Made by a program: the position numbers and the translations under genes. From a virus: a stretch of DNA of 64,000 bases. The notes beneath the pieces are model-generated. The model was not told the origin of the DNA and did not search any database. It worked only from the letters and a program-made list of their open reading frames with translations. Within the stretch, counting starts at the first letter, position 1; each line of letters opens with the position of its first letter. Below are positions 1-64,000 of the stretch, piece after piece. The stretch covers positions 1-64,000 of the IMG/VR virus record IMGVR_UViG_3300046002_001774, one strand, 5' to 3'.

Positions 1-547
1 TATTCTCTAGTTTTGCGTGAATTAAATTCGCTTCGATTTTATCCAGTTTCCCAGATTCGTTAAAAATAGTATCCTCGTTTTTTAACACTCCACCCACATG
101 AAGATCATTGGAAAGTATTGTGTTTATGACGTGAGCGCACATTTCTTTAGTTGTATGAAAAACATATGATGGTTTCCCAGACAAAAGAAGTAATGAACCA
201 GTCCTCTCAACCTCTTCAGCGAGTTGCGGAGTGAATGAAATGTTAGCGACATCATAATCACTCATCCATCCACCACTAGCGGCATGAAGCGCACACCAGC
301 GTGAAAAACGAGCGCAAATGAAAGCAAAATTATTCTGCAACTCGTTGGGGAGAATTGGAGCGAGTCTTGTTAATTTCGTCATTAGTTTCAAGTGGAGCGG
401 ACTCCCCTGCGCGTGTGAGCGATTTAGCATGACTGGTTCCCATCCTTGTGCTTCCCAAGTTGATTTCCATATGTTCGCACAGGCAAATTGCTCGCTTTGT
501 GGGTGCAATTGCACGCTTTCGTAGTATCCGTAGATTTTTGGTTTCAT
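1..547 (-). CDS. GT32-like glycosyltransferase, copy A (3' part beyond window edge)
   Basis: The reading frame runs 182 codons from the ATG at 547 and is still open at base 1. Residues 80-100 read R-x-x-R-W-C-A-L-H-A-A-S-G-G-W-M-S-D-Y-D-V, the sugar-binding DXD signature (D97-Y-D99) of GT32 / Gly_transf_sug enzymes. It is clearly homologous to the gene at 60456-61031, with the same motif at the same residue numbers. Its ATG overlaps the TAA of the GT2-like gene (TAATG), so the pair is translationally coupled. It lies in the capsid block between scaffold and the expected capsid gene, so it may glycosylate a virion or host-surface component; acceptor and donor are unknown. Confidence 0.75.
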   Translation of the reverse strand, partial: MKPKIYGYYESVQLHPQSEQFACANIWKSTWEAQGWEPVMLNRSHAQGSPLHLKLMTKLTRLAPILPNELQNNFAFICARFSRWCALHAASGGWMSDYDVANISFTPQLAEEVERTGSLLLLSGKPSYVFHTTKEMCAHVINTILSNDLHVGGVLKNEDTIFNESGKLDKIEANLIHAKLEN

Positions 548-1542
548 TAGTATGCCTTAATTCCTACATTAAAGACTGGAACACCCAAATCAATGTGAGG
601 TTGATGCCCTGCATCCATTGCTTTTTTACAAAATGAAATATCGTCAGGGTAAAAAGGCCCGTGTTTGATATCAGGGAACTTTTTCTTGATGTCTTGAAAC
701 ACCCGACGATGGATAAGTAAACACCCACTGCCAACCCAGTCAACGGCCTCCACGGAATCTGTGCAGATCCTTGCTTTTTTGCCTAAATCGGTTTTTGAAC
801 AGTCGATTGACGCATCATTTAAGTTAGCGAAGTACGCTGCACCCACTAGTGACTTTCCTGCACCGACTAAACGATGCACGATGTGCTTCTGTAGGTGCGA
901 ATCGTGGATATTTCGAGCAGCACCAATTGTTGCCTTGGCCCATTGCGGTCTACCAATGGATGGGATGATATTATTGTCCAGCAAGAGCAACCATTTTGCG
1001 TCCGTGGCTAGGAATTTCTCTGCAAGGTCATTCCGTGACTTGTAGAAGTTGTTTTCGTCGCTAGAAACGTCAAATCGGATTTTATCACGTCCAAAATCAA
1101 GCGCAATGTGGATTAAAGCGAGTGCAGTGATCGGATTTGTGGCTTTATTAGCCGAAAAACCAACGAAAATGTCCCTTCCTGCGAACTCTGCACGATACGA
1201 TGGCAACCCTTCATTAGTTCGGGATTCTACAATATTTGACTGTAGAGTATCGTTAAATTGTACTTTTTCGGTAACTTCTTCGATAATTGGTTGTTTAATT
1301 TCCTCTGGAGTTGGTAATTCCATCTTTTCTAGCACCTTTGGAACTGGTTTACGTCTGCGTTTAGGTTTTCGGTCTAATTTGATCATAGGTTCGTCGAGAT
1401 GTGAAAAATCTCTTGGTTGTTTATTTATTTCTGGTTGCTGTTGTGGTTGTTGACGCTGAACTTGTCCTTGTCTAGCAAATGGATCGAAAGAATCCAATGC
1501 GTTCATAGTTATCTTCTCATCAGGAGTAACTTTTGGTTCCAT
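547..1542 (-). CDS. GT2-like glycosyltransferase, copy A (altered DXD)
   Basis: 331 aa. Residues 1-110 are charged and proline-rich, likely disordered; residues 112-331 form a GT-A-like domain homologous to the gene at 61032-62165 (shared GLPSYR-EFAGRDIFVGF and DFGRDKIRFD blocks). The metal-binding motif in copy B is D-D-D (LLMIDDDIIPS); here residues 189-191 read D-N-N, so the third acidic position is lost. Both copies keep a VDW-G-GCLLIHR motif and a C-terminal D-x-SFCK-A--AGH block typical of the acceptor half of GT2 enzymes. Activity in this copy is doubtful. An N-terminal ITMNAL-S-DPFAR-GQV segment is conserved between copies and may be a docking peptide. Confidence 0.7.
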   Translation of the reverse strand: MEPKVTPDEKITMNALDSFDPFARQGQVQRQQPQQQPEINKQPRDFSHLDEPMIKLDRKPKRRRKPVPKVLEKMELPTPEEIKQPIIEEVTEKVQFNDTLQSNIVESRTNEGLPSYRAEFAGRDIFVGFSANKATNPITALALIHIALDFGRDKIRFDVSSDENNFYKSRNDLAEKFLATDAKWLLLLDNNIIPSIGRPQWAKATIGAARNIHDSHLQKHIVHRLVGAGKSLVGAAYFANLNDASIDCSKTDLGKKARICTDSVEAVDWVGSGCLLIHRRVFQDIKKKFPDIKHGPFYPDDISFCKKAMDAGHQPHIDLGVPVFNVGIKAY

Positions 1543-1584
1543 AGATATAATGTGCCTTTAACTATACTAAGATATATATGATTT

Positions 1585-1593
1585 TGTGTATAA
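1585..1593 (-). promoter_or_regulatory. DnaA-box-like 9-mer upstream of the GT2-like gene
   Basis: The minus strand reads TTATACACA, matching the DnaA-box consensus TTATNCACA. It lies in the AT-rich 71-bp gap between the scaffold and GT2-like genes. The equivalent gap in copy B (62189-62197) keeps the same 9-mer inside TTATACACAAAA although surrounding bases differ. A second partial TTATACA lies next to it. It could equally be part of a phage promoter. Confidence 0.3.
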
Positions 1594-1613
1594 CTGTATA
1601 ACTTTAGTATACT

Positions 1614-2870
1614 TTAACCACCTAGTGCCTCATCGAGGCCAATATCAATGGCATCCATCGAGTTCATTTTCAATCTGTCATTGAGGCTGGATTTGATGCT
1701 ATGCTGACCCGTGATGGTCTGCTTGGGCATTTTCCCTGCACCTTTTAGGTTGTTGTTCTCTTCGCGCAAGGACTTCAATTCGGCCATGTATTTAGATTTC
1801 CCCTCCTGCTCAACCCGCAGTTGCTCAGTTAGGACGTGAGAGAACACTGCTGCTGCCGCTACGTTAGCCCGTTCTTGCGCGTTGGTGGGCCACAGAGCAG
1901 AGTTAAATTTTTCGGCAAGGGATTGCACCTGCGCGTTGTGCCGCTGCACCTGCTGTAGCTTTTCTGGGGTTGCATCTTTGGGTGCTTCTGCAAACCTTGC
2001 CCACGGCAACTCTTTTGTAATCGAATCGATGTGTTGGTCGATCTGCTCAACCTCCTTGTGATACCACTGCCCTTTTTCTTGCTCGCGCTGTTCAAGAATT
2101 TGATCTGCATTTTGTGCGGCATTTTCTATCTCTTGCTCTTGCTTTTCTTTAAGATCAACAACGTCAACAAGGCTACGTTTCAAACGCTCAGAATCAGTTA
2201 GCGGCAACTTGTCAATTGCGTTATTCCTCCACCAACTTTGATCAACGGCATCAGGCCCACCCGCTTTTTCAATAGATTCAATGACATCTTCACTCGCTCC
2301 GTTTTTGCGAAGGATGCTATAGATATTTTCTTTGGCAGACTGAATTGGTTGATTGTATTTCGACTGGAACTCTGGATCATTCTTAATATCGAAGATTGCA
2401 CGAAATTTCTTTAATTCATCATAATCATCTGGTGCTTTAAACTCCTGCTGACGTGATTCCATCTCCACAACACGTTGCCGCAGTTGCTCTGCTTCCTCCG
2501 CTTGCTTCTTGTATGTCGATGCCGTCTCTTGCAGTTTTCTCCAGTTGGAGCGATTAACCTCCGAAAGATTGCGAGGCTGTTCGATTGAAGCAATTTCTGG
2601 ATCCAGTTCGACTTCTGGAGCTACGGGTGCTTCTGGAGTTTCTGTAGATTCCGTGGATTCAGCAACCTCTTGCGTTTCTTCAATTGGCTCAATTTCCTCA
2701 GTTTCAGTTGATTCGGGTTCCTCTGCGAACACTGGCTCAACTCCACTCAATGCTGCATCTAGCAATGCATCGATTTGATTTTCAGTTGATTCATCGATTG
2801 GATCAGCGTCCAATGATGGGTTTCCATATCCAGTAACACTGGATTCTACTTTTTCGTTTTCGTTTTCCAT
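1614..2870 (-). CDS. Scaffold-like protein, copy A
   Basis: 418 aa, highly acidic in residues 1-100 (Glu/Thr/Ser-rich), then Gln/Glu/Lys-rich long predicted helices and coiled coil (about 105-170 and 225-390), with a basic-to-acidic C-terminal tail. Homologous throughout to the gene at 62209-63477, including the N-terminal VTG-GNPSL-DPIDE block and the C-terminal R-KMN--DAIDLGLDEA block. Position between portal and capsid genes plus composition fit a head scaffolding protein; no enzymatic motif is visible. The function is inferred from context. The leader is A/T-rich without a Shine-Dalgarno sequence. Confidence 0.65.
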   Translation of the reverse strand: MENENEKVESSVTGYGNPSLDADPIDESTENQIDALLDAALSGVEPVFAEEPESTETEEIEPIEETQEVAESTESTETPEAPVAPEVELDPEIASIEQPRNLSEVNRSNWRKLQETASTYKKQAEEAEQLRQRVVEMESRQQEFKAPDDYDELKKFRAIFDIKNDPEFQSKYNQPIQSAKENIYSILRKNGASEDVIESIEKAGGPDAVDQSWWRNNAIDKLPLTDSERLKRSLVDVVDLKEKQEQEIENAAQNADQILEQREQEKGQWYHKEVEQIDQHIDSITKELPWARFAEAPKDATPEKLQQVQRHNAQVQSLAEKFNSALWPTNAQERANVAAAAVFSHVLTEQLRVEQEGKSKYMAELKSLREENNNLKGAGKMPKQTITGQHSIKSSLNDRLKMNSMDAIDIGLDEALGG

Positions 2871-2967
2871 AGATTTATTAATTGGTTGTTAATTTACTTC
2901 ATCGACTTTTCACCACGGCACTTCCATTTTTTTCGTGAAAGATCGTTAATACTACCTGCTTTTTCCG

Positions 2968-3207
2968 TCACATGGACGTGAAATTTCCTGCGCTTGGATC
3001 AGCGTTATCATTTGATGAGTTTACACAATCTTCGATTTCTCGCAATGCCATTTCAAAACCTTGCTTCAACATTGCTTGCATTGCAACTCCTTCGACGGAA
3101 CATTCCGTTATGAAGGGAATTCGACTGCGTAAATATAAACGCAATCGATTTCCTGTTTTCTTGTCGTAGTCACGAAGACGTGATGCGTCAGATTCTTCCC
3201 ATTTCAT
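2968..3207 (-). CDS. Conserved small protein of the capsid block, copy A
   Basis: 79 aa. The C-terminal 60 residues match the partial gene at the right edge (63822-64000): shared YLRSRIP / YYRSRIP, VA-QA--K-GFE-A-RE and the terminal hexapeptide GNFTSM. The exact C-terminal match suggests a functional tail. No known family recognised. It sits between the 111-aa gene and scaffold, so a head-assembly role is possible. The start codon follows an A/T-rich leader (AATAAATAAATATG) with no Shine-Dalgarno sequence. Confidence 0.7.
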   Translation of the reverse strand: MKWEESDASRLRDYDKKTGNRLRLYLRSRIPFITECSVEGVAMQAMLKQGFEMALREIEDCVNSSNDNADPSAGNFTSM

Positions 3208-3226
3208 ATTTATTTATTAATATATT

Positions 3227-3562
3227 TTATTCCATCATCGACTTAACTTTAGATTTAACTTTGCGGTAAACCTTTTTGCCAGCGGCAACAAGTTCCTCTG
3301 GGGAAACGATGCCTTGGTCGCTCATGCCCTGTTTTTTAATGCGATCATAATTTGCTTTTTCTTTTGAGGCATATTCTGCTTTCTTTTCCATTTCCATTTC
3401 GGATTCGGAAAGAAGATCTTCAACTTCCATTTCTTTGTCTTTTGGAGTTGGAAGAGGTTCAACTTTTTTCATAAGTTTAACGTCTTTTTCTTTTACTGCG
3501 GACGATGGATCCATTTTTGCTTTGGAAGCAAGTTCGCTAATCATTTTGGCTCGGTCTGGCAT
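3227..3562 (-). CDS. Small charged protein next to portal
   Basis: 111 aa, very Lys/Glu/Met-rich, predicted almost wholly helical or disordered; residues 85-111 are strongly basic (KKVYRKVKSKVKSMME). Lies 7 bp downstream of the portal gene. An AGGA stretch precedes the start. No family recognised; position suggests a head-assembly accessory or protease-less prohead component. Confidence 0.6.
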   Translation of the reverse strand: MPDRAKMISELASKAKMDPSSAVKEKDVKLMKKVEPLPTPKDKEMEVEDLLSESEMEMEKKAEYASKEKANYDRIKKQGMSDQGIVSPEELVAAGKKVYRKVKSKVKSMME

Positions 3563-3569
3563 AATATTA

Positions 3570-5981
3570 TTATCCTGCGGTTACTGGTTTAGGTGGTGCA
3601 GCAACTTGGTTGACTGCGTTAGTTTGTGAGGGGTTTTGTGTTCCAACGGCTTCTCCCATTGCGGTAGCCTGTGCAGTTGATGGTCTACGTCCACCTCCTC
3701 CACCTCCACCACCTGCTGCTGCTGGAAATAAATCTCCCTCGGAAATTGGTGCTTGTCCTGCTGTCAGGTAATTAATCGCTTCAGAGACTGCCTTTTTGTA
3801 TTCGGCAATCTGCTTTTTGTCTGCACCCTTTGCTTCAGCGTTCTGGACGTGTGCGATAAAGTGCTGAACTGCCGATTGTAGGGGTTTAACCATCTCTGGA
3901 GGCATAGACCCTGCTGGAGCGGAAGAAATAAGCGGGAATAGCTTCTCCATGATGGTCTGGATGTGCATGATGTCATTGTCCCGTGGAGAGACTGGAATGT
4001 CCTCACCTGAGATAATGCTCTGAAGTTCGATGATTTGTTGCCTTGTTGCCTCAATTGCCACTGCTTCGACCTGATCTTTAGGTAAGATGACTTGGTTAGC
4101 GATGGATTCACCCACTTTGCGTGACCAATCGAGCTTCATCAACTCATCTTGGTTGATTTGTGGGTTTCCAGTGTACCTTTGGATCAGAAGATCAAGAATT
4201 GCAGCGTCTTGACCCTCGGTTTGTGGCAGAAGTTCCTCTGCTGGTGAGAATGCCATCAATAAAATGTCGCTAGGAGGTAAATTGCGCTCCAACATGGACA
4301 AAACGCAAGAAACTGCCTCTTCATCGAGATGCCGTGGGATCTCAAATGGCACTAAGAACGATGGGATCTCGGATTGTGCCTGTTCAAATGCCTCAACAAC
4401 CTCTTTTTTGGCCCACATTGCGTTTTGATTCTGTAAACGAGCGAAATCAATCTGTGTTTTTAGTTCAGATGCGGCTTTGACGTGTTCAGGGTGACAGATT
4501 CCACGCTGCATACGCTCAACTGCCTTAGAATATTGCTTTACCCAACGCATTAGGATGCCTTCGCGGATCTGGTTCTCAACGGCAGCAATGCGATTAACCT
4601 CGGATGCAGTTTTATCTCCACCCGTGATGTTCATCACACTGCTTGGAAGGAAGGTTCCCATCTGAATCTCGGCCAATCCACTCATGAATTGATCGAGTTT
4701 AATGAAATCTTCAACGTCAGCGGGGATTGCAGACTGCACTACGTCATATCCCTCTGCCACATATGCTACGGGATGCATTACTTGAAGTGGTGGTATGCCA
4801 GTTTTAGCCGTTGGGCCTTTTTTCAGTAATAGCATCCCGCGCAAATATGAGTTATCGACAATGAGATTTCTCGCTTTTTCGATAGCAATATGCGTGTTAT
4901 ACAAGTCACGTCCTGCTCCACGGGAGGACATCAATGCACCAGACCCAATCTCGATAGAGAATAGCGCGATTGTATCCGACATTCTGTTGTATCTATCCAA
5001 TTGAGTACAGATTTCATCACCACTCTTGTCATCAAAAAGATAGCGCGAAATCTTGCCAGTGGGTTCTTTAATGAGCAATTCACCTAGCTCAACGTATTTT
5101 GCATCGTTTTCGTAGCTTGCACCATAGGATCCTTCTCTCGTCCAGTCCTCATAGCGTCGAGCGTCATCGTCAGAATCCAATGTGCGTCCAGCGGGGGTTG
5201 CGTTGTTGATTGCTTTTACCAAGTTGTTAATATGCCAACCTGCAAGCGCGGAAAGTCTTGGTTGCTCCAACACTGGAAGCAATTCAGCGATCTGGTATCG
5301 ACGCTTCCTAGCCCAAATCGGTGTTGAATCCGCTTCTTGCGGAGTCTCGATTGAGAAGAACGTGTAATCTTGACGAAGGAACTCTGGTTTCCAGTCACGA
5401 ACGTCATCCCAGCAAACCGCACAAAAGCCAAAGGTCGTATTCTCATGCGTTACCTGAGCAACTAGGTCATCGTGACCCTTCCAGCCTCTGATGCATTTTG
5501 TGATCTCTTCGCGGAACACTTTAGTTTTATGTTCCTCGCTCACTCCCTCTAGTGGATATTTGGAATAGGTAAGTGTAGGTGACTGCTCGATTACTTGTTT
5601 AAATGGTGGTTGTAAACGACTAACCATCGTAGACAGAAACCCAGTTGGACGATTACTCCTCCAATTCTGACCCATGCTTTCCAGTTTTTTCGCACTGTAT
5701 GGAGGTTCATTATTTAGTTTCTTCTGAATTAATTGGTTTTTGCGGTTTCTCTCAGTATTCTGTTGTTTGAGTCTGCGATATGCAGAATGCGCTTGCTGGC
5801 AGTCTTTAAATGTCCGCTTAACCTGCAATGTGTCAGGGTTTACAACGTCACCAGTAGCGTTATCATCAACAATCTCCAGTTGGGAAACACGTTGCTTGTC
5901 CGATGGTTTCATAATCCGCGCAGCTTTCGATGCGTAGACGTTTGTGACTTCTGCTGGAATTGGTTTGGTTGTATCGGCCAT
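3570..5981 (-). CDS. Portal (head-to-tail connector) protein
   Basis: 803 aa, the length range of podovirus-type connectors. Mixed alpha/beta body with a long helical segment around residues 470-640 (TASEVNRIAAVENQIREG... region typical of portal stem and wing helices) and a low-complexity C-terminus with eight consecutive glycines near residue 755. It lies directly downstream of the large terminase and a small Cys-rich gene and upstream of scaffold, the classic place for a portal. Assignment rests on size, order and composition; there is no short diagnostic motif. It forms the dodecameric DNA entry ring at one capsid vertex. Confidence 0.75.
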   Translation of the reverse strand: MADTTKPIPAEVTNVYASKAARIMKPSDKQRVSQLEIVDDNATGDVVNPDTLQVKRTFKDCQQAHSAYRRLKQQNTERNRKNQLIQKKLNNEPPYSAKKLESMGQNWRSNRPTGFLSTMVSRLQPPFKQVIEQSPTLTYSKYPLEGVSEEHKTKVFREEITKCIRGWKGHDDLVAQVTHENTTFGFCAVCWDDVRDWKPEFLRQDYTFFSIETPQEADSTPIWARKRRYQIAELLPVLEQPRLSALAGWHINNLVKAINNATPAGRTLDSDDDARRYEDWTREGSYGASYENDAKYVELGELLIKEPTGKISRYLFDDKSGDEICTQLDRYNRMSDTIALFSIEIGSGALMSSRGAGRDLYNTHIAIEKARNLIVDNSYLRGMLLLKKGPTAKTGIPPLQVMHPVAYVAEGYDVVQSAIPADVEDFIKLDQFMSGLAEIQMGTFLPSSVMNITGGDKTASEVNRIAAVENQIREGILMRWVKQYSKAVERMQRGICHPEHVKAASELKTQIDFARLQNQNAMWAKKEVVEAFEQAQSEIPSFLVPFEIPRHLDEEAVSCVLSMLERNLPPSDILLMAFSPAEELLPQTEGQDAAILDLLIQRYTGNPQINQDELMKLDWSRKVGESIANQVILPKDQVEAVAIEATRQQIIELQSIISGEDIPVSPRDNDIMHIQTIMEKLFPLISSAPAGSMPPEMVKPLQSAVQHFIAHVQNAEAKGADKKQIAEYKKAVSEAINYLTAGQAPISEGDLFPAAAGGGGGGGGRRPSTAQATAMGEAVGTQNPSQTNAVNQVAAPPKPVTAG

Positions 5982-5982
5982 A

Positions 5983-6564
5983 TTATTTTAGATTTAGCCA
6001 GCAATCTACTGGCAAATTGTCTGAGGGGGAAATGCTGTCTCTGGACATGAAAACTGCGGATTTATTGTCGTGACGCAGCAACAAGCAACCACCTAGTGCC
6101 TTGGATGTCTTGGTTTCTTTAGCTTGTCTAATGCTTGCACTTAATCTTTCCGTTGCTTTCACGCAAGCACCACAACCGCTTTTCCACTGCACGTTTTGTT
6201 TGCAAGCAAGACAGATCTTTGCGCGTTGCTCTGCTAGCTCGCTGGATATAAGTGCAATCTCTTTTGTAGAATTGATAACATTCTTAGCCCAGATTGTAAT
6301 GTCATTTAACAACTCCGTCTTCTGACTAGGGGTATTCACGGATGTTACAACAACCATGTCTACACCATGACAGAAATTGGGGTTCTTGCTACAGATGTAC
6401 GAATTGACATCACCTTCCACGTCACCAACTGGCAAATGGTTTTCGGCACGGAAATTCGTGACAACCTGAAGAAGATTGTCATAGCTATGACCAGTGAGTT
6501 TTGCATCACCATCGTAGTAATGCCAACCCCCCGGTGGAATCATTCCAATTATCGGTTTTGCCAT
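5983..6564 (-). CDS. Cys-rich zinc-ribbon-like protein between terminase and portal
   Basis: 193 aa. Residues around 115-140 carry C-L-A-C followed nine residues later by C-G-A-C, a CxxC...CxxC zinc-ribbon pattern preceded by an AEQRAKIC helix. A similar arrangement (helix-x-R-x-x-C-N-Q-C ... C-G-V-C) occurs in the 81-aa protein at 9313-9558, suggesting related metal-binding modules. Ends 1 bp before the portal start. No named family recognised; may be a DNA- or protein-binding packaging accessory. Confidence 0.6.
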   Translation of the reverse strand: MAKPIIGMIPPGGWHYYDGDAKLTGHSYDNLLQVVTNFRAENHLPVGDVEGDVNSYICSKNPNFCHGVDMVVVTSVNTPSQKTELLNDITIWAKNVINSTKEIALISSELAEQRAKICLACKQNVQWKSGCGACVKATERLSASIRQAKETKTSKALGGCLLLRHDNKSAVFMSRDSISPSDNLPVDCWLNLK

Positions 6565-6627
6565 GAATTTTTGAGTTTTACGTCAGATTTTTAATGTTTG
6601 CAAGCAAATTCTTACTTATTTATCAAA

Positions 6628-8490
6628 TTAATTGCTGAAATCAACGAATTCGTAACTTTCAATTCCAGTATGTTTTTTCTGGAAAACAAACTTTTCTGGT
6701 TTTGGATCGGTCATCGTGGCAACAACTCCACCCCGTTGTCTCATAAGATAGACCAGCAGGGACAGGGAATCGAGTGCGTCAGGACTATTTTGACGAGTCC
6801 GTTTAACGAAGTCACCTTTGCTCTCGACTCGTACAAGTCCCTGTCCCTGCTGTTTATACCTGCGCGAAGTCGCTTGTCGAACCAACTCCTCGGTACGGAA
6901 ACTCGGTGAGATTTTCAGATACTCAAACTCTAGGTATTTAGCAAGCCCAAAAATCAGTTCTGTAACAACTCCAGAATACAATTCGTTTGCGCGTTGTGTG
7001 TCATCTCCCAAGATGTGAGTTTCTGAACTAGCCCACGAATAGTTTACCCCCATCACTTCGCTTCCGTATAGTGACCTCAGTGCATCGTGGATTCCTGCTC
7101 CGTTTCCAGTTCTATCCACACACAACCAGTTCGCTCCGATTCTCATTTCCTTTGCGAAGCGGATGATCTCTGCGGTCTGTTCCAATGTCGCTAGTTTCGG
7201 GAACTGCATTTGTGAATCCAACTGCAAACACGTCTTGGGCTTTTTGAATTCGCGGAATTGTCCGTCCCTCGGAGTCCACCCATCGCAGAGTCCGTATCGT
7301 CCGAATGAACAGACAACTTGATCTCGACCTTCCAATGCCAAATCGAACGCTGCTAGTGGCACTACAGGCCCAATAAACCGCAAGCTACCCATTGAGTTGT
7401 CCATCATGGCAGGTGTAATAATTGCCATCGAGATGCCCTCCTGTGGGAAGAAACCTCTTGCCATTGTGTAATATTCGGCAGTGCGTCCCTTGGATTCGTA
7501 TGCCATGTAGCCCTCGTACGATTGGAAGCCGGGGAACACAATCTCCTTCTCCAGCACGTTCTCGCACCTTGCTGCATCCAATCGCAATATATGCCAACCC
7601 TCCCTGCTGTCCCACTCGAAATCTTCCTCACAATCCACACTCTGCCAACCCCGCGCAGGTTCGCACCTCTTACCAAACTCACTATTTCTATCCTTCGGGT
7701 TCGATGCTCCGAAAATTTTGATGCGTCCCTTGGAATCCTTCGTATCGGCAGCAGACAGGATGTTTTGTAGACCTTCCCACACCCCAGCGGGAACTTCTTC
7801 AGCTTCGTCTAGGACAACGTGCGTCCTACTCATTTGACCCCACTTGGGATCTGGCTTTTGTCTTGGAGATGGGTGGAATCCGCGCAAAGTACCAGTTCCG
7901 CTATCGCCTTTCGGAACGGCAACTAGGTGGATCCCATTCTTGTCATCGTCATTGGCTTGAATTGACTTCACAAGATCTTCGCTACCTTCGTACTCTGGTC
8001 TAACCAATGCAGTCCTGTAGAAGTTTTTGATTGCAGCGAATACGTTTCTCTGCGCGTGTGCCTCAGTAAGCGAAACTACTTTAATACAAGTGTATTCTGG
8101 ATCTCGCATCCAATCCAACAAGAACCACGCAGCGGCATTGAACGTCTTGCCCATTGCACCTGCACCTTGAACTAGCAATTTGTCATTTTCAAACAAGCAC
8201 CTCCAAGTATCCGCTGCACTCTGTGGCCTCCAATCGTAAACTCCACTACCCCACAAGATTGTTGCTGCCGCTTCAAACTGATCGTGCTTCAACAGGTGCT
8301 GAACGAAGTTTAACACAGTCTGCTTAGCCACCTTTTCGTCCAGTGTAACCTGCTTTTTCTGCGAATTCGTGAGATTTGTCAGTATAAACTGAGCGGCATA
8401 GATGACTCCGTTGATATCATCTTTCTCCGCTTCCGCTCGCACCCTTGTAGCAATGTTAATTGCCTGTAAAACTGACGGGGGTTTATTCAT
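6628..8490 (-). CDS. terL: Terminase large subunit (packaging ATPase-nuclease)
   Basis: 620 aa. N-terminal ATPase: Walker A GAGAMGKT (residues 109-116), Walker B VVLDEAEE (225-232) with catalytic Glu, and a coupling-motif-like SNP (about 263-265). C-terminal RNase H-like nuclease: acidic residues in AAFDLALEG (D383), WLCVDRTGNGAG (D459) and SPDALDSLSLL (D571). Order and spacing are those of full-length TerL. It drives DNA into the prohead through the portal and cuts the concatemer. The start overlaps the 84-aa upstream gene by 8 bp. TerS lies 5 kb upstream rather than adjacent. Confidence 0.95.
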   Translation of the reverse strand: MNKPPSVLQAINIATRVRAEAEKDDINGVIYAAQFILTNLTNSQKKQVTLDEKVAKQTVLNFVQHLLKHDQFEAAATILWGSGVYDWRPQSAADTWRCLFENDKLLVQGAGAMGKTFNAAAWFLLDWMRDPEYTCIKVVSLTEAHAQRNVFAAIKNFYRTALVRPEYEGSEDLVKSIQANDDDKNGIHLVAVPKGDSGTGTLRGFHPSPRQKPDPKWGQMSRTHVVLDEAEEVPAGVWEGLQNILSAADTKDSKGRIKIFGASNPKDRNSEFGKRCEPARGWQSVDCEEDFEWDSREGWHILRLDAARCENVLEKEIVFPGFQSYEGYMAYESKGRTAEYYTMARGFFPQEGISMAIITPAMMDNSMGSLRFIGPVVPLAAFDLALEGRDQVVCSFGRYGLCDGWTPRDGQFREFKKPKTCLQLDSQMQFPKLATLEQTAEIIRFAKEMRIGANWLCVDRTGNGAGIHDALRSLYGSEVMGVNYSWASSETHILGDDTQRANELYSGVVTELIFGLAKYLEFEYLKISPSFRTEELVRQATSRRYKQQGQGLVRVESKGDFVKRTRQNSPDALDSLSLLVYLMRQRGGVVATMTDPKPEKFVFQKKHTGIESYEFVDFSN

Positions 8491-8737
8491 TCACTTTCCA
8501 CCCGTACATCAGATTGAACCAAGCGAACTCCTTCTCCCCAGCCTTCTTACTGCTTCTGAATACTTTGGCAAACCTATTCACAAACCACTTCTTGTACTCA
8601 CTAAACTCTTCCATGCTCCAACTTTTTTTAGTGTACCAATCTTCTTGGTGGGTGAATTCTTTGTCGAACCCTTCAAATCCCACTCGCTTGAACATTTCGT
8701 CCAACGCTTCCATCATAAATGTATCTACTTTGCTCAT
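8483..8737 (-). CDS. Small protein upstream of terL
   Basis: 84 aa, aromatic and Lys-rich, with SWSMEEFSEYKKWFVNRF and a C-terminal FNLMYGWK motif that I associate with small uncharacterised phage proteins found beside terminase genes. Overlaps terL by 8 bp, so the two are coupled. Not a recognisable TerS (that gene is at 13334-13822). Role unknown. Confidence 0.65.
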   Translation of the reverse strand: MSKVDTFMMEALDEMFKRVGFEGFDKEFTHQEDWYTKKSWSMEEFSEYKKWFVNRFAKVFRSSKKAGEKEFAWFNLMYGWKVNE

Positions 8738-8740
8738 ATA

Positions 8741-8980
8741 TTAATCCCAGTAAAGTTGTGTCCCTGTTAGTTTTCCGCTCATCATTCTCTCCAAAACTGG
8801 CTCAACGTCCCACGGGTACAATCCCTTCTCATAGCAGGTTTGCATCCCAAAGTATTCATTGAACTTGTCTGCATCTATTCCGCTATTTTTCAACGCTTTA
8901 TCTAGCACATCAAACTCAATATGCTCAATTGGGTTCTCCGTAATCACAATTCCAAGCTGATCTAGCCTGTTGTATTTCAT
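8741..8980 (-). CDS. Small hypothetical protein
   Basis: 79 aa, acidic, soluble, no family recognised. Its ATG overlaps the stop of the 63-aa gene (ATGA), and the AGGAGG that encodes part of the neighbour's acidic tail doubles as a Shine-Dalgarno sequence 9-10 nt upstream. Part of the small-gene operon between dCMP deaminase and terL. Confidence 0.65.
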   Translation of the reverse strand: MKYNRLDQLGIVITENPIEHIEFDVLDKALKNSGIDADKFNEYFGMQTCYEKGLYPWDVEPVLERMMSGKLTGTQLYWD

Positions 8981-9168
8981 TCCTCATCCTCCTCGTCCTC
9001 ATCATCTTCTTCATCCTCGTCATACATGGAGTTCTCAATCAATTCATGGATCTTGACCTGAAGAATGCCAATCATGCTGGCAAGCGGCAAATCAAACTCC
9101 GCTATGTAGGTATCGATTAGTTTATCAATTTTATTTTGTAGTTCTGTTATTTGTTCTGAGTCTTTCAT
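8977..9168 (-). CDS. Small protein with poly-acidic tail
   Basis: 63 aa: an amphipathic helix rich in Ile/Leu/Glu, then a tail of about 14 consecutive Asp/Glu residues. The tail resembles DNA-mimic or chaperone-type acidic tails but also contains the ribosome site of the next gene, which may partly explain it. Strong Shine-Dalgarno AAAGGAGG 5 nt before ATG. Confidence 0.65.
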   Translation of the reverse strand: MKDSEQITELQNKIDKLIDTYIAEFDLPLASMIGILQVKIHELIENSMYDEDEEDDEDEEDEE

Positions 9169-9316
9169 GTTCCTCCTTTAGTTGGTGAATTTTACCATCC
9201 TTGTTCCAAACTCTCACGTTTCCTAGTTCTTCAAACTGGAAGTCCCACTCCTCTTTTGTAATGCGTCCGAGCATATAGTCCTCGTTTGATTTCCGCTGGG
9301 CTTCTTCTCTTGTCAT
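9131..9316 (-). CDS. Small hypothetical protein
   Basis: 61 aa, highly charged (EEAQRKSNEDY..., KEEHERLRTN), predicted helical. I chose the ATG at 9316 because it overlaps the upstream TGA (ATGA); the longer open frame starting at 9433 has an unnatural Trp/Cys-rich extension that is antisense-like and overlaps the neighbour. Overlaps the next gene by 38 bp. Confidence 0.6.
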   Translation of the reverse strand: MTREEAQRKSNEDYMLGRITKEEWDFQFEELGNVRVWNKDGKIHQLKEEHERLRTNNRTTK

Positions 9317-9558
9317 GTCCAATGATCTAATGGACATCTCTCCGTGTCCATAACCAATTTGATTTCCATGTTGCATCCACAAACACCGCACTTGCCAGCA
9401 CCAGCAAATGCCTTTGGGTCGTAGTGAACGCACTGGTTGCAGATTAATAATCGCTCCTCGATCTGCTCTTTGTTCCGAATTGGCATACCTGCTTTAACGA
9501 ATACCGCTGCACTCTTCACGAAGCTAATCGCTTTCTGCGCTAGATTTGGCTCGTTCAT
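9313..9558 (-). CDS. Zinc-ribbon-like small protein
   Basis: 81 aa. C-terminal half has R-x-x-x-C-N-Q-C ... G-K-C-G-V-C-G-C, four to five cysteines in CxxC pairs 13 residues apart, followed by RCPLDHW. This is typical of small phage zinc ribbons (DUF6171-type arrangement, from memory). Shares the pattern with the 193-aa protein near the portal. ATGA overlaps at both ends. Probable nucleic-acid or protein binder. Confidence 0.65.
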   Translation of the reverse strand: MNEPNLAQKAISFVKSAAVFVKAGMPIRNKEQIEERLLICNQCVHYDPKAFAGAGKCGVCGCNMEIKLVMDTERCPLDHWT

Positions 9559-9776
9559 TTCATTCCAAAGATACTCTTCAATGCATCCACACCAGTGCTG
9601 GTGCTATGATATGATCTTGGCTCGTCTTCACTCTCTTCTTCTCCATCGTACATCGCAACATCCCAAGTCGTATCGAACAACTTACGCAGTCCCTTTGCAG
9701 ACATGGTCACATTCCCACGTCCGTTGAACGATGGGTTCTTGTTGGTGTACACCTTCCAGAGTTCTTCTTTTGTCAT
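9555..9776 (-). CDS. Small hypothetical protein
   Basis: 73 aa, with an acidic centre (GEEESEDEPRS) and a helical N-terminus (MTKEELWKVYTNKNPSF). No family recognised. ATGA-coupled to dCMP deaminase upstream and to the zinc-ribbon gene downstream, so co-translated with them. Confidence 0.6.
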   Translation of the reverse strand: MTKEELWKVYTNKNPSFNGRGNVTMSAKGLRKLFDTTWDVAMYDGEEESEDEPRSYHSTSTGVDALKSIFGMK

Positions 9777-10162
9777 ACGTTTATCAGTGCAATGTTGAAT
9801 TCCGCTGCAAGCAGTGTTGTTGATTCATCTGTTGGATACGTCTCACGATAGACTATCCTTTTGATCCCGTAAGATGCAAGCGATTTCAGGCAGTTGTTAC
9901 ATGGCAGTGTTGTTGATGCCAGCAGATAGCACTCCAGTGGCTTAACATGACGCAAGGCATTCTGCTCTGCATGGACAACGTAATTCCTACGCTTATCCCT
10001 GTCAGTCCAGTCCTCCTCCATGTGCGGCGGGAATCCATTGTAACCACAGGCTGCAACAGTGTTGTCATGCCGCAACAACACAGCACCAACCTGCCTCCAA
10101 GGGTCTTTGCTCTTCTTGGCAACCACTTCAGCTATCGATAGTGCATATTCATCCCAGTTCAT
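9773..10162 (-). CDS. dCMP deaminase-like protein
   Basis: 129 aa. Zinc-site motifs of the cytidine/deoxycytidylate deaminase family: H64-A-E66 and P-C88-N-N-C91. The N-terminal WDEYALSIAEVVAKKSKDP and YNGFP segments match ComEB/dCMP deaminases. It would convert dCMP to dUMP and feed dTTP synthesis, consistent with the neighbouring MazG gene. Slightly shorter than T4-type enzymes. The leader is A-rich (AATAAATAAATATG), directly after an 11-12 bp tandem repeat. Confidence 0.9.
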   Translation of the reverse strand: MNWDEYALSIAEVVAKKSKDPWRQVGAVLLRHDNTVAACGYNGFPPHMEEDWTDRDKRRNYVVHAEQNALRHVKPLECYLLASTTLPCNNCLKSLASYGIKRIVYRETYPTDESTTLLAAEFNIALINV

Positions 10163-10170
10163 ATTTATTT

Positions 10171-10210
10171 ATTATTCACCGCATTATTACCGCATTATTC
10201 ACCGCATATT
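10171..10210. repeat. Three imperfect 11-12 bp tandem repeats before the deaminase gene
   Basis: Units ATTATTCACCGC, ATTATTACCGC and ATTATTCACCGC follow each other, then a partial ATATTC. They fill most of the 61-bp gap between the 58-aa gene and the deaminase start. Could be a protein-binding array or replication slippage; no promoter is obvious in them. Confidence 0.7.
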
Positions 10211-10223
10211 CATTTCAATGAAG

Positions 10224-10400
10224 TCAAGACCTATGTACCTCACCAATATGATCTTCCAACCAGTAAACCGCCTGACCAGAATCCCTAACGTCATCAGGGA
10301 AGATGCACTCGTCTGATATGATTCCGTTTAATTGTAATGCGTTCATCACTTTAGTTGCGTTGAGCCGCTTGTATTGAATGTAATGTTCAAGTGTGTTCAC
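10224..10400 (-). CDS. Small protein with GTG start
   Basis: 58 codons, starting GTG at 10400, which overlaps the TGA of the preceding 27-aa gene (GTGA). Sequence starts VNTLEHYIQYKRLNATKVM and is soluble and mildly acidic, ending WLEDHIGEVHRS. No family recognised. The overlap and good fill of an otherwise empty 330-bp stretch support it. Confidence 0.55.
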   Translation of the reverse strand: MNTLEHYIQYKRLNATKVMNALQLNGIISDECIFPDDVRDSGQAVYWLEDHIGEVHRS

Positions 10401-10480
10401 TCGTCGAACCCTTTCATGCCATCGTATACAACATACAGTATAATAGCTGCTAATACGATATAGCCGATAATATATCCCAT
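10397..10480 (-). CDS. 27-aa single-pass membrane peptide
   Basis: Sequence MGYIIGYIVLAAIILYVVYD then GMKGFDE: one clear transmembrane helix with a short charged C-terminus. The ATG at 10480 lies 11 bp after the MazG stop and the TGA overlaps the next GTG start. Typical of small phage membrane peptides; role unknown. Confidence 0.55.
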   Translation of the reverse strand: MGYIIGYIVLAAIILYVVYDGMKGFDE

Positions 10481-10490
10481 ATATGACACC

Positions 10491-10955
10491 TTATTGGCAG
10501 GACTCACACTCTGGATCTTCGATGTGACAAGTGCGCTCGACCTTCACTCCGTCCAAGTCATCGTCATCCTTCAACACAACTGGTTCCTCAACCACGTCTA
10601 GCTTATCTGCCCGTGCGATTGCTGCTGCATTAGTGTAGCGTTTCTCTGGGTAACGCTTCGACAGCTTCTCGACGTTAGCTTCCATGCACTCGTTAATCGT
10701 TAAGCCCAACTCGTTAAGCAAACCAGTAAGGTAGAACAGGATATCTCCTGCCTCTTCCCGCACGTTGTCGAAGTCTAATTGCTTCTGGTACACTGCGTGT
10801 TTCTTGATTGCATCCAGCAACTCACCAGCTTCACCACTGACTCCAACTGCCATGTGGAGAATGGATGCCTGAAGTGGAGTAAGCTGGACAAGGATGTCAT
10901 GCCCCGGCTTCACGATGGACTGAACGAATTGTTCGTATGGTGTAGTTAATTTCAT
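10491..10955 (-). CDS. MazG-like nucleotide pyrophosphohydrolase
   Basis: 154 aa. All-alpha NTP-PPase signature: E42-x-x-E45 (GEAGELLDAIKK) and E67-E68-x-x-D71 (REEAGDILFYL), then the KLSKRYPEKR block. The C-terminal 40 residues are an acidic extension ending C-E-S-C-Q. Hydrolyses (d)NTPs to monophosphates and PPi; phage MazG proteins are thought to adjust nucleotide pools or (p)ppGpp signalling. ATGA-coupled with the methyltransferase gene. Confidence 0.9.
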   Translation of the reverse strand: MKLTTPYEQFVQSIVKPGHDILVQLTPLQASILHMAVGVSGEAGELLDAIKKHAVYQKQLDFDNVREEAGDILFYLTGLLNELGLTINECMEANVEKLSKRYPEKRYTNAAAIARADKLDVVEEPVVLKDDDDLDGVKVERTCHIEDPECESCQ

Positions 10956-11506
10956 TGTGTGTATATATTAAAGTATGCCAAGCCGAAACAACCTGCCTCG
11001 GCTAGGTGGACTAACTTTCCCTCACTACCTATGCTCTCGTCAAGTATCTTTTTAGTTATCATCTGCGGATGCCCATCATGTGGTTCAATGTCAACCCATT
11101 CAAAGATGCGAAGAACCTTTGCCGCTCGTAGTGCGTTGCTGATGATTAACGCAGGGTCATCAGTATGCTGCAAGCAATTGTAAATCCAGCACTCATCGAA
11201 GCCCTCTTCAACCACTTCCTCACCTCTCATCACCAGACATTCAACACCATGCTCATGGTAGCGAGCGTAAGTCCATTGTGGGTACTGGAGCGGATCCACC
11301 ACCAATGCCCTGCCAAGTCCCTTTGATTTGAGCAGCATGGACGTAGGCCCACCACCTATGTCCAGCACTGACTTGCCTGACAGACTGAACCCATAGCCCA
11401 CTTGGTGCAGTCCCATGAATCTCGCATAGACATAGTGTTTCTGGTCTTCGTCGAAGGTATTGCAGCAGTCTCCCCAGTACTGCGATTCAAACGTGTAGTC
11501 GCTCAT
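10952..11506 (-). CDS. SAM-dependent methyltransferase-like protein
   Basis: 184 aa from the chosen start. Motif I VLDIGGGPTS at residues 47-56 gives a Rossmann class I methyltransferase; the acidic residue after beta-2 is in LVVDPL; post-motif IYNCLQHTDDP resembles motif IV. The ATG at 11506 is preferred over an earlier in-frame start because it overlaps the upstream TGA (ATGA) and has AAGGAGG 9 nt upstream. Target unknown; it neighbours a GT4 glycosyltransferase, so sugar or small-molecule methylation is plausible. Confidence 0.8.
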   Translation of the reverse strand: MSDYTFESQYWGDCCNTFDEDQKHYVYARFMGLHQVGYGFSLSGKSVLDIGGGPTSMLLKSKGLGRALVVDPLQYPQWTYARYHEHGVECLVMRGEEVVEEGFDECWIYNCLQHTDDPALIISNALRAAKVLRIFEWVDIEPHDGHPQMITKKILDESIGSEGKLVHLAEAGCFGLAYFNIYTQ

Positions 11507-11655
11507 TTCAGTTCCTCCTTCAGCTTGCGATAGTGTGCCACTGCTTGGGGCCATTGGTCATGCCAACCTGATGACGCTACTAGTCGATCCGCGCAATCCT
11601 TCCATCTGTCACGCTCTTGGGTTATCTTGTCTATCTCTTCTGTTGTATCGTTCAT
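11503..11655 (-). CDS. 50-aa charged coiled-coil peptide
   Basis: Sequence begins MNDTTEEIDKITQERDRWKD and ends HYRKLKEELK: heptad-like helix typical of small phage proteins with E-R-D-R-W motifs. Its 3' end supplies the Shine-Dalgarno (AAGGAGG) and the ATGA overlap for the methyltransferase gene. Role unknown. Confidence 0.6.
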   Translation of the reverse strand: MNDTTEEIDKITQERDRWKDCADRLVASSGWHDQWPQAVAHYRKLKEELK

Positions 11656-11703
11656 ATTATTTTTGTTGTGACAAATAGTGGGTAGTATTTGTCACAGGGT
11701 TTG

Positions 11704-12837
11704 TTAGTGATTGGATGGGTAAGTCATTGTCATTGCATCGATTCCGTTGCCATCAGCGTACCACCCTGCTCCATTGTACACGTCTAGCACGTCTTGGAAA
11801 TACTTCTCGTACCTTGGTGCAACTCGTTCAAGCGTAAAGTTCTCACCGAATGCACGGCAGTCCGCTGGCTTGATCTTGTCAATGTTGTTGATTGCATCGA
11901 CGTAATCACCCATTGTCCTGCATCGATACCCAGTGACCCCGTGAAGATTGTTCTCTGCGAAGCTACCCCAGTCGCTGGTGATGGTTGGGGTTCCGCTCAA
12001 TAAGTTCTCGATCTGGACTCCACCGAATGGTTCGACGTACTGGCTAGGCAGGAAAGATGCCTTAGCCTTAGACATGAGTTCCTTTCGCTTAGGAACGTCA
12101 GCATAGCCCACATACTCCACATGGGGTGGGAATGTATACCCAGCCTCGCATTGACCCGCTACAACCAGTTTCACTCCTGCTCTGCGCGTTGCGTCGATTG
12201 CGATATCTACACCCTTGCCAGAGTAGACCCTGCCCAAGTACAGGAAATAGTCTTCCTTCTTGTCGTTGAAGGTGAAGTCATCGATGTCGAAATAGTTGGG
12301 GATCACCACGGAATAGTTGTCCTGCTGGCACTGCCCAACTGCACCCATGCCGCAGAACGCATGGTAGATGGCATAGCTCTCCCAAACCTTCCATTTAGCC
12401 CAGTGACCACCAGCGTACCCTATCCCCGGCTCAACTACGATCATATCATGTTGATGTGCATCACATATCGGTCGTACTCCGCTGCCCCAAAATGGAAGAA
12501 TAAAGTCGTTCTTTTTCTTTCTAAAACCTACCTCCCGAATGGCATTGGAATAGAACGTCTGGTATGCATGGTCACCAGTGTCGAACTTGAAGAATGTTTT
12601 CCTCCAGTCATGGGATCCATATGACTTGGCAAAGTCCTCGTTGGTCAGGACGCTGACGTGTTCCGTGCATTGCAGGTCACTGTCCTCATGCCCGTAGTGG
12701 ATCACCTCATGGCCCCTATCGGTCATAGCTTTTGCAAACTTGACCACCTTTTGGGTATACGCACAAGCGTTAAACTCTTTGGATGTAACTGTGTGTGGTA
12801 ACCCTAGTGCGTGGAATCTCATTTTTGTTGTTTTCAT
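11704..12837 (-). CDS. GT4-family glycosyltransferase
   Basis: 377 aa, GT-B fold. C-terminal nucleotide-sugar domain: YLGRVYSGKGVDIAIDA (R203, K208) and the EX7E motif E269-PFGGVQI-E277 typical of GT4 retaining enzymes. The N-terminal acceptor domain starts with MRFHALGLPHT and has a T--F--C-Y--KV--FA-A segment. In the early region beside a methyltransferase, so it may modify host surface sugars (superinfection exclusion) or phage DNA; not decided by sequence. Confidence 0.85.
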   Translation of the reverse strand: MKTTKMRFHALGLPHTVTSKEFNACAYTQKVVKFAKAMTDRGHEVIHYGHEDSDLQCTEHVSVLTNEDFAKSYGSHDWRKTFFKFDTGDHAYQTFYSNAIREVGFRKKKNDFILPFWGSGVRPICDAHQHDMIVVEPGIGYAGGHWAKWKVWESYAIYHAFCGMGAVGQCQQDNYSVVIPNYFDIDDFTFNDKKEDYFLYLGRVYSGKGVDIAIDATRRAGVKLVVAGQCEAGYTFPPHVEYVGYADVPKRKELMSKAKASFLPSQYVEPFGGVQIENLLSGTPTITSDWGSFAENNLHGVTGYRCRTMGDYVDAINNIDKIKPADCRAFGENFTLERVAPRYEKYFQDVLDVYNGAGWYADGNGIDAMTMTYPSNH

Positions 12838-12862
12838 TATGTACTACTGCTGTTATGTGAAG

Positions 12863-13018
12863 TTATTGATTGTTTTCCCTATTCTTCAGCTTGTTGATCA
12901 AGGACTTCTGCTTGTTTACGTCATGCTGCAATTCGTGGATGATTTGCCTCAATTCTCTGATGTGCTGCTTTTGTTGCTGGATTATACGCATCTCTGGTGT
13001 TATCTCATGCGCTTTCAT
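12863..13018 (-). CDS. 51-aa coiled-coil peptide
   Basis: Sequence begins MKAHEITPEMRIIQQQKQHI and continues as an uninterrupted Gln/Lys/Leu helix with heptad spacing to NRENNQ. The ATG at 13018 overlaps the TGA of the zinc-ribbon gene (ATGA), so the two are coupled and might form a complex. Confidence 0.6.
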   Translation of the reverse strand: MKAHEITPEMRIIQQQKQHIRELRQIIHELQHDVNKQKSLINKLKNRENNQ

Positions 13019-13224
13019 AGGTTCTCTAGGATCTCTGTTAGTTTTGCTCTCATGTTGTTGACTTGTTTCAGGCTTTGGTAGTCTTGTGCGCTCACCTCAA
13101 AGGTTGAGTATCGGTGATTGCACTTTTCGTTGTTGCAGTATCTACGTCTTGAGAATCGATTGCCTAGGTCACGGCATTCCATAACGTGTGTCGTAGAACT
13201 GCATTTGGGGCATAATTTGACCAT
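13015..13224 (-). CDS. NrdR-type zinc-ribbon protein without ATP cone
   Basis: 69 aa. C5-P-K-C8 ... RRR-Y-C30 ... C35-N-H-R-Y-S-T-F-E matches the N-terminal zinc ribbon of the ribonucleotide-reductase repressor NrdR (CPxC, RRR-C--C--RF-T-E). Full NrdR continues with an ATP-cone; here only a short helix follows, then an ATGA-coupled coiled-coil gene. Probable DNA binder, possibly an early transcription regulator. Confidence 0.7.
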   Translation of the reverse strand: MVKLCPKCSSTTHVMECRDLGNRFSRRRYCNNEKCNHRYSTFEVSAQDYQSLKQVNNMRAKLTEILENL

Positions 13225-13333
13225 TATGGATAAACCCTAGATATGGGGTATTTAAAAATAGTTAACACTATATGGTGATTATTATCGACAACATCAGTGA
13301 TTTTGTGGTTAAAATGCATTAGCAAATCGTTCG

Positions 13334-13822
13334 CTAGCCCACATGATCCTCTCCAGTCGCTTCGATGTGCATTTGCTTCTCCTCTGGTTCCCTGCCTTGG
13401 ATTAGCTCAATGGGTTCAGCACTTCTATCACCGATGGTGAATGTGACGTTGAGTGGCTTTGCTTGTGTCGATTCGATTTCAATCTTATCCCCGTACTGAC
13501 GTGCGTTCCACTTACCTAGTAGACGGATACGAGTGTCAATTCTGACCCTCTTCTCCTGAGCATCGAGCATAGGATCATCAGCGATTCTTATGCAGTCATC
13601 AGCGATTGCGTGAGTGCCTATTTTGCGTGAGAGATGAGATTTGTTGCGAAAGTCTTCGTTTGAGCATTCCCATCTCCATACTGTTGAGTAGTTTGGCATC
13701 CCCTCTAGATTACAGATGGATGAGAGTGTTTGGCCCATTGAAAGTCGTTCACAGATTTCCTCTGCGATTTCCTCGTTATACTCTGGTGGTCTACCCATTT
13801 TCTTAGATGGTTTAAAGCTCAT
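13334..13822 (-). CDS. terS: Terminase small subunit (Sf6 gp1-like)
   Basis: 162 aa. N-terminal helix-turn-helix GRPPEYNEEIAEEICERLS ... TVWRWE ... EDFR (residues 10-62), central RIADDP and R-DTRIRLLGKWNARQYGDK segment: this is the layout of Sf6-type small terminases (GRP-Y-PE-AD-IC-LL ... STVFRW ... LRVDTRKW-L-RM-P-KYGDK). It recognises the packaging site and stimulates TerL. Unusually, it lies about 5 kb upstream of terL with 15 genes between. Confidence 0.85.
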   Translation of the reverse strand: MSFKPSKKMGRPPEYNEEIAEEICERLSMGQTLSSICNLEGMPNYSTVWRWECSNEDFRNKSHLSRKIGTHAIADDCIRIADDPMLDAQEKRVRIDTRIRLLGKWNARQYGDKIEIESTQAKPLNVTFTIGDRSAEPIELIQGREPEEKQMHIEATGEDHVG

Positions 13823-13845
13823 ATGGTGATTGTGACTGCTTAGGT

Positions 13846-14250
13846 TTACGCTTGGGTAATCCTGATTTCGGTTCGTTGCTCTGCTTGAGTTTTGACTTTG
13901 ACTTGCGAGAACGTGATGTTGACGCTTTCGGGGTTATCGTCTGGGATGAGGTGCGCGTATCGGATTTGGTCGATAAGTGGTTTGCAGCCCCCTGCAAGAT
14001 TGTCAACATCGAGTGTTTTTGTGGAGTATCTTGTAATTGAGAGAGTGTATAGCGGATTGCACTTAGCAGCGCAGTCCTTGCTAGGAGCTTTTGCTTTGTG
14101 TACTTTGTCCAATGCGCGTTTAGGAGCGTGTTTAACGAGGGTGTCAAGTAGCCGTCTAGATGGAGGTTTATAGTTGTCTGCATAGTAGTAATGTCCGTCA
14201 GGTGCGAGTGTGTAGCCTTTCTCTTTGAGTTGTTCAGTTGTCCAGTTCAT
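13846..14250 (-). CDS. RusA-like Holliday junction resolvase (possible frameshift)
   Basis: 134 aa. The C-terminal half has the RusA active-site pattern: LDVDNLAGGCKPLIDQIR (D81, D83, N84, K90, D94) and LIPDDNPESV (D104, D105), then KVKTQAEQRTEIRI. The N-terminal RusA region (normally PSLN...HW...K) is absent in this frame but appears in an overlapping frame at 14183-14050 as TPSLNTLLNAHWTKYTKQKL. Either two compensating frameshifts have occurred, or the start is at 14183 with one -1 shift near 14050-14070. Resolves branched DNA before packaging. Confidence 0.75.
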   Translation of the reverse strand: MNWTTEQLKEKGYTLAPDGHYYYADNYKPPSRRLLDTLVKHAPKRALDKVHKAKAPSKDCAAKCNPLYTLSITRYSTKTLDVDNLAGGCKPLIDQIRYAHLIPDDNPESVNITFSQVKVKTQAEQRTEIRITQA

Positions 14251-14293
14251 TTGCGGGTATAGTTTTGAGTTATTGTGTGGGATTATACCTTAT

Positions 14294-14596
14294 CTAGCTC
14301 ATTAAACCCTTTGCTCGTATTCCTGCGTTTATGATTTGGTTGTGAGCATCATCAGCAATGGTTGCAGGAAAGAAGATTTCTTTAAGATCCTTGTAGTTTG
14401 TTCTTGGGAAGATTTCATCTGTTTCGATTTCCCCATCTTTTATGCTGGTTGTTAGTTGGAATCGTTTAGGAAGCTCATAGAGTTTAGCGGACAATGGATT
14501 GGCTTCCATGTCTAGATCCCAGAATAGATCAATCATAGTGTTTGCTTGCAGTATTGATATTGTGCCATCTGGCCATTTTGCTAGGTATGTTTTCAT
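14294..14596 (-). CDS. Hypothetical early protein
   Basis: 100 aa, starting MKTYLAKWPDGTISILQA, a short beta-hairpin-like opening common to small phage proteins; soluble and slightly acidic. No family recognised. Separated by 7 bp from the PD-(D/E)XK nuclease gene upstream. Confidence 0.6.
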   Translation of the reverse strand: MKTYLAKWPDGTISILQANTMIDLFWDLDMEANPLSAKLYELPKRFQLTTSIKDGEIETDEIFPRTNYKDLKEIFFPATIADDAHNQIINAGIRAKGLMS

Positions 14597-14603
14597 TGAT
14601 TGT

Positions 14604-15065
14604 TTAAAACTTTTTTAGGTTGTCTTGGTCTAGTGCATAGCCTTCTCCGTGGCCTAGATTAATTATGTTCGATGGTTTGATCAGGTCTTCCTTCCATGCC
14701 CATCCTTTGTAGTCAAGTGTTGGTGAATCCACAACGCATAAGACGTATACATCTACATCTGGATTTACTTTGAGTGTGGACAGCAAGCGAGCGTGTGTGT
14801 GCTTTGATGCCTTTATATCGTATCTGTTGCCGCTTGGCATAACGCCATCTGGAGATCCAGATCGAGGTGATAGTCCGAGGTCAGGAAATACATTCATCAG
14901 CTTTGCGAACCCGTACTCTGCCATCATGCCAATCACGTCAGCTTCTGCTCCGTCTTGGTTGCCAATCTTGGCATCCTTGACTCCATTGCTTCGAGCTATA
15001 AGCGAACGCATCCTGCCAATGAGTTGGCATATCTGCACCTCGTCAGGGTTGAGTGTAAGTTGCAT
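14604..15065 (-). CDS. PD-(D/E)XK nuclease-like protein
   Basis: 153 aa. Residues 40-60 form a helix with AEYGFAKLMN (E50), then D-G-x(8)-R-Y-D83-I-K85-A-S-K: the D...(D/E)xK core of the restriction-endonuclease-like fold. C-terminal segment VYVLCVV-SPTLDYKGWAWKEDLI is typical of the following beta strand and helix in phage members. Probable DNA repair, resolvase or host-degradation nuclease; it lies two genes from the RusA-like gene. Confidence 0.7.
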   Translation of the reverse strand: MQLTLNPDEVQICQLIGRMRSLIARSNGVKDAKIGNQDGAEADVIGMMAEYGFAKLMNVFPDLGLSPRSGSPDGVMPSGNRYDIKASKHTHARLLSTLKVNPDVDVYVLCVVDSPTLDYKGWAWKEDLIKPSNIINLGHGEGYALDQDNLKKF

Positions 15066-15068
15066 GGT

Positions 15069-15350
15069 CTATCGTGATTGCTGAATGAATTTGAGTGCGA
15101 TTGCCATTAGCTCAGGGTAGTCGCGCAGTGACTCTAGGTAGCTTTGAAACATATCATCAATAGCCTGTTCAGCGAACGGGTCTGGAATGATCTCAGCCTT
15201 GACCTGTACGTCCTCCAATTCCTTGTTGGATGCTCTTAGTGCAAATATCGCAGCGGAGCAGAATACTGCCAGTTGTGCGGCAATAGAGCGGTAGTCCTTG
15301 TCGCAGTCCTTGAGTCGTTCTATCTCAGCTGTATATAGTGGGTCATTCAT
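15069..15350 (-). CDS. Hypothetical early protein
   Basis: 93 aa, helical, one hydrophobic helix (LAVFCSAAIFALRA) that is too short and mixed for a confident membrane call. ATGA-coupled to the coiled-coil gene upstream. No family recognised. Confidence 0.6.
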   Translation of the reverse strand: MNDPLYTAEIERLKDCDKDYRSIAAQLAVFCSAAIFALRASNKELEDVQVKAEIIPDPFAEQAIDDMFQSYLESLRDYPELMAIALKFIQQSR

Positions 15351-15637
15351 TTTGCTTCCTCCAATGCGGATCTGGCAATCAGGCCCATGTTTTCTCTGTC
15401 CGCGTAAATGTCTGTCCCGTCGATGAATAAATCCTCAATCTTCATTAACGCAGCCCTAGCCTCGTCGCGTTCTTGACAGAATCGTTCTGCCCTGCACTCT
15501 GCCTGTGCAATTTGAGATAAAGCCTCGTCACGTTCTTGCTCCAGCCTAGCCAACTCGCTAGTGGAGTGCAACTCCAGTGCAGTTAGCCTGTCAGCCAGTT
15601 GCTTTGCGTCCAAGTAGTCTGTTATAATTTCGTTCAT
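15347..15637 (-). CDS. Coiled-coil early protein
   Basis: 96 aa, with a central coiled coil (LARLEQERDEALSQIAQAEC... CQERDEARAALMKIEDL). Such E-R-D-EA repeats are common in small phage proteins of unknown role. The start lies 17 bp after a hairpin (15654-15680) and has the A/T-rich TATAAATATATG leader. Confidence 0.6.
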   Translation of the reverse strand: MNEIITDYLDAKQLADRLTALELHSTSELARLEQERDEALSQIAQAECRAERFCQERDEARAALMKIEDLFIDGTDIYADRENMGLIARSALEEAK

Positions 15638-15640
15638 ATA

Positions 15641-15845
15641 TTTATAAAAGGGGTGTGAGGTTTTATGTAGTTACCTCACAGGGTCAAATGATAACCAGCC
15701 CACATGGTGGCCGCTACAATCCCTTAAAATTGTGGCTGTGGTTTTTGGGGTCACAGCCAACCCCCTTTGCCCCTGCTGATCGGGAGTTCCCAACCTAGCG
15801 AGGAAATCCTGTAACCTGCGGGACTGACCTATGCAGGTTAGCAAG
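15641..15845. ncRNA. Hairpin-rich block, candidate structured RNA
   Basis: Three perfect inverted repeats in about 190 bp: TGTGAGG / CCTCACA (15654-15680, 7 bp), TGGCTGTG / CACAGCCA (15733-15759, 8 bp, 11-nt loop) and TAACCTGC / GCAGGTTA (15812-15840, 8 bp, 13-nt loop). By eye it is richer in G+C than the flanking genes. The second stem is followed on the minus strand by AATTTT. A 60-aa frame overlaps it; the structure is better supported than the frame. Could be a small RNA or a processing/attenuation region. Confidence 0.4.
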
Positions 15846-15853
15846 GAAAGCAT
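15671..15853 (-). CDS. Doubtful 60-aa frame inside the hairpin block
   Basis: The frame starts MLSLLTCIGQSRRLQDFLAR and ends GWLSFDPVR. In favour: its ATG overlaps the TAA of the 66-aa gene (TAATG), as real neighbours do here. Against: it is built over three perfect hairpins and has composition unlike its neighbours (Arg, Gly, His, few Glu/Lys). Not recognised. Confidence 0.3.
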   Translation of the reverse strand: MLSLLTCIGQSRRLQDFLARLGTPDQQGQRGLAVTPKTTATILRDCSGHHVGWLSFDPVR

Positions 15854-16053
15854 TAGTTTTTAATTATTCTAATTTCACTTTCTTTAAGAACATTTTTCAA
15901 TGACATAGCCAACTCATGTCCCATCGTTTCACAAGTGTCTTTGTTGAGCAAGCGTGAAACTGTATGTGCTAGAATAAGAATTGCTGCTGCTGTGTCATTA
16001 ATATCCATTTCTTCCTTTATATCTTTAAAGGCATCAATGTACCATTCGTTCAT
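15853..16053 (-). CDS. Hypothetical early protein
   Basis: 66 aa, helical, starting MNEWYIDAFKDIKEEMDIND; a weakly amphipathic segment AAAILILAHTVSRLL follows. No family recognised. It starts 3 bp after the SSB-like gene, so in the same operon. Confidence 0.6.
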   Translation of the reverse strand: MNEWYIDAFKDIKEEMDINDTAAAILILAHTVSRLLNKDTCETMGHELAMSLKNVLKESEIRIIKN

Positions 16054-16056
16054 AAG

Positions 16057-16326
16057 TTAAAACGGGATTTCTGAATCATCATCCTTGGCCCGTGCTGGAG
16101 CAGGTTTGGCCTTTGCAGGGGTTTTACCAGCATCCTGATCCTTTGGCTTCACTGACAAGCTGAAGAACTTCTTGCCGTCCTTTTTGGATTCCTTGAGCCA
16201 ACCATTGAGCCAGTAGTCTTTTCCCTCGATGTTGATGGATCCATTGTAGTCTGGGTGGGTGTCTAGTTCTTTGCGGTCGTTCTTGAAGAGTGATCCGCGA
16301 TTTGTGTTATCGTATTGGTCTGCCAT
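16057..16326 (-). CDS. Small SSB-like / OB-type protein with acidic IPF tail
   Basis: 89 aa. N-terminal beta-rich segment (RGSLFKND-KE--HPDYNGSI, YWLNGWLKESKKDGKKFFSLSVKPK) resembles the DUF736-like or small phage single-strand-binding fold; then an Ala/Pro/Lys linker; the last residues DDDSEIPF match the C-terminal acidic tip of bacterial SSB proteins that docks partner proteins. Predicted to coat ssDNA during recombination with the ERF protein. Family name is inference. Confidence 0.6.
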   Translation of the reverse strand: MADQYDNTNRGSLFKNDRKELDTHPDYNGSINIEGKDYWLNGWLKESKKDGKKFFSLSVKPKDQDAGKTPAKAKPAPARAKDDDSEIPF

Positions 16327-16425
16327 ATTATTGTTATAGTTAGTTTATATTATTGCATCGTTTTTGTGGTGTGATGCCACCAAGTCTGCATTTGTTTGCA
16401 GAAAGTGTAATGTTATGTGCTTTAG

Positions 16426-16725
16426 TTAGGGCCAAGAAACTGGGAACACGTTTTTTGTGTGAGTCTTTTCTTCGTCACCAAGAGCGATCATTGTGGTGTA
16501 CTTGGGTTGTCTATTGTAGATGAAATCCTCTAATCTTCCTCCATCTTCCTCGCTTAGTACCTCATTCTCGTCTGATGAGAGAAAATGAATCCCATGAATT
16601 TCTGGACATGATAAAAGAGATTCCTTCACATTTTTGATGTAGATCTCACCAAAAGTGTCGGTTGTTAGTTCTGTTGCATTAGGAACCATGCAGGTTACCT
16701 CAATGGTAATCTTTAGGCTTTTCAT
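16426..16725 (-). CDS. Hypothetical early protein
   Basis: 99 aa, beginning MKSLKITIEVTCMVPNATEL, alternating strand-like pattern, acidic middle. I chose the ATG at 16725: it overlaps the upstream TGA (ATGA) and has GGAG about 8 nt before it; an in-frame TTG lies 4 codons upstream. The 99-bp gap after it holds a short dyad (CTGCA-N6-TGCAG) and nothing else I can name. Confidence 0.6.
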   Translation of the reverse strand: MKSLKITIEVTCMVPNATELTTDTFGEIYIKNVKESLLSCPEIHGIHFLSSDENEVLSEEDGGRLEDFIYNRQPKYTTMIALGDEEKTHTKNVFPVSWP

Positions 16726-16865
16726 TTGTTTCTCCAATCATCTTCCAAATCGACTCCGTATTTCTTCTTTGAAATGTAGTTTGTAACTTGGCACATGATC
16801 TCAGCGAAGATGTAGATGAGCATGACAAGAGTAACGCTGCCCATGAATAGTTGAATGCTTGTCAT
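16722..16865 (-). CDS. 47-aa membrane peptide
   Basis: Sequence MTSIQLFMGSVTLVMLIYIF followed by AEIMCQVTNYISKKKYG and an acidic end: one transmembrane helix with a basic then acidic cytoplasmic tail. Start chosen at 16865, 1 bp after the TAG of the upstream gene; the longer frame to 16949 is antisense-like overlap. Confidence 0.6.
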   Translation of the reverse strand: MTSIQLFMGSVTLVMLIYIFAEIMCQVTNYISKKKYGVDLEDDWRNK

Positions 16866-16866
16866 A

Positions 16867-17094
16867 CTAGTCGCTCCAGCAATCGTAGCTACCCTCGTAG
16901 ACATACCCATTTTCGTCCTTCGTTTCATGGAACGTGAACGATTGGCCAAACATATCGTGAGATCCGCAAATGGACTCGATGATTTCTTTGGATAGATAGG
17001 ACTTCGACGTGATACGGAATGTTCCCCAGTCCCGTGTGCCTCGGTCGTTGCGAGACTTGTCTGCCTCGACTGTGATTACGTTTAGTTGTTTCAT
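16867..17094 (-). CDS. Hypothetical early protein
   Basis: 75 aa, strand-rich (LNVITVEADKSRNDRGTRDWGTFRI; ENGYVYEGSYDCWSD), soluble. No family recognised. First of a three-gene coupled set with the membrane peptide and the 99-aa gene. Confidence 0.6.
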   Translation of the reverse strand: MKQLNVITVEADKSRNDRGTRDWGTFRITSKSYLSKEIIESICGSHDMFGQSFTFHETKDENGYVYEGSYDCWSD

Positions 17095-17137
17095 TTGATA
17101 TGGTGTATTTATTTAGCTAACGGCACTACATCTAGGG

Positions 17138-17320
17138 TTAAAATTCAAACTCGTCAACAGAATTTTCTTCGATGTGTGCAAAATATTTATTGTAGATTTC
17201 TTTTGTTTTTTCGTATTTTTCCTGAGCGTCCGCAAACCTAGCAATCATGCGGCTCTGCCAGATTGCTGTTGCAGTGTCTAGCAAAATGCAAGCCTCGTCG
17301 AAGTGGTGATCAATGTTCAT
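17138..17320 (-). CDS. Small helical protein downstream of helicase
   Basis: 60 aa from the ATG at 17320 (a TTG 4 codons upstream is possible). His- and Asp-containing start MNIDHHFDEACILLDTATAI, then a Lys/Glu helix and acidic end DEFEF. Overlaps the helicase 3' end by 11 bp. Might assist the helicase; not recognised. Confidence 0.6.
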   Translation of the reverse strand: MNIDHHFDEACILLDTATAIWQSRMIARFADAQEKYEKTKEIYNKYFAHIEENSVDEFEF

Positions 17321-18605
17321 CAATTTGTTCAAATCTGGAAATTTCTCCGCGCATTTTTACAGGAACAAAAACGTCACGCTGACCACGTCGATTCTTGCCG
17401 ATATGTATGCGCGAAGTTGGTTGGGTTTCAACTTTCTTCTTGAATGATGAAGTGTCCTTCTTCTTCTCGTCAGGATGAGAGATGAGAACCAAGAAATCAG
17501 TATGATGCGCGATTGCTCTGGATTCCCGTACTGCACCTTCATCGTTGAGTTGTGATGCGGTGATTACTGCGGAGTTTGTTTTCAAGCCCGTCAACTTGAG
17601 TCTGCGTGATAGCTCACTCACTGCCTGTTCGCGGTTATCAGCGGATGGCATCGTCACGATTTGTAGGTAGTCCACAACGATCAGATCGGCCTTGCCAAGT
17701 GAAGCAAGACGTGATGCCTCTGCTGCTATTTCACCAACCTCTGAGAGATCATCTCGGATCGTCAGCTTCATCTGCATGAGTTGCGTGATTGCACTGGAGA
17801 TATCCTTTGCAGATGCAACACCTCTCCACTCTGTGACTCCCTCCATCTCACGCAATGGCAGAATTGTCTTACCCAGAAGATTGGAAGCTATACGTTGTAG
17901 AATAGCCTTAGCTGGCATCTCTAGGGAAAATATAGTTACTGATTTACCATTGAGTAGTGCCTGTAGTGCGGCTTGGTAAAGCAGGATGGATTTACCTCCG
18001 CTGGTTTGCGCTCCCACAACTAGCATTTCACCTCTGCGAACACCTCCACCAAGAAACTTGTCCAGCTTGGGAATTCCAGTGGGGAAATTCTCTAGTGGGG
18101 TCTTGTCCTCCAGATCGTCCATAAAATCGCTCAGATGGGCCTTCACGTCCTTGCACTGGTGTTCTGGTACGATTGCATTGGCAAAGGACTCTGCGAGGCT
18201 AGAAAGGTCTGCCTTCATTGCGCAAACGTCATCATGGTTATCCTCCCACGTTTTGATGGCATCCCTGTAGCCTTTTGCTTTGATGAGTTGTGCGCGGTAG
18301 TCTGCTGCGGTTTCTAAGCACATAGCACCGGGTGACAGGAAGATTGTCTGGAGGATATCCATCACTCCATCTTTCCCACCACAAGCATTCAGCTTGCCAG
18401 TTGTCTCTAGGTCAGACAATGCCCCTAGTGCGTTTGTGGATCCTGTCCGCTGGTAGACTCTCTCTAGTGCGGTGAAGATCAGTTTGTGTTGCGATAACGC
18501 AAACAGATCAGCATTCCACGATAAGTGTGGTAGAACGTCTGGGTCAATTGCGATTAGTGATAGTGCCGCTTTTTCTGCTGTTTGTGCGATTGGTATGTTT
18601 TTCAT
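17310..18605 (-). CDS. dnaB: Replicative DNA helicase, DnaB family
   Basis: 431 aa. N-terminal helical domain (1-150) with AEKAALSLIAIDPDVL; C-terminal RecA domain with Walker A GAQTSGGKS (198-206), IFSLEM (225-230), Walker B LIVVDYLQ (308-315), ASQLN sensor (350-354) with VRESRAI, and arginine-finger region KNRRGQRD (404-411). All core DnaB motifs are intact and length is normal. Unwinds DNA 5'-3' as a hexamer. The DUF1376 gene directly upstream ends 1 bp before its ATG and likely acts as its loader; no phage polymerase or primase is present, so host enzymes are presumably recruited. Confidence 0.93.
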   Translation of the reverse strand: MKNIPIAQTAEKAALSLIAIDPDVLPHLSWNADLFALSQHKLIFTALERVYQRTGSTNALGALSDLETTGKLNACGGKDGVMDILQTIFLSPGAMCLETAADYRAQLIKAKGYRDAIKTWEDNHDDVCAMKADLSSLAESFANAIVPEHQCKDVKAHLSDFMDDLEDKTPLENFPTGIPKLDKFLGGGVRRGEMLVVGAQTSGGKSILLYQAALQALLNGKSVTIFSLEMPAKAILQRIASNLLGKTILPLREMEGVTEWRGVASAKDISSAITQLMQMKLTIRDDLSEVGEIAAEASRLASLGKADLIVVDYLQIVTMPSADNREQAVSELSRRLKLTGLKTNSAVITASQLNDEGAVRESRAIAHHTDFLVLISHPDEKKKDTSSFKKKVETQPTSRIHIGKNRRGQRDVFVPVKMRGEISRFEQIDEH

Positions 18606-18606
18606 G

Positions 18607-19296
18607 TTAGTATCCCCTGTTGTTTGTCGCTTGTGCCTTTTGTACCCATTCAGCTTTGAATCCTTGCCATCCTCTGGTCACGCATTCAGTGATTGCCTCA
18701 TCGAGAGTCCATCCAGCTTCTTCAGCTTCACGTTCAATTCCGTTAAGTGCAGTTTGGGTTAGTGGTGATTTCTTGGCTTTTCTGATTTTAAGAAAATCAT
18801 TCCAGACCTGTTCAGGAACTGAATCTGGTCTATTTATATTATTAGTAGTAGAAGAAGAAGATGAAGAAGAAGACTGTAGTGTTGCCTTTTGGTTGATACC
18901 ATTTGGCAAGCAATCTTCAACCACCCTTGCAAGTGTGGTTGAACCACCCTTGAGCATTTTACGCATTTCGGCAGACTTCTTGCCACCTTCGGCACTCTTT
19001 CTTGCCCATTCATTCTGTTTTAAGATTTCCTGCTCCAACCTCTCATGCACCATGCATGAAGTGTCGTTGGGGTGTGGTTTGAACATGGTTGCAACGGTGG
19101 TTGCAAGGGTGGTTGAAGCACCCTTGCCAATCAATCGTGCTATTTGATCTGGATTCGATGGGATACTTCCGTGCTGCCAACAATAGCAAAGCAAGCGGAT
19201 ATAAGCCCCCTCTTCTTCAAGACTCATCAACGCTACACGTTGAGATCCCAAATAATCAGCTGGGTAGAACTGAAATGCTGGTCGTTTAATTTTCAT
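18607..19296 (-). CDS. DUF1376-type replisome organiser
   Basis: 229 aa. N-terminal DUF1376 signature: FQFYPADYLGSQRVALMSLEEEGAYIRLLCYCW (split here only in description: FYPADYL at 10-16, EEEGAYIRLL at 27-36, W40-Q-HGSIP). A Ser-rich linker (SSSSSSSS) separates a C-terminal helical domain (VWNDFLKIRKAKKSPLT) seen in phage O-like/replication proteins. The ATG at 19296 lies just after a terminator hairpin. Adjacent to DnaB helicase, fitting a helicase-loading role at the phage origin. Confidence 0.8.
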   Translation of the reverse strand: MKIKRPAFQFYPADYLGSQRVALMSLEEEGAYIRLLCYCWQHGSIPSNPDQIARLIGKGASTTLATTVATMFKPHPNDTSCMVHERLEQEILKQNEWARKSAEGGKKSAEMRKMLKGGSTTLARVVEDCLPNGINQKATLQSSSSSSSSTTNNINRPDSVPEQVWNDFLKIRKAKKSPLTQTALNGIEREAEEAGWTLDEAITECVTRGWQGFKAEWVQKAQATNNRGY

Positions 19297-19301
19297 AGTA
19301 T

Positions 19302-19361
19302 AAAAAAAGACCCACCTCAAGTGATACTCCCACAAGGAATCTTATGGGCATGAGGTAGGTC
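19302..19361 (-). terminator. Intrinsic terminator or attenuator just before the DUF1376 start codon
   Basis: Minus strand: GACCTACCTCA (19361-19351) pairs with TGAGGTGGGTC (19319-19309), 11 bp with one G-U, enclosing a smaller CCCA/TGGG hairpin; seven U residues follow (19308-19302). The last U is 5 nt before ATG 19296. This is a textbook rho-independent terminator, placed so the ribosome site of the replication gene lies within or next to its U-run. Confidence 0.8.
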
Positions 19362-19425
19362 AAATTGGTTGGTTTTTAACGATGGTATCAAACATCGCGC
19401 TTCGTCTGAAGCTAACTCAAAATAT

Positions 19426-19773
19426 CTAGTTTTTGGATTTCGTCAAATTGTTTTTTACAGACCAATCCCAGATTTCCAAAAGTTCCTGTGCTTTGCGGTC
19501 AACAAAGTCTTCAGATAAGCTATGTGATTTTAGTTCAATCCATGTACCATCTGGCAACTCACCAGTGCATTTAACTTCGTAACCAATGCTCGGGTATCCA
19601 TATTTTCGATGGTCGTAAATATAAACCTCGACCTGTTTCTTTTTTCCTTCATTGCAACGACACTCCTCATGTCCCGCGAAGGTTTGGTAGAATGCAATGT
19701 CGGACTGATTGAGGAAGTCTTTGAATTGCTTCCATCCATTGCCAGTGAGTTTGTCAAAGTTAAGCTCGTTCAT
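19426..19773 (-). CDS. Hypothetical early protein
   Basis: 115 aa. Compact alpha/beta composition: MNELNFDKLTGNGWKQFKDF, then strands with KKQVEVYIYD and YEVKCTGELPDGTWIELKS. ATGA-coupled to the nuclease gene upstream. Last gene before the intrinsic terminator at 19302-19361. No family recognised. Confidence 0.6.
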   Translation of the reverse strand: MNELNFDKLTGNGWKQFKDFLNQSDIAFYQTFAGHEECRCNEGKKKQVEVYIYDHRKYGYPSIGYEVKCTGELPDGTWIELKSHSLSEDFVDRKAQELLEIWDWSVKNNLTKSKN

Positions 19774-20813
19774 AGTTTTACTTTCTTGGGTTTATCTTCA
19801 ACTAGCTTCACAATCTCCTCACCAACATCTGGCTGGATCTGGGATAGATCGTATCCTACCGAATCGCAGTACTTCTGCAATTTTGTAGCAGAGATGCTAC
19901 CTCCGAATAGCTTAATGCTGTCGGAAAGTGACATTTCGGTGCAGGTTCCGATATGCTCGATGACCTCTTCAGGATATGTCTCCCGTCCCTTTTGACGTTG
20001 CAGTTTCCAGCCGTAGACTTTCTCTCCTGATTGCAACTTTTCCTTGAGCAGATCCTTTGCCCAATCGACTAGGTAGTTGTTGAAAATATGGCTCTGTTTT
20101 ATAAACATGGATAACCGCTCGATATCACCCGCGAGATGCGCCTGCATTTGCGCTAGGTTGGCCTGTAGATCGTTTTCCACAACCGCTAGTGTGTTAGCAA
20201 TAGGGACTGCAATTTGGCCGCACGTTGCTGCCTTGTTGCACCAGCGGCAATAATCGCAAGCTGTCGGTACTTTGTCTGGATCGTTGTATGCTGCGAGAAC
20301 ACCCTCAACAACCTGCTTGGCTTCTTCGATTGTCCAAGAGTGCGTGACTACACGCTCCTGATCACAGAACAGCAAGTGCGTAGTCCATTCGCGAATGGCA
20401 TATTCACCCGTCTCAAAGTCATAACTCGCTGCCATGTTTCCGTAGGCATAGGCACATTGCTGCTCAAGATACGAACGTAGGATTCCTGACTTCAAGTCTA
20501 GGCTTGTATGGAGTGCTGGGATGCGGCAATCCTCGGTTCCTGTGTGATCGATGCCGGGGGTTTTAACCTTCAAGCTATTCTCGTCGGTTACCACCTCGTG
20601 ATCACCAGCGATTGTCTTGGTCATCTCAATAGCCCACATGACCGCATCAGCATCCTTGGACTTTAGTGCGAGGAAGGGCTTATTATTGCCCATGAACATT
20701 TCCCTGAATGCCTCGTCCATGTGAGTCCCGCGAGATGCGGCATAAGATTGTCCCTCCTTGGACTCGAAACACGCACACTCAGCCAGCTTGGGTAGTAGTG
20801 AATGACGGATCAT
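19770..20813 (-). CDS. RecB/Cas4-like PD-(D/E)XK exonuclease
   Basis: 347 aa. Nuclease core motifs: RGTHMDE (28-34), GTED (92-95) and the D106-L-K108-S-G catalytic D-x-K, followed by a QCAYAYGN helix (Q-xxx-Y motif). A C-terminal cysteine set C186-x-x-C189-x-x-C192-x5-C198 resembles the Fe-S or zinc cluster of Cas4/AddB-like nucleases (DUF2800-type phage proteins). ATG 20813 chosen for the ATGA overlap with ERF and GGGAGG upstream. Pairs with ERF as an exonuclease-annealase recombination system. Confidence 0.8.
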   Translation of the reverse strand: MIRHSLLPKLAECACFESKEGQSYAASRGTHMDEAFREMFMGNNKPFLALKSKDADAVMWAIEMTKTIAGDHEVVTDENSLKVKTPGIDHTGTEDCRIPALHTSLDLKSGILRSYLEQQCAYAYGNMAASYDFETGEYAIREWTTHLLFCDQERVVTHSWTIEEAKQVVEGVLAAYNDPDKVPTACDYCRWCNKAATCGQIAVPIANTLAVVENDLQANLAQMQAHLAGDIERLSMFIKQSHIFNNYLVDWAKDLLKEKLQSGEKVYGWKLQRQKGRETYPEEVIEHIGTCTEMSLSDSIKLFGGSISATKLQKYCDSVGYDLSQIQPDVGEEIVKLVEDKPKKVKL

Positions 20814-21439
20814 TTCGATGCCTCCCACTTAGCAACTGCTGCCAAGAACTTCTCTGGAGATACGAGCAAGTTGTCACGATACTTGCCAACGGGAAGATCG
20901 TGCCACAACTGACCAACTTTGATCTCACCTTTCGAGAGTAAGTATCCAGTAGCCGATTCAGCTTTGGTTCCAATCACGGACTCAACCTTTGCAAACCAGT
21001 TTGGATCCTCTTTGGGTGTTACAGGTGCTATGATTTTTGTCACTGATGTCCTAGCTTGCGGAACAACGCGAGATGCTGCCTGACCATCGTCATCTTCAGG
21101 TGCAATGCCACACGCTGCCATAAGCGAGTAACGTCTTGCATACGTCAATGCAGACCCGTATCCCATTGCGTCATTCTTGCTGGCTGGAACGTGCAGCTTA
21201 CCCGCTGAGAATGTCTCACCAGATTCGTGGATGAATAGAGTTTCGACAATAACACCAGATTCACATTCGTGTGTCTGCTGGATCAATGCGATTCCGTTAT
21301 CGTTAAGACCCGTGATGACTGCTTCGACGCAAGCAGACAGATCTGCGTACCGCGAGCGGAAGTGAGGGTTGGTTGATGTTTTGAGTGCTGGGCCGAATGC
21401 CTTCTGAGCTTTGACTAGTGCTGATGCTATGTTTTTCAT
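20810..21439 (-). CDS. erf: ERF-family single-strand annealing protein
   Basis: 209 aa. ERF signature: ALVKAQKAFGPALKTSTNPHFRSRYADLS at 8-36 (described by its N-x-x-F-x-S-x-Y-A-x-L core), and SKNDAMGYGSALTYARRYSL (87-106) followed by GIAPEDDDGQAA. Residues 120-209 form a variable linker and tail. Anneals complementary ssDNA; its partner nuclease is the next gene. Length is normal for the family. Confidence 0.92.
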   Translation of the reverse strand: MKNIASALVKAQKAFGPALKTSTNPHFRSRYADLSACVEAVITGLNDNGIALIQQTHECESGVIVETLFIHESGETFSAGKLHVPASKNDAMGYGSALTYARRYSLMAACGIAPEDDDGQAASRVVPQARTSVTKIIAPVTPKEDPNWFAKVESVIGTKAESATGYLLSKGEIKVGQLWHDLPVGKYRDNLLVSPEKFLAAVAKWEASK

Positions 21440-21463
21440 TTGTTTTACTGGTTTGTTGTTTGT

Positions 21464-21631
21464 TTACTGGTTGATAAAATCTTCCCACTGCTCGCAAGTG
21501 CGCTCGTCTTTCCTGCGCTTCTCGCAATACTTTTTGAAACGATGGAGGATGTTTTCCTGCCCAAGCCTGTAGCAAGCGAAGCAGGATGCGAATGAAAGGA
21601 TGAAGTAGGAAACTGCGATTGATGTGGTCAT
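21464..21631 (-). CDS. 55-aa membrane peptide
   Basis: MTTSIAVSYFILSFASCFAC then a basic cytoplasmic region (HRFKKYCEKRRKDERTCEQW). One transmembrane helix. ATG overlaps the TGA of the 43-aa membrane peptide, so both are made together. The longer frame to 21706 is the neighbour's antisense-like overlap. Role unknown. Confidence 0.6.
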   Translation of the reverse strand: MTTSIAVSYFILSFASCFACYRLGQENILHRFKKYCEKRRKDERTCEQWEDFINQ

Positions 21632-21759
21632 TTGTTTTGGGTGAGTACTAAGGTTAATCCGATTAGTCCGACAACGGGTGCGATTACCATGAACGCATCC
21701 AGACAATGCTGGAGCGTCACAAGCAAAGGAGTTGAAGCGAATGTTTCGATGATGTTCAT
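21628..21759 (-). CDS. 43-aa membrane peptide
   Basis: MNIIETFASTPLLVTLQHCL followed by a hydrophobic stretch MVIAPVVGLIGLTLVLT and a short polar end. One or two membrane helices. Coupled by ATGA to the 55-aa membrane peptide: two membrane proteins embedded in the recombination operon. Confidence 0.55.
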   Translation of the reverse strand: MNIIETFASTPLLVTLQHCLDAFMVIAPVVGLIGLTLVLTQNK

Positions 21760-21853
21760 AAGAGTTGTAGAATTATCCAATCTGCTTGGGAATGTCAACA
21801 AGGTTTTTTGGGAAAGATTCCTGCCGTCCTTTTCATTTTGTTTGTTGGGTTGT

Positions 21854-21876
21854 GGAGCGGGGGTGGAACCCGCTCC
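21854..21876. terminator. GC-rich hairpin after the 66-aa gene
   Basis: GGAGCGGG / CCCGCTCC, 8 bp perfect with a 7-nt loop, 10 bp downstream of the 66-aa gene stop on the minus strand. No U-run on the minus strand; on the plus strand GTTTGGGTTTT follows. Likely an RNA stabiliser or weak terminator. Confidence 0.5.
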
Positions 21877-21885
21877 GTTTGGGTT

Positions 21886-22086
21886 TTAGTTATTTAAAAT
21901 TTCGCGTCCTGCATCTATTGCTGCATCTGCTGATCGTGTCCTGCCTTGCAATCCGCTTTCTTTTGGGAAACTCCAAGAGATGGTATTTGCTCCGTTGCCT
22001 TCTTTGTTTTCTTGTGCTGCAAATATGCAAAATTCTTTTCCGTATTTAGAAATTGCTAGGATGGTTTTTTTGCTAAGAGTTGTCAT
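21886..22086 (-). CDS. Hypothetical early protein, first gene after a promoter
   Basis: 66 aa: MTTLSKKTILAISKYGKEFC then FAAQENKEGNGANTISWSFP and AIDAGREILNN. No family recognised. It directly follows the best promoter candidate in the window (22141-22168) and is bounded by a hairpin, so it may have its own transcript start. Confidence 0.6.
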   Translation of the reverse strand: MTTLSKKTILAISKYGKEFCIFAAQENKEGNGANTISWSFPKESGLQGRTRSADAAIDAGREILNN

Positions 22087-22140
22087 TTGATTGATTTGGT
22101 TTTTGGTTTCGTTGCTGACGTTGTGTCATCAACTACAAAC

Positions 22141-22168
22141 AAGATACCAAGCCGCTTGGGTTATGCAA
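22141..22168 (-). promoter_or_regulatory. Sigma70-like promoter with palindromic operator in the spacer
   Basis: Minus strand: TTGCAT (22168-22163), 16-bp spacer, TATCTT (22146-22141). The upstream stretch AAAAAAAAGTGAAAATAAC looks like an A-rich UP element. The spacer contains CCAAGC-G-GCTTGG, a perfect 13-nt palindrome (22147-22159), an apt site for a dimeric regulator that would block RNA polymerase. The 158-bp gap is the largest in the early region. Confidence 0.5.
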
Positions 22169-22244
22169 TAGTTATTTTCACTTTTTTTTCAGTAGGATAA
22201 AAATAATTACTTAATTCTGTTGACACCCGCAGATGCCGATAGAA

Positions 22245-22397
22245 TCAAGCTGTGCAGACTTCCATCTTTCTAGGTCTTCCACCTTTCGCACCATTGGCTC
22301 GTGCTGCCTCAACTTTTTTATCGGAAGAAACGCATCCACCTTTGCGTCCAATCTCTGACAAAAACTGCCGCACTACATCAGGAATCGTGGTCTTCAT
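22245..22397 (-). CDS. 50-aa AT-hook-like peptide
   Basis: MKTTIPDVVRQFLSEIGRKG, then KKVEAARANGAKGGRPRKMEV. The GGRPRK core is an AT-hook (GRP flanked by basic residues), and the GRKGG...RANGAKGGRPRK pattern is common in small bacterial and phage proteins. Start at 22397 preferred; the longer frame to 22532 overlaps its neighbour antisense-like. Might bind AT-rich DNA such as the adjacent promoter. Confidence 0.6.
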   Translation of the reverse strand: MKTTIPDVVRQFLSEIGRKGGCVSSDKKVEAARANGAKGGRPRKMEVCTA

Positions 22398-22548
22398 TTT
22401 TGTCTCTTTCCTTGGAAACTCGCTTGAATGAATCCCAGTCGATATCATCGTAGTTGTCCTGATATTTTCGCTCCCAAGTTTTGGTGCGAGGCTTATCTCC
22501 CTTGCCGTTTCGATGCCACTCATTGTTATCAATCTTTCCGTGACTCAT
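22378..22548 (-). CDS. 56-aa charged protein
   Basis: MSHGKIDNNEWHRNGKGDKP then aromatic/acidic DNYDDIDWDSFKR and a Lys/Glu-rich end. ATG 22548 has a strong Shine-Dalgarno AAAGGAG 8 nt upstream. Overlaps the next gene by 20 bp. No family recognised. Confidence 0.6.
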   Translation of the reverse strand: MSHGKIDNNEWHRNGKGDKPRTKTWERKYQDNYDDIDWDSFKRVSKERDKNEDHDS

Positions 22549-22765
22549 CTTCTTGCTCCTTTGTTTGGAATACCCCGTCACGCACGAAAATATGCTCCAT
22601 CAATTTTGCTGCTAGGACGAACTTGAAACTCGTCTCTTGGAGCGTCCTCATGATGTCATGGTAAACGTCATGCTGAGTGATTTTGGTTAGGTCGATTTGA
22701 GAAAGGACTGCATCAATTGCTTGCTGCGTCTCTTCCTCACCTGCTTGTTTTGGTGTTGTATCCAT
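22529..22765 (-). CDS. Hypothetical early protein
   Basis: 78 aa, helical: MDTTPKQAGEEETQQAIDAV, then KITQHDVYHDIMRTLQETSF. Leader AATAAATATTATGG has no Shine-Dalgarno sequence. Part of the small-gene run between 22.2 and 23.6 kb. No family recognised. Confidence 0.6.
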   Translation of the reverse strand: MDTTPKQAGEEETQQAIDAVLSQIDLTKITQHDVYHDIMRTLQETSFKFVLAAKLMEHIFVRDGVFQTKEQEDESRKD

Positions 22766-22770
22766 AATAT

Positions 22771-23016
22771 TTATTGGTTGAATGTTTGCTTCTCACGCTC
22801 GATGAGCATTGCGTCTGCGTCCACGAATGACAACTCTGCCACTATCTCAGGCAATTCACCAGAGAATTCTTCGCTTGCCCTGTAGCCCCGCAGGGATGCC
22901 GCTGCAAAGTAATCTCGGATTCCCATGCCAGAGTTTGGCTTGACTGCGGATGTCTTTGCATCACCACCGAAATGAGGCACGGGGAATGCAGGGTGGTTAT
23001 TTCGCTTAGTAGCCAT
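22771..23016 (-). CDS. Hypothetical early protein (phage ENR/DYFAAASL-type)
   Basis: 81 aa from ATG 23016. N-terminal NNHPAFPVPH and central GMGIRDYFAAASLRGY match a common small phage protein pattern (GMtLRDyFAa-al-g). Function unknown in the family. Overlaps the upstream gene by 11 bp; the longer frame to 23082 is rejected for that reason. Confidence 0.65.
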   Translation of the reverse strand: MATKRNNHPAFPVPHFGGDAKTSAVKPNSGMGIRDYFAAASLRGYRASEEFSGELPEIVAELSFVDADAMLIEREKQTFNQ

Positions 23017-23188
23017 GTAATTTAGCGAGGAACTCGCGTTGAATTTTCCTGCGTTCTGGAGTTCGCGTCCAGAAGAACGCACAGGCTTGATCGACTACAA
23101 TGGAAAGTCTGCGAATCCACGGATCATCGTGATCCTCGACTCCGCACTGGTTACGTCCAATCCCTTTGACGGGTTTTGTATTTTTCAT
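23006..23188 (-). CDS. Hypothetical early protein
   Basis: 60 aa, basic, Trp/Arg-containing (WIRRLSIVVDQACAFFWTRT PERRKIQREFLAKL). No family recognised. Leader TATAAATAAATATG lacks a Shine-Dalgarno sequence. Confidence 0.55.
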   Translation of the reverse strand: MKNTKPVKGIGRNQCGVEDHDDPWIRRLSIVVDQACAFFWTRTPERRKIQREFLAKLHGY

Positions 23189-23208
23189 ATTTATTTATAA
23201 GTGAAAGG

Positions 23209-23343
23209 CTATTTTTTAGCCTTAGCTTTCTTTTGTACGGCATAGGCAATAGCAAGTGCTTGCTTCTGCGGCTTGCCGTGTTTCATTTCAGTTTTTAGAT
23301 TGCGTTCAAAGCAATTCTGTGAGGCACATTTTCGTAGTGGCAT
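23209..23343 (-). CDS. 44-aa basic protein (KQALAIA type)
   Basis: MPLRKCASQNCFERNLKTEM then KHGKPQKQALAIAYAVQKKA and AKAKK. The G-x-P-x-KQALAIAYA-Q-KA motif is widespread in tiny phage structural or DNA-associated proteins (DUF6496-like, from memory). Begins 4 bp after the 72-aa gene stop. Confidence 0.6.
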   Translation of the reverse strand: MPLRKCASQNCFERNLKTEMKHGKPQKQALAIAYAVQKKAKAKK

Positions 23344-23346
23344 AGG

Positions 23347-23565
23347 TTATTCTTCTTCGATTCCAAGTGCTGTTTGGAGCGCATCATAGTCTCCATTCCC
23401 AGCATCAAGCGCAGCATTTTTTATGTCTTCTGGAGCATCTTCAGCAACCATCAGAACCATATTGTCTGGGAGTTGGTATTCTTCAAATCCAATTTTTTTG
23501 TAGTCATTTATATCAGACGTGTTTTTATCAGCATCTTTTACAAGTATAGAGTAATTCTCGCTCAT
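23347..23565 (-). CDS. Hypothetical acidic protein downstream of the giant gene
   Basis: 72 aa, strongly acidic (EDAPEDIKNAALDAGNGDYD), one strand-rich N-terminus (NYSILVKDADK). The start codon lies 4 bp after the 3018-aa gene stop, so cotranscribed. No family recognised. Confidence 0.6.
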   Translation of the reverse strand: MSENYSILVKDADKNTSDINDYKKIGFEEYQLPDNMVLMVAEDAPEDIKNAALDAGNGDYDALQTALGIEEE

Positions 23566-23568
23566 TAT

Positions 23569-26500
23569 TTATTTATTTTTCTTTTTTGAAGCTAATACCT
23601 TTTGAGTATCTTCGTCAACACGCAAAATAAATCCAGCATTTTTTCGCATTGCTCCAGCAACAGTTTCAGCGGAGCCATCGACCACTGTTTCACCAGCATG
23701 AGTTTCTCTGTATTTCTTGAATATTTGCTCTGGTTTTACTGGGTTTTTAACCAAGAAATTGTTTCCTTTTTCTGGCCCAAGCATTACCCAATCGTATGCC
23801 TCATGCTCGACAAAATCAGGATTAGCCCTCATTTCGTCTCTTGCTTTACGTTCCGCAGTAGACATTGCCGCTTCTTCTTTTGGATCCTTTCCAAAATACA
23901 AAGCAAAAATATCTGGATTTTGAGAAAGTTCAACCGCAGTTACAATATCAAGGTTTTCACCCTCCCTAAAATCTGACGATTCACGCATAACAAGACTTGG
24001 ATCAAATTTGCCAAACTTAAATGACAATATACTTCCAATTGCTGAACCCCTGTCAGAGAATGTATTCCCAATATTATCAGAAATATACAATGATTTGTTA
24101 TTTTTTAATAATTCATTGTATTCTTTTATATTAACATATTTTTCTAATTTTTTATTTGCTTTTTCAATGCTGTTTTCTGCCCAGTTTCCAGTTTTAACAT
24201 TACTAATTGCCTTTTTAATACTAGAAACTGCTTTAAATATTTCACCATAAAATCCTTTTGGAGTAATATCTTCTCTTTCTTTTGTAATTTTATTTATTTT
24301 TTCATTTATTATTCTAATCTTTTCTGGATCTTTTTTAGCAGAAGACATTTGACGTTTTAAAGCGGTTATAGCAGAACTCATTGCTGATTTCTCTCCTGCA
24401 ATAATTCCTGCTTGCATGGATAATGAAATGATTTCCTTTTCCCTTTGGCTCAATTTTGATTTTCGCATCATCCTATCAAGAGTCCTTGCGGTTCGCTTGT
24501 TTGATTTATGAGCAATTGGATCCATCAAGTGAACCAAAGCGTATTTCGCTCCATGAGATGCCAACCTATTTTTAGCCCCAGATACAAAGGTGGATGTCAT
24601 ATTTGCCCAGACTGCCTTGTATTTCTTGCCATCTGGCCCAGTAATTGTGACTTGGTTTGATTTAAGGAATGGATGCAATGGGCCACCCATATCTCCACCA
24701 GTAGCCCTTTGACGATCCGCTTCAAGAAGGATAACTGGTTGTCCTTTTAGTTCTTTTATTAAGTCTTTGAACTTTGGAACTTCAAGGTATTCAGGATCGT
24801 AAGAGAATGACATTTTTCTTCCACCACCAATATCAATTTCAACATTCGTTGCTTTATCCCATTTAAATCCTTTTGCTGGAGTAACTCCTTTTATGATTGT
24901 TGTTTCAAAGTCTGGAAGTGGTTCAGTTTTTCCAATTGGACGTGCTGGCATGAACTGCAAGCCAGTTGCTCTAGGCAACTCACCCTGAACTGGCTTATCG
25001 TTCTTATCGAGGATAGTGATTAGGTTCTCGTCGAAAATAACGTAGTTGTTAGTTGGTGATGTCTCCGCACTTTTAATTTGTTTTTCAAGAGCAGCGAGTT
25101 CTTGTTCGCTTGCAGTTAGCCAGTCTTTAAATTGCTTTCGCATTTCCCAATCTTTTGGGTTGTTTTCAAGTGTTTTTCGTAATTGCGCCCCTTCTTTAAG
25201 AAGTTCGTCTCGTCGATTGATGTCAGAGGCACTTGTTCTGCTCATGCCATCAAGATAACGAATGCCGGGGATGCCAATAGAATTTAAATATTCTGAAGCT
25301 TGCTTTTCTCCACCATACTCATCAACCAAATTTTTATACAAATCTTGTCCATTCCATTCTCTATTTAAATCTCCAAGAAGTTTAGATTCACTTAAAACAT
25401 TTTCGCGGATTTTTTCACTCTGTTTATTTAAAGGCTTATCCCAATCCAGCAAGTCTTCGTCTTTTACGTCGAGATCGACTTTGTAGAGGTTGCCCCCTTT
25501 ACCTTCGCTTTTTGCCCGTGACGATACTTCGTTCCAAAGATTTGACCTCTGAGAACCGTCTGGATATGGATTTTGTGCATTAGGTTGTCTTAACCATCTT
25601 TCAATAAGTCCTTGGGAATTAATTACTCCGTCTAAATATCCCGGATATTTTGGGCCAAATGTTACATATAATGTTTCTGGTGCTACTTTTCTTCCATCAA
25701 GGGTTGCTTTATATTCAGATAAATTTTCTTTATATTTTTCCCCTACACTTCTTGCCTGTCCAAAGTAAAGCCCCCAGCCATAAGCCTGCGCTCCTTCACC
25801 AGTGCCAATGTTTTTCAACTTGAACTTATCCACTTCATGCGGAGTTCCGTGCCAAGCTGGAAGGAAGTTGATCAACCCTGCGGAGGATACCAATGCATTT
25901 GAGAATGGCTTGATAACTGCGTCTGGAGCAGGTTTTGCGCTGGTGATTATGTCAGAAGATTGTATGCCTTTTTCTGAGATATCAGGTTTCAACTCCATAT
26001 CAGGCAACATAGCTTTGCCCCTCACAGGAGGCTCAATTTCACCCAGTGAGAGTGCCTTCGCTCCAACAGCCTTGGTTGGTGCGGAAATTCCTTGTAGGGG
26101 GCGTATACGCGCAGAGATCGGCTCGTATTCGGTGGGTTGCTCCGCTGGCATGAATTGCAACTGACCCCCACGGACTTTACCTGCCATTTCGGGAGTTATG
26201 TCTACTCTCCAGATGGGTACAGTATTTCCTACAACCTTACCAGTTGCTTCAAGTTCAGCTAATTCTTGAGGAGTCGCATCAGACAAGTCTCCCATGTCTA
26301 AATCATCTTCAGTAATCTCTTGTCCAATTTCACTTTTCTCAACCTTTCCCCCCATCTTACCAACATACTTGCCAATCTCTTTAGGCAGGATTTGATCGTA
26401 AAATCCCTTCATCCCTTCACCACCCACTGTGAGGTCATCATTAGTTGCAGTTCCAGAGTTTTCAGCAAGGATCTTCGATGCCACTTCTTTTCCTAGCACC

Positions 26501-29500
26501 TCGCTCAATTGCTTACCATTGGCATCATCAGTATCAGAATCGTAAACGGATCCATCATCGTTGATTTTACCTGCTAGTACTGTGTTTCCGTTTTTGATAG
26601 CAGCAAACGCTTTTTGATAACCCTTGGGAGTATTCCAAGTGATTTCATCGACTGCCTGACGCATTGCTTCCTCGTATCGCTTTACCTGCTCGATGCCAGT
26701 AGTCCAGCCAATCCATTTCTTGTCTGAATCCACGGCATCGCGCAATGCGCGTTTAAAGAGTTGGATAGACCAGTCTTTGCGGAATGGTGCGTCTGGGATT
26801 AAAGATTTATCATTACTTGCATTAATTTTATCAGCAAGTTCATACCATCTGGATTTTTCTACTTCAGATAAATTTGAAACTCCACCAAGTTGTTTTGCTT
26901 TTTCTGTTAAAGCACTTGATTCATTTATTTCTTCTTGAGATGCAGCGTACCCCTTCTCCCTACCTGCTTGATGCCTGTCAGACTGCAACTCCTCAATAAA
27001 ATCCCCCTTGTTACCCTGAGCGTCAGTGCGCTCGTTGAGACGCATATGCGCTACATAGTTGGGTGTTTCGGGGAAATGGGAGGAGGTGTATGTGGGTATA
27101 GTCGGATCTATTTCATTTTCGTATTGATCAAATAAGCGGTTTTTTTGATTTTCATTTAAATCATCAAATGACCCAAGATTCATTTCTTCAAACCATTGTT
27201 TGAATGGAGGTTTGTTTTGCTTAACAGGCATCGTCATCACCACCTCGCGGTAGTTTGTGCCACCGGGGAGTTGTAACCCTGCAAATCTTGGAGGATTAGC
27301 CAAGCCTTGTCCTTGTAAATCCAGCTTCTCTGCCCGTGTATTCAAAAACTCGTTTTCTCTGAAATACTTTTCTGCGGTCTTTTTGTCACCACGTCTTTGA
27401 GCTTGTTGAGCCAACTTCATCACTCTCTCTGCTTCACTGTATAGAGTGTCAGTAGTGCTTTGATCCCTGATATTCATCAATTTGATCAACTCATCGTACT
27501 TATCCTCTCCGAATGATGGGTCATCAATTGGATGATCTTTGAGGTTTCTGTATTCAGCCTCAAGTTGATTTAACCTATTCTGATCAAATGCTTCCTTGCC
27601 ACCAAGCGTCACCTCTTCAAATTTAATAGCACCCTCGTTGCGAAGGTAATCCATGACCTTGTCTTTTGGAACCTTGCCTTGGTTCTCCGCTGCGAGACGA
27701 TCAATCTCACCTAGCACTCCAGACCATTTTAGTTCCTCGGCCTTTGCGTTCTGTGGGTTGTTGACGATTGCCTTGAGTTGATCTGGTGACGCAAATTTAC
27801 CCTGAACCTTTTCGTCGATGGTCTTTTGAAGTCCAGAGTACATTCCACGCTCGGAGGTTGGGTATCGTTCCGTTTCTGCCTCAATCGGATCTTCTGGCAT
27901 GAAGTTGAGTTTTGCTTTCTCATAATCAATTGGAAGTTTAGGAAGATCGTCTGCATCTAACAATTCTGCCATGTGATCGATTCGCATGGACATAATTGTT
28001 CGATCAAGATTCTTGTTTTTAGGATCACCTTTTCTTTTCGGAATAGTTGTCCTATCTAAATTCAATGCTTGGGTTTCATTGGTAAACAAATTCAAAAAGT
28101 CATTAAGAATAGATTTCTTAACTTCTGCTGCTTGAACATCTGCATCCAATTGATTTGTTCCTATAGGTTGCCCTTGCTTGTCATAACCACTTCCTTCAAT
28201 TCCCTTTGTCCAGTTGTCTAAATACTTTTTAGAAAAATCAGACCAAAATGCTTCCTTGCTACCACCCCAAGGATTCAACCTGTTTGGCATACGATCACTC
28301 CACAGGTTTAATTTCTCAATCATTCTACCAGCGGAAATTGTTGTCACCAAGAAGTTGCCATCTTTTGACAAGTGAAGTCCAATTGGCACTACATCATAGA
28401 TTTTAGGAGAGAATGCCTTGTAGTTGCCTTTATCGTCCATTACTGCGGCATAATCGACATAGAAGCGTGTTCCATCTTTCTTAACAATAGCTTCGTTGAG
28501 ATCCAATAGGTATTTTTTGATCTTTAGAGGAACAATACCTTCAGGCAAATCTTGAATAGCCTTAATCTGCATTGGAGTGAATGATCCTCGATATGTTTGA
28601 GAACCTTCAGAAACCGCTTCAAATCGACCCGGTGTGCCGTAATCTGGGGTATCAATTGCCTGTTTGAACAACGATGCCCTATCTTGTTGTAGTTTTTTAA
28701 GGTCTTTAGGATTTAATAACTTTGGAGTTACACCATCAACCTCCGTGGCAACTTGCTTGGCAATTGACAATGTTCCACCCTCTGGAACTTGCAACTGACG
28801 CAATTGAACTGGGATTTGACCATATCCACTCAACCTTTCCTCACCATCTTTGCTAATCCTCCACGATCCCTCATAGACAGACGGGTCATTAACGTCAACT
28901 GCCGCACCTACTGGATTGCCATCAGCATCGAATACCTGTGCAACAACCTTTGTTGCAAACAGACCAGAATCCATTCCGTAGCGTTCTGCTGCTATCTTGC
29001 TTTTCTTGATTTCTGCCTTTGAGATTGGTGCTGCTTGCGGCATCGATGCCATCGTAGAAAAGTCACCATTCATGCTTTGGATTAATCGCACTGCATTCCT
29101 AGCAGCAGATTGTGCCTCTGGTGGTAGCTTTGCATTGGTCAACTCTGAAACAACATCTGAGGATGCACCAAGACCAAGAACCTTGGTCACGGCATTCTTC
29201 AACAGATTGTTTTTCATCTTCAATCGAGCGACATCGAGCAAATGAAGTTGCTTGGAATCTAGGTTCTTTCCAAGGTTTCTCGATAGGGTATTAGAGAATA
29301 ACTCAGCAAGAATCTCTTCTTGCATATACGATCCAACATCCTTGGCATTTAGTGAGTTTGTGTTGTAGTCCCAAACACCAAGATTTTTAGCAATCTCTGC
29401 AACCTGATCCTTTGGTCTGTTTTTAAGGTAGTCCTTAACGAACATCTCATTGAGTTGCTTTTCAGAATACAACCCGTTTGATATCTCTTTTACAGCACCA

Positions 29501-32500
29501 GAAGCGTCTTTGATTTCGTTTGTGAAAAGAACCTTTCGAGCGTCACCCATTGCATTCTGAATCTCTGGAATACGAGCGAAGTGGTGACCTGTTTCGTGAT
29601 TGAGTGCCTCTGTTGGAGTCTCTCCAAAGATCATCATGCGATTCTGTAGAGCATCAGAATTTACTACAATGGATGGTTTAGATGTATCGAAAACTAGACC
29701 TTTGGCTGCATCAGAAACCTCCATGCCGGGTCGATACTCATTACCGCCCGTTCCAGAGTAGAAACCTTGCTGAGTTGCACTCATCATCAAATCCTCGTCA
29801 GAAACATCCCTGTACTCAGGCTTCTTCCTAAAATGATCAAAGATTTGCTGTGTAGATAGGATGTGGAATCCAACATTATTCTGTCCAGCCTTCAAACTTC
29901 CATTAATCAGCATATTGTTTCTAGCTAATTGCTGTAGGAAGTTCTTACCAAATTCATTCCTTGTCTGGACATTTGCTGTTTTCAACAAAGACAATGACTT
30001 TTGTTCAGCGGACAAAACCTTTTCCGCTTTCTTGATTTTATCTGGACTTGCCCCTTCCGATTGAAGACCCTGTAAATCACTCTGCGCTTGACCAATCTTG
30101 TTCTCTTGACGTTGCAAGACATTAGTCCAGTCAGTTAATCTATCGATTTCACCCTGTGTTTCTGGACTAGAATCACGATACGCTTTCAATGCGTCCATAC
30201 TGGCCTGTCTAGACTTTCTAGCAGCAATGACTGGATCTTCTCCAAGGAACTTATGGAACCCTTGCTGCATTGCACGTCCACCAAGACTAAATACAAGACC
30301 TGATCCAATCATGCCCTTTAACTCTTCCTCGTCTGAGGAGTCGATCATTCCCATTGAAAGTCCAAGGATCGTTGGTTCAATGCCCATTTTGGCATACTCA
30401 CCAATGTTGGAAATCAAATCATCACTGGCAAACCTCAAGATGTTTTTAGTGGTATCGCTTACCTTGCCAATACCCTCGTAATCGACAACCTCTCCTCCAC
30501 CTTCTTTGATTCCCTTGGCTTTATCCTTTGCATCATCGAGCAACTTTTTAGTGTCGATGTATTCTTCCGTACCCTCTGAAAGCGTTTTTAGTTTTGCAGT
30601 AAGATTCTTAACTTCATCCTGCTGTTTTGCTATGCTTTCAAGAGTTGCTAATGGCCCCATCTCACCACCAGCAGAAATGCGTCTTGCAGCACTAATTTCT
30701 TTTATAACTTTGGGAGCTTGCAACAATGTTTTAGCACCAAATTTAGCTCCCTTTAATCCCAACTTAGTAGTAATTCCACCAACAACAAGTGATTGCAATG
30801 GATTCTCTGGATTAATTTCATATCCCAATGCGGCCCCAGCTACATACGGAGTGTACCTTGCGATTGTCTGGAATTTTGGACTTCTTTCAAGATATTCACC
30901 AGTTGCTTCAATTCCTTTTGCTGTTGCTCCAGCCGCACGTTCAACTAGACCTGCTGTTTTTTTAGATTCTAGTTCCTTGAGTTGTTTTTCTTTTAAAACA
31001 CTTTGAGCTTTAGATTCAAGAACATTGATTTCATCGTCTGTATAACGTAATTTTTTGAGTTTAAGTCTAGCTATTGGAGTTAGTTTTTTTGCTGCATTAA
31101 CAACATTTAAGGCATAACCAAATGTATCAAGGCCAAATCCTCCGGGGATAGCTACGTCACCGAATGCTTGCAATTCTGGATCTGTTTCTGGAATTGATTT
31201 CTTAGTCTCTTCAATCGAATCAAGAACATTGGCCTCAATGGTAGCTTTTCGTTTTGACTCAGCTTCCTCCTTGGTCAACTTAGGATCCACTATCATCATC
31301 TCTTCCACAGATGGAGTTGATAAACTCGCAAAATAAGAAAGAGTTGGAAGATACATTCCCATCAATTTCCTTTCAGGAGAATAGATCGGTTTATAAATGT
31401 CCATTGCCCTAGCAAATGCACGGGGTTCTTCATATGCCATCTTTGCTTTTACTGAATCAAGAAGTTCCCTTGTTTTCCACCTTTCATATGCTTGTTCTTT
31501 AGTAAGAAGTCCAAATCGCTCACTTATTGAGTCCCAAGTTTGAAATCCACCAGTAGCTAATTTTGTTCCCAAGAATGCAAGACTTGGTGGCAAGTCAGCA
31601 AGTGGTGCTAGTGTTTCAAATGGAACCTGCTTTGCTTCCATTCTTTTTTGCTCATACTTTTGATCAAGTGCTTGTATCTGTTCTTCAGTAAGACCCTCTT
31701 TTATCTTCTCAAGATATTTAGCGTCTGTGTATGCATTAGGATTAGGTTGCTCACCTCCTTTTAGTGGGGTGTTAGCAATTTCCCATGCGCGTTTTCTCCA
31801 TGCTTGAACTTCTTGCTGTTTTTCTGGAGATAGCAATTGTTCAGCTTCTAACCCTTTTGCGTAATCAGATGTTTGACCAAGCAAAAATGGAACACCTTGT
31901 TTTACTGCTTTTGCTCCACCAACTAAAACGTCACCAACAATTTCACTTGCCATTACTGGAACATCTCGACCAAGAAAAGTAACTGATGCTTTTGTTAAAT
32001 TATAAAAATCTTCTTTAGTTTCTGGAATCTTATATGGAGTTGCTTCTCTTTGATAATCAAATATTTTTTGATTTATAATATCATCAAAAATAACATCTGG
32101 ACGTTGTTTTTTAATTTCACTTAAATCTTTTCCACTTAAAGTATTTAAGAAATTAACCTCATCCTTGCCCCATTTTTCATCAGGAATATCTTTCACCATT
32201 GCCAAAAATTGATTGCTAGGAAGCGAGTAATCAACTTCAGGTTCTTTAGGTGGCGTTGGTTCAGGAAGTCGTGATGGACTTGGTTTTGGCAACTCTGCCA
32301 CTGGTTGACTTATAGGAGATGGTGTAGGGGAAGGTTGGGGAGTAGCAACTGGTGCTGGAGTAACGGCAACAACGGGTTGAGGTGTTACAGACGGAACTGG
32401 AGCGGGTGGAACGGATTCAATAGGGGTTGGAGTAACAGATGGAACTGGTGCAGGTGTGACGGATGGAACTGGTGCAGGAGTTTCTGGTAGTGCTTCTGGC

Positions 32501-32625
32501 TTTTCTCCTAAAGCAGCATCAATTTCATCTAGTATCGCTTGAGTTGGATTCTTTGGTTCTTGCGCTTTGTCTGTTTGCGCTAGAGCATCATCAATTGTTT
32601 TTAACAATTCATTGTAATCACTCAT
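23569..32625 (-). CDS. Giant polyvalent virion protein (metalloprotease- and ADP-ribosyltransferase-like domains)
   Basis: 3018 aa. Residues 45-115 are proline-rich repeats (PAPVPSVTP type). A zincin-like motif H1010-E-T-G-H-H follows TEALN, the usual HExxH context. Residues 1876-1900 (IEELQSDRHQAGREKGY), and later PDAPFRKDW and GMKGFYDQILPKEIGKY, form the conserved domain set of phage polyvalent proteins. At W2258-HGTP-HE...IGTGEGAQAYGWGLYFG lies an ADP-ribosyltransferase-like module. Near 2645 DMGGPLHPFL starts another shared module. Large size and position after tail genes suggest it is ejected with the DNA to act on the host, like a fusion of T7 gp16 and effector enzymes. It takes about 15% of the ~60-kb unit. 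Confidence 0.85.
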   Translation of the reverse strand: MSDYNELLKTIDDALAQTDKAQEPKNPTQAILDEIDAALGEKPEALPETPAPVPSVTPAPVPSVTPTPIESVPPAPVPSVTPQPVVAVTPAPVATPQPSPTPSPISQPVAELPKPSPSRLPEPTPPKEPEVDYSLPSNQFLAMVKDIPDEKWGKDEVNFLNTLSGKDLSEIKKQRPDVIFDDIINQKIFDYQREATPYKIPETKEDFYNLTKASVTFLGRDVPVMASEIVGDVLVGGAKAVKQGVPFLLGQTSDYAKGLEAEQLLSPEKQQEVQAWRKRAWEIANTPLKGGEQPNPNAYTDAKYLEKIKEGLTEEQIQALDQKYEQKRMEAKQVPFETLAPLADLPPSLAFLGTKLATGGFQTWDSISERFGLLTKEQAYERWKTRELLDSVKAKMAYEEPRAFARAMDIYKPIYSPERKLMGMYLPTLSYFASLSTPSVEEMMIVDPKLTKEEAESKRKATIEANVLDSIEETKKSIPETDPELQAFGDVAIPGGFGLDTFGYALNVVNAAKKLTPIARLKLKKLRYTDDEINVLESKAQSVLKEKQLKELESKKTAGLVERAAGATAKGIEATGEYLERSPKFQTIARYTPYVAGAALGYEINPENPLQSLVVGGITTKLGLKGAKFGAKTLLQAPKVIKEISAARRISAGGEMGPLATLESIAKQQDEVKNLTAKLKTLSEGTEEYIDTKKLLDDAKDKAKGIKEGGGEVVDYEGIGKVSDTTKNILRFASDDLISNIGEYAKMGIEPTILGLSMGMIDSSDEEELKGMIGSGLVFSLGGRAMQQGFHKFLGEDPVIAARKSRQASMDALKAYRDSSPETQGEIDRLTDWTNVLQRQENKIGQAQSDLQGLQSEGASPDKIKKAEKVLSAEQKSLSLLKTANVQTRNEFGKNFLQQLARNNMLINGSLKAGQNNVGFHILSTQQIFDHFRKKPEYRDVSDEDLMMSATQQGFYSGTGGNEYRPGMEVSDAAKGLVFDTSKPSIVVNSDALQNRMMIFGETPTEALNHETGHHFARIPEIQNAMGDARKVLFTNEIKDASGAVKEISNGLYSEKQLNEMFVKDYLKNRPKDQVAEIAKNLGVWDYNTNSLNAKDVGSYMQEEILAELFSNTLSRNLGKNLDSKQLHLLDVARLKMKNNLLKNAVTKVLGLGASSDVVSELTNAKLPPEAQSAARNAVRLIQSMNGDFSTMASMPQAAPISKAEIKKSKIAAERYGMDSGLFATKVVAQVFDADGNPVGAAVDVNDPSVYEGSWRISKDGEERLSGYGQIPVQLRQLQVPEGGTLSIAKQVATEVDGVTPKLLNPKDLKKLQQDRASLFKQAIDTPDYGTPGRFEAVSEGSQTYRGSFTPMQIKAIQDLPEGIVPLKIKKYLLDLNEAIVKKDGTRFYVDYAAVMDDKGNYKAFSPKIYDVVPIGLHLSKDGNFLVTTISAGRMIEKLNLWSDRMPNRLNPWGGSKEAFWSDFSKKYLDNWTKGIEGSGYDKQGQPIGTNQLDADVQAAEVKKSILNDFLNLFTNETQALNLDRTTIPKRKGDPKNKNLDRTIMSMRIDHMAELLDADDLPKLPIDYEKAKLNFMPEDPIEAETERYPTSERGMYSGLQKTIDEKVQGKFASPDQLKAIVNNPQNAKAEELKWSGVLGEIDRLAAENQGKVPKDKVMDYLRNEGAIKFEEVTLGGKEAFDQNRLNQLEAEYRNLKDHPIDDPSFGEDKYDELIKLMNIRDQSTTDTLYSEAERVMKLAQQAQRRGDKKTAEKYFRENEFLNTRAEKLDLQGQGLANPPRFAGLQLPGGTNYREVVMTMPVKQNKPPFKQWFEEMNLGSFDDLNENQKNRLFDQYENEIDPTIPTYTSSHFPETPNYVAHMRLNERTDAQGNKGDFIEELQSDRHQAGREKGYAASQEEINESSALTEKAKQLGGVSNLSEVEKSRWYELADKINASNDKSLIPDAPFRKDWSIQLFKRALRDAVDSDKKWIGWTTGIEQVKRYEEAMRQAVDEITWNTPKGYQKAFAAIKNGNTVLAGKINDDGSVYDSDTDDANGKQLSEVLGKEVASKILAENSGTATNDDLTVGGEGMKGFYDQILPKEIGKYVGKMGGKVEKSEIGQEITEDDLDMGDLSDATPQELAELEATGKVVGNTVPIWRVDITPEMAGKVRGGQLQFMPAEQPTEYEPISARIRPLQGISAPTKAVGAKALSLGEIEPPVRGKAMLPDMELKPDISEKGIQSSDIITSAKPAPDAVIKPFSNALVSSAGLINFLPAWHGTPHEVDKFKLKNIGTGEGAQAYGWGLYFGQARSVGEKYKENLSEYKATLDGRKVAPETLYVTFGPKYPGYLDGVINSQGLIERWLRQPNAQNPYPDGSQRSNLWNEVSSRAKSEGKGGNLYKVDLDVKDEDLLDWDKPLNKQSEKIRENVLSESKLLGDLNREWNGQDLYKNLVDEYGGEKQASEYLNSIGIPGIRYLDGMSRTSASDINRRDELLKEGAQLRKTLENNPKDWEMRKQFKDWLTASEQELAALEKQIKSAETSPTNNYVIFDENLITILDKNDKPVQGELPRATGLQFMPARPIGKTEPLPDFETTIIKGVTPAKGFKWDKATNVEIDIGGGRKMSFSYDPEYLEVPKFKDLIKELKGQPVILLEADRQRATGGDMGGPLHPFLKSNQVTITGPDGKKYKAVWANMTSTFVSGAKNRLASHGAKYALVHLMDPIAHKSNKRTARTLDRMMRKSKLSQREKEIISLSMQAGIIAGEKSAMSSAITALKRQMSSAKKDPEKIRIINEKINKITKEREDITPKGFYGEIFKAVSSIKKAISNVKTGNWAENSIEKANKKLEKYVNIKEYNELLKNNKSLYISDNIGNTFSDRGSAIGSILSFKFGKFDPSLVMRESSDFREGENLDIVTAVELSQNPDIFALYFGKDPKEEAAMSTAERKARDEMRANPDFVEHEAYDWVMLGPEKGNNFLVKNPVKPEQIFKKYRETHAGETVVDGSAETVAGAMRKNAGFILRVDEDTQKVLASKKKNK

Positions 32626-32631
32626 TAGTAT

Positions 32632-34374
32632 TTATTTCCCTGCGTTGTTAGCTTCTACTATTTTTTTCCGTAATTGCATTAAATCTTGTTTTGCCTTAGC
32701 TTTTTCTGGACTACCCTCTGGAAGACCTGCTAATTGCCTAGCTAAAGCAATTGCTTTATTACTATCATTTTCTTTATCTGAAGGTTTTTCCTGATCAAAA
32801 TATCCTTCTTTAAATCCTTTAACATCAAATCCAGCTTTTTCATATGCACCAACAGTGCTTTTTGTGCTTCTTCCCAATTTTTGTCTTAATTCATTAAGGA
32901 TTTGTGCAGCAACTTTGGGGTCTTTTTCAATGCTTGGAATTGTTTTAGTATATCTTTCAACATCTTTTTCAGTCAATACACCAACTTCACCAAACACACC
33001 CCTAGCTAGACCGGGGATCATTTGAATAATTTGAGATGTCAACGCTTGAATATCTGCATCATATGGGTTCTTTTTAGCAAAATATCCAGCAACTGGGCCT
33101 CTCCACTCTGATGGTATATTATTCAATCTTTTTTCGATAGAATTCAAATCTTCTGTTGCACCATTAAGTGCAATTATTTTATTAATTTGAGATTCAAGAA
33201 GAGTTTTTCCTTCAGATGTTGTGGATTTTTTCAACTCAGCCAATTCTTTTCCACTCAATCGTTTTGGAATATTTACCCTATATCCAACGTCTCCATTTTT
33301 ATTTTTAAACTGCGTAATTTCTGGATAAGCATATTCACTGCCCATGATTTCAGCAACCTTTTCAGCGGCAGATGATGCTACGCTTGGATCTGCCCAAGCC
33401 TGAACATATCTGCTTATGTCTTTTCTTGTTGGTTTTTCTGTAGCTTGAGATGCCTGTCCTACTGGAATAGCTTTCTCAACACGAACAGGGGCCACATCTC
33501 GCATTGGCTTATCAAATTGGTATCCTACTCCAGATGGAACTGGTTCCATTTTTTCATCTCCAGAAAATTCAGTCATTTTACCAGAGAATTCAGCCCTCAT
33601 CTTTTTTGCTTCTTCTGGAGTATAAAGACCACGGAATTTTGACATTAATCCAAATCTAGGTTCCTCTGGTGCTGGGGCTGGGGCTTGAGTGTCAGTAGAC
33701 ATTACCTGACCTGCTGGAGTGAGTGTTCCAGCACCCATCGATGCCAATGCTTGCTCTTGCTGCGCTCCAGCAGTTCCAGCACTTGCTGTCAATTCAGCCA
33801 AAGGAGTGTTCCACAATGCAGCAACTTTTTCTTGAGTTGGGTTAATTTGACCTAAAAAATCAGAGCTTTCAACCTCGTTTATATTAAACAAACTAGATCC
33901 ACTTGAACGATCTGCGTCTTGATTGGTTGGCAAATCTGAATCACCTATAGGAGTTTCATCTTCAAAACTACCATAGTTAATAGTTTCCTCCCCCTTGTTT
34001 CCACCTCTTTCATTAACTCTGTTTTCAAGATCTTTATATCTTAAATCCTCCATCAGTAACTCTCTTGCAGTCTTTGCTGCACGAATTCCAGCAATCTTTT
34101 CTTCTTGTTCATACTTTCCTTTAAGTAATGCTGTTGCTTTTTTCTCGTCTTCTTTATCCTTAAATGTCTTGATGATAGGTTCAGCGAACGCTTGGAAACC
34201 CTTTGCAGCACCCATGCTGACTAACTCCTGCTGCGCGGAAGGAACCTCGTACTTGGGCATTGGAGTAAACGATACGCTTACTCCAACGTCGAGAGGTTTC
34301 AACGCAGAAAGAGGACTCGCTCCAAGATTTGCGGTCTGTGGAGTGTACGAATAGCCACCAGTGGGTAGTGCCAT
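32632..34374 (-). CDS. Internal virion / ejection protein candidate
   Basis: 580 aa. N-terminal extended region, a Lys/Glu/Ala coiled coil at about 65-130, a low-complexity Ala/Thr/Gln centre, and a C-terminal helical domain containing LARGVFGEVGVLTEKDVERY, a motif I associate with phage internal virion proteins. Between the giant gene and smaller Ala/Gln-rich virion genes, analogous in position to T7 gp15. No enzymatic motif. Function inferred. Confidence 0.6.
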   Translation of the reverse strand: MALPTGGYSYTPQTANLGASPLSALKPLDVGVSVSFTPMPKYEVPSAQQELVSMGAAKGFQAFAEPIIKTFKDKEDEKKATALLKGKYEQEEKIAGIRAAKTARELLMEDLRYKDLENRVNERGGNKGEETINYGSFEDETPIGDSDLPTNQDADRSSGSSLFNINEVESSDFLGQINPTQEKVAALWNTPLAELTASAGTAGAQQEQALASMGAGTLTPAGQVMSTDTQAPAPAPEEPRFGLMSKFRGLYTPEEAKKMRAEFSGKMTEFSGDEKMEPVPSGVGYQFDKPMRDVAPVRVEKAIPVGQASQATEKPTRKDISRYVQAWADPSVASSAAEKVAEIMGSEYAYPEITQFKNKNGDVGYRVNIPKRLSGKELAELKKSTTSEGKTLLESQINKIIALNGATEDLNSIEKRLNNIPSEWRGPVAGYFAKKNPYDADIQALTSQIIQMIPGLARGVFGEVGVLTEKDVERYTKTIPSIEKDPKVAAQILNELRQKLGRSTKSTVGAYEKAGFDVKGFKEGYFDQEKPSDKENDSNKAIALARQLAGLPEGSPEKAKAKQDLMQLRKKIVEANNAGK

Positions 34375-34377
34375 AGG

Positions 34378-34893
34378 TTATACCCCACCAAATGTTAGTC
34401 CAGATGCGGAAGGAACTGCGAATTGGTTTACACGCGAAGTGCCACCACCCGCTCCTTGGTTAGCCATTGCCGTTGTCATTGCAGGATTAACCATAGTTGG
34501 GTTTGGTACGTTAGCACCAGTGGATGGTAAAACACCAGATGCCGCTCCGAGATTTGAAAGCGCACCAGCACGGGCAGTGTTGATGTCGTAGCCAGTTCCT
34601 GTCGCGGCTGCTCCTGCACCTTGTGCCGCAAGCAAGCTACGTTGACGCGCAGCGGCATCCTCTGCTGCCTTTAGTGCATTCATGCCACCAATGGACTGCT
34701 GTGCGCGTTGTGACCCCTCACGCGCAAGCATCGACGCTTGCTGGTTTTGGGCTTCGATCATAGCGTTGCGTTGAGAAAGATCCGTTTCGCGTCTAGCGCG
34801 AGCGGACTCTTCTCTATTTTGACGCATTTGCTCAAGCAACACTGGTGTGTTGTCTGGTGCTGGTGCTGGTTTGGGCATTCCTCCTCCTCCCAT
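34378..34893 (-). CDS. Ala/Gln-rich virion protein
   Basis: 171 aa. Gly/Pro start, then a long Arg/Glu/Ala/Gln helix (residues 17-95) and a Gly/Ala/Asn tail. Typical of small internal core proteins of short-tailed phages. Best Shine-Dalgarno of the late region: AAGGAG 8 nt before ATG. Ends 3 bp before the 580-aa gene. Confidence 0.6.
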   Translation of the reverse strand: MGGGGMPKPAPAPDNTPVLLEQMRQNREESARARRETDLSQRNAMIEAQNQQASMLAREGSQRAQQSIGGMNALKAAEDAAARQRSLLAAQGAGAAATGTGYDINTARAGALSNLGAASGVLPSTGANVPNPTMVNPAMTTAMANQGAGGGTSRVNQFAVPSASGLTFGGV

Positions 34894-34956
34894 AATATTA
34901 CTCCTTAATTTTAATGTTAATTGTTTGGTTGTTGTTAGTGAAATACATTTAATATT

Positions 34957-35241
34957 TCAAATTGTCAATTTCTTTCTCGCTTCTTTGCACAAATCAGACC
35001 CCGGTTGGAATTGTCTGCAAGAATTCGGTCTGTCTGCATAGATCATACAGCACACTTTCTCACCAACTTTTCCGTCCAAGGCAACGCATCGAGAGTCAGT
35101 CGTTTTCATTAACGGGTAGTCTTCCCTTTGCATCTCTTTCGGAATACCAGTCGCATCAGATCGATCTCGTCGCAACACAGGCCATGACCATTTGAAGCAA
35201 CAACAAGCACCGCACTTTTCGCAGTCGTATTCATCGTCCAT
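34957..35241 (-). CDS. YkgJ-type CxxCxxCC metal-binding protein
   Basis: 94 aa from ATG 35241 (TAATG overlap with the upstream stop). C7-E-K-C10-G-A-C13-C14-C15 plus later C-V-A ... C-C-M-I-Y ... R-P-x-x-C-R-x-F and L-C matches the UPF0153/YkgJ zinc- or iron-chelating family, found in bacteria and as phage morons. Small metal-cluster protein of unknown biochemical role. Its place among virion genes is unusual. Confidence 0.75.
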   Translation of the reverse strand: MDDEYDCEKCGACCCFKWSWPVLRRDRSDATGIPKEMQREDYPLMKTTDSRCVALDGKVGEKVCCMIYADRPNSCRQFQPGSDLCKEARKKLTI

Positions 35242-35819
35242 TAAGCACGGGTAGCACGGGGAACCCATCCCATTCCAGCATTAAATGATCCAGTTGTTCC
35301 GGGTGCAGTATGTTTTAGCATTTCTGCTTGTGATCCAAATCCACCAGTACCACCAGCAGATCCCAAAGCACCAATTGCAGCAGTTCCAACGGACTTAAAT
35401 GCATCTGCCCATCCTTGCGATACTTTTTCATCACCAGCCTCTGGTACATCGTATCCACCCATCGATGAAAAACCAAGACTGCCACTTCCGTCACCACTTC
35501 CACGCTGCATGGCAGACCACGCTGAAGCGGAATCAGACTGCGATTTAGCAGCACGATCATACGGGGATGCTGCCGCTTGACCAACCTTTCCAAAAGCGTC
35601 TTTTATAGCATCACCCATTTGGTTCTGTTGTTGCTTTTGTGGATTGTAGTCTGGACGAGGTTGCGCTCCAGTTCCTAACTTGCCAGAAAATAGATTTTGC
35701 ATTGTATCACCAGATCGACCAATTGCATTCGATGCACTACCAAGAAGTCCACCGAATTGACTGTTTGCCACTGGTGTTGATGCTGCCCCTGTTGCGTTTG
35801 CTGATTGTGATCCACCCAT
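35241..35819 (-). CDS. Gly/Ser/Ala-rich virion protein
   Basis: 192 aa, low complexity: Ser/Gly/Ala/Gln throughout, with a helix near GDAIKDAFGKVGQAAASPYD and a glycine-rich end. No domain recognised. Resembles the neighbouring 171- and 270-aa proteins in composition; likely a core or ejection protein. Confidence 0.55.
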   Translation of the reverse strand: MGGSQSANATGAASTPVANSQFGGLLGSASNAIGRSGDTMQNLFSGKLGTGAQPRPDYNPQKQQQNQMGDAIKDAFGKVGQAAASPYDRAAKSQSDSASAWSAMQRGSGDGSGSLGFSSMGGYDVPEAGDEKVSQGWADAFKSVGTAAIGALGSAGGTGGFGSQAEMLKHTAPGTTGSFNAGMGWVPRATRA

Positions 35820-35823
35820 AATG

Positions 35824-36666
35824 TTATTCTATTTTGTTGTTCCAAGTTACTGGTTTAAATCCTAAGTCTGGTATTACGATATCATCGTAAGGTGCTAGAT
35901 GTGAAATATTCGTGATCTTTGCCTTTAGCTTTGGACAATCGACGTGTGGGCCTTGATGCCGATCAACGCAATTAAGGCAGACAGGATAGAAGTCAGCATT
36001 GAGTGACTTGTCTGGGTTATTCATCCATCCGTGCTTGCCTTTGACATATCGTGTTGGATCTGGTTTTACGTTGTTTGTCTCTAGATACTCGTAAACATCT
36101 TCGTCAGTCCAATCTTTTAGCAAGTAGAGTGACACTGGACTTCCATCGACGTGACGAATGTCTTGTGCCAATGGAACATGACCTTTAATCAAGTCTGTGT
36201 CAGTATATTTAGTTCCGATCCACACTGCATTCCACGGAAAATTAAATGTTCCAGTTGGACGCATTAGAAAGTCATCAACACCGCACATAAATGGCTCGTT
36301 TGCTTTAGGACGTTCAGTTCCCAAAGATAGAACTATGTTATTATTACCCCAAGGGAAATAATGAAGTAAATCAAATCTAACCTCACCAGTTTCTACATCA
36401 GGCCCATCAGAAAGACCATATTTTAATGCTGGGTATTCATATACAGATAATTGCCAATCTTTAATTAGCTTATCTGAATATGCATATCTTTCGCGGAATT
36501 TAGGTTGTCTAAACTGAACAACGGGAAGATCAATTCCACATTTGAATTTTAGAAAATGCAAAAGGACAGTTGAATCCTTTCCACCAGACCAAAAGATGAC
36601 CGAATTCGGCCATTGTTTGTTCCAATTAACTGCTTTATCGATTGTTTTATGTATTAGGTTTTTCAT
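35824..36666 (-). CDS. PAPS-reductase-like PP-loop enzyme
   Basis: 280 aa. PP-loop S27-G-G-K-D-S-T33 (FWSGGKDSTVLLHFL) gives adenylation chemistry of the PAPS reductase / sulfurtransferase superfamily; LKDWTDEDVYEYL is the family's C-terminal helix; a C-L-N-C-V-D-R-H ... C motif near 240-255 resembles metal- or sulfur-binding cysteines in DndC-like proteins. ATG 36666 overlaps the upstream stop (TGATG), so the Trp/Cys-rich extension to 36723 is rejected. Sits inside the virion operon as a moron; could serve sulfur metabolism or DNA phosphorothioation, undecided. Confidence 0.8.
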   Translation of the reverse strand: MKNLIHKTIDKAVNWNKQWPNSVIFWSGGKDSTVLLHFLKFKCGIDLPVVQFRQPKFRERYAYSDKLIKDWQLSVYEYPALKYGLSDGPDVETGEVRFDLLHYFPWGNNNIVLSLGTERPKANEPFMCGVDDFLMRPTGTFNFPWNAVWIGTKYTDTDLIKGHVPLAQDIRHVDGSPVSLYLLKDWTDEDVYEYLETNNVKPDPTRYVKGKHGWMNNPDKSLNADFYPVCLNCVDRHQGPHVDCPKLKAKITNISHLAPYDDIVIPDLGFKPVTWNNKIE

Positions 36667-37478
36667 CAAATAATAATTGCAGCAGTAGCCGCACCAGCAA
36701 CTGCACCACCACCAGTAATCCAAGATCCCATTGCGGCATTTTTGCTTTGCGCGTTTTGGGCCATGACTTGGTTCATCATGTTATTATAGTTCTGAGTGTC
36801 AGCAACATTGGCGGTGTGAGCAGACTGGATGTTACCCATTGAGCGGTTAATTGCGTCCTGTGCTGTTTGTCCAAGTCCTTGCGCTCCATAGAGGACACCA
36901 CGTTGCCACTCTTGGAGACTCTGTTGGTTCTGGCCTTTCGCTGCTTGTTGGGCCGCAACCAATGAGCCGGGGTCAATTCCACCCTGCATTTGAGTTGCAT
37001 CGAGATACTTTTGACGCAGTGCCAAGTCTTCCAAAGCAATCTGTCTACCCTGTGCCGTGGATTGATCAAACATTGCAGACTTGCCGATGGTGGATCCCAT
37101 GTCGATTCCAGTACCCATCATTTGGGCCAATCCTTTTGTCTTTGCCCACTGCCCCAGCTTATCTTGCCAACTCTCAGGTGAGGTTAGCTTCTCAACAGTC
37201 TCACTCATTCCTGCTCGCATCCTTGCTGTTGCTGGATCCACCGACTCTTCAAATTGACGTGCGCGATTGGCATTTTCGATGCCTAATTCAAAAGATTGTT
37301 TAGATACCGCAGATGGATCAAATGTTTGCTCAATTGGCTTTAACTGGGTAGCCATTTCAAATAGTCTGCCTTGAGAAGCAAGACCACCATACATTCCCTT
37401 GTTTGCCTCAGATGCCATCATCATGTTAAGATCAGGTCTAGGCTTTTGAATTGCTGGTTTGTATGTTTGTCCACCCAT
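36666..37478 (-). CDS. Virion protein with C-terminal membrane segment
   Basis: 270 aa, Met/Gln/Ala-rich helices (MMASEANKGMYGGLASQGRL; IALEDLALRQKYLDATQ), then a hydrophobic end WITGGGAVAGAATAAIII. The layout (helical, Gln-rich, hydrophobic C-terminus) resembles T7 gp14-type internal proteins that cross the host envelope during ejection. Function inferred from position and composition. Confidence 0.6.
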   Translation of the reverse strand: MGGQTYKPAIQKPRPDLNMMMASEANKGMYGGLASQGRLFEMATQLKPIEQTFDPSAVSKQSFELGIENANRARQFEESVDPATARMRAGMSETVEKLTSPESWQDKLGQWAKTKGLAQMMGTGIDMGSTIGKSAMFDQSTAQGRQIALEDLALRQKYLDATQMQGGIDPGSLVAAQQAAKGQNQQSLQEWQRGVLYGAQGLGQTAQDAINRSMGNIQSAHTANVADTQNYNNMMNQVMAQNAQSKNAAMGSWITGGGAVAGAATAAIII

Positions 37479-37486
37479 AAGTTTAA

Positions 37487-37867
37487 TTAAGTTAAAGAGT
37501 AAACTTCTCTTTTGAGAGGAGTCAACCCTAATTTTTGGATTATTTCGTTTGTAAAGTTAGGTCGTTCATCGATTAAAGGTACACCAATGTACCCCGGTGA
37601 GTTTGAGAGTTGCGAGTGCGCTTTCCAATCGCTCATCACCTGTATAACATCCTGTGGTCTTGTATACTTAGGGTGAAATGCTGGATACACAGTTGGCATA
37701 AAAACATGATCAGAATATCCAAATAGCACACCATCACGATAATGTGCATAAACATTAATATTAGGATGCTCTATGATCTTATGATCGAATTCTTCAGCAA
37801 AATCAACAAGTTCCAAGAATTCATTAGTTCCTTTTTGAACAAGTTTATATTCAATTTGTGGCCTCAT
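37487..37867 (-). CDS. Hypothetical protein, possibly GNAT-like
   Basis: 126 aa. Strand-helix pattern IEYKLVQKGTNEFLELVDFA ... VYAHYRDGVLFGYSDHVFM ... EIIQKLGLTPLKREVYSL is compatible with a degenerate acetyltransferase fold (GLxPL end), but the acetyl-CoA loop is not visible. Function not assigned. Confidence 0.5.
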   Translation of the reverse strand: MRPQIEYKLVQKGTNEFLELVDFAEEFDHKIIEHPNINVYAHYRDGVLFGYSDHVFMPTVYPAFHPKYTRPQDVIQVMSDWKAHSQLSNSPGYIGVPLIDERPNFTNEIIQKLGLTPLKREVYSLT

Positions 37868-37872
37868 ATGTA

Positions 37873-38127
37873 TTAATTAAATCCAACCAGAATGTCATCT
37901 GGATTGGCTATGGTTTGTGTATAGTTAGCAAATCTGTCAGCTTGTGCCTTCAGAATATTGTTGCGAGTAGAGTTACTACCGCACACCGCGCATGGCAAGC
38001 AATTATTTTGACCAGTCGTGAATGGGATTGACGAGTAAAGTGGAACCACGGGATCATCACCGAATGGGGAGATGAACTTGTTTGGGAAGCTAGTGACCTC
38101 TTTGGTTGCTGTGGTGATGCTTGGCAT
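37873..38127 (-). CDS. Small virion-operon protein
   Basis: 84 aa from ATG 38127 (TAATATG just after the nozzle stop). Contains C-L-P-C-A-V-C-G, four cysteines in a short span, perhaps metal-binding, and NNILKAQADRFANYTQ helix. An in-frame start at 38217 would overlap the neighbour by 89 bp and is less likely. No family recognised. Confidence 0.55.
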   Translation of the reverse strand: MPSITTATKEVTSFPNKFISPFGDDPVVPLYSSIPFTTGQNNCLPCAVCGSNSTRNNILKAQADRFANYTQTIANPDDILVGFN

Positions 38128-38128
38128 A

Positions 38129-40267
38129 TTAACAAGGGTTCTGCGCTTTAAATTGTTGAGCAGCGGAGGTTGCGGATTGCATTGCAAGCACTCCTGCTTC
38201 CTCTTGAGCGTGTTCAAAACTGATGTAAGACAAGAATGTTGCCGATGCCGTAGCCGAAATCGATTTTGTAGGATCAGCGTTACAGATCAGCGTTACTGTC
38301 TTCCAAACCTTCGCGCTATATGAGTTGTCGTTTGGTGATTGTTGCTCGTATGGGTTCGGAAGCAAATCAATCGACAGGGTTTCACCAGTCTGAGCAACAA
38401 CGCACGATTGCGTCTCATCTCCCTGTGGAACACCAGTTGATTTTTCCTGCCAAGGATCCATGAAGAGTCGAACAATTTCCACTCCGAATTCACCGCACCA
38501 CTCGATTAATAGCGAGAATGCTTTATCGACATCATCTGTCAGATATGACTCGCACGTTGAAACAAGCGAATTGCGTTGAGTGGATTCAGTTGTAAGTCTT
38601 CGATATTGCGAATTCAAAAACCCTAGATTCTTAATCTCCGATTCGTATGGTGTATTTTCCCACTGGTAGTCAGCAGTGACTGCCAGAATGCGTTTCTCTA
38701 GGATTGAGTTGTACGATCCCTTGCTGCCCCTATATGACACTTTTAGGTCAACTGTGCCACCAATCTGCGTAGATTCAATCTCAGCATAGACAAACTTCTT
38801 TAAATCCATCTCATCACCAAGCAATGGAGTTTCAAACTGCGAGTAAATGCGATTGTAAAGTGTCGTTGTTGTTTTGTCTGGATTGATTTGAAGGTAAGAA
38901 TCCACTCGTTCTGGTTGGAATGATTCCCATAGGTGGTTGAATGAACCATCGTTTGTTGCTGCGTAATCCACAGAAAAATGGAAGCATCGAGACTGCCCGT
39001 CAACAACACCTGTAGTCCATTCAACTGGACGAGTTCCTGTCCAAACTCCAGCCCATGCTGGGAACCTGCTTTCCCCACTGCCCCATTCGGAAGCGGCAGC
39101 ATAGTCCATTACCATCGTGTCTGAATTTAATGTCTGCAAGTAAGGGATAGAATAGAGCAAGTAGTTCTCGAAACCCGTGGCACAAATCTTGGTTGGGTCT
39201 GATGCCATCAATCTTTTAGCCCTTGCCATCTCAACATCTTTATACAGCACCTGCGAGGACAGATACACTGTCGCTGCACTATCACCTGTCATCAGACCAC
39301 CTTGGCTATACCACCACATTTGACCTGCTTGGAAAGCGATTGATTTTCCTGCAACGCAACCAACAGTTGGATACAAGGTAGATTGGAAGTTTTCAGTTGT
39401 TACCCATTGATCTCGATCAAGGATACCCGATTTAAGCTGGAAGGTAGAACGATCAGTAAATACGATTAAACGTGTTGATGTATCTTGCCCAACATAACTT
39501 GTCATGCCAGTAATCGGACGTGAAAAGCTAAAGTCACCACGGGAAGTGCCAGTTGTACGTTCTTGGAATGAGGTTGGATCACCTAAATCGGATGCAAGCA
39601 CGATATTTTTATCAGAAATCCACATTCTGTTTCCAGAGTATGCCATCCAGTATCCCACGGGAATCGTGGAAAGTTGAACACCTGCCTTATCAGCACCATC
39701 CCAGTACGAAGGGTATGAAATGCCGTCTTGGATCATCACAATTCGATGCGCTGGTGTAGCGAATTCTTGAGAGCCAGTCGATAGGTTTGCTGAACGTGTG
39801 GCAAGTGCAAATACGAACTGATCAACGTCTGGTGACATCGAAATGTTTTTCAGACGATAATCTTCCCAGTTGCTTGGCTGCACTAGAGGAAATGGAGAGA
39901 AGTAGACGTTTCCGTTTACAGCAAAAACCATGTAAGACAACTCGCTTGCAACAACACCATTTCCATCCACGTCGAAGATTTTAGCTGGAGTTGTTGTAAT
40001 TACTCCATCTCGATCTTGTGTGAGTGCCGCTTCTTTTTGCTTGTTAGAGGAAAACAAAACACCACCTTGGAAGTTGCCAGCGGGAAGGGAGAGTTGCATT
40101 TTATGCCCCGGCCTTGTTTGCACGATACCTCCACGGACAGTTACATTAACCCCCCACTTGAATTGGTTCTCAGGCAATGACCAAGGATTGCGAACGGAAT
40201 TTACTCCTTGAATCCATCCTGTTGAGACTTTTTTAAGTCTTCCTGATGTAATGTTTTCACTTTTCAT
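38129..40267 (-). CDS. Tail nozzle / tail tubular B-like protein
   Basis: 712 aa, almost all beta with aromatic-rich repeats suggestive of a propeller (YPSYWDGADKAG, WMAYSGNRMWISD, LIVFTDRSTFQLKSG). N-terminus VNSVRNPWSLPENQF...RGG-VQTRPG is the typical opening of phage nozzle/stabilisation proteins (genes placed after the adaptor). Immediately follows the adaptor-like 1246-aa protein, as gp12 follows gp11 in T7. Forms the tail tube end that docks on the host. Assignment by architecture. Confidence 0.65.
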   Translation of the reverse strand: MKSENITSGRLKKVSTGWIQGVNSVRNPWSLPENQFKWGVNVTVRGGIVQTRPGHKMQLSLPAGNFQGGVLFSSNKQKEAALTQDRDGVITTTPAKIFDVDGNGVVASELSYMVFAVNGNVYFSPFPLVQPSNWEDYRLKNISMSPDVDQFVFALATRSANLSTGSQEFATPAHRIVMIQDGISYPSYWDGADKAGVQLSTIPVGYWMAYSGNRMWISDKNIVLASDLGDPTSFQERTTGTSRGDFSFSRPITGMTSYVGQDTSTRLIVFTDRSTFQLKSGILDRDQWVTTENFQSTLYPTVGCVAGKSIAFQAGQMWWYSQGGLMTGDSAATVYLSSQVLYKDVEMARAKRLMASDPTKICATGFENYLLYSIPYLQTLNSDTMVMDYAAASEWGSGESRFPAWAGVWTGTRPVEWTTGVVDGQSRCFHFSVDYAATNDGSFNHLWESFQPERVDSYLQINPDKTTTTLYNRIYSQFETPLLGDEMDLKKFVYAEIESTQIGGTVDLKVSYRGSKGSYNSILEKRILAVTADYQWENTPYESEIKNLGFLNSQYRRLTTESTQRNSLVSTCESYLTDDVDKAFSLLIEWCGEFGVEIVRLFMDPWQEKSTGVPQGDETQSCVVAQTGETLSIDLLPNPYEQQSPNDNSYSAKVWKTVTLICNADPTKSISATASATFLSYISFEHAQEEAGVLAMQSATSAAQQFKAQNPC

Positions 40268-40269
40268 TG

Positions 40270-43200
40270 CTAGAACATAACTGGATCAGTTCCATCACCA
40301 TAGGTCAAATCATTAATTTGTGGTGGAACAAAAGCGTGACCATCTTGGTGTTCTTGCTGATTCTTCAGGTATGCCAAAGAAAAGCCCCAGTAACGCAATG
40401 CCTGTTCAGCAAAGTCCTTGTCCTCAAGATCACAAGCGTGTACAGCAGTGATGATTGCGCGTGTATGCTCAATCGGGATAAAGTCGTACTTTGAAGTGAT
40501 AACTGGAGGCTTAATGCGATAGGCAATTCTTACCCACGCGCATGGTTTTCCAATGCGAATCCTGCGGTACTGCGGATTGACTTCTTGTGGATGGTATTGA
40601 CCAATCAATGTCAAATCGTTGCTGCGTCCGTAGTCCATTGCATACAAACTAACAAACCCATCCGTTATTGGTTTTTGAATATTAGCAACACTCTTGACCA
40701 AGGTTGGATCTTGAATTGCATCGACGAAGAACTTGCTGTCCGTGGAAAGTCCGCTTGTCAAAAATGAAATCCTGCCAGTTGTGCTAGTTAGGTTCTGAGA
40801 TTGTGACTTGGTAGTGTACAATTCAAACTCATCGTTGTCGATTCGACGAACAAAGTATGTCGTTCCTGCCACAAGACCAGATGGAAGTACATCACCTGAA
40901 TCGGCTCGTACAGTAACAGATTGACCCGTAGTGTAAAGCGAAGCGTCAGCAATGATGCTGGTGGATGGGGATGCCGTAAATGTGCGTTGGATATCTAGGG
41001 ACAATTGACCAGTGCCGGGGGTTGTGATTGGAACCAGAACTGATGCAGAATACACATTAACGCTATCACCAATCACCCTAACTTGGTAGTCCGTTCCAGC
41101 AACCAATGGAGATGGTAAAACTCCGCTTGTAGAGAATTTAACAGTCTCATTTTCCTGCAAGAATTGCACGGAAGATGGCTGGATTAGATTGTTGTATGGA
41201 AGCGGAGAAACGGAGAATCGTTTTGCGTAGTATGATTGACCAGTTCCAAATGACACCACATTAATTTGACCAGTTGTTCCACCAGCACTGGCATCTACCG
41301 ATGAAGTATATGCCCTAGCAACCGATGTAGATGATACATTCAAATATGCGGGAGTTGAACCATTATCAATCGCAGGACTGGTTGTTGGCAATAAATAGTC
41401 CGTTCCCCAATAAATGGTTGATGGGGTGGTTAAATTAGTGAAATCACCTAGCCACTTGTTAGTAAATGAAACTCCAAACACGCGAGATAGTACAACATAG
41501 AATGTTCCAGTTGCAGAAGAGGTAATGTTAATCTTGCTGAAATCAGCGTTCTTAACAGTGAAAACTCCAGTGGACGAGTTTAATGGAGTTTCTGCCCTAT
41601 AAGATGTTCCAGAAAGCAATGGGGATGGAAGTGTGCCAGTCGAAGAAAACTGAACGAACACTCCAGTGGATGGTGTGATTGATATTGTCGGTGGAGTTGT
41701 GTATCCAGTGCCACTTGTTACAACATTAAGTGAAGTTACAACTCCACCTGCAATGTTTGCTGTTGCAGTTGCTCCAGAACCACCACCACCAGTTATTTCA
41801 ACCTGCGGAGCATTTACATATCCAGAACCTCCAGAAATTTGAGTGAATCCAATAACAAACGAAGTTTGAATGGTAGCATTTGCAACCGCTTGAGTGCCTG
41901 TTTTAAGTTTAACCTTTAATGTTCCAGTTGCTGGAGAAGAAAACGCTTCAATGGTTCCCGTTGCAGGTGTTGTTAGGCTAGATGAAACAGTGTATGTGAA
42001 TGTTGAACCAGATGCGGTTAATAGCGTTTTATTTCCATTGTATCCATCAGGATTAGCACCACTAATTGCAATAACCTGACCAGCAGTAAACCCATGTGCC
42101 GCAGATGTTGTTCCAGTTGCGGTTGTAGATACTCTAGTTAAAGTAGTGACTGAAACTGTTTGTCCGATTTCAGTAATAAGCTGATATGTAAATGATGTAG
42201 AACTTAATACTGTTACAACGAAATCTCCATTGTAAGCTGCTTGATCTGCTCCAGATATTGTAACTGAATCACCCGTTCTATAGCTATGAGTTCCAGATGT
42301 ATTAACAGTAACTGTAATACCATTTGTAACCATTGATGTAATGTTAATTAATGGAGATACAGGAGGAGCGGAAATTGTTACAGAAGGTGCGGTTGTGTAT
42401 CCGAATCCGGGGTTATCGATCACAATCGATGACAACTGGTATGTAATAGAATTGCGAATAGCATATCCAGTCGCAGTACTAACGGAAATCGTGCTTCCCA
42501 AGGGAGGTGCTGGAGGAGCGGAAAATGTTACTGTAGGATCGGCAGTGTATCCAGATCCTTGATCAGACAAATTAACAGAGGTAACGCTTCCAACTACGAT
42601 AGGAGTGAAGTTTGCTCCAGATCCAGATGGTGACGCAATGGAAAGACCCGGTGCGGTAATCTGGCTAGCTTCACCTGCCACAGCAGATGCTGGGATTAAC
42701 TTAATGAGTGAAATCGTACCAACTCCAGCCGATGTGATCTTAATTGGATTTACAAAATTAGTAGGAGAAGATGCAAGTGCGTCCGCTTGTGTCGTATGGA
42801 TCGAAACCGCTTTTGTATCTACAATATTAACAAAGTAGTTTTGGTTTGACAACAAAGGTTGTGGAAGCGTTCCACCAGAAGTGAAGACTTGCACCTGATC
42901 ACCTTGGGTAAGCAAATGATCGATGCTGAATGTCAACTTTGTCTCTGGAACGATTTCTTTTCGGATATCGACGTTGATTGGGTTAGTTGATCCAGTCGTG
43001 TGAACTTCATTAACATTTGCTTGTGCGTCAGAGATCGAGCTAAAAACTTGCAGGTGCGTTGCGTCTAGCAGATTTCCAAAGTATGTAACTCCAGAACGCA
43101 ATCCAATAGGCAAAGTTTGCCCAGATGGAAATGTGATTGGATTTGCCGTTGTTATTTCGATAGTAGGAGCAGATGCGAATTGAAGAGCAGTTACGACAAA

Positions 43201-44010
43201 TGAAGTCCTAGAGTCTAGGAATTTCAATGGCCCTGCTCCTACTATACTTTGGAGGGAAAGTGGGTAATTACCTGCCTGTGCGTTGAGGGAATCGTTGTAG
43301 ATTTGAATGGTCAATGCATCCAGAACCCCAATGTAGTACGTCTGACCATTGGAAAGCGGGACTGGGATAGTGCCAGAAATCGCAGTAATAGCCATTCCTT
43401 GACCAGAATCGAGCGTGTGAGGGGTTGCGGATGCAAACTTGCTAATCGGGGTTATAGCAACCTCGCGGGTGCGAATAGTGGCATCGTCAGGAGCAATCGT
43501 TCCGTAAGCAAAATCAGATTGCGAGTGGATTGGAATGAGCAAACCATCAACACCAGTTCCGTCTTTGAGTTGGCTACGAAGATCTCGATTGTTGGAGTCA
43601 GTGCCAGTAACGCGAATGATTTTTCCTACGTCATTTTCGCTTTCGGCAATGGCAACCAACTGCGAGGGTTGGATGATCTGCATCAGGGTCGCTACATAGC
43701 CTCGGTCATCCCATGCCCATTCTACAGTGTTGAATTTACCACCTTTGTTAACGTGGTATTGGAATAGACGATTTCTGAAATAAACTGGGGATCCATCTAC
43801 GTTGACCGCAAGGGGAACGTCTATTCCACGGGGAAGCGCGATAGTACAACCATCCCAACCAGTGCAAACATCCACGTCAGCAGTAGATTGCATCCAATGC
43901 CCAGATTCCATAAGCGTCTGGACAGCTTGCGTGATTTTGCGGTAAACTCTTTTCTCGTCAGTAGTTCCTAAAATCTCCGCACATTCCTCAAAGATTTGAT
44001 CGACAAACAT
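40270..44010 (-). CDS. Head-tail adaptor with a large beta-repeat insertion
   Basis: 1246 aa. Residues 1-190 ([14 protein letters not shown]..., [17 protein letters not shown]) and the last 130 ([20 protein letters not shown]-type helix) look like the two halves of a helical adaptor protein. Between them, about 900 aa hold repeats: GTLP-PL--GT-Y-V domains (at least five), GSGYT--P-VT-S/ITG-type strands, and [19 protein letters not shown] domains. These are adhesin-like beta modules. The adaptor would bridge portal and nozzle while the insertion decorates the neck. Division is approximate. Confidence 0.65.
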
Positions 44011-44019
44011 GACGTGATA

Positions 44020-44337
44020 TTAGCGCATTGATCCTTCGGACGCAATAGAATTCAGAAAATCTTCTTCGCTTGCCATTGCTGCATTTTCAGCGGCAGGTGC
44101 TTTGCCTTCTAGCGATTCAGTTGCGGCTTTTTGACCCTCAACGTCAGCGGCAAGAGCATCAATCACACCAGCGAGTTGCATGGCAATACTATGCAATTCG
44201 TCGAACTTAGATTTAGTAACAGAAATGGTGACCGCACCCTCTTCTGCCATTGGAGAAGGGATTCCGCTCATATCTTCGGGAAGATCCATTCCCATTGCAG
44301 GTTCGGGCATTACTGCCTCAGTTGTTGGTTTTGCCAT
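44020..44337 (-). CDS. Acidic Ala/Met-rich small protein
   Basis: 105 aa. Acidic N-terminus, middle helix (VTKSKFDELHSIAMQLAGVIDALAADV). No family recognised. Between adaptor and capsid-staple-like gene, so a head or neck component is possible. Confidence 0.55.
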   Translation of the reverse strand: MAKPTTEAVMPEPAMGMDLPEDMSGIPSPMAEEGAVTISVTKSKFDELHSIAMQLAGVIDALAADVEGQKAATESLEGKAPAAENAAMASEEDFLNSIASEGSMR

Positions 44338-44342
44338 ATAAA

Positions 44343-44759
44343 TTAATCTTCCTCTTCATCACCACCGATTTCAATCTCGATTTTAGTTGTTGGTTTTGCA
44401 GATTCTGCTTCTTCTAGTCCAGAGTCGATAGCTTCTTCATCATCCATCTCGTCTTCCATGTCCATTTCGGAGGATCCATTGGATTTAATGCCACAAATAC
44501 ACAACTCAACACAGTGACGCTTTTCGGTCTTGCCATCACGCATGGTAGTCTCATCCTTCTCCATTGTCTTTCGGAAGTAGATGGTAGCAGTACCCTCTTT
44601 AGGAAGGTTTTTAAGACCCTCTGCGTTCTCAAAATAGAGGGATGGGTAATGGTAATCGCTTTTAGGCATTGCCATTTCTGGCATTGACATTGGCTTTACC
44701 TCCTCACCTAGATCAGTAAATCCAGATGGGAGTTCATATTTTTCTTTAGCGTATGGCAT
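44343..44759 (-). CDS. Capsid staple-like decoration protein
   Basis: 138 aa. Core (residues 37-95): YPSLYFENAEGLKNLPKEGTAT-IYFRKTMEKDETTMRDGKTEKR-CVELCICGI follows the pattern of phage capsid staple proteins (yPsl-l-----lp---G--------k-----r-g----svel-i--i). C-terminal 45 aa are very acidic. Such proteins lock capsomers from outside. The call is by remembered pattern, moderate certainty. Confidence 0.55.
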   Translation of the reverse strand: MPYAKEKYELPSGFTDLGEEVKPMSMPEMAMPKSDYHYPSLYFENAEGLKNLPKEGTATIYFRKTMEKDETTMRDGKTEKRHCVELCICGIKSNGSSEMDMEDEMDDEEAIDSGLEEAESAKPTTKIEIEIGGDEEED

Positions 44760-44820
44760 AGTGTAAGGTTATTGCTATTGTTATTACTAGTAGCAAAGGA
44801 ATTGTCAAGTCTGCAATCAA

Positions 44821-45564
44821 TTATTTTAAGAAGTTTAGTTTATTAATGTAATTAATCGGCTTATGATCAACAAAAGCAGAAATATAATTACCATTCTTGA
44901 AATCCTTGATTAATGATAGTGCCATATCTTTCGATTTTTTAATTAAACCGATTTCTTGCACATTACCAATGCGGTCAATGTACAGGTTTGTGCCATGATG
45001 CCTAAACCCCATCCAGAGTGGCGGTAGAAAACAAGCATAGTCATTTGTATTTTGAACTCTAAAGTGTTTGACTTTTAAATTCTTTACAAAATCACCATCC
45101 CCTACTCTGGGCGAACCAAATGTAATAAGAGTATCGACTTTATCTTGCAGCCTAGATGCAACAATTGTAGCGATTCCCGCTCCCAAACTATGACCAGTTA
45201 TAAACAATTTGTTGCCAGAAATATGTTGAGCGATTTCAACAACTACCGCTTCCCATAATTTATTTGCTTCTTTTTGAAATCCAGCATGAACCTTACCACC
45301 GATTTCTTTTTCTTTACGGACATTTAAATCAGCTAAAATATCTGACTTTTCCGTTTTATTTATGCCAGTAAATGATACTTGTGTGCCTCTAAAGGACAGC
45401 ACAATATCATCATCTTTCTTAGTTAGATAACCTTGCGCTCCATCAACATCAAAATACTTTATTACATTATAACCAATTTCTTGAAATAATTTAACGGACT
45501 GCGACAAATCTTTTCTCGTCGCATAGTTTATTTTCATAAACTCTAATAATTTCTCTTCATCCAT
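44821..45564 (-). CDS. Class 3 lipase
   Basis: 247 aa, alpha/beta hydrolase. VLSFRGTQ (55-62, oxyanion strand), GHSLGAG nucleophile elbow with S126, FGSPRVGD (149-156), N-x-N-D175 and H189/H190 in GFRHHGT complete a Ser-Asp-His triad. Intact and full length. No signal peptide. In the tail module between tailspike microproteins and the capsid-staple-like gene; it may be a virion-associated enzyme acting on host lipids or lipopolysaccharide, or act in lysis. Confidence 0.88.
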   Translation of the reverse strand: MDEEKLLEFMKINYATRKDLSQSVKLFQEIGYNVIKYFDVDGAQGYLTKKDDDIVLSFRGTQVSFTGINKTEKSDILADLNVRKEKEIGGKVHAGFQKEANKLWEAVVVEIAQHISGNKLFITGHSLGAGIATIVASRLQDKVDTLITFGSPRVGDGDFVKNLKVKHFRVQNTNDYACFLPPLWMGFRHHGTNLYIDRIGNVQEIGLIKKSKDMALSLIKDFKNGNYISAFVDHKPINYINKLNFLK

Positions 45565-45585
45565 GAGAAATGTTGATATAGTTTT

Positions 45586-45681
45586 TCAAGGCTTTTTGAT
45601 TAGCACTCTATTCAAAGTGCCATTCTCTCTTGCGTAGATTGTTTTGCCTTTATCTGGACTTTCGTATGTAACTTTATTCAT
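45586..45681 (-). CDS. 31-aa microprotein
   Basis: MNKVTYESPDKGKTIYAREN then GTLNRVLIKKP. ATG overlaps the TGA of the 27-aa microprotein (ATGA). Strand-rich, basic. Typical of tiny conserved phage peptides in tail regions (YESPDxGxTVYxR pattern). No function known. Confidence 0.55.
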   Translation of the reverse strand: MNKVTYESPDKGKTIYARENGTLNRVLIKKP

Positions 45682-45761
45682 ACATCGTATCCTTCTTTTT
45701 CCCAGCGTTGTTGCTCAACTTCGTAGTCTGGTTTGTCTTTGGTGTAATCGTAGATGTTCAT
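45678..45761 (-). CDS. 27-aa microprotein after tailspike, copy 1
   Basis: MNIYDYTKDKPDYEVEQQRW EKEGYDV, split here after residue 20. It begins 1 bp after the tailspike stop. Nearly identical (two substitutions, Ile3/Leu3 and the last residue) to the one at 47437-47520, also after a tailspike. Conserved at the protein and DNA level, with synonymous changes few. Confidence 0.6.
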   Translation of the reverse strand: MNIYDYTKDKPDYEVEQQRWEKEGYDV

Positions 45762-45762
45762 A

Positions 45763-47433
45763 TTATATTTTGTTTATTTGAACTCTCCATCCAAAAGTAA
45801 GATTGCTTGGAGCGTTTGATGCTCTTCTAACTGTAAACTGTGTAGATGTAATGGATGTTGTATCAACATATAAAACATCTGAACCCCAACCGCTTGTCGG
45901 CCAAATAATAATCAAATCAGAAGACGGAACTATCCCTAAATTATGATTCAATATTACTGAGTTCGTTCCTGTAGTCATTATTCCATTGCCAAATGCAATA
46001 TCTGGAGAATTTATGCCTATATTATTTTTAATACTCCTATTAGACGAGCTTGATGCTATGTTTATATTATTTGAAGAATTTCCAAAAATAATATTATTTG
46101 TTATTACAAACCCATCAGAACCAGAATTTAATGAAATTCCATTTAAAGTATTATTACGAATAATGTTTCCAGTTATGGTTGTATCTGTAACTCCAGAAGC
46201 TAAAACTATTCCATTTCCAGTATTTCCTGTAAATCCACCGCCTATTCCGATTGTTGCATTGCAAATCTTGGAATTAGATGTTCCAGCATTAAGAAAAATT
46301 CCATTTAAATTATTTGAAAATACTCCTCCATTTATTGATACATCACTAATTGTTCCACCTGTTGTAATTCCTGATGAACTTACATTATTGACTGAGTGAC
46401 AGGAATCAAAATATATTCCATTAACGATTCCTGATCCAGCGTTTACAATTTTTATTCCATCAGATGCACTTGAGCCAGTCCAGCAATTAGCAAATCTACT
46501 TCTAACAACAGAACCTGTTCCTGTTGGGTTTATTTTTATCCCAGAATCAGAACTGTTATCAAAAAAACAATTATTTACATATAAACTAAATACATTTCCA
46601 TCTGCTGTATTTGCGCTTTGAGTTGCTGTTGTTGGGTCTATAAGAAGTCCAACACCTTGTTGAATAACTGAAGTATTACTAATTATTAGTGCAGATGAAT
46701 TTCTAACTCTAATTCCAGCACTTGAAATTTGCGGCGTTTGTGCGCCCATCAAAACATCATCAATTAACTGACTGTTATCTCCACCCTCTGAACGGATTCT
46801 AATTGCATTTGTAGCTCCATCTTGAAAACGGCCATGACGAATGCGAGAAACATTTCCAGTCATTAAAATTCCATTGAAATCTCCAGTCATATGAAAATCA
46901 TTAATAAATGTTTCTGGCCCACTAAGCCATACATATGATCCTGATGTTTGTGCAACTTGAGCAGCAAATTTTAATCCTTTAAATCCGCAACCATACCCAG
47001 CAGCTTTTATCAAATAACCAGATGTAGGACTGGCAAGACGAGAAAGAATTGTAGTAGAATCTCTTCCATCCCCATACATGACATTTCCATTTCCAAGATT
47101 ACCTCCACCATCGTATAAATATGTTCCAGTAGGAAAATATAACGATTTTCTATTGCTAAATACGCTTGCAATTGCAGCTTGAATTGCAGCAGTATCATTT
47201 GTAACTCCGTCCCCAACAGCACCGAAGTCTTTCACATTGACCACATCAGCAAAGCGGTTTGCCAATGTCCTTGCCGTAGTCGATCCAGTTGCAAGAGCCG
47301 TAGCACTCGATGCTGACCCTACAAAGCTATTTGCCATGACTACGCCAGCGTTGCTGACAGTCATCTGGTCTACGCCTCCTACCCCGATGATTGCCTGTGT
47401 TCCGTCTACTGATGCTTTAATGTTTGCGCTCAT
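45763..47433 (-). CDS. Tailspike with pectate-lyase-type beta-helix (1)
   Basis: 556 aa. N-terminal 60 aa are a virion-binding region; residues 62-90 [29 protein letters not shown] is the pectate-lyase superfamily (PF12708-type) opening; the rest is a right-handed parallel beta-helix with Asn/Gly/Ile/Ser turns (NNIIFGNSSNNINIASSSSN). C-terminus GWRVQINKI. Binds or cleaves host surface polysaccharide. N-terminus resembles the second tailspike; the bodies differ, as for alternative receptor-binding proteins. Confidence 0.85.
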   Translation of the reverse strand: MSANIKASVDGTQAIIGVGGVDQMTVSNAGVVMANSFVGSASSATALATGSTTARTLANRFADVVNVKDFGAVGDGVTNDTAAIQAAIASVFSNRKSLYFPTGTYLYDGGGNLGNGNVMYGDGRDSTTILSRLASPTSGYLIKAAGYGCGFKGLKFAAQVAQTSGSYVWLSGPETFINDFHMTGDFNGILMTGNVSRIRHGRFQDGATNAIRIRSEGGDNSQLIDDVLMGAQTPQISSAGIRVRNSSALIISNTSVIQQGVGLLIDPTTATQSANTADGNVFSLYVNNCFFDNSSDSGIKINPTGTGSVVRSRFANCWTGSSASDGIKIVNAGSGIVNGIYFDSCHSVNNVSSSGITTGGTISDVSINGGVFSNNLNGIFLNAGTSNSKICNATIGIGGGFTGNTGNGIVLASGVTDTTITGNIIRNNTLNGISLNSGSDGFVITNNIIFGNSSNNINIASSSSNRSIKNNIGINSPDIAFGNGIMTTGTNSVILNHNLGIVPSSDLIIIWPTSGWGSDVLYVDTTSITSTQFTVRRASNAPSNLTFGWRVQINKI

Positions 47434-47436
47434 AGT

Positions 47437-47520
47437 TTAAATATCGTATCCTTCTTTTTCCCAGCGTTGTTGCTCAACTTCGTAGTCTGGTTTGTCTTTT
47501 GTGTAATCGTAGAGGTTCAT
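47437..47520 (-). CDS. 27-aa microprotein after tailspike, copy 2
   Basis: MNLYDYTKDKPDYEVEQQRW EKEGYDI, split after residue 20. Lies between two tailspike genes, same relation to its upstream spike as copy 1. The DNA of the two copies is nearly identical over about 80 bp, pointing to recent duplication or gene conversion of a spike-plus-microprotein unit. Confidence 0.6.
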   Translation of the reverse strand: MNLYDYTKDKPDYEVEQQRWEKEGYDI

Positions 47521-47555
47521 TAGTTTTATTTAGTTTTCGCTCATAATACTATTAA

Positions 47556-49283
47556 TTACAATCCTTGGGAATACATATTGGGAGTAGAAGAATATGTAAC
47601 AATTAAAGTTTTTCCAGAAGCTACAACAATATAATTTCCTCCAGAAAGAACTCCCATAGTTATTCCAGAATTATTTAATGCAGTAACAGTTCCATTGGCA
47701 ACTGTTACAATTTGTGTTGTTCCAGAGTTGTTTACGTAAGAAAATGGAGATGCTCCAACAGTAATTGTTTGTAATCCAATTGGATTATATCCGGGATTGT
47801 TAGTAATGGTTTTTTCAACATTACCACTTAAATCATTAATTACACTTAATGCAGTGAAATTAGCTCCATTGTTTCCTGATACAAGAAATTTATCGCAACC
47901 ATTCTCTATCTGAACAATATGCTCTGCAAATGCTGCTGGATTAAATACTTCAACTGCGGTATTATTTGTGCAAGAAAACCTTTTTATATTATTAAAAATA
48001 ATAAGTGCAGTACCTGTAAATGGATCAGTAAAAATATTATTATTAACATTAACTCCACGAATAGTTGCATTATTGGAATAAAAATTAATTCCCATATTAT
48101 CTGTTTGATTAATATAATTATCGTGAATGAATATTGCTCCTACTGAAGCAAGGTTTGTTACATTAAACAAAATTTGACAATAGGTTGCTTTTTGCATGTA
48201 ACAATCTGCAATATGTATATTTGTAATTACAGAGCCATCGCCAGAAGCTGCAAAATTAAAACAATTTGTTGTTTCTTGATCTATTTGAACATTTGTAAAC
48301 CATATATCAGACAAATATGCTCCATTACTAACTGTGGCTTTAACGCAATTTTCTCCAGCATAAAAATCACAGTTAATAAAGTTGATTCCAGAAATACTAT
48401 AGTTTCCAGATAATCCATTATATGGGCCAATGTCAGATGAAAAATTGACTGCTATTTTTCCAGATTGATTAAGCGAAACAAATTGACAAGTATCAAATAC
48501 AAGATCGCCAGTAAAATAACCATTTTGATAAATATTTAAACATATATTATTTGTATCACTGGCTGGATTCCAACCAGAGCAGTTATTAAATTTAATCATT
48601 CTGGCGTGAACAATATTATATTGTATTGGAAATCCAATAACATTTAAGTCTTGAATTGTGGAAAATTGATAACCATTGATATATGTTGGTTGAGATGGGT
48701 TGCCAATTTGAAGTCCACAAGTGGCATTTCCAGTATATCCAGATTCAGTTGTAATAGTAAATCCACCAATTACAAATCCAACATTTGATCCAGATGTTCC
48801 TAAAATATTAATTACTGGAGTTGCTGGAAACGCATTTGATGCCTTGAAAAAAACTGATCCATTTCCAGCTCCTAAAATACTAAAACCATAACCATTAATG
48901 GTTATAGTAAGGTTAGATGAAACTTTATATATGCCTTTCGTGATAATACCAAATGCTCCATTAGAAGTTACATAGTTAAAAAATGCTTGAATTGCGGCAG
49001 TATCATCAGCTACTCCATCACCAACTGCACCAAAATCCTTCACATTCACCACATCAGCGAAGCGGTTAACAAGTGAACGAGCAGTCGTGCTGCCTGTTGA
49101 TTTAACAAGACCATTAATATTTCCGCTTGCATCTACACTCAACACATCCTGCGTAGTTGCGTTAGCATTGCCCCGTGCCAGCTTAATCGTGCCGTCTGGT
49201 GACGATGGCACTGCCAGCGTGAAGTTCTGCGTTGCTGTTCCTGATTGTCCGATCTGGACTGCGTTTGCTTTTATGAGACTCAT
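47556..49283 (-). CDS. Tailspike with pectate-lyase-type beta-helix (2)
   Basis: 575 aa. N-terminus [21 protein letters not shown] (virion attachment), then [29 protein letters not shown] and a long beta-helix ([36 protein letters not shown]). C-terminal about 70 aa are a beta-rich trimerisation or binding domain ([20 protein letters not shown]). ATGA-coupled to the collagen-like gene upstream. Second receptor-binding enzyme. Confidence 0.85.
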
Positions 49284-49843
49284 ACGATTGTATATGTGCT
49301 ACCTGATGGTACTGTTAATGTGACTCCGGGGTTTACTGTGATTGGCCCTGCGGACATGGCGTTTTTGCCAGATGTGATTGTGTAATTGTCCGTCATTACA
49401 ATGTCGTTTTCGTAAAACAATTTATTTGCGCCTCCTCCGACTGGCATACCAATCCCAGTCGCTCCAACAGGCCCAGTAACTCCCGTGGCTCCTGTGGCTC
49501 CTGTAGGCCCACCTGAAGGCCCAATGGGGCCAGTAGAACCAATAGGCCCAGTCGCTCCAACAGGCCCAGTAGCACCAATAAACCCTCCAGTATTTCCAAC
49601 GCGAATGATGTAACAAAGCAATCCTTCCCCCTCTTCCCGTGGAATTCCAGCAATCGTTGCTGGTGAGGTTACAGGGTCACACGGAATATCCCAAACAACA
49701 CGTCCGTTTAAAATTGTTTTATTAATTATACCATATAAAGCAAAAACAAGATTCCCAATTAACGAAGGGGCAGACTCTGGTGAAACAGAAGGGTATGGAA
49801 CATCTGGGCAACAAGTAGATGAAGATGTGTTAGAGCAAGACAT
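49280..49843 (-). CDS. Short collagen-like fibre protein
   Basis: 187 aa. N-terminal Cys/Ser head ([15 protein letters not shown]), a domain with [17 protein letters not shown], then about 16 Gly-X-Y triplets ([17 protein letters not shown]...) and a C-terminal beta domain ending [12 protein letters not shown], shared with the 634-aa protein ([12 protein letters not shown]). Collagen-like stalk of a trimeric virion fibre. Confidence 0.8.
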
Positions 49844-49904
49844 GGGTTATTGTTTTTTGAAATTAAATGTAATTATTATTTAATGCAAGCATTATTTTTG
49901 TTAA

Positions 49905-51809
49905 TCATACCACTGTCCACACGCTTCCAGAAGGCACTGTTACTGTAACTCCACTAGCTACTGTTACTGGGCCAAATGTTCCTGCGTTTTTAGATACTGG
50001 AATGCTGTAAGATGTATTTACTGTTAGATCGTTAAGAAAGAAGATAGCGTCTGTTCCTGCGCCAGTTGCACCACCCGGTGATCCACTTGCCCCAGTCGCG
50101 CCAGTTGCACCTACTCCAGTCGCGCCAGTCGCACCCGTTGCGCCTGTGCTACCTTGATTTCCTTGAATGCCAGTAGACCCTGTGCTTCCCTGCGTACCTA
50201 CGCCAGTCGCACCTGTTGAGCCTGTGCTGCCATTAACCCCAGAAACGCCTGTTGCCCCAGTACTGCCCGTGGAACCTTGGCCTCCAGAAACACCAGTGGC
50301 TCCTGTGCTTCCTGTGCTTCCTGTCGATCCTTGAATGCCTTGGATACCTGTTGCACCCGTGCTGCCAGTTGCTCCTGCTGGGCCGGGTGCGCCAGAAAGT
50401 GATACGCTCCAGCTTGAGAATGAACCAGAACCAGTAATTGAAGTAACATTTACAACCAATGCGCCAGTCAAACTATTATAACTAGTAACTGTCCCTTCCA
50501 TTTTATTGGAAGAACTATTAGCTATAATAACAGATTGACCAATACTCAACGCAAGTCCAGTGCCAACTGTTAAAGATTGTGTCCCTAATGCAATTGTTAA
50601 TGGAGTGGAAGAAGATGTTGTATATTTATCTCCAGCAGTGCCTGTTGCGCCCGTGCTGCCAGTTGTGCCTTGGATTCCAGTCGCACCTGTGCTTCCAGTT
50701 GAGCCATTTGATCCAGCAGTTCCAGTCGCACCTGTGGAGCCTTGACCACCAGTTAATCCTGTGGCTCCAGTGCTTCCCGTTGAACCATTTGATCCAGCAA
50801 CGCCAGTTGCGCCAGTGCTGCCATTAACTCCAGAAACTCCTGTGGCTCCAGTGCTGCCAGTTGCGCCATTTGCGCCATTTGCGCCAGCAGTTCCTGTGGA
50901 GCCTTGCACACCTTGTACACCAGTTGCGCCCGTGCTTCCTCGCAGTCCAGTTGCCCCAGTTGATCCAGAACCAGTTGCGCCCGTGCCTCCTTGAGTCCCA
51001 GTAATTCCTGTTGCGCCCGTGGAGCCTGTCGAGCCTGTTCCCGTAGCACCAGTCGATCCTGTTAATCCTGTCGAACCATTTGAGCCAGCAACGCCAGTTG
51101 CGCCTGTACTGCCTTGAGTTCCCGCCCCTGTTGCACCCGTGGCTCCTGTTGGGCCTCCAGATGGCCCAGTTGCTCCTTGAACTCCAGTGGCTCCCAGTCC
51201 ACCATCTCCAGATAACGCAATTTGCCAGTCTGAAAATGTTCCAGAACCTTGAGTTTTATCGACATTAATAGTTACAAAATTAGAAGCGACATTTATTGCC
51301 GTTCCTTCAACCCAGTCGTAAGGATACGCTGAATTTGCAACTGCTCGCAACCTAGATCCATATGTCCACCCAATATCAGCGGAAGCATAGTTAAATGTTC
51401 TGATTCCAACTTGAATTGGATGAGATGTAAAACTTTGTCGAGTGATTACTGGAGATATTCCAGTTGCGCCAGTAGATCCAGATCCTGTAGATCCTGTCGA
51501 GCCTTGCACTCCAGTAGAACCCTGAACTCCGCTTGCTCCAGTGGCTCCAGAACCCGTTGCGCCAGTAGAACCCGTCAATCCTTGAGATCCAATGCCTGTT
51601 GCTCCCATCAAACCCGTTGCTCCAGTACCACCCTGTATACCAATACCAGTAGCACCTTGTGGCCCAGTGGCTCCACTAGAACCGATTCCCGTAGCACCTG
51701 TAGCACCAGTGGATCCCACATAAGGCCAATTGCAGTCCATTGAATTTAATGGAGCGCAACCGCAATTTGTAGAGCTTTGTGGGCTTGGAATCCAGTTATA
51801 TTGAGCCAT
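49905..51809 (-). CDS. Long collagen-like fibre protein
   Basis: 634 aa. N-terminal attachment region ([20 protein letters not shown]), then three collagen-like stretches of Gly-X-Y dominated by G-A-T and G-S-T triplets, interrupted by two small beta domains (about residues 120-205 and 395-460), and a C-terminal [12 protein letters not shown] beta tip. Low-complexity DNA produces many spurious opposite-strand frames. The triplet block is prone to length change by slippage. Confidence 0.85.
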
Positions 51810-51849
51810 AGAGAAGAATTGAATTAATTACATTAAAACAACTATATTG

Positions 51850-52110
51850 TCAACGTGTTTTTCTTTTATTTGAATCTTTGAAAAAATAATGAGGGACAGG
51901 AAATAGCGTTCCATTGACGTTTGGAACATAGAAGTCTTTTCTCTCAATCAAACCTAACTTTATTCCTGATGTAATTCTTTCTTTACAGGTAGTTTTTTTG
52001 ACATTCCACATTTTACAAAGTTCGTTTTTAGAATACCATCCCTTTGGTGCTGGATCTGTGCATTTATTGCTTGCCTCTAGTAGAATTTTAAGAAAATCGT
52101 TTGGGGTCAT
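51850..52110 (-). CDS. Winged-helix-like small protein
   Basis: 86 aa. GWYSKNELCKMWNVKKTTCK (25-44) reads as a helix-turn-helix, followed by a hairpin-like LIERKDFYVPN---FPVPHYFF wing. Sits between collagen-like fibre and metallophosphoesterase genes; might regulate late genes. No family named. Begins 1 bp after the phosphoesterase stop. Confidence 0.55.
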   Translation of the reverse strand: MTPNDFLKILLEASNKCTDPAPKGWYSKNELCKMWNVKKTTCKERITSGIKLGLIERKDFYVPNVNGTLFPVPHYFFKDSNKRKTR

Positions 52111-52111
52111 G

Positions 52112-52876
52112 TTAAATTGGCATTCTCCATGCTTCTCCTCTTCCTCTTTGCGTTATTTGAAGTGAAGATTGATTAAGCGATTCACAATATTCACCCCAAC
52201 ACCATGCTTGACACCAACTGAAAGTGCTTCTTCGGTTTTTAGCGTACTCTAACGCTCCCCTAGACGTTAATGTTCCAATATTGTAGCAAGTGCCACCATG
52301 ATATGTTCTGGCATTCTGTATAGCAACACGATGAGTATGTCCCATTACTATTTTACGTCTAGTCCCGTTGCAGTATTGTTCTGCCATGTCCCTAGCCGCA
52401 GATTCACCATAGCAAGTTCCATGAGTAAACCCAATATCTGCTATGTCAACGATCTGTTCAATTCCAGAATAAGGAATTAATCTAGCTTTTAACTTTTTAG
52501 TTGTGTCTTCAATTGCAGATACAATCTTATGAGCGCAATATGAAGTGACGGAATTTTTGCTGTGAGTTAGTTTCCATGCACGATCTTCATGGTTTCCACA
52601 AAGAACATAAGGATTCTTGCATCCAGCCATTAATTCACGAAGATGCATTAAACCTGTGTCAATGTCTGGAGTTACTTCATCTCCATCACTTCCAGAACCT
52701 ATTCCATTGCCCATTAGGGCTGATAAATCAATAAAGTCTCCAAGATGCAGGATTGTATCAGGTGAAAAACGCGATTTAAACGTCATTATAGCTTTCCAAG
52801 CATCTGGGCAACAATATTTCGCATGTGAACAACTAACTGCTAGGACTTTTTTCCACTTGTGGGTGATATTTGCCAT
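52112..52876 (-). CDS. Calcineurin-like metallophosphoesterase
   Basis: 254 aa. Motifs: GDFID (D47), GNHED (94-98), G-F-T-H152-G, GHTHR (179-183). The first motif, normally D-x-H, reads C16-S-H18 here, so the first metal ligand is replaced by Cys. Other ligands are intact. Such phage enzymes cleave phosphodiesters (nucleotides or DNA ends). Directly downstream of the lysis cassette. Whether the Cys still binds metal is uncertain. Confidence 0.8.
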   Translation of the reverse strand: MANITHKWKKVLAVSCSHAKYCCPDAWKAIMTFKSRFSPDTILHLGDFIDLSALMGNGIGSGSDGDEVTPDIDTGLMHLRELMAGCKNPYVLCGNHEDRAWKLTHSKNSVTSYCAHKIVSAIEDTTKKLKARLIPYSGIEQIVDIADIGFTHGTCYGESAARDMAEQYCNGTRRKIVMGHTHRVAIQNARTYHGGTCYNIGTLTSRGALEYAKNRRSTFSWCQAWCWGEYCESLNQSSLQITQRGRGEAWRMPI

Positions 52877-53416
52877 TTATGTATTATCTACTAGTAAGTA
52901 TGGTATGGTTTTTTGTTCGTATCTAGTCATTTCTGAGTAGACGAGATTGATGAATCCTTCCCATTGCGGTGGGTAGATCGTTTGGCAACCCAGCGAGGAG
53001 GTCGTATTGTATCCTCCCTTGTGGACGTTAATAGCGATTCCCATATCGTCTCCAACCCCATCCCGTGTGACTGGCAACTCTTCTTTTGGGTTAGCAGGTC
53101 GAAGCGCAGGGTAACCACCTCCGGGTTTACTAAGACCATGATTGCCCTTACGAAACCTATGAATGCCCGTTTTAAGCACCGCAATACCCTTCCTGTGAAC
53201 TGACGGATCAGTATTAGCATTGAAAGTAGCATGGACGCTTGGAGATAAAAGTATAATCGCATCATCATAGATACCCCTTTGGTTGCCTGATGGAGCGAAT
53301 GTTTCGGAGTAGTATCCACGGATTCCGACGAGCGCAACACGATCAACGATTCCCGATTTAATGACCATAGCGAGGGTCTTCTCCTTCGCTTGCTGCGGTC
53401 GAGAATTTGGAACCAT
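52877..53416 (-). CDS. YkuD-like peptidoglycan enzyme, likely endolysin
   Basis: 179 aa. Core motif I-N-V-H132-K-G-G-Y-N-T-T-S-S-L-G-C144 matches the catalytic H-x(n)-S-x-G-C of the L,D-transpeptidase (YkuD) fold; preceding segment VLKTGIHRFRKGNHG and YPALRP---EELPVTRDG are typical of phage members. Last of four overlapping lysis genes, so it probably cuts or edits peptidoglycan cross-links. Its ATG overlaps the TAA of the holin-like gene (TAATG). No export signal, so it would depend on holin. Confidence 0.75.
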   Translation of the reverse strand: MVPNSRPQQAKEKTLAMVIKSGIVDRVALVGIRGYYSETFAPSGNQRGIYDDAIILLSPSVHATFNANTDPSVHRKGIAVLKTGIHRFRKGNHGLSKPGGGYPALRPANPKEELPVTRDGVGDDMGIAINVHKGGYNTTSSLGCQTIYPPQWEGFINLVYSEMTRYEQKTIPYLLVDNT

Positions 53417-53586
53417 TATTTATTAGAATCTTTGGCAAGAATAAGCCCAACTCCAGCAGTGATTGCAGCAAAGAGCAAGCCAATATCACCAAGGTTTCCG
53501 TTGCTCAAAAACTCTTTTCCTGCTTCAGAAACTGCCGCAAGAATAGTAAATACTCCAAGTAGTGTAGTTTTCCAATTTGTTTTCAT
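53416..53586 (-). CDS. Holin-like two-TM protein (2)
   Basis: 56 aa: MKTNWKTTLLGVFTILAAVS, a polar loop EAGKEFLSNGNL, then a second helix GLLFAAITAGVGLILA and a Lys/Asp end. Size and topology fit a class II/III holin. Overlaps the lipoprotein gene (ATGA) and the endolysin gene (TAATG). Confidence 0.65.
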   Translation of the reverse strand: MKTNWKTTLLGVFTILAAVSEAGKEFLSNGNLGDIGLLFAAITAGVGLILAKDSNK

Positions 53587-53750
53587 TTTTTTAGTCCTTT
53601 AATTTCTGGCAGTTCATAACAGAACTTGCCGTATTGCGTTTCGATACACACGTTTGGTTGCCCAAGTACAGAACATCCAGTTAAGAATGCCATTCCTAGC
53701 ATTATGAACGATGTTACTATCATTGCTACTACTATTTTTTTTGGTTTCAT
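53583..53750 (-). CDS. Small lipoprotein, spanin-like
   Basis: 55 aa. Signal peptide MKPKKIVVAMIVTSFIMLGM then lipobox F-L-T-G-C, followed by a short periplasmic part with two further Cys (NVCIETQYGKFCYELPEIKG). Fits an outer-membrane spanin lipoprotein used for Gram-negative host lysis; no separate inner-membrane spanin is obvious, unless one of the two-TM proteins fills that role. ATGA overlaps on both sides. Confidence 0.65.
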   Translation of the reverse strand: MKPKKIVVAMIVTSFIMLGMAFLTGCSVLGQPNVCIETQYGKFCYELPEIKGLKK

Positions 53751-53920
53751 TTTAATATCTGTTTTACCATGTAAATGCAAGTTAAAATACCCGCGATAAT
53801 ACTGATTATTCCACCACCAACCCTAATTGAAGTTTCTATTTCTGGTAACATTGAAATTATAAATCCTGTGGTCGATACAATCGTACCTAAAATTCCGTGA
53901 CTGGTTGCGTTGTCGTTCAT
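53747..53920 (-). CDS. Holin-like two-TM protein (1)
   Basis: 57 aa: MNDNATSHGILGTIVSTTGF then ISML, a polar loop PEIETSIRVG, second helix IISIIAGILTCIYM and a basic end. Same topology as the 56-aa protein but unrelated in sequence; the pair may be holin and antiholin. First gene of the cassette, 5 bp after the collagen-like gene stop. Confidence 0.6.
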   Translation of the reverse strand: MNDNATSHGILGTIVSTTGFIISMLPEIETSIRVGGGIISIIAGILTCIYMVKQILK

Positions 53921-53925
53921 TTTAA

Positions 53926-55488
53926 TTATGGGCCAACAATTACATACAACGTGTTGGGGTCTGGAATCACTATTAAATTGTAGCCAGTTTGGGTGATTTC
54001 CACTAGATTTGTCAGTTGCGTTGCCCCTGTAAGACCAGTAATATCCGAGAGAACAATGTTTGCTGGTGTAACCCCTGTGGCTCCTGTGGCTCCGATCCCT
54101 GTAGCACCTGTCGCTCCCGTGGCTCCTTGAGTTGCTGGCGATAGAGAACTAACAACTTGAGCAATATGACTATCCTCAAAATGCATTGTCATTGTTTTTC
54201 CTCCAAGATCAATGGCATAAAACTTAACAACAATCCTATCTGTAGCTAAAACATTTGTTGCAGGAACTGGAATGCTCCACAAATACAATTCGTTGACAGT
54301 TCCATCTGTGATTGGATGCGGATTAACAACATTTGTTGCAATTAGCGTTTCTGTTCCAGCAAGATTTCGATAATAAATCTCACCATAAATTTTTGGTGTT
54401 CCTCCATTGGAACTCATCGAAACAAAATTTTCAAAATTCCAATTTCCTGCTGTAATTGTAGTAACATTAGGATCACTTGAAATTGTTGCAAATGATCCAA
54501 CTAATTGCGCTCCTGCACCAGAAGCAGTAAGTGTTGTTCCGACTCCAATTACCAAATCACGATTCATTTCATAATATCCAAGGATATCTGATGAATCGGA
54601 AGGATTAAAATAATATGCTGCACCAGAACTAAATCCTTGCGGGCCTTGAATTCCAGTTGCGCCCGTTGCTCCGTTACTTCCAGCAACGCCAGTTGCACCT
54701 GTAGAACCTTGTCCTCCAGCAATGCCAGTCGCGCCGACTTCTCCTTGGATGCCAGTAGCACCAGTTGCGCCATCCAAACCATTCAATCCCGTTGCCCCAG
54801 TAGCTCCAGTAGCTCCGTCTGTTCCAGTTACGCCTGTGGCTCCTGTAGAACCATCTAATCCAGTAGCACCAGTGTCACCTGTGGCTCCAGTGGCTCCTCT
54901 AACCCCAGTCAAGCCTGTAGCTCCCGTTGCGCCCGTGGCTCCGAGATCACCCGTTGCTCCAGTCGCTCCAACGTCTCCTTGGATGCCAGTTGCGCCAGTC
55001 GCTCCGACATCCCCTTGAATCCCAGTTGCGCCAGTGGAACCCGTGGCTCCGTCATTTCCAGCAACCCCCGTGGAACCCGTGGCTCCCGTGGCCCCAGTGC
55101 TACCATCCAAACCCGTGCTTCCCGTGGCTCCAGTCGAACCAGTAGCTCCATCTACTCCAGAAATTCCAGTGCTTCCAGTTGCGCCTGTGCTGCCATCAAT
55201 TCCAGCTACCCCAGTAGCCCCTGTAGCTCCAGTGTCTCCTTGGATACCTGTAGCTCCCGTTAAACCACTTGCGCCAGTGTTTCCAGTTGCGCCAGTGGAA
55301 CCCGTGGCTCCGTCATTTCCAGCAACCCCCGTGGCCCCTGTGGTTCCAGCCCCAGTCGCGCCCGTGCTTCCCGTGGCCCCCGTTGGGCCTCCAGATGGGC
55401 CTGTGGCCCCAGTGGCCCCAACTGCTGCGCTGGCTTGACTTCCAGTAAAATCAAGTTTACCAGTAAATGGGTTAAATGTGAGTGCCAT
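53926..55488 (-). CDS. Collagen-like fibre protein with [10 protein letters not shown] head
   Basis: 520 aa. Head motif [17 protein letters not shown], shared with the 58-aa protein at 57915-58091. Residues 22-285 are Gly-X-Y triplets, mostly G-A-T and G-S-T; then a beta domain (300-440) and an end [18 protein letters not shown] similar to the tip of the 195-aa protein. Stalk-plus-tip fibre. The G-A-T codon repeats are highly repetitive DNA. Confidence 0.85.
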
Positions 55489-55520
55489 AGTTTATTCTTA
55501 ATCGTTGCATTGCCTTTTTG

Positions 55521-55736
55521 TCAAGTGGTTATCTCAGACTCAACAGGCCAATTTAATCCTTCTTTTACGATCTGTTCTTCGCACTCTTCATGCGTTCCTA
55601 CAAACAATGTGCTTTGAGTTCCAATCGATTGATCTGTTTGCTCGTAAAACATAATCAACTTATCGGTATATACCAATTTCCAATTGCCTACAGAGTCATC
55701 ATATGACCAACCATTTTCGTTTGAAGGAATTATCAT
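55521..55736 (-). CDS. Small protein in fibre cluster
   Basis: 71 aa: MIIPSNENGWSYDDSVGNWK, LVYTDKLIMFYEQTD, GTHEECEEQIVKEGLNWP. Resembles small chaperone-like or cap proteins often following tail fibres. Start overlaps the stop of the adhesin-repeat gene by 4 bp. No family recognised. Confidence 0.6.
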   Translation of the reverse strand: MIIPSNENGWSYDDSVGNWKLVYTDKLIMFYEQTDQSIGTQSTLFVGTHEECEEQIVKEGLNWPVESEITT

Positions 55737-56593
55737 GGGACAGTTACTGAAAGGGTTGAGTTACTAGAACTGTAAGTTGCTGTTGAACCAACAGGAAGAC
55801 CAGTCCAAGTTACTGATGGGTATGAATTTGTTGTTGATCCTTGGAAAAAACGAAATGTTGTTGTTCCAGATGGAGGTGAAACATTAAACGAAACTGAAAG
55901 ACCAGCACCCAATGTTGCTGTTGCAGTTGATGCACCAGTTGTTTTGGAGGCTACTATAGAACCAGAGGTTCGGGATGTTGATCCTGTATAGGTAAGCGTT
56001 GCCGCAGTTAAATTAAGTGGGCCATTTCCTGTTTTGTTTATGCCTCCGCTGCCAGCGATATTGCCTGTAAGGGTTATTGTGTTCGCTAGGGAGGTGCGAT
56101 ATTGAAGTGAAGTATTAATTAGGAAATCATTGGGGAGAGTTACATTGCCTCCCGTGCTAATTTGTCCTGCGGCGTTGGATACGGTAAAAAGCCCAGTTCC
56201 AAATGCGTTAGAGGAGTTGAAATTTATTAGTGTGGCAAGCCCTCCAGAATTAAACGAGGTTCCACCAGAATAAGTATTGTTTCCGCCTATTGTTAAAACT
56301 GCTGTTCCAGTTTTTGCCAGCGATCCCGCTCCGCTAATAACTCCGCTTAATGACGATGCGCTTGTGATTGTAAGCGCGCCTTGGTTGATCTGCGTTGTCC
56401 CTGTATAATTGCAAATTCCCGAAAGAGTCAGTCCACCAATCCCGTTTTTGATTAAACCAGTTGTGCCAGTAATAGCGGTTGAGATTGTTGCGCTTAGATA
56501 GCACATAAACTGACGAAAAGATGCCGTTGAGGACGCTATTGTGGTTGCATTGCTTGCCCCTACTTTTGCTGCGCTAGAATTTGTTAAAATCAT
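55733..56593 (-). CDS. Autotransporter beta-strand-repeat (PATR-like) tail protein
   Basis: 286 aa. Two clear repeats GIGGLTLSGICNYTGTTQIN and GAGSLAKTGTAVLTIGGNNTYSGGT match the passenger-associated transport repeat (G-GsLtKtGtGtLtLsGaNtYsGgTtv). These are normally in bacterial secreted adhesins. Here a phage tail gene uses them as beta-helix coils, with a short C-terminal domain (TATYSSSNSTLSVTVP). The family is abundant in Verrucomicrobiota, giving a weak host hint. Confidence 0.7.
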   Translation of the reverse strand: MILTNSSAAKVGASNATTIASSTASFRQFMCYLSATISTAITGTTGLIKNGIGGLTLSGICNYTGTTQINQGALTITSASSLSGVISGAGSLAKTGTAVLTIGGNNTYSGGTSFNSGGLATLINFNSSNAFGTGLFTVSNAAGQISTGGNVTLPNDFLINTSLQYRTSLANTITLTGNIAGSGGINKTGNGPLNLTAATLTYTGSTSRTSGSIVASKTTGASTATATLGAGLSVSFNVSPPSGTTTFRFFQGSTTNSYPSVTWTGLPVGSTATYSSSNSTLSVTVP

Positions 56594-57177
56594 CCTACAA
56601 TTATGTAAACTGTGTTAGCATTAATGCTAGCACCAAGTGCGTTGTACCCAGCTAATGTGATTTGCATCATGTTAGTCAAGGCAGTTGCTCCTGTTGCTCC
56701 GCTTATGTTGCTACCAATCTTGCCGTTTAGAGCAGTCTGTGTAGCAGTTGAAATTGGTTTATTAGCATCCGAGGTGTTGTTGCAATTGCCAAGACCAACA
56801 TCAGTCTGGTCGATTGTAACTGCACCAGTTCTTGTATTAACTGAGGTTACTCCAGCGACACTTCCAGTAATGTCACTCAGCGTAGCAATAGTACCAGATG
56901 CACTAGGTAGAACAAAAGTCTTTGTAGCACCTCCTGCCGTTATGGTGAGGTCGCTATTGTTTTGCAGTTCTAAGACCTGACTGCTATCAGGAGAATAAAT
57001 TTCGTCGTGCGAATGCACAGACATTCCGCCAATTTCTTGGATTACACCCGTGGATGGATGCTTGGCATAGAGTTTTTTATCTGCGTGATTTATGCAAATC
57101 TCACCAGATGCGAGATCGGAACTCTGCGGAATTTTCGAGATAACCGATTTTTTAGGAACTATAATTGGATTAGCCAT
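56590..57177 (-). CDS. Tail fibre protein
   Basis: 195 aa. N-terminal SSDLASGEICINHADKKLYA is the common phage fibre head (l-sGElaiN-adkkLy-k); middle VTSVNTRTGAVTIDQTDVGL is a collar/TMP repeat of fibres; C-terminus ends NTVYIIVG, like the 520-aa protein. ATGA-coupled to the adhesin-repeat gene. Confidence 0.75.
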   Translation of the reverse strand: MANPIIVPKKSVISKIPQSSDLASGEICINHADKKLYAKHPSTGVIQEIGGMSVHSHDEIYSPDSSQVLELQNNSDLTITAGGATKTFVLPSASGTIATLSDITGSVAGVTSVNTRTGAVTIDQTDVGLGNCNNTSDANKPISTATQTALNGKIGSNISGATGATALTNMMQITLAGYNALGASINANTVYIIVG

Positions 57178-57192
57178 TATGGAATGGGGTTG

Positions 57193-57219
57193 CCTCCAGA
57201 GGGGTTGAACCTCTGAAGG
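57193..57219. terminator. Hairpin between two fibre genes
   Basis: CCTCCAGAGG / CCTCTGAAGG, 10 bp with one wobble on the minus strand (CCTTCAGAGG with CCTCTGGAGG), 7-nt loop, 17 bp after the 205-aa gene stop. No U-run. Probably slows decay or sets relative expression of late transcripts. Confidence 0.45.
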
Positions 57220-57235
57220 GCTTGGTGTTTAGGGA

Positions 57236-57853
57236 CTAGTAAGTTCCACCATCAATGGTGGTTTCAAGCGCAGTTACACGCGAATCGAGAGCCGAATCAG
57301 CCGATGTACGAGCCGATACTTCAGAAGCCAAAGCAGCGTCATTGCTGATAACATAACCAGCGAAAGCGGAGTCGTTAGCAGTATCAACACTGTTGATAAG
57401 GTTTACGATTTCAGCAAAGCTATCTTTGTCTGCGTCGGAAGCAGAAAGGATTGCGTCAACGCGACCTTTTTCAGTAGCGATTTTTGCATCCAAAGCCGAA
57501 TCACCACTGGTGCGAGCGGAGGTTTCGGTAGCGAGATCCGAAGCGATAACACCCTCTGCTGTGGTGGCCCGTGAAATTTCGCTTGAGAGATTCGATGTCA
57601 ATGTGCCGTCAGCGGCAATACGAGCGGCTTCTTCTGCGGCAATAGCGGCAGTCAGGGTCGAGTTTGCAGCAGAAACAGCGGAATCAGCGTATACTTTTGT
57701 AGCGAATGTGCCAGAACCACCAATAGCGAGCGGGGTTCCGTCAGCTTTGCCCACGAAAAGGCTGAGATTTGTGAGATCCATTGCCAACTCACCAGAAGAA
57801 AGACTTGCTGGGGTCGATGAACCACGTTTAATGCGAAGGATTGGATTTGCCAT
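57236..57853 (-). CDS. Tail fibre protein with coiled-coil stalk
   Basis: 205 aa. Head MANPILRIKRGSSTPASLSS-GELAMDLTNLSLFVG is the widespread phage fibre attachment module. Residues 55-200 are Ala/Ser/Glu heptads (AAEEAARIAADGTLTSNLSS; TSARTSGDSALDAKIATEKG) of a trimeric coiled coil. Short C-terminus VTALETTIDGGTY, so it may cap or anchor other fibres. Leader ACAAAAAAACAATAAAAAACTATG is very A-rich. Confidence 0.75.
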   Translation of the reverse strand: MANPILRIKRGSSTPASLSSGELAMDLTNLSLFVGKADGTPLAIGGSGTFATKVYADSAVSAANSTLTAAIAAEEAARIAADGTLTSNLSSEISRATTAEGVIASDLATETSARTSGDSALDAKIATEKGRVDAILSASDADKDSFAEIVNLINSVDTANDSAFAGYVISNDAALASEVSARTSADSALDSRVTALETTIDGGTY

Positions 57854-57914
57854 AGTTTTTTATTGTTTTTTTGTTTTGTTTTGTTTTTTGGGTTTTCTGG
57901 TTATTCAGAAAGTT

Positions 57915-58091
57915 TTAGACTGGTGCTGGACTATATTCTCCAGCGTCAATTTCAGCTACATTTGTAAGTTCACCACTTTGGATTTGAGCAACTTGATTTC
58001 CATTAGGAAGCGCACCGTCTTCGCTAATTGTGAGCGAGGAACTAGGACTAAAGTCTAGCTTGCCAGTAAATGGATTGAATCTAACTGCCAT
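57915..58091 (-). CDS. Small [10 protein letters not shown]-head protein
   Basis: 58 aa. [20 protein letters not shown] is the same head as the 520-aa collagen-like protein ([16 protein letters not shown]). The remainder SGELTNVAEIDAGEYSPAPV is short. Either a truncated fibre or a capsid-decorating head without stalk. Confidence 0.6.
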   Translation of the reverse strand: MAVRFNPFTGKLDFSPSSSLTISEDGALPNGNQVAQIQSGELTNVAEIDAGEYSPAPV

Positions 58092-58092
58092 A

Positions 58093-58356
58093 TTAAGCAA
58101 TGCTAACCATTACTAAATTTGCGTCATTTGCAGTGGGAGGTTGCACGGAATATGTCAATGTCAGCGTTGCGACAACAACCGATGCCTTGCTGTAAGCTAC
58201 AGTTGCGATATTGTTTGTCGAACCATAGTAGGTCAATGCGAGTGAATCGAATTCTGGGATTTGAAATCCTTGAATAGAACTTGCGATATTAGAAACCCCA
58301 TCAAGCACCAAATGACGGAATTTCGCTGTGTCGAGGATTGAAGGGATATTCTCCAT
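58093..58356 (-). CDS. Small virion protein downstream of capsid gene
   Basis: 87 aa, strand-rich (LALTYYGSTNNIATVAYSKA; VVVATLTLTYSVQPP). Likely a fibre or head completion component by location. No family recognised. Ends 1 bp before the [10 protein letters not shown] gene. Confidence 0.6.
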   Translation of the reverse strand: MENIPSILDTAKFRHLVLDGVSNIASSIQGFQIPEFDSLALTYYGSTNNIATVAYSKASVVVATLTLTYSVQPPTANDANLVMVSIA

Positions 58357-58380
58357 AGTATGTTAATGTTAGACTGATGA

Positions 58381-58411
58381 GGTGGCAGAGTCAATAATTA
58401 ACTCTGCCACC
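58381..58411. terminator. Perfect 11-bp hairpin after the capsid gene
   Basis: GGTGGCAGAGT / ACTCTGCCACC with a 9-nt loop, 18 bp downstream of the capsid stop on the minus strand. The most stable simple hairpin in the window, but with no U-run. Likely protects the capsid mRNA 3' end or partly terminates, giving excess capsid transcript. Confidence 0.65.
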
Positions 58412-58428
58412 GATATCAATCTACCTTA

Positions 58429-59625
58429 TTACAGTCCCGTTACACAAGGAAGGGGATTGCCATCAAATGGGCAACGCTTGTAAACAATGGCGCACACGTT
58501 CTGTGGGCGGATTGGTTGGATAGCACGTTGGATTTGATAAATATGCTGCCCAAAGTCACCATACAAGTTACAATCGTTGTCGCGGAAATACGTCCACTCC
58601 AGCTCACCCATAGCGAGTTGAGGGGCGAAACGGAATGTTCCTTCGCCAACGTATTGTTCAGGCACAAGGCGTTTGAATGCTTCTCCACCGATGACGAACA
58701 TAACTTCGTAATCAGCAGCTACCCAAGCTGGGTTGCGGCGTTGGGCGAAACCATTCGTAACAGCCGTGCTGACAATTGGATTAACGAGGACGAGGTTGCC
58801 CGAACCATCGAAGCCAGTCGCACGGAGCGGCTGTTGGTCGATGCCGAAAGCAAAACCGCGATAACCCATGAACTGATATCCAGAAATGGACTCATCACCC
58901 AATTTGAACGAACCAGCGGTAAGATAGAGCAAGTCTTCTTTAACGTCTGCATCATTACGGAAGTTTTCGATCTGATCGGCACTAGCAAGAACTTGGAAGA
59001 ACTCGCCATCTTTCGATGCGAAAGGTTCTGCAAGCATCTCTTCGCGGAGGAACGTACCAATGCGATAGAGGGTCTTGAAGTTCATAGGCGCATCAGGAAG
59101 ATGCGAAGCGAACTGGGTGTTGATCTGCTGCATATCGCCCGTGAGGTTATTGCCAAACGAGAATGTGCTGTTGACAACGTATTTGATACCAGACTGAATC
59201 AGGTATTGATAGCGGATATCAGCATTGATGATCTGAAGGATCGTTTTCTCAAGGGAAACTTGAGCTTGGAGGTAAGAACCTTTGAACGCTGTGCGAGCTT
59301 GCTTGACGCAAACGCGAGGGCCAGCACCACGAAGGGTCTGGAGCTGGAACTGATACTCAGTCGAGCCAACAACGTCAGGGGTTGCACCGATACCACAAAG
59401 ACCCGTGTCGTTTACGAACGTAGGAGCAGCGAGGCTTGCGGCAGGAACTGCCATTTCCTCAACCACGCTACGAACAACGTCCGAAACGGATGGAAGAGTT
59501 CCACCATCAATCGAGTTGATGTATGGGGATTTGCGAGCCAAGACCTTAGCGATCTGACCGATGATACGATTTACGTCTTTAGAAGCGAAATTCTGAATTG
59601 TCGCTAGTGGGATACATTCTGCCAT
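58429..59625 (-). CDS. Major capsid protein (probable)
   Basis: 398 aa. A helical N-terminal arm (1-60), LQTLRGAGPRVCVKQARTAF and a beta/alpha body with FFQVLASADQIENFRNDADV, VMFVIGGEAFKRLVP-Q-and a C-terminal P-RPQNVCAIVYKRCPF. No protease site is obvious. Position right after scaffold and glycosyltransferase genes, own long leader, A-rich start (ACAAATATTATG) and following hairpin all suit a highly expressed HK97-fold capsid gene. Not identified by a short motif; copy A's equivalent should lie just left of base 1. Confidence 0.7.
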   Translation of the reverse strand: MAECIPLATIQNFASKDVNRIIGQIAKVLARKSPYINSIDGGTLPSVSDVVRSVVEEMAVPAASLAAPTFVNDTGLCGIGATPDVVGSTEYQFQLQTLRGAGPRVCVKQARTAFKGSYLQAQVSLEKTILQIINADIRYQYLIQSGIKYVVNSTFSFGNNLTGDMQQINTQFASHLPDAPMNFKTLYRIGTFLREEMLAEPFASKDGEFFQVLASADQIENFRNDADVKEDLLYLTAGSFKLGDESISGYQFMGYRGFAFGIDQQPLRATGFDGSGNLVLVNPIVSTAVTNGFAQRRNPAWVAADYEVMFVIGGEAFKRLVPEQYVGEGTFRFAPQLAMGELEWTYFRDNDCNLYGDFGQHIYQIQRAIQPIRPQNVCAIVYKRCPFDGNPLPCVTGL

Positions 59626-59940
59626 AATATTTGTTTTCTGTTTTGTTTGTTTGTTTAGGTTTGTTCTGCTTGAACCGACCCTTTAGAAGATCTATTGGGC
59701 GACATTCAAGTGTGCGTGAAATCGCATTGCGACTTTGCACAATTTTCTTGTTTGTTCGCCCCGGCACGTTGGGCTTGTTAATACGGCCTGTTTGTGGATT
59801 CTGTGACTTCCACGGAGTCATAGGTATACGGAACCTACCTACCGAAGTGAATTCAGAACTGCGATATATTAACGGATATGTCAACAAAAAACATTCCATT
59901 ACATATAAAAAATAATTGTGTAACGATGAAAAAAACATTT
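59626..59940 (-). promoter_or_regulatory. Leader of the capsid gene
   Basis: Gene-free 315 bp. Contains a hairpin TGACT-N7-AGTCA (59804-59820), a tight palindrome TCGCA-T-TGCGA (59722-59732) and an A-rich 5' UTR end (AACAAACCTAAACAAACAAA). A TTGACA is present on the minus strand near 59878 but I find no well-spaced -10. Probably holds the capsid promoter or is the 3' continuation of the structured region upstream. Confidence 0.4.
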
Positions 59941-60455
59941 GACGGAATAAATGAATGTGATAGTTTCAATTCATCTTACTTGAATCTATGCAGGATTCTA
60001 GCGGATATAAAATTTTGCTTTGAGTGAAATACCCGTTCTGATGCTGCATACATCAAGGCGGGTTTTTCCTTTTGTATGAAGCCTCACGGCAGTTCCCGAA
60101 AGTAGCCTGTTGATACTATATCGGTGAGTGAAATATGACCGAGAACTTGGATGGCAAACTTTGATTGAGCTTTCCAATAACGCACATGACTGGAATGATG
60201 AAACCATGCCAACCAGTCGTTATTTTGGTAATGAAATCTGTTTCGTGACCAAATTAAAATACACGCCACAGAAATGTGGGCGAAGGTGCTATTGAGGGTG
60301 TATGTTGAGTGTTGGTGCGGCCCGATAAAGACAATAGCATTTAATGTCGAAAGCTAGACTGCCGATTCCTATACGGAAGGTAATTTACAAGACACTTCAT
60401 CTCCATAACAGGCGAAGTGTCTCTGCTGCCAACCTTAAGCCTTCCAGAAGATAAC
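59941..60455. ncRNA. Candidate large structured RNA upstream of the capsid gene
   Basis: The only long gene-free stretch in the window (830 bp with its neighbour). Perfect or near-perfect stems: AGACACTTC / GAAGTGTCT (60390-60422, 9 bp), CGCCACA-GAAA-TGTGGGCG (60264-60282, one bulge, GNRA loop on plus strand), GACTGG / CCAGTC (60188-60218), TCGGT / ACCGA (60121-60142), and ACCCG..TGATG / CATCA..CGGGT (60031-60063). Small frames here look spurious. Size and density of hairpins recall ornate phage RNAs such as ROOL or GOLLD, but I cannot match their consensus. Strand undecided. Confidence 0.4.
60031..60074 (+). terminator. Plus-strand intrinsic-terminator-like hairpin
   Basis: ACCCGTTCTGATG - CTGCATA - CATCAAGGCGGGT followed by TTTTCCTTTTG. 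ACCCG/CGGGT and TGATG/CATCA pair, with G-U pairs between. The U-run is on the plus strand only, although every gene is on the minus strand, so it implies a plus-strand RNA ending here or is one stem of the structured region. Confidence 0.45.
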
Positions 60456-61031
60456 TTACAGCAAAGATGCCATCACTTCTGATTTAGGAATGTCACTTTT
60501 ATCAATGTGACTAACTTTATCACTGATAGCAGATAACCTATCTTTGATGTTGAGAATATCGGACTCTTTTTTCAACAACCCATCAATGATAAATTCCTCT
60601 GATATAAACTTGTGAATAGCCGCAGCGCAGTTTTCTTGACTTGCATAAAAGAGAAAGCATGGACGATCAGTTATCATGTTTAGCTCCCCTTGATATGCAA
60701 TAGCGTCAGATGGAGTGAATCCAAGATTGACTACATCGTAATCAGACATCCATCCACCGCCAGCGGCGTGAAGACCGCACCAGCGAAGATAACGAGCTAC
60801 TAGCTGTGGATAGTATTGCCGCAAGTTGTCTGGAAGTGTATGCAGAACTTTCCCTAGTTTTGACACAAGTTTAGAGTGAAGATTAGATGCTCCAACGTGA
60901 GACTTGTTTAGCATCACGCAATCCCATCCATTCTTCTCCCATGATGTCTTCCACCAGTTGGCGCAAGCAAATTGCTCTGTCTGTGGCAAAGTCTGAATGC
61001 TTTCGTAATAAGAGTAAATCTTGTGTTTCAT
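60456..61031 (-). CDS. GT32-like glycosyltransferase, copy B
   Basis: 191 aa, complete. RYLRWCGLHAAGGGWMSDYD (80-99) holds the DXD (D97-Y-D99) and the R-W-x-x-L-H-x-x-GG-W signature of Gly_transf_sug / GT32. N-terminus KIYSYYESIQTLPQTEQFAC and M-LN-SH match copy A. Shorter than cellular relatives. Begins directly after the stop of the GT2-like gene and is followed by the 830-bp gene-free region. Confidence 0.75.
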   Translation of the reverse strand: MKHKIYSYYESIQTLPQTEQFACANWWKTSWEKNGWDCVMLNKSHVGASNLHSKLVSKLGKVLHTLPDNLRQYYPQLVARYLRWCGLHAAGGGWMSDYDVVNLGFTPSDAIAYQGELNMITDRPCFLFYASQENCAAAIHKFISEEFIIDGLLKKESDILNIKDRLSAISDKVSHIDKSDIPKSEVMASLL

Positions 61032-62165
61032 TTAATAGGTTTTGTATCCTAAGTGGAATACTGGTGTTCCAAGATCAACGTGCGGTTGATGTCCAGCTTG
61101 TTTTGCTCTCTTGCAGAATGAAACATCTTCGCCTGTTTGAGAATTAATAGGGCTGAAGTAATCGAATGTTGATGGAATAGATCCATTACTTTGCGTCGAT
61201 AGCTCAGGGAATTTTTCTTTAATGTCATTTAATACCTTTCTGTGTATCAATAGACAACCTGTGCCAATCCAGTCAACTGGGGCAATCACATCAGGATATG
61301 TTTTAGCTTTATCGTCAAGGGAACGGTCTGAAACCATAAGTGAAGATCCTTCCTTTCGACCAAAATAAGCCCCTCCAACAAAAGTTTTGCCGCTGCCTAT
61401 CAACCGATGAATAATATGCCGCTGTAGGGGCAAATCTGCTAATTTACGAGCCGCTGTAACTGTTGAACGCATCCATGATGGGCGACCTATGGAAGGAATA
61501 ATGTCATCATCAATCATCAACAGCCATTTCGCGTCCGTTTCTAGGAATTTTTTAATAATATTATTCTTTGCGTCCCTAATTGTTTCTTCACCAATTGACA
61601 TATCGAATCGGATCTTGTCACGCCCAAAGTCAAGTGCCATTGCAATCATTGTAAATGCTGTTACAGGGTTAGTTGTCTTGTGACATGGGAAGCCAACAAA
61701 GATGTCACGTCCTGCAAACTCGCAACGATACGATGGAAGTCCATCACTTGAACGTGACTCTACAATAGGTTTCTCATATGGCAATGTATTGTTTAGTTCT
61801 TGTGCTTGAACTTCCTCTACAATGGGAATCTCAGGGGTTTTGTCGGAAATATGTATACTTTTTTCCGTCAAAACTTGTTCTTCAGATTTTTTGAAAGGAA
61901 TATCGCTATCTTTTTCTTTCAAAACTGAGATTTCAATGTTTTCAAGAGGTTTTTCCTCTTCAACTTTGACATTTTCCTCAACTTTTGCAGTTTTTACCTC
62001 AGATTTGACTTTTTCCTCAACTTTTGGTTTACGTCCCGGTTTTTTTGCCATTTTATTTTGATTTACGGGAGGAATTACCTGTCCGGGCCTTGCAAATGGG
62101 TCAGCAGACTCCAATGCGTTCATTGTGATTCGCTCATCTGGCGATACTTTAGGTGTTATAGACAT
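61032..62165 (-). CDS. GT2-like glycosyltransferase, copy B
   Basis: 377 aa. N-terminal 140 aa are Lys/Glu/Val-rich and likely disordered; catalytic-like domain 141-377 with IDDDIIPS (D219-D221), GAYFG, VDW-G-GCLLIHRKV and SFCKRAKQAGH. 46 aa longer than copy A, all in the disordered part. Shares the ITMNALESADPFARPGQV N-terminal peptide. Probably acts with the adjacent GT32-like enzyme. The leader contains the conserved TTATACACAAAA element. Confidence 0.75.
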   Translation of the reverse strand: MSITPKVSPDERITMNALESADPFARPGQVIPPVNQNKMAKKPGRKPKVEEKVKSEVKTAKVEENVKVEEEKPLENIEISVLKEKDSDIPFKKSEEQVLTEKSIHISDKTPEIPIVEEVQAQELNNTLPYEKPIVESRSSDGLPSYRCEFAGRDIFVGFPCHKTTNPVTAFTMIAMALDFGRDKIRFDMSIGEETIRDAKNNIIKKFLETDAKWLLMIDDDIIPSIGRPSWMRSTVTAARKLADLPLQRHIIHRLIGSGKTFVGGAYFGRKEGSSLMVSDRSLDDKAKTYPDVIAPVDWIGTGCLLIHRKVLNDIKEKFPELSTQSNGSIPSTFDYFSPINSQTGEDVSFCKRAKQAGHQPHVDLGTPVFHLGYKTY

Positions 62166-62188
62166 ATATAGCTATTTATAACGAGTTT

Positions 62189-62197
62189 TGTGTATAA
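62189..62197 (-). promoter_or_regulatory. DnaA-box-like 9-mer, copy B
   Basis: Minus strand TTATACACA in the 43-bp gap between scaffold and GT2-like genes, same position as in copy A (1585-1593). Conservation across diverged copies argues for function: DnaA binding, promoter, or RNA processing. Confidence 0.3.
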
Positions 62198-62208
62198 GTT
62201 AGTAACTT

Positions 62209-63477
62209 TTAAGATCCAGCTTCATCCAAGCCGAGGTCAATTGCATCAGAAGCATTCATTTTAATGCGGTCGTGCATAGAATTTGGTTTGTTACTTGCTG
62301 GAGTGTTAATTGATGGCTTAGGAATCTTGGATGATCCCTTTAGTTTATTATTTTCAGTAGTCAATTGACTAATCTGTTGCATCAATGCGTTTTTCTGAGC
62401 TTGTTCGGTGCGAAGTTGCTCTGTTAGCACATGAGAGAATACGGCAGATGCAGCTACATTTGCTCTTTCTTGAGCAGTTGTAGGCCAAAGTGCGGATTCA
62501 AACTTCTGAGCAAGCCCAGAGACTGTTTCATTGTGCTTCTGAATCTGTGCACGTTGTTCTGGAGTTGCGTCAGGTGATGGTTCTGCATACCTAGCCCACG
62601 GAAGTTCTTTTGTGATCTCGTCAATGGTCTTATCAATTTCTTGAATCTCATTACCATACCACTCTTTATTTGCCGTCTCACGTTGAACAAGAATCTCGTC
62701 AGCGTGTTCAGCAGCATTAGCAATCTCAGCTTCTTGCTTCTCTTGAAGATCAGATACATCAACAAGACCACGCTTGAGACGCTCAGAATCCGTTAATGGA
62801 AGTTTTGAAAAAGCATCTTGCCTCCAAAAATCATCTGCTACTTTTGTTGGGCCTCCAGCAGCCTCAATTGACTTGATTACTTCGTCACCCGCGCCATGCT
62901 TGCGGAGGATGTTGTAGACGCTTTCTTTGGCGTTTTGGATCGGCTCAACGTATTTGCTTTTGAACTCTGGATCGTTTTTGATGTCGAAGATCGCACGGAA
63001 CTTTTTGAGTTCGTCGTAGTCTTGCGGAGCTTCAGTTCTTTTACCTTCGGCTTCTGCGAGACGTTGACGCAGAATTTCGGCTTCAGCGGCTTGCTGTTTG
63101 TATGTTGATGCGGTTTCTTGAAGTTTACGCCAGTTACTTTGGTTCTTTTCGGAGAGGTTGCGAGGCTGCTCAATGGCTGCAATTTCTGGGTCGATTTCAA
63201 CTTTCGGTTCTTGAACAACTGGGGCGGGTGTTGCAGTTTCTGCGACAGGCGTTGGCTCAACAGGTATTGGAGCGACAGGCTCGTCCAGAATGCCATCTGG
63301 TTCTTGTGCGGGTTCCTCCACTTGAGGTTGAATCGTTTCAGTAGTTTCTCCGATAGCTTCATCAAGGAGTGAATCAATTTGTGAGGATGTATCTTCATCT
63401 ATTGGGTCTGAGTTGAGGCTAGGATTACCAAAGCCTGTTACGTCTGGTTCTACTACGTTGTCGTCTGTGTCTGTCAT
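62209..63477 (-). CDS. Scaffold-like protein, copy B
   Basis: 422 aa, homologous end to end to copy A (418 aa). Acidic/proline-rich first 90 residues (Pro-Val-Ala repeats instead of copy A's Glu-Thr-Ser), then conserved EIAAIEQPRNLSE-N-SNWRKLQETASTYK, long coiled coils and the C-terminal HDRIKMNASDAIDLGLDEAG. Likely scaffold for the capsid protein encoded 2.6 kb downstream. Leader AAACAAAATAAATATG has no Shine-Dalgarno. Confidence 0.65.
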   Translation of the reverse strand: MTDTDDNVVEPDVTGFGNPSLNSDPIDEDTSSQIDSLLDEAIGETTETIQPQVEEPAQEPDGILDEPVAPIPVEPTPVAETATPAPVVQEPKVEIDPEIAAIEQPRNLSEKNQSNWRKLQETASTYKQQAAEAEILRQRLAEAEGKRTEAPQDYDELKKFRAIFDIKNDPEFKSKYVEPIQNAKESVYNILRKHGAGDEVIKSIEAAGGPTKVADDFWRQDAFSKLPLTDSERLKRGLVDVSDLQEKQEAEIANAAEHADEILVQRETANKEWYGNEIQEIDKTIDEITKELPWARYAEPSPDATPEQRAQIQKHNETVSGLAQKFESALWPTTAQERANVAASAVFSHVLTEQLRTEQAQKNALMQQISQLTTENNKLKGSSKIPKPSINTPASNKPNSMHDRIKMNASDAIDLGLDEAGS

Positions 63478-63511
63478 ATTTATTTTGTTTTGGTTGTTAT
63501 CTGACTAAATT

Positions 63512-63796
63512 TTATTTGTTAGGTTGTTTTCCAAAATATTCTTCATAAGAATCTCTTTTTAATACAAAAATTGGAATTTCTTTTTCATTTGGAAAATACA
63601 TAATTGCCATTTCAACAAAATTAAGTTTGTCAAATGTTTTTTTAATATCTTCCCTCCATTTTTCGGTGGGGTTTTTATCAAAAATTCCGCCGTAAAAAGT
63701 TACATAATAAATGTGTTTTGGTTTTTCTTGAATTACATTCCAATAAAAATTATGAGAATTCCAATTTTTATGTGATATATTAATTGTTGTTTCCAT
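63512..63796 (-). CDS. Hypothetical protein unique to copy B
   Basis: 94 aa, aromatic and Lys/Asn-rich, very AT-rich codons (METTINISHKNWNSHNFYWN; YVTFYGGIFDKNPTEKWRED). No counterpart in the matching gap of copy A, so inserted here or lost there. Base composition differs from the flanking genes, suggesting separate origin. Not recognised. Confidence 0.6.
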   Translation of the reverse strand: METTINISHKNWNSHNFYWNVIQEKPKHIYYVTFYGGIFDKNPTEKWREDIKKTFDKLNFVEMAIMYFPNEKEIPIFVLKRDSYEEYFGKQPNK

Positions 63797-63821
63797 ATTT
63801 TTTACTGAAACTATGTATTTT

Positions 63822-64000
63822 TACATTGATGTGAAATTTCCTACTGATGCGTCTTGGTTTTCTTCGTCCATAGAAGACAAGTCTCGCAGTTCGCGAATAG
63901 CGAATTCAAAGCCTTCTTTGAACTTGGCTTGAAGAGCAACTTCCTCAATAGTCTTCCCGTCACACAATGGAATGCGTGAACGGTAATACTCTATTAATTT
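63822..64000 (-). CDS. Conserved small protein of the capsid block, copy B (5' part beyond edge)
   Basis: The frame is open from base 64000 to the TAA at 63822 (about 59 codons): KLIEYYRSRIPLCDGKTIEE, then VALQAKFKEGFEFAIRELRD and the end GNFTSM, identical to copy A's C-terminal six residues. The N-terminus lies outside the window. Confidence 0.7.

Follow-up and report, generated by a model that had tools for sequence, protein, structure and literature searches.

Background

The COBRA paper (PMC10914622) describes how contigs from De Bruijn-graph assemblers end where sequence is shared, with end overlaps of exactly k left behind, and it also discusses chimeric joins. The phages considered here belong to a group whose full-length relatives, in both of its clades, span 60-65 kb and carry one scaffold, one portal, one TerL, and one capsid gene each. 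Exact 127-bp terminal repeats were present in two relatives (G002 and G005), and several other relatives showed end repeats of different lengths, as expected for circular genomes assembled from short reads.

We analysed bases 1-64,000 (hereafter the window) of IMGVR_UViG_3300046002_001774, a record of 71,431 bp in its complete form that is placed in the linear class in IMG/VR. An earlier note on this DNA had reported the same capsid block at both window ends and had offered three explanations, namely two related phages in tandem, duplication of the capsid block in a large genome, or a chimeric assembly. Our data support the last of these and lend no support to the other two. The record is very probably chimeric, made in assembly from two related phages that belong to one uncultured group (hereafter phage A and phage B), each with a circularly mapping genome of ~62 kb and one capsid block. 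The repeat observation is real, whereas the proposed duplication of the capsid block in one phage is not.

Capsid relatives were encoded in 164 IMG/VR stretches. A megablast search of window positions 1-8,500 against deposited phages returned nothing, and tblastn searches of 50,697 deposited phage records with TerL (6628-8490) and the capsid (58429-59625) were likewise negative. The group is common in IMG/VR and apparently without isolates in that collection of deposited phages.

Two diverged versions of the capsid block

When the window's own ORFs were compared with each other by blastp, the capsid-block genes were recovered at both window ends, diverged and with order and strand kept. All copies lie on the minus strand, with protein identities of 44-62%. 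Specifically, the putative GT32-like gene of phage A (2-547; 182 aa) pairs with that of phage B at 60456-61031 (46% over 177 aa, E 3e-60), the putative GT2-like gene (547-1542) with 61032-62165 (44%, E 8e-110), the scaffold-like gene (1614-2870) with 62209-63477 (62%, E 8e-175), and the 79-aa gene (2968-3207) with a 79-aa-like gene at 63797-64000 that is cut by the window end (49%, E 6e-17). The earlier note had described the same four-gene set at both ends; the set does recur, but with a further 94-aa gene (63512-63796) that separates the scaffold-like gene from the 79-aa gene in the right copy. It had also argued, rightly, that the divergence speaks against an ordinary terminal repeat or concatemer. 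We reject that reading, given that the copies are not (near-)identical at these protein identities. The left 13 kb and the right end had no 25-mers in common.

The glycosyltransferase names given to two of the gene pairs are weakly supported and are kept here as putative. The phage B GT2-like gene (61032-62165) matched PHROG glycosyltransferase families, weakly, at E ~1e-3. None of the four GT-like proteins matched in a Pfam search, PDB searches with two of them gave nothing useful, and the 191-aa GT-like protein had no PHROG match and no convincing PDB match.

A second portal and a second TerL, which the earlier note had suggested looking for to the right of base 64,000, are both present just past the window end. 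The portal-like gene of phage A (3570-5981, minus strand; 803 aa) is named by position, as it had no PHROG or Pfam match; its diverged B copy lies within record positions 66,602-70,966, which show 69% DNA identity to window 3,963-8,307 (portal to TerL). For TerL of phage A (minus strand), the B copy is found at record 69,284-71,140, and the two proteins are 75% identical. The record thus holds two versions of about 11 kb but one capsid gene only, the 398-aa major capsid gene of phage B (58429-59625, minus strand), which is also named by position.

In one relative (G003; 3300044568_000567; L063 13005-15890), TerL is a single open frame (961 aa) whose in-frame insert contains a homing endonuclease as well as a Hint domain (PF05203, E 2.6e-21); the terminase thus has an intein.

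Parental contigs and the junction

In a tile-wise comparison with relatives, window tiles from 1 to ~44.7 kb were nearest to the A clade (G001, G002, G003, G010, and G011), and tiles from ~58.5 kb rightwards were nearest to the B clade (G017, G018, and G025). The tiles alone could not locate the switch, because homologues of the 45-51 kb region are few and because A-type contigs and G017 are equally close to 55.5-58.3 kb. Strain-identical contigs, found with scaffold, capsid, fibre-region, and tail proteins as queries, did locate it.

On the phage A side (1-54,586), window positions 1-12,815 match contig 3300046006_000823, and contig 3300046028_002388 equals record 19,005-54,586 with a single mismatch (21,518). 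The stretch between them (12,816-19,004), which no strain-identical independent contig covers, was assigned to phage A from clade relatives only. Contig 3300046028_002388 departs from the record at 54,587, past which it has its own next genes, tail genes among them, 75-85% identical to the record, and then its own capsid. The phage B segment runs from 54,488 to the window end at 64,000 and on to 71,431 in the record; contig 3300046028_002041, which comes from the same metagenome as 3300046028_002388 (3300046028), is identical to record 54,488-70,582 with no mismatch. The continuation of phage B to the left of 54,488 was not found.

The matches of these two contigs overlap on the record by exactly 99 bp (54,488-54,586), the sole stretch where both parents match it, and no 127-mer is common to the two contigs. 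This 99-mer was detected in four IMG/VR contigs and is the very end of 3300046028_002041, which fits the k-length end overlaps of De Bruijn-graph assembly. It falls in a collagen-like (G-A-T repeat) tail-fibre gene with tandem repeats (53926-55488, minus strand; Pfam Collagen E 7.6e-36, PHROG tail fibre E 1.3e-88). One metagenome contains both parents as separate sequences that differ past the join, and the join itself lies in a short stretch identical in both. We infer that the join was made by the assembler rather than by a recombinant molecule.

Phage A would supply positions 1-54,586 and phage B positions 54,488-71,431, with the assembler presumably crossing from the A path to the B path via the 99-bp identical stretch in the fibre gene. 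With circular maps, a contig of this kind would enter phage B partway round and outgrow one genome length. Because the join enters phage B partway round its circular map, the portal/TerL genes and the scaffold/GT block would be seen twice, once in the A version and once in the B version.

Tandem integration of two related prophages into a bacterial chromosome would likewise leave two related genomes head to tail, as they stand in the record. However, no host DNA lies between the copies, and the switch is inside one tail-fibre gene, with bases matching both parents up to the switch. A pattern-seeded scan of 84,980 bacterial and archaeal species (one genome each) yielded no capsid relative. We therefore give tandem prophages next to no credence.

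Elsewhere in the phage A segment, window 23569-32625 encodes a 3,018-aa protein with no Pfam match at 0.001, much of whose length was closely matched solely in G001 among the fetched relatives. The DNA identity of G001 to window 28.0-34.0 kb was 85-97%.

Circular map of phage A and genome size

Contig 3300046006_000823 follows the window from 12,815 to 1 at 99.99% identity (one mismatch) and then continues leftward of base 1, where after ~110 bp it enters a capsid gene region with 78.6% DNA identity to the window's capsid. This continuation indicates that the GT32-like gene (2-547) is followed by the capsid gene on the circular map of the true phage A genome, and that the capsid in the window does not belong to phage A. 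The two capsids are 86-87% identical in protein. The ends of 3300046006_000823 and 3300046028_002388 overlap by 137 identical bp inside the phage A capsid gene. When the pieces are summed, phage A forms a circle of ~62.4 kb with a single block (window 1-54,586, plus 6,836 bases of 3300046028_002388 beyond 54,586, plus 1,019 further bases of 3300046006_000823, with 12,816-19,004 taken from the record itself only).

These results bear on two expectations of the earlier note. The capsid gene that it had proposed seeking to the left of base 1 does exist, but as phage A's own gene on its single-block circle. In the view of that note, the observation would be reduced to an assembly artefact by two separate circular genomes of ~60 kb, and these are largely what we recovered, given that phage A closes at ~62.4 kb and phage B is present as a separate contig. 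The genome of phage B is probably similar in size to those of its full-length relatives.

The same results weigh on a reading of the record as a single large phage genome (at least 71 kb) in which the capsid and packaging block exists in a second, diverged copy. The block does appear twice in the record, but full-length relatives of both clades have 60-65 kb and one block, phage A closes without a second block, and what lies to the left of base 1 in phage A is a capsid gene and not a contig end. We consider a large genome of this kind extremely unlikely.

A second over-long record

The defect is recurrent in the group. IMGVR_UViG_3300020229_000001 (G023; L246-L250; 94,385 bp), which contains two scaffold copies 61.2 kb apart, is also a chimera of two related phages. 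It equals 3300021473_000005 over positions 1 to 31,986 bar one mismatch, beyond which a second phage takes over. The final 127 bases of the record are an exact repeat of its positions 31,736-31,862, and the identity stops there; based on this 127-bp end repeat, the second phage is one full ~62.5-kb turn attached to part of the first. The same join recurs in a contig from a second sample, 3300021079_000006 (66,054 bp), whose entire sequence lies in this record letter for letter.

Possible exchange in the fibre region

Contig 3300046006_001138, which is mostly phage A, has a cluster of differing sites at 54,130-54,384, followed by 840 bp of the B allele (54,385-55,224). This pattern may reflect natural exchange in the fibre gene or another misjoin. 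A calcineurin-like phosphoesterase (window 52112-52876) was found at 100% protein identity (best segment) in G020, a B-type contig with a B-type capsid gene, while the neighbourhood of the phosphoesterase at 53.0-54.0 kb is A-type. Its presence in G020 is a sign of module exchange.

Such observations raise the question of whether the record could be an in vivo recombinant, in which phages A and B co-infected a cell and recombined in the collagen-like fibre gene, with the contig representing one heterologous concatemer, packaged or replicating. An Erf-like annealing protein is present in the group, fibre-region modules move between clades (the G020 phosphoesterase), and 3300046006_001138 has the 840 bp of B allele on an A backbone, all of which would be in line with recombination. 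Nonetheless, each parental arrangement has its own contig in 3300046028, a stable ~62-kb recombinant has room for one block allele only, and at both over-long records the end overlaps, of exactly 99 bp and 127 bp, are of the kind that an assembly graph produces. Natural exchange in the fibre gene would not place two blocks in one genome. We thus regard in vivo recombination as improbable, albeit less so than a large genome or tandem prophages, and retain the assembly chimera as the explanation of the record.

Implications and comparison with known systems

Over-long records such as these (71 kb here and 94 kb in the relative) would lead to overestimates of genome size and point to spurious capsid-gene duplications. 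In short-read assemblies of these phages, collagen-like fibre genes are one place at which contigs break and can be misjoined. The record is otherwise ordinary, and its value lies in the caution that it advises about such records.

When compared with the circularly mapping relatives of ~60-65 kb (G001-G008, G017, G021, and G022), the record shares homologous TerL, portal, scaffold, GT-like, and capsid genes with order kept, but it differs in having two blocks where each of these genomes has one. The second over-long record, 3300020229_000001, resembles it in its two scaffold copies, its switch to a second phage, and its k-length signature; the difference is that the join of 3300020229_000001 recurs exactly in the second-sample contig 3300021079_000006. 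With inter-strain De Bruijn chimeras, the present record has in common the break and join at a stretch shared by two related genomes, as well as an overlap whose length is a customary k (99 here and 127 in the second case). It differs from them in that the join enters the second phage partway round its circle, which yields an over-long contig that resembles a duplicated block.

Follow-up and report, generated by a model that had tools for sequence, protein, structure and literature searches.

Two divergent predicted transcription units with three structured-RNA modules in the gap upstream of a putative phage capsid gene

We asked what is carried by an 830 bp stretch (positions 59626–60455) that separates a putative major capsid gene from its neighbor in an uncultured virus genome. 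The "window" is the whole 64,000-nucleotide stretch analyzed, part of the 71,431 bp IMG/VR record IMGVR_UViG_3300046002_001774; the gap runs exactly from the capsid ATG (59625, minus strand) to the stop codon of a 191-aa gene (60456, minus strand). An earlier note, made from the letters alone, described this stretch as hairpin-dense and gene-free and proposed a single ornate noncoding RNA. The description held: both strands of the gap folded better than 20 dinucleotide shuffles (z −3.6 for the minus and −4.0 for the plus strand). A protein-coding reading was rejected, as no frame was conserved; frames of 60 aa or more did not recur in the gaps of the closest relatives, and across homologues of module A (below) the longest ATG-started frames ranged from 18 to 126 aa without agreement. 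The remark that this genome has almost no intergenic DNA was only roughly right, since other gaps between large genes exist in the window, some containing small ORFs. Comparison of about 100 related virus contigs revealed, as read from sequence, that the gap is occupied by two divergent, back-to-back transcription units rather than by a single element, and that these contain three new structured-RNA modules, B, S and A (Table 1), none of them an Rfam family. The note was therefore right as to the kind of element, with strong covariation among homologues and no intact protein frame in them, and wrong in counting one element in place of two divergent units.

A search with the 398-aa protein matched 164 virus contigs, of which 80 were fetched (85–100% identity). 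About twenty of the fetched relatives have a homologous gap, and most of the others retain at least its last ~200 bp. The protein, named as capsid in the earlier note, had no Pfam or PHROG match; an AlphaFold model built with distant homologues (mean pLDDT 42) nevertheless came closest, among PDB structures, to phage capsids of the HK97 fold (best E 2.5e-3), so that an HK97-fold capsid is a low-confidence assignment. The model from the first alignment, without the distant relatives, was unusable. While the capsid is 85–100% identical across these phages, the flanking genes, including the two upstream, are often only about 45% identical; this represents either unusually strong constraint on the capsid or a recent sweep. 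Among phage isolates the capsid had no match, one large protein matched weakly, the DnaB matches were distant, and the gap had no match at the DNA level; scans of 85,000 species genomes with a capsid profile and an HT pattern (terminator hairpin, below) returned nothing. Homology over about 10 kb links one end of the record to the other (window 1–8400 and record 60600–71000) at only ~69% DNA identity, which may mean either that a ~61 kb circular genome wraps on, as a chimera, into another strain or that a head module has been duplicated. The record may thus be chimeric, but the same arrangement of the gap was present in independent contigs.

Table 1. Positions of the features assigned in and next to the gap (window coordinates).
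Feature	Position	Strand	Basis or remark
Putative major capsid protein gene, 398 aa	58429..59625	minus	85–100% identical in relatives; structural matches to HK97 fold, low-confidence model
Capsid leader, 3' part: hairpin CTTGAA..CCC/GGG..TTCAAG (about 59669–59713), then A/C-rich	59626..59748	minus	Kept in most capsid-lineage loci
Module B core: hairpin P1 and two H-type pseudoknots (PK1, PK2)	59749..59849	minus	46-sequence alignment A5; model R1 97.5 bits
Candidate −35 (TTGACA) of presumed capsid-operon promoter	59879..59884	minus	TTGAC in all aligned homologues; function presumed
Predicted promoter of plus-strand RNA, TTGACG-16-TAGTTT	59939..59966	plus	Sequence conservation
Module S: leader with two hairpins having mutually complementary loops	59970..60066	plus	Model R2 75.4 bits; covariation on alignment A2
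Hairpin H2, loop UAUGCAG (59987–59993)	59981..59999	plus	
Terminator hairpin HT: stem-loop 60032–60062, loop CUGCAUA (60044–60050), U-run 60063–60067	60032..60067	plus	
Module A, type I: ~390-nt structured RNA in exchangeable slot	60067..60455	plus	17-sequence alignment A3
GNRA-capped hairpin in A, GCCACAGAAAUGUGGGC, with CCACA-GAAA-UGUGG at about 60267–60280	60265..60281	plus	Covarying stem

The earlier note found the placement directly upstream of the capsid gene suggestive. This applies to the shorter minus-strand leader B and not to A, which runs away from the capsid gene on the plus strand; only about 250 bp of the gap would belong to the capsid transcript. The presumed promoter of the capsid operon shows no clear sigma-70 −10 sequence behind its candidate −35. 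Within the B core, hairpin P1 bears a UCCGUAU-like loop, and beyond the core an A/C-rich unstructured stretch without a Shine-Dalgarno sequence runs up to the capsid ATG. An SD-like motif precedes only 6 of the 43 large genes in the window, and their upstream regions are A/T-rich, which may point to a host, perhaps one of the Bacteroidota, that initiates translation independently of an SD sequence.

Support for the B structure came from 46 divergent leaders, in which 26 pairs were assigned, 21 of them with changes on both sides, and 92% of cells were paired. Double-change cells numbered 285 compared with 88 in shuffled alignments (covariation score 0.60 versus 0.20), although the shuffles used here and below ignore phylogeny, so that all such counts overstate the number of independent events. 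Sliding the partners by one column destroyed the covariation, and at the pre-specified pairs G-U exceeded A-C on the capsid strand by 27 to 9. The interleaved helices of PK1 and PK2 both covary, as expected of H-type pseudoknots. With model R1, B was recovered from all capsid-lineage records tested, also where an extra gene stands ahead of the capsid gene, and from 0 of 5 second-lineage records tested (this lineage is described below). Because B in locus L035 stands before a 320-aa gene that in turn precedes the capsid gene, B heads the operon and is not tied to the capsid gene alone. This distribution suggests that capsid expression is controlled at the RNA level in an uncultured group of freshwater phages, and B would most likely act on translation or stability of the capsid message. 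The translational operator of T4 gene 32 is likewise a pseudoknotted phage leader. B resembles it in having an H-type pseudoknot in a phage mRNA leader, but differs in comprising a hairpin and two tandem pseudoknots, in standing before a capsid operon, and in having no known ligand.

Two further observations concern this leader. In several loci the interval between B and the capsid gene holds a gene for a 250–330-aa protein of the FGE-sulfatase/C-type-lectin fold (L035:2980–3942; PF03781, E 1e-24), also found in L040, L043, L045, L053, L058, L060, L066, L068 and L011; its variable positions lie near the C-terminus, as in targets of diversity-generating retroelements, and no template repeat was found near the gene in L035. 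A motif, UUCCGUAU / UCGUAU, is shared by the P1 loop of leader B and the complementary strand of module A, and its recurrence may be due to chance or to a common protein site.

The predicted promoter of the plus-strand unit stands back to back with that presumed for the capsid operon. It retains TTGAC in all 35 homologues, and in 27 of the 35 TAnnnT follows at a distance of 15–19 nt (1.5% of shuffles). The terminator-like hairpin that the earlier note saw facing the plus strand is HT, followed by TTTTT in the window with a U-run kept in nearly all homologues: HT ends in GGCGGG plus the U-run, at least four Ts directly follow GGCGGG in 34 of 37 distinct matches, and the U-run is retained regardless of what type of payload lies downstream. 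A U.G wobble in the HT stem was invariant in 28 of 28 aligned sequences, and would be a C.A mismatch if the minus strand were read. Module S thereby has the predicted makeup of an attenuator leader, i.e., a promoter, a leader, and a GC hairpin with a U-run before a downstream unit.

H2 and HT carry mutually complementary loops. At least 6 exact complementary nucleotides were found in 33 of 35 phages, and at least 7 in 27, whereas complementarity arose in 8.7% of shuffles and in 7.4% of comparisons between the loops of different phages; the loops thus show the self-specificity of a kissing-loop regulator (33/35 self versus 7.4% cross). All seven kissing pairs (7/7) changed on both sides in alignment A2, with 98.4% paired, and by our own count there were 23 different loop pairs among the 35 phages, which represent candidate orthogonal kissing pairs that are ready-made. 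The same complementarity would equally suit a kissing fold within one molecule that regulates nothing, or a structural contact in a single long S+A RNA. An anti-terminator shared by all S sequences was not found; one formed from the 3' arm of H2 and the 5' arm of HT could be drawn by eye in some sequences, was absent in others, and was rejected as a common element.

S might instead be an independent, trans-acting small RNA of ~95 nt directed against host or competitor transcripts, with A transcribed elsewhere or by rare read-through. S does have its own predicted promoter and terminator, and hypervariable loops are typical of specificity elements; but a foreign target would not require the two loops to match each other, as they do in 33/35 phages, and the stretch from HT to A showed no promoter that could serve A. 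We regard this explanation as improbable.

An attenuator role for S has precedents in phages and plasmids. The P4 CI RNA and the P1 c4 RNA are phage leader RNAs that, by pairing with the transcript they belong to, bring about its early termination or silencing. By analogy, S would be a self-pairing leader whose pairing specificity would set immunity groups; it differs in having no sequence or Rfam match to these RNAs (c4 RNA is listed as RF01695; PMC2864571) and in having as payload either a structured RNA or a gene for an endonuclease. In the countertranscript attenuators of the pT181 type, loop-loop recognition is coupled to termination, with specificity provided by the hairpin sequences (PMC3753616). 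S likewise appears to combine kissing recognition, a transcription terminator and specificity set by its hairpins, and would be regulatory in the same sense; the pT181 antisense RNA, however, is a separate transcript, whereas S has both loops in one.

Behind HT lies module A. In the 17 type I sequences 62 pairs were predicted, 31 of them with both sides changed (104 cells versus 28 in shuffles), and in 12 type II sequences 79 pairs, 15 double-changed (28 cells versus 8); these structures were predicted from the same alignments used for testing, which favors them, though the slid-partner and shuffle controls were far lower. Type II could not be aligned with type I past the first ~50 nt, and a third type was found in L272. 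The GNRA-loop hairpin singled out by the earlier note was confirmed on the plus strand, its loop being GAAA, GAGA or GCGA in most homologues while the stem covaries. Because GNRA loops settle the strand (19 on the plus versus 3 on the minus strand for type I, 22 versus 5 for type II), A is read from the plus strand. The minus-strand reading was discarded: the GNRA loops belong only to the plus strand, HT has U.G and not C.A, and the plus strand folds better. There was no recognizable terminator at the 3' end of A.

The gap could conceivably be conserved as DNA, e.g., as a replication origin, packaging site or recombination hotspot. Its AT-rich center carries inverted GTCAAA/TTTGAC motifs, two records end close to the locus, and modules have been exchanged there, as would fit such a site. 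Against this, the compensatory changes with G-U on one strand, the strand-specific GNRA loops and the pseudoknotted leader are signatures of RNA, and S+A occurs at different loci in two lineages. We consider a DNA element highly improbable; two-sided changes over two lineages together with 23 loop pairs would be hard to account for otherwise than by the RNA modules B, S and A.

The slot after HT is exchangeable. It holds either A, in at least three sequence-unrelated types (I, II and III), or a homing-endonuclease gene. Types I and II are cleanly swapped between flanks that are 97–98% or about 95% identical (L010 compared with L008, and L256 with L263, the latter two being the two ends of one record). 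An HNH endonuclease gene directly after S replaces A in L011 and L105 (PHROG HNH, E 1e-9 to 1e-10); in L088 a GIY-YIG (T5orf172) gene follows S, and behind it sequence similar to the 3' end of type I A is still present. Homing genes of the HNH or NUMOD kind also adjoin A on its 3' side in L257, L265 and L275. S+A without B was also found in a second lineage of 67–69 kb phages (among L256–L275), at a divergent intergenic region before early genes, e.g., for dCMP deaminase or glycosyltransferase. Since A stands before early genes in these phages, it is independent of the capsid. The capsid of the second lineage is 26–28% identical to that of the window, while type II A shares 88% DNA identity between the lineages (L063 versus L263), and hence the cassette moves between distant phages.

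Sharing of the slot with HNH and GIY-YIG genes, and the HNH genes directly 3' of A in L265, L275 and L257, would also suit a decayed mobile element, such as a degenerate group I intron or the remnant of a homing-endonuclease cassette, that is now functionless. However, five short targeted scans gave no Rfam intron match down to E = 10; A lies between genes and not inside one, as a group I or group II intron would; and because compensatory changes maintain its helices in two types and two lineages, A is under selection. Decay is accordingly a very unlikely explanation.

A different possibility is that S and A form one ornate RNA of ~490 nt, with HT a structural hairpin and intra- or intermolecular loop kissing aiding folding or multimerization, as in the ROOL and GOLLD cages. 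Wherever A is present, it lies behind S with a short spacing that is fixed; the RNA would be large, with GNRA loops and modular domains; and the kissing loops of ROOL and GOLLD are structural (PMC12286853). The conserved U-run behind HT speaks against this, as does the absence of an Rfam match to either family. In L011, L088 and L105, S precedes protein genes in place of A, and therefore a joint structural role with A is impossible there. We hold the single-RNA explanation to be a minority prospect, somewhat unlikely on this evidence.

The reading that we prefer, and to which we assign about an even chance on the sequence evidence, is that of two divergent units in which S would act as an attenuator for an exchangeable payload, A would be a folded RNA made by read-through, and B would tune the capsid mRNA. 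Most plus-strand transcripts would stop at HT, giving an RNA of ~95 nt. In the nascent RNA H2 would fold first, and its loop could capture the HT loop before the terminator closes; S RNA that has accumulated could likewise capture, in trans, the HT loop of a nascent S RNA. Loop-loop pairing, whether in cis or in trans, would set the frequency of read-through into A, with specificity coming from the loop sequence. Because each phage's loops match mainly its own, S may represent a self-specific sensor of dosage or superinfection. Homing endonucleases act in competition between co-infecting phages. Since these enzymes occupy the slot in some phages where others have A, and since A moves between lineages, a role in competition is suggested, and the folded read-through RNA would probably act between phages or between phage and host. 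A bolder version of the proposal, which we offer as speculation and think rather unlikely, is that the locus defines a new class of element, with S a phage-specific dosage or superinfection switch, the unrelated RNAs (types I–III) and the homing endonucleases functional alternatives, and the RNAs competition or anti-defense factors.

Comparison with known RNAs placed the modules in none of the named families open to testing, although in parts they behave like known things: loop-loop attenuation, pseudoknotted leaders and large ornate phage RNAs. The whole 64 kb window gave no match to any of 4227 Rfam families at gathering score, OLE and raiA (if present in Rfam 15) included, and permissive targeted scans gave no credible match, and none to ROOL or, on either strand, to GOLLD. 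Membership in ROOL, GOLLD, OLE or raiA, which the earlier note had named as the families to search, was thus not borne out. Membership in tRNA/tmRNA or HEARO families was rejected for lack of a match at the gathering threshold. The literature searched, which excludes most preprints and subscription papers, held no description of these RNAs. GOLLD and ROOL are phage RNAs often found near tRNA islands and contain structural kissing loops (PMC12286853). Like GOLLD, the plus-strand RNA is large, highly structured and phage-borne, with one part conserved, another variable, and kissing-type elements; it differs in length (~390–490 nt versus >800 nt for GOLLD), in lacking an Rfam match, in the window having 0 tRNA genes (one tRNA lies about 3 kb away in L010), and in occupying a slot common to endonuclease genes with a terminator-bearing leader in front. 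ROOL, too, is a large phage-borne RNA that folds intricately and forms kissing contacts, but length, context and fold differ, again without an Rfam match; and whereas the kissing loops of GOLLD and ROOL are structural, the pair described here lies in a separate terminator leader. HEARO and omega RNAs are also structured RNAs adjoining HNH endonuclease genes, but the HNH proteins here are short (175–230 aa) or of the NUMOD homing type and not IscB, there is no Rfam match, and the slot often holds either the RNA or the gene.

Few large structured phage RNAs are known, and the present loci add at least two new families with clear covariation. They also provide a natural genetic context, in which a big RNA alternates with homing-endonuclease genes behind one self-recognizing terminator leader, and function is therefore directly testable by cassette swap or deletion.

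Two minor features of these genomes are recorded here. A short direct repeat (GGAAGnTAT-like) with copies about 75 nt apart occurs at the 3' end of A, e.g., in L015 and L048, and the copies vary in concert between phages. The window also encodes two collagen-repeat tail-fiber proteins, at 49905–51809 (PF01391, E 3e-34) and 53926–55488 (PF01391, E 8e-36).
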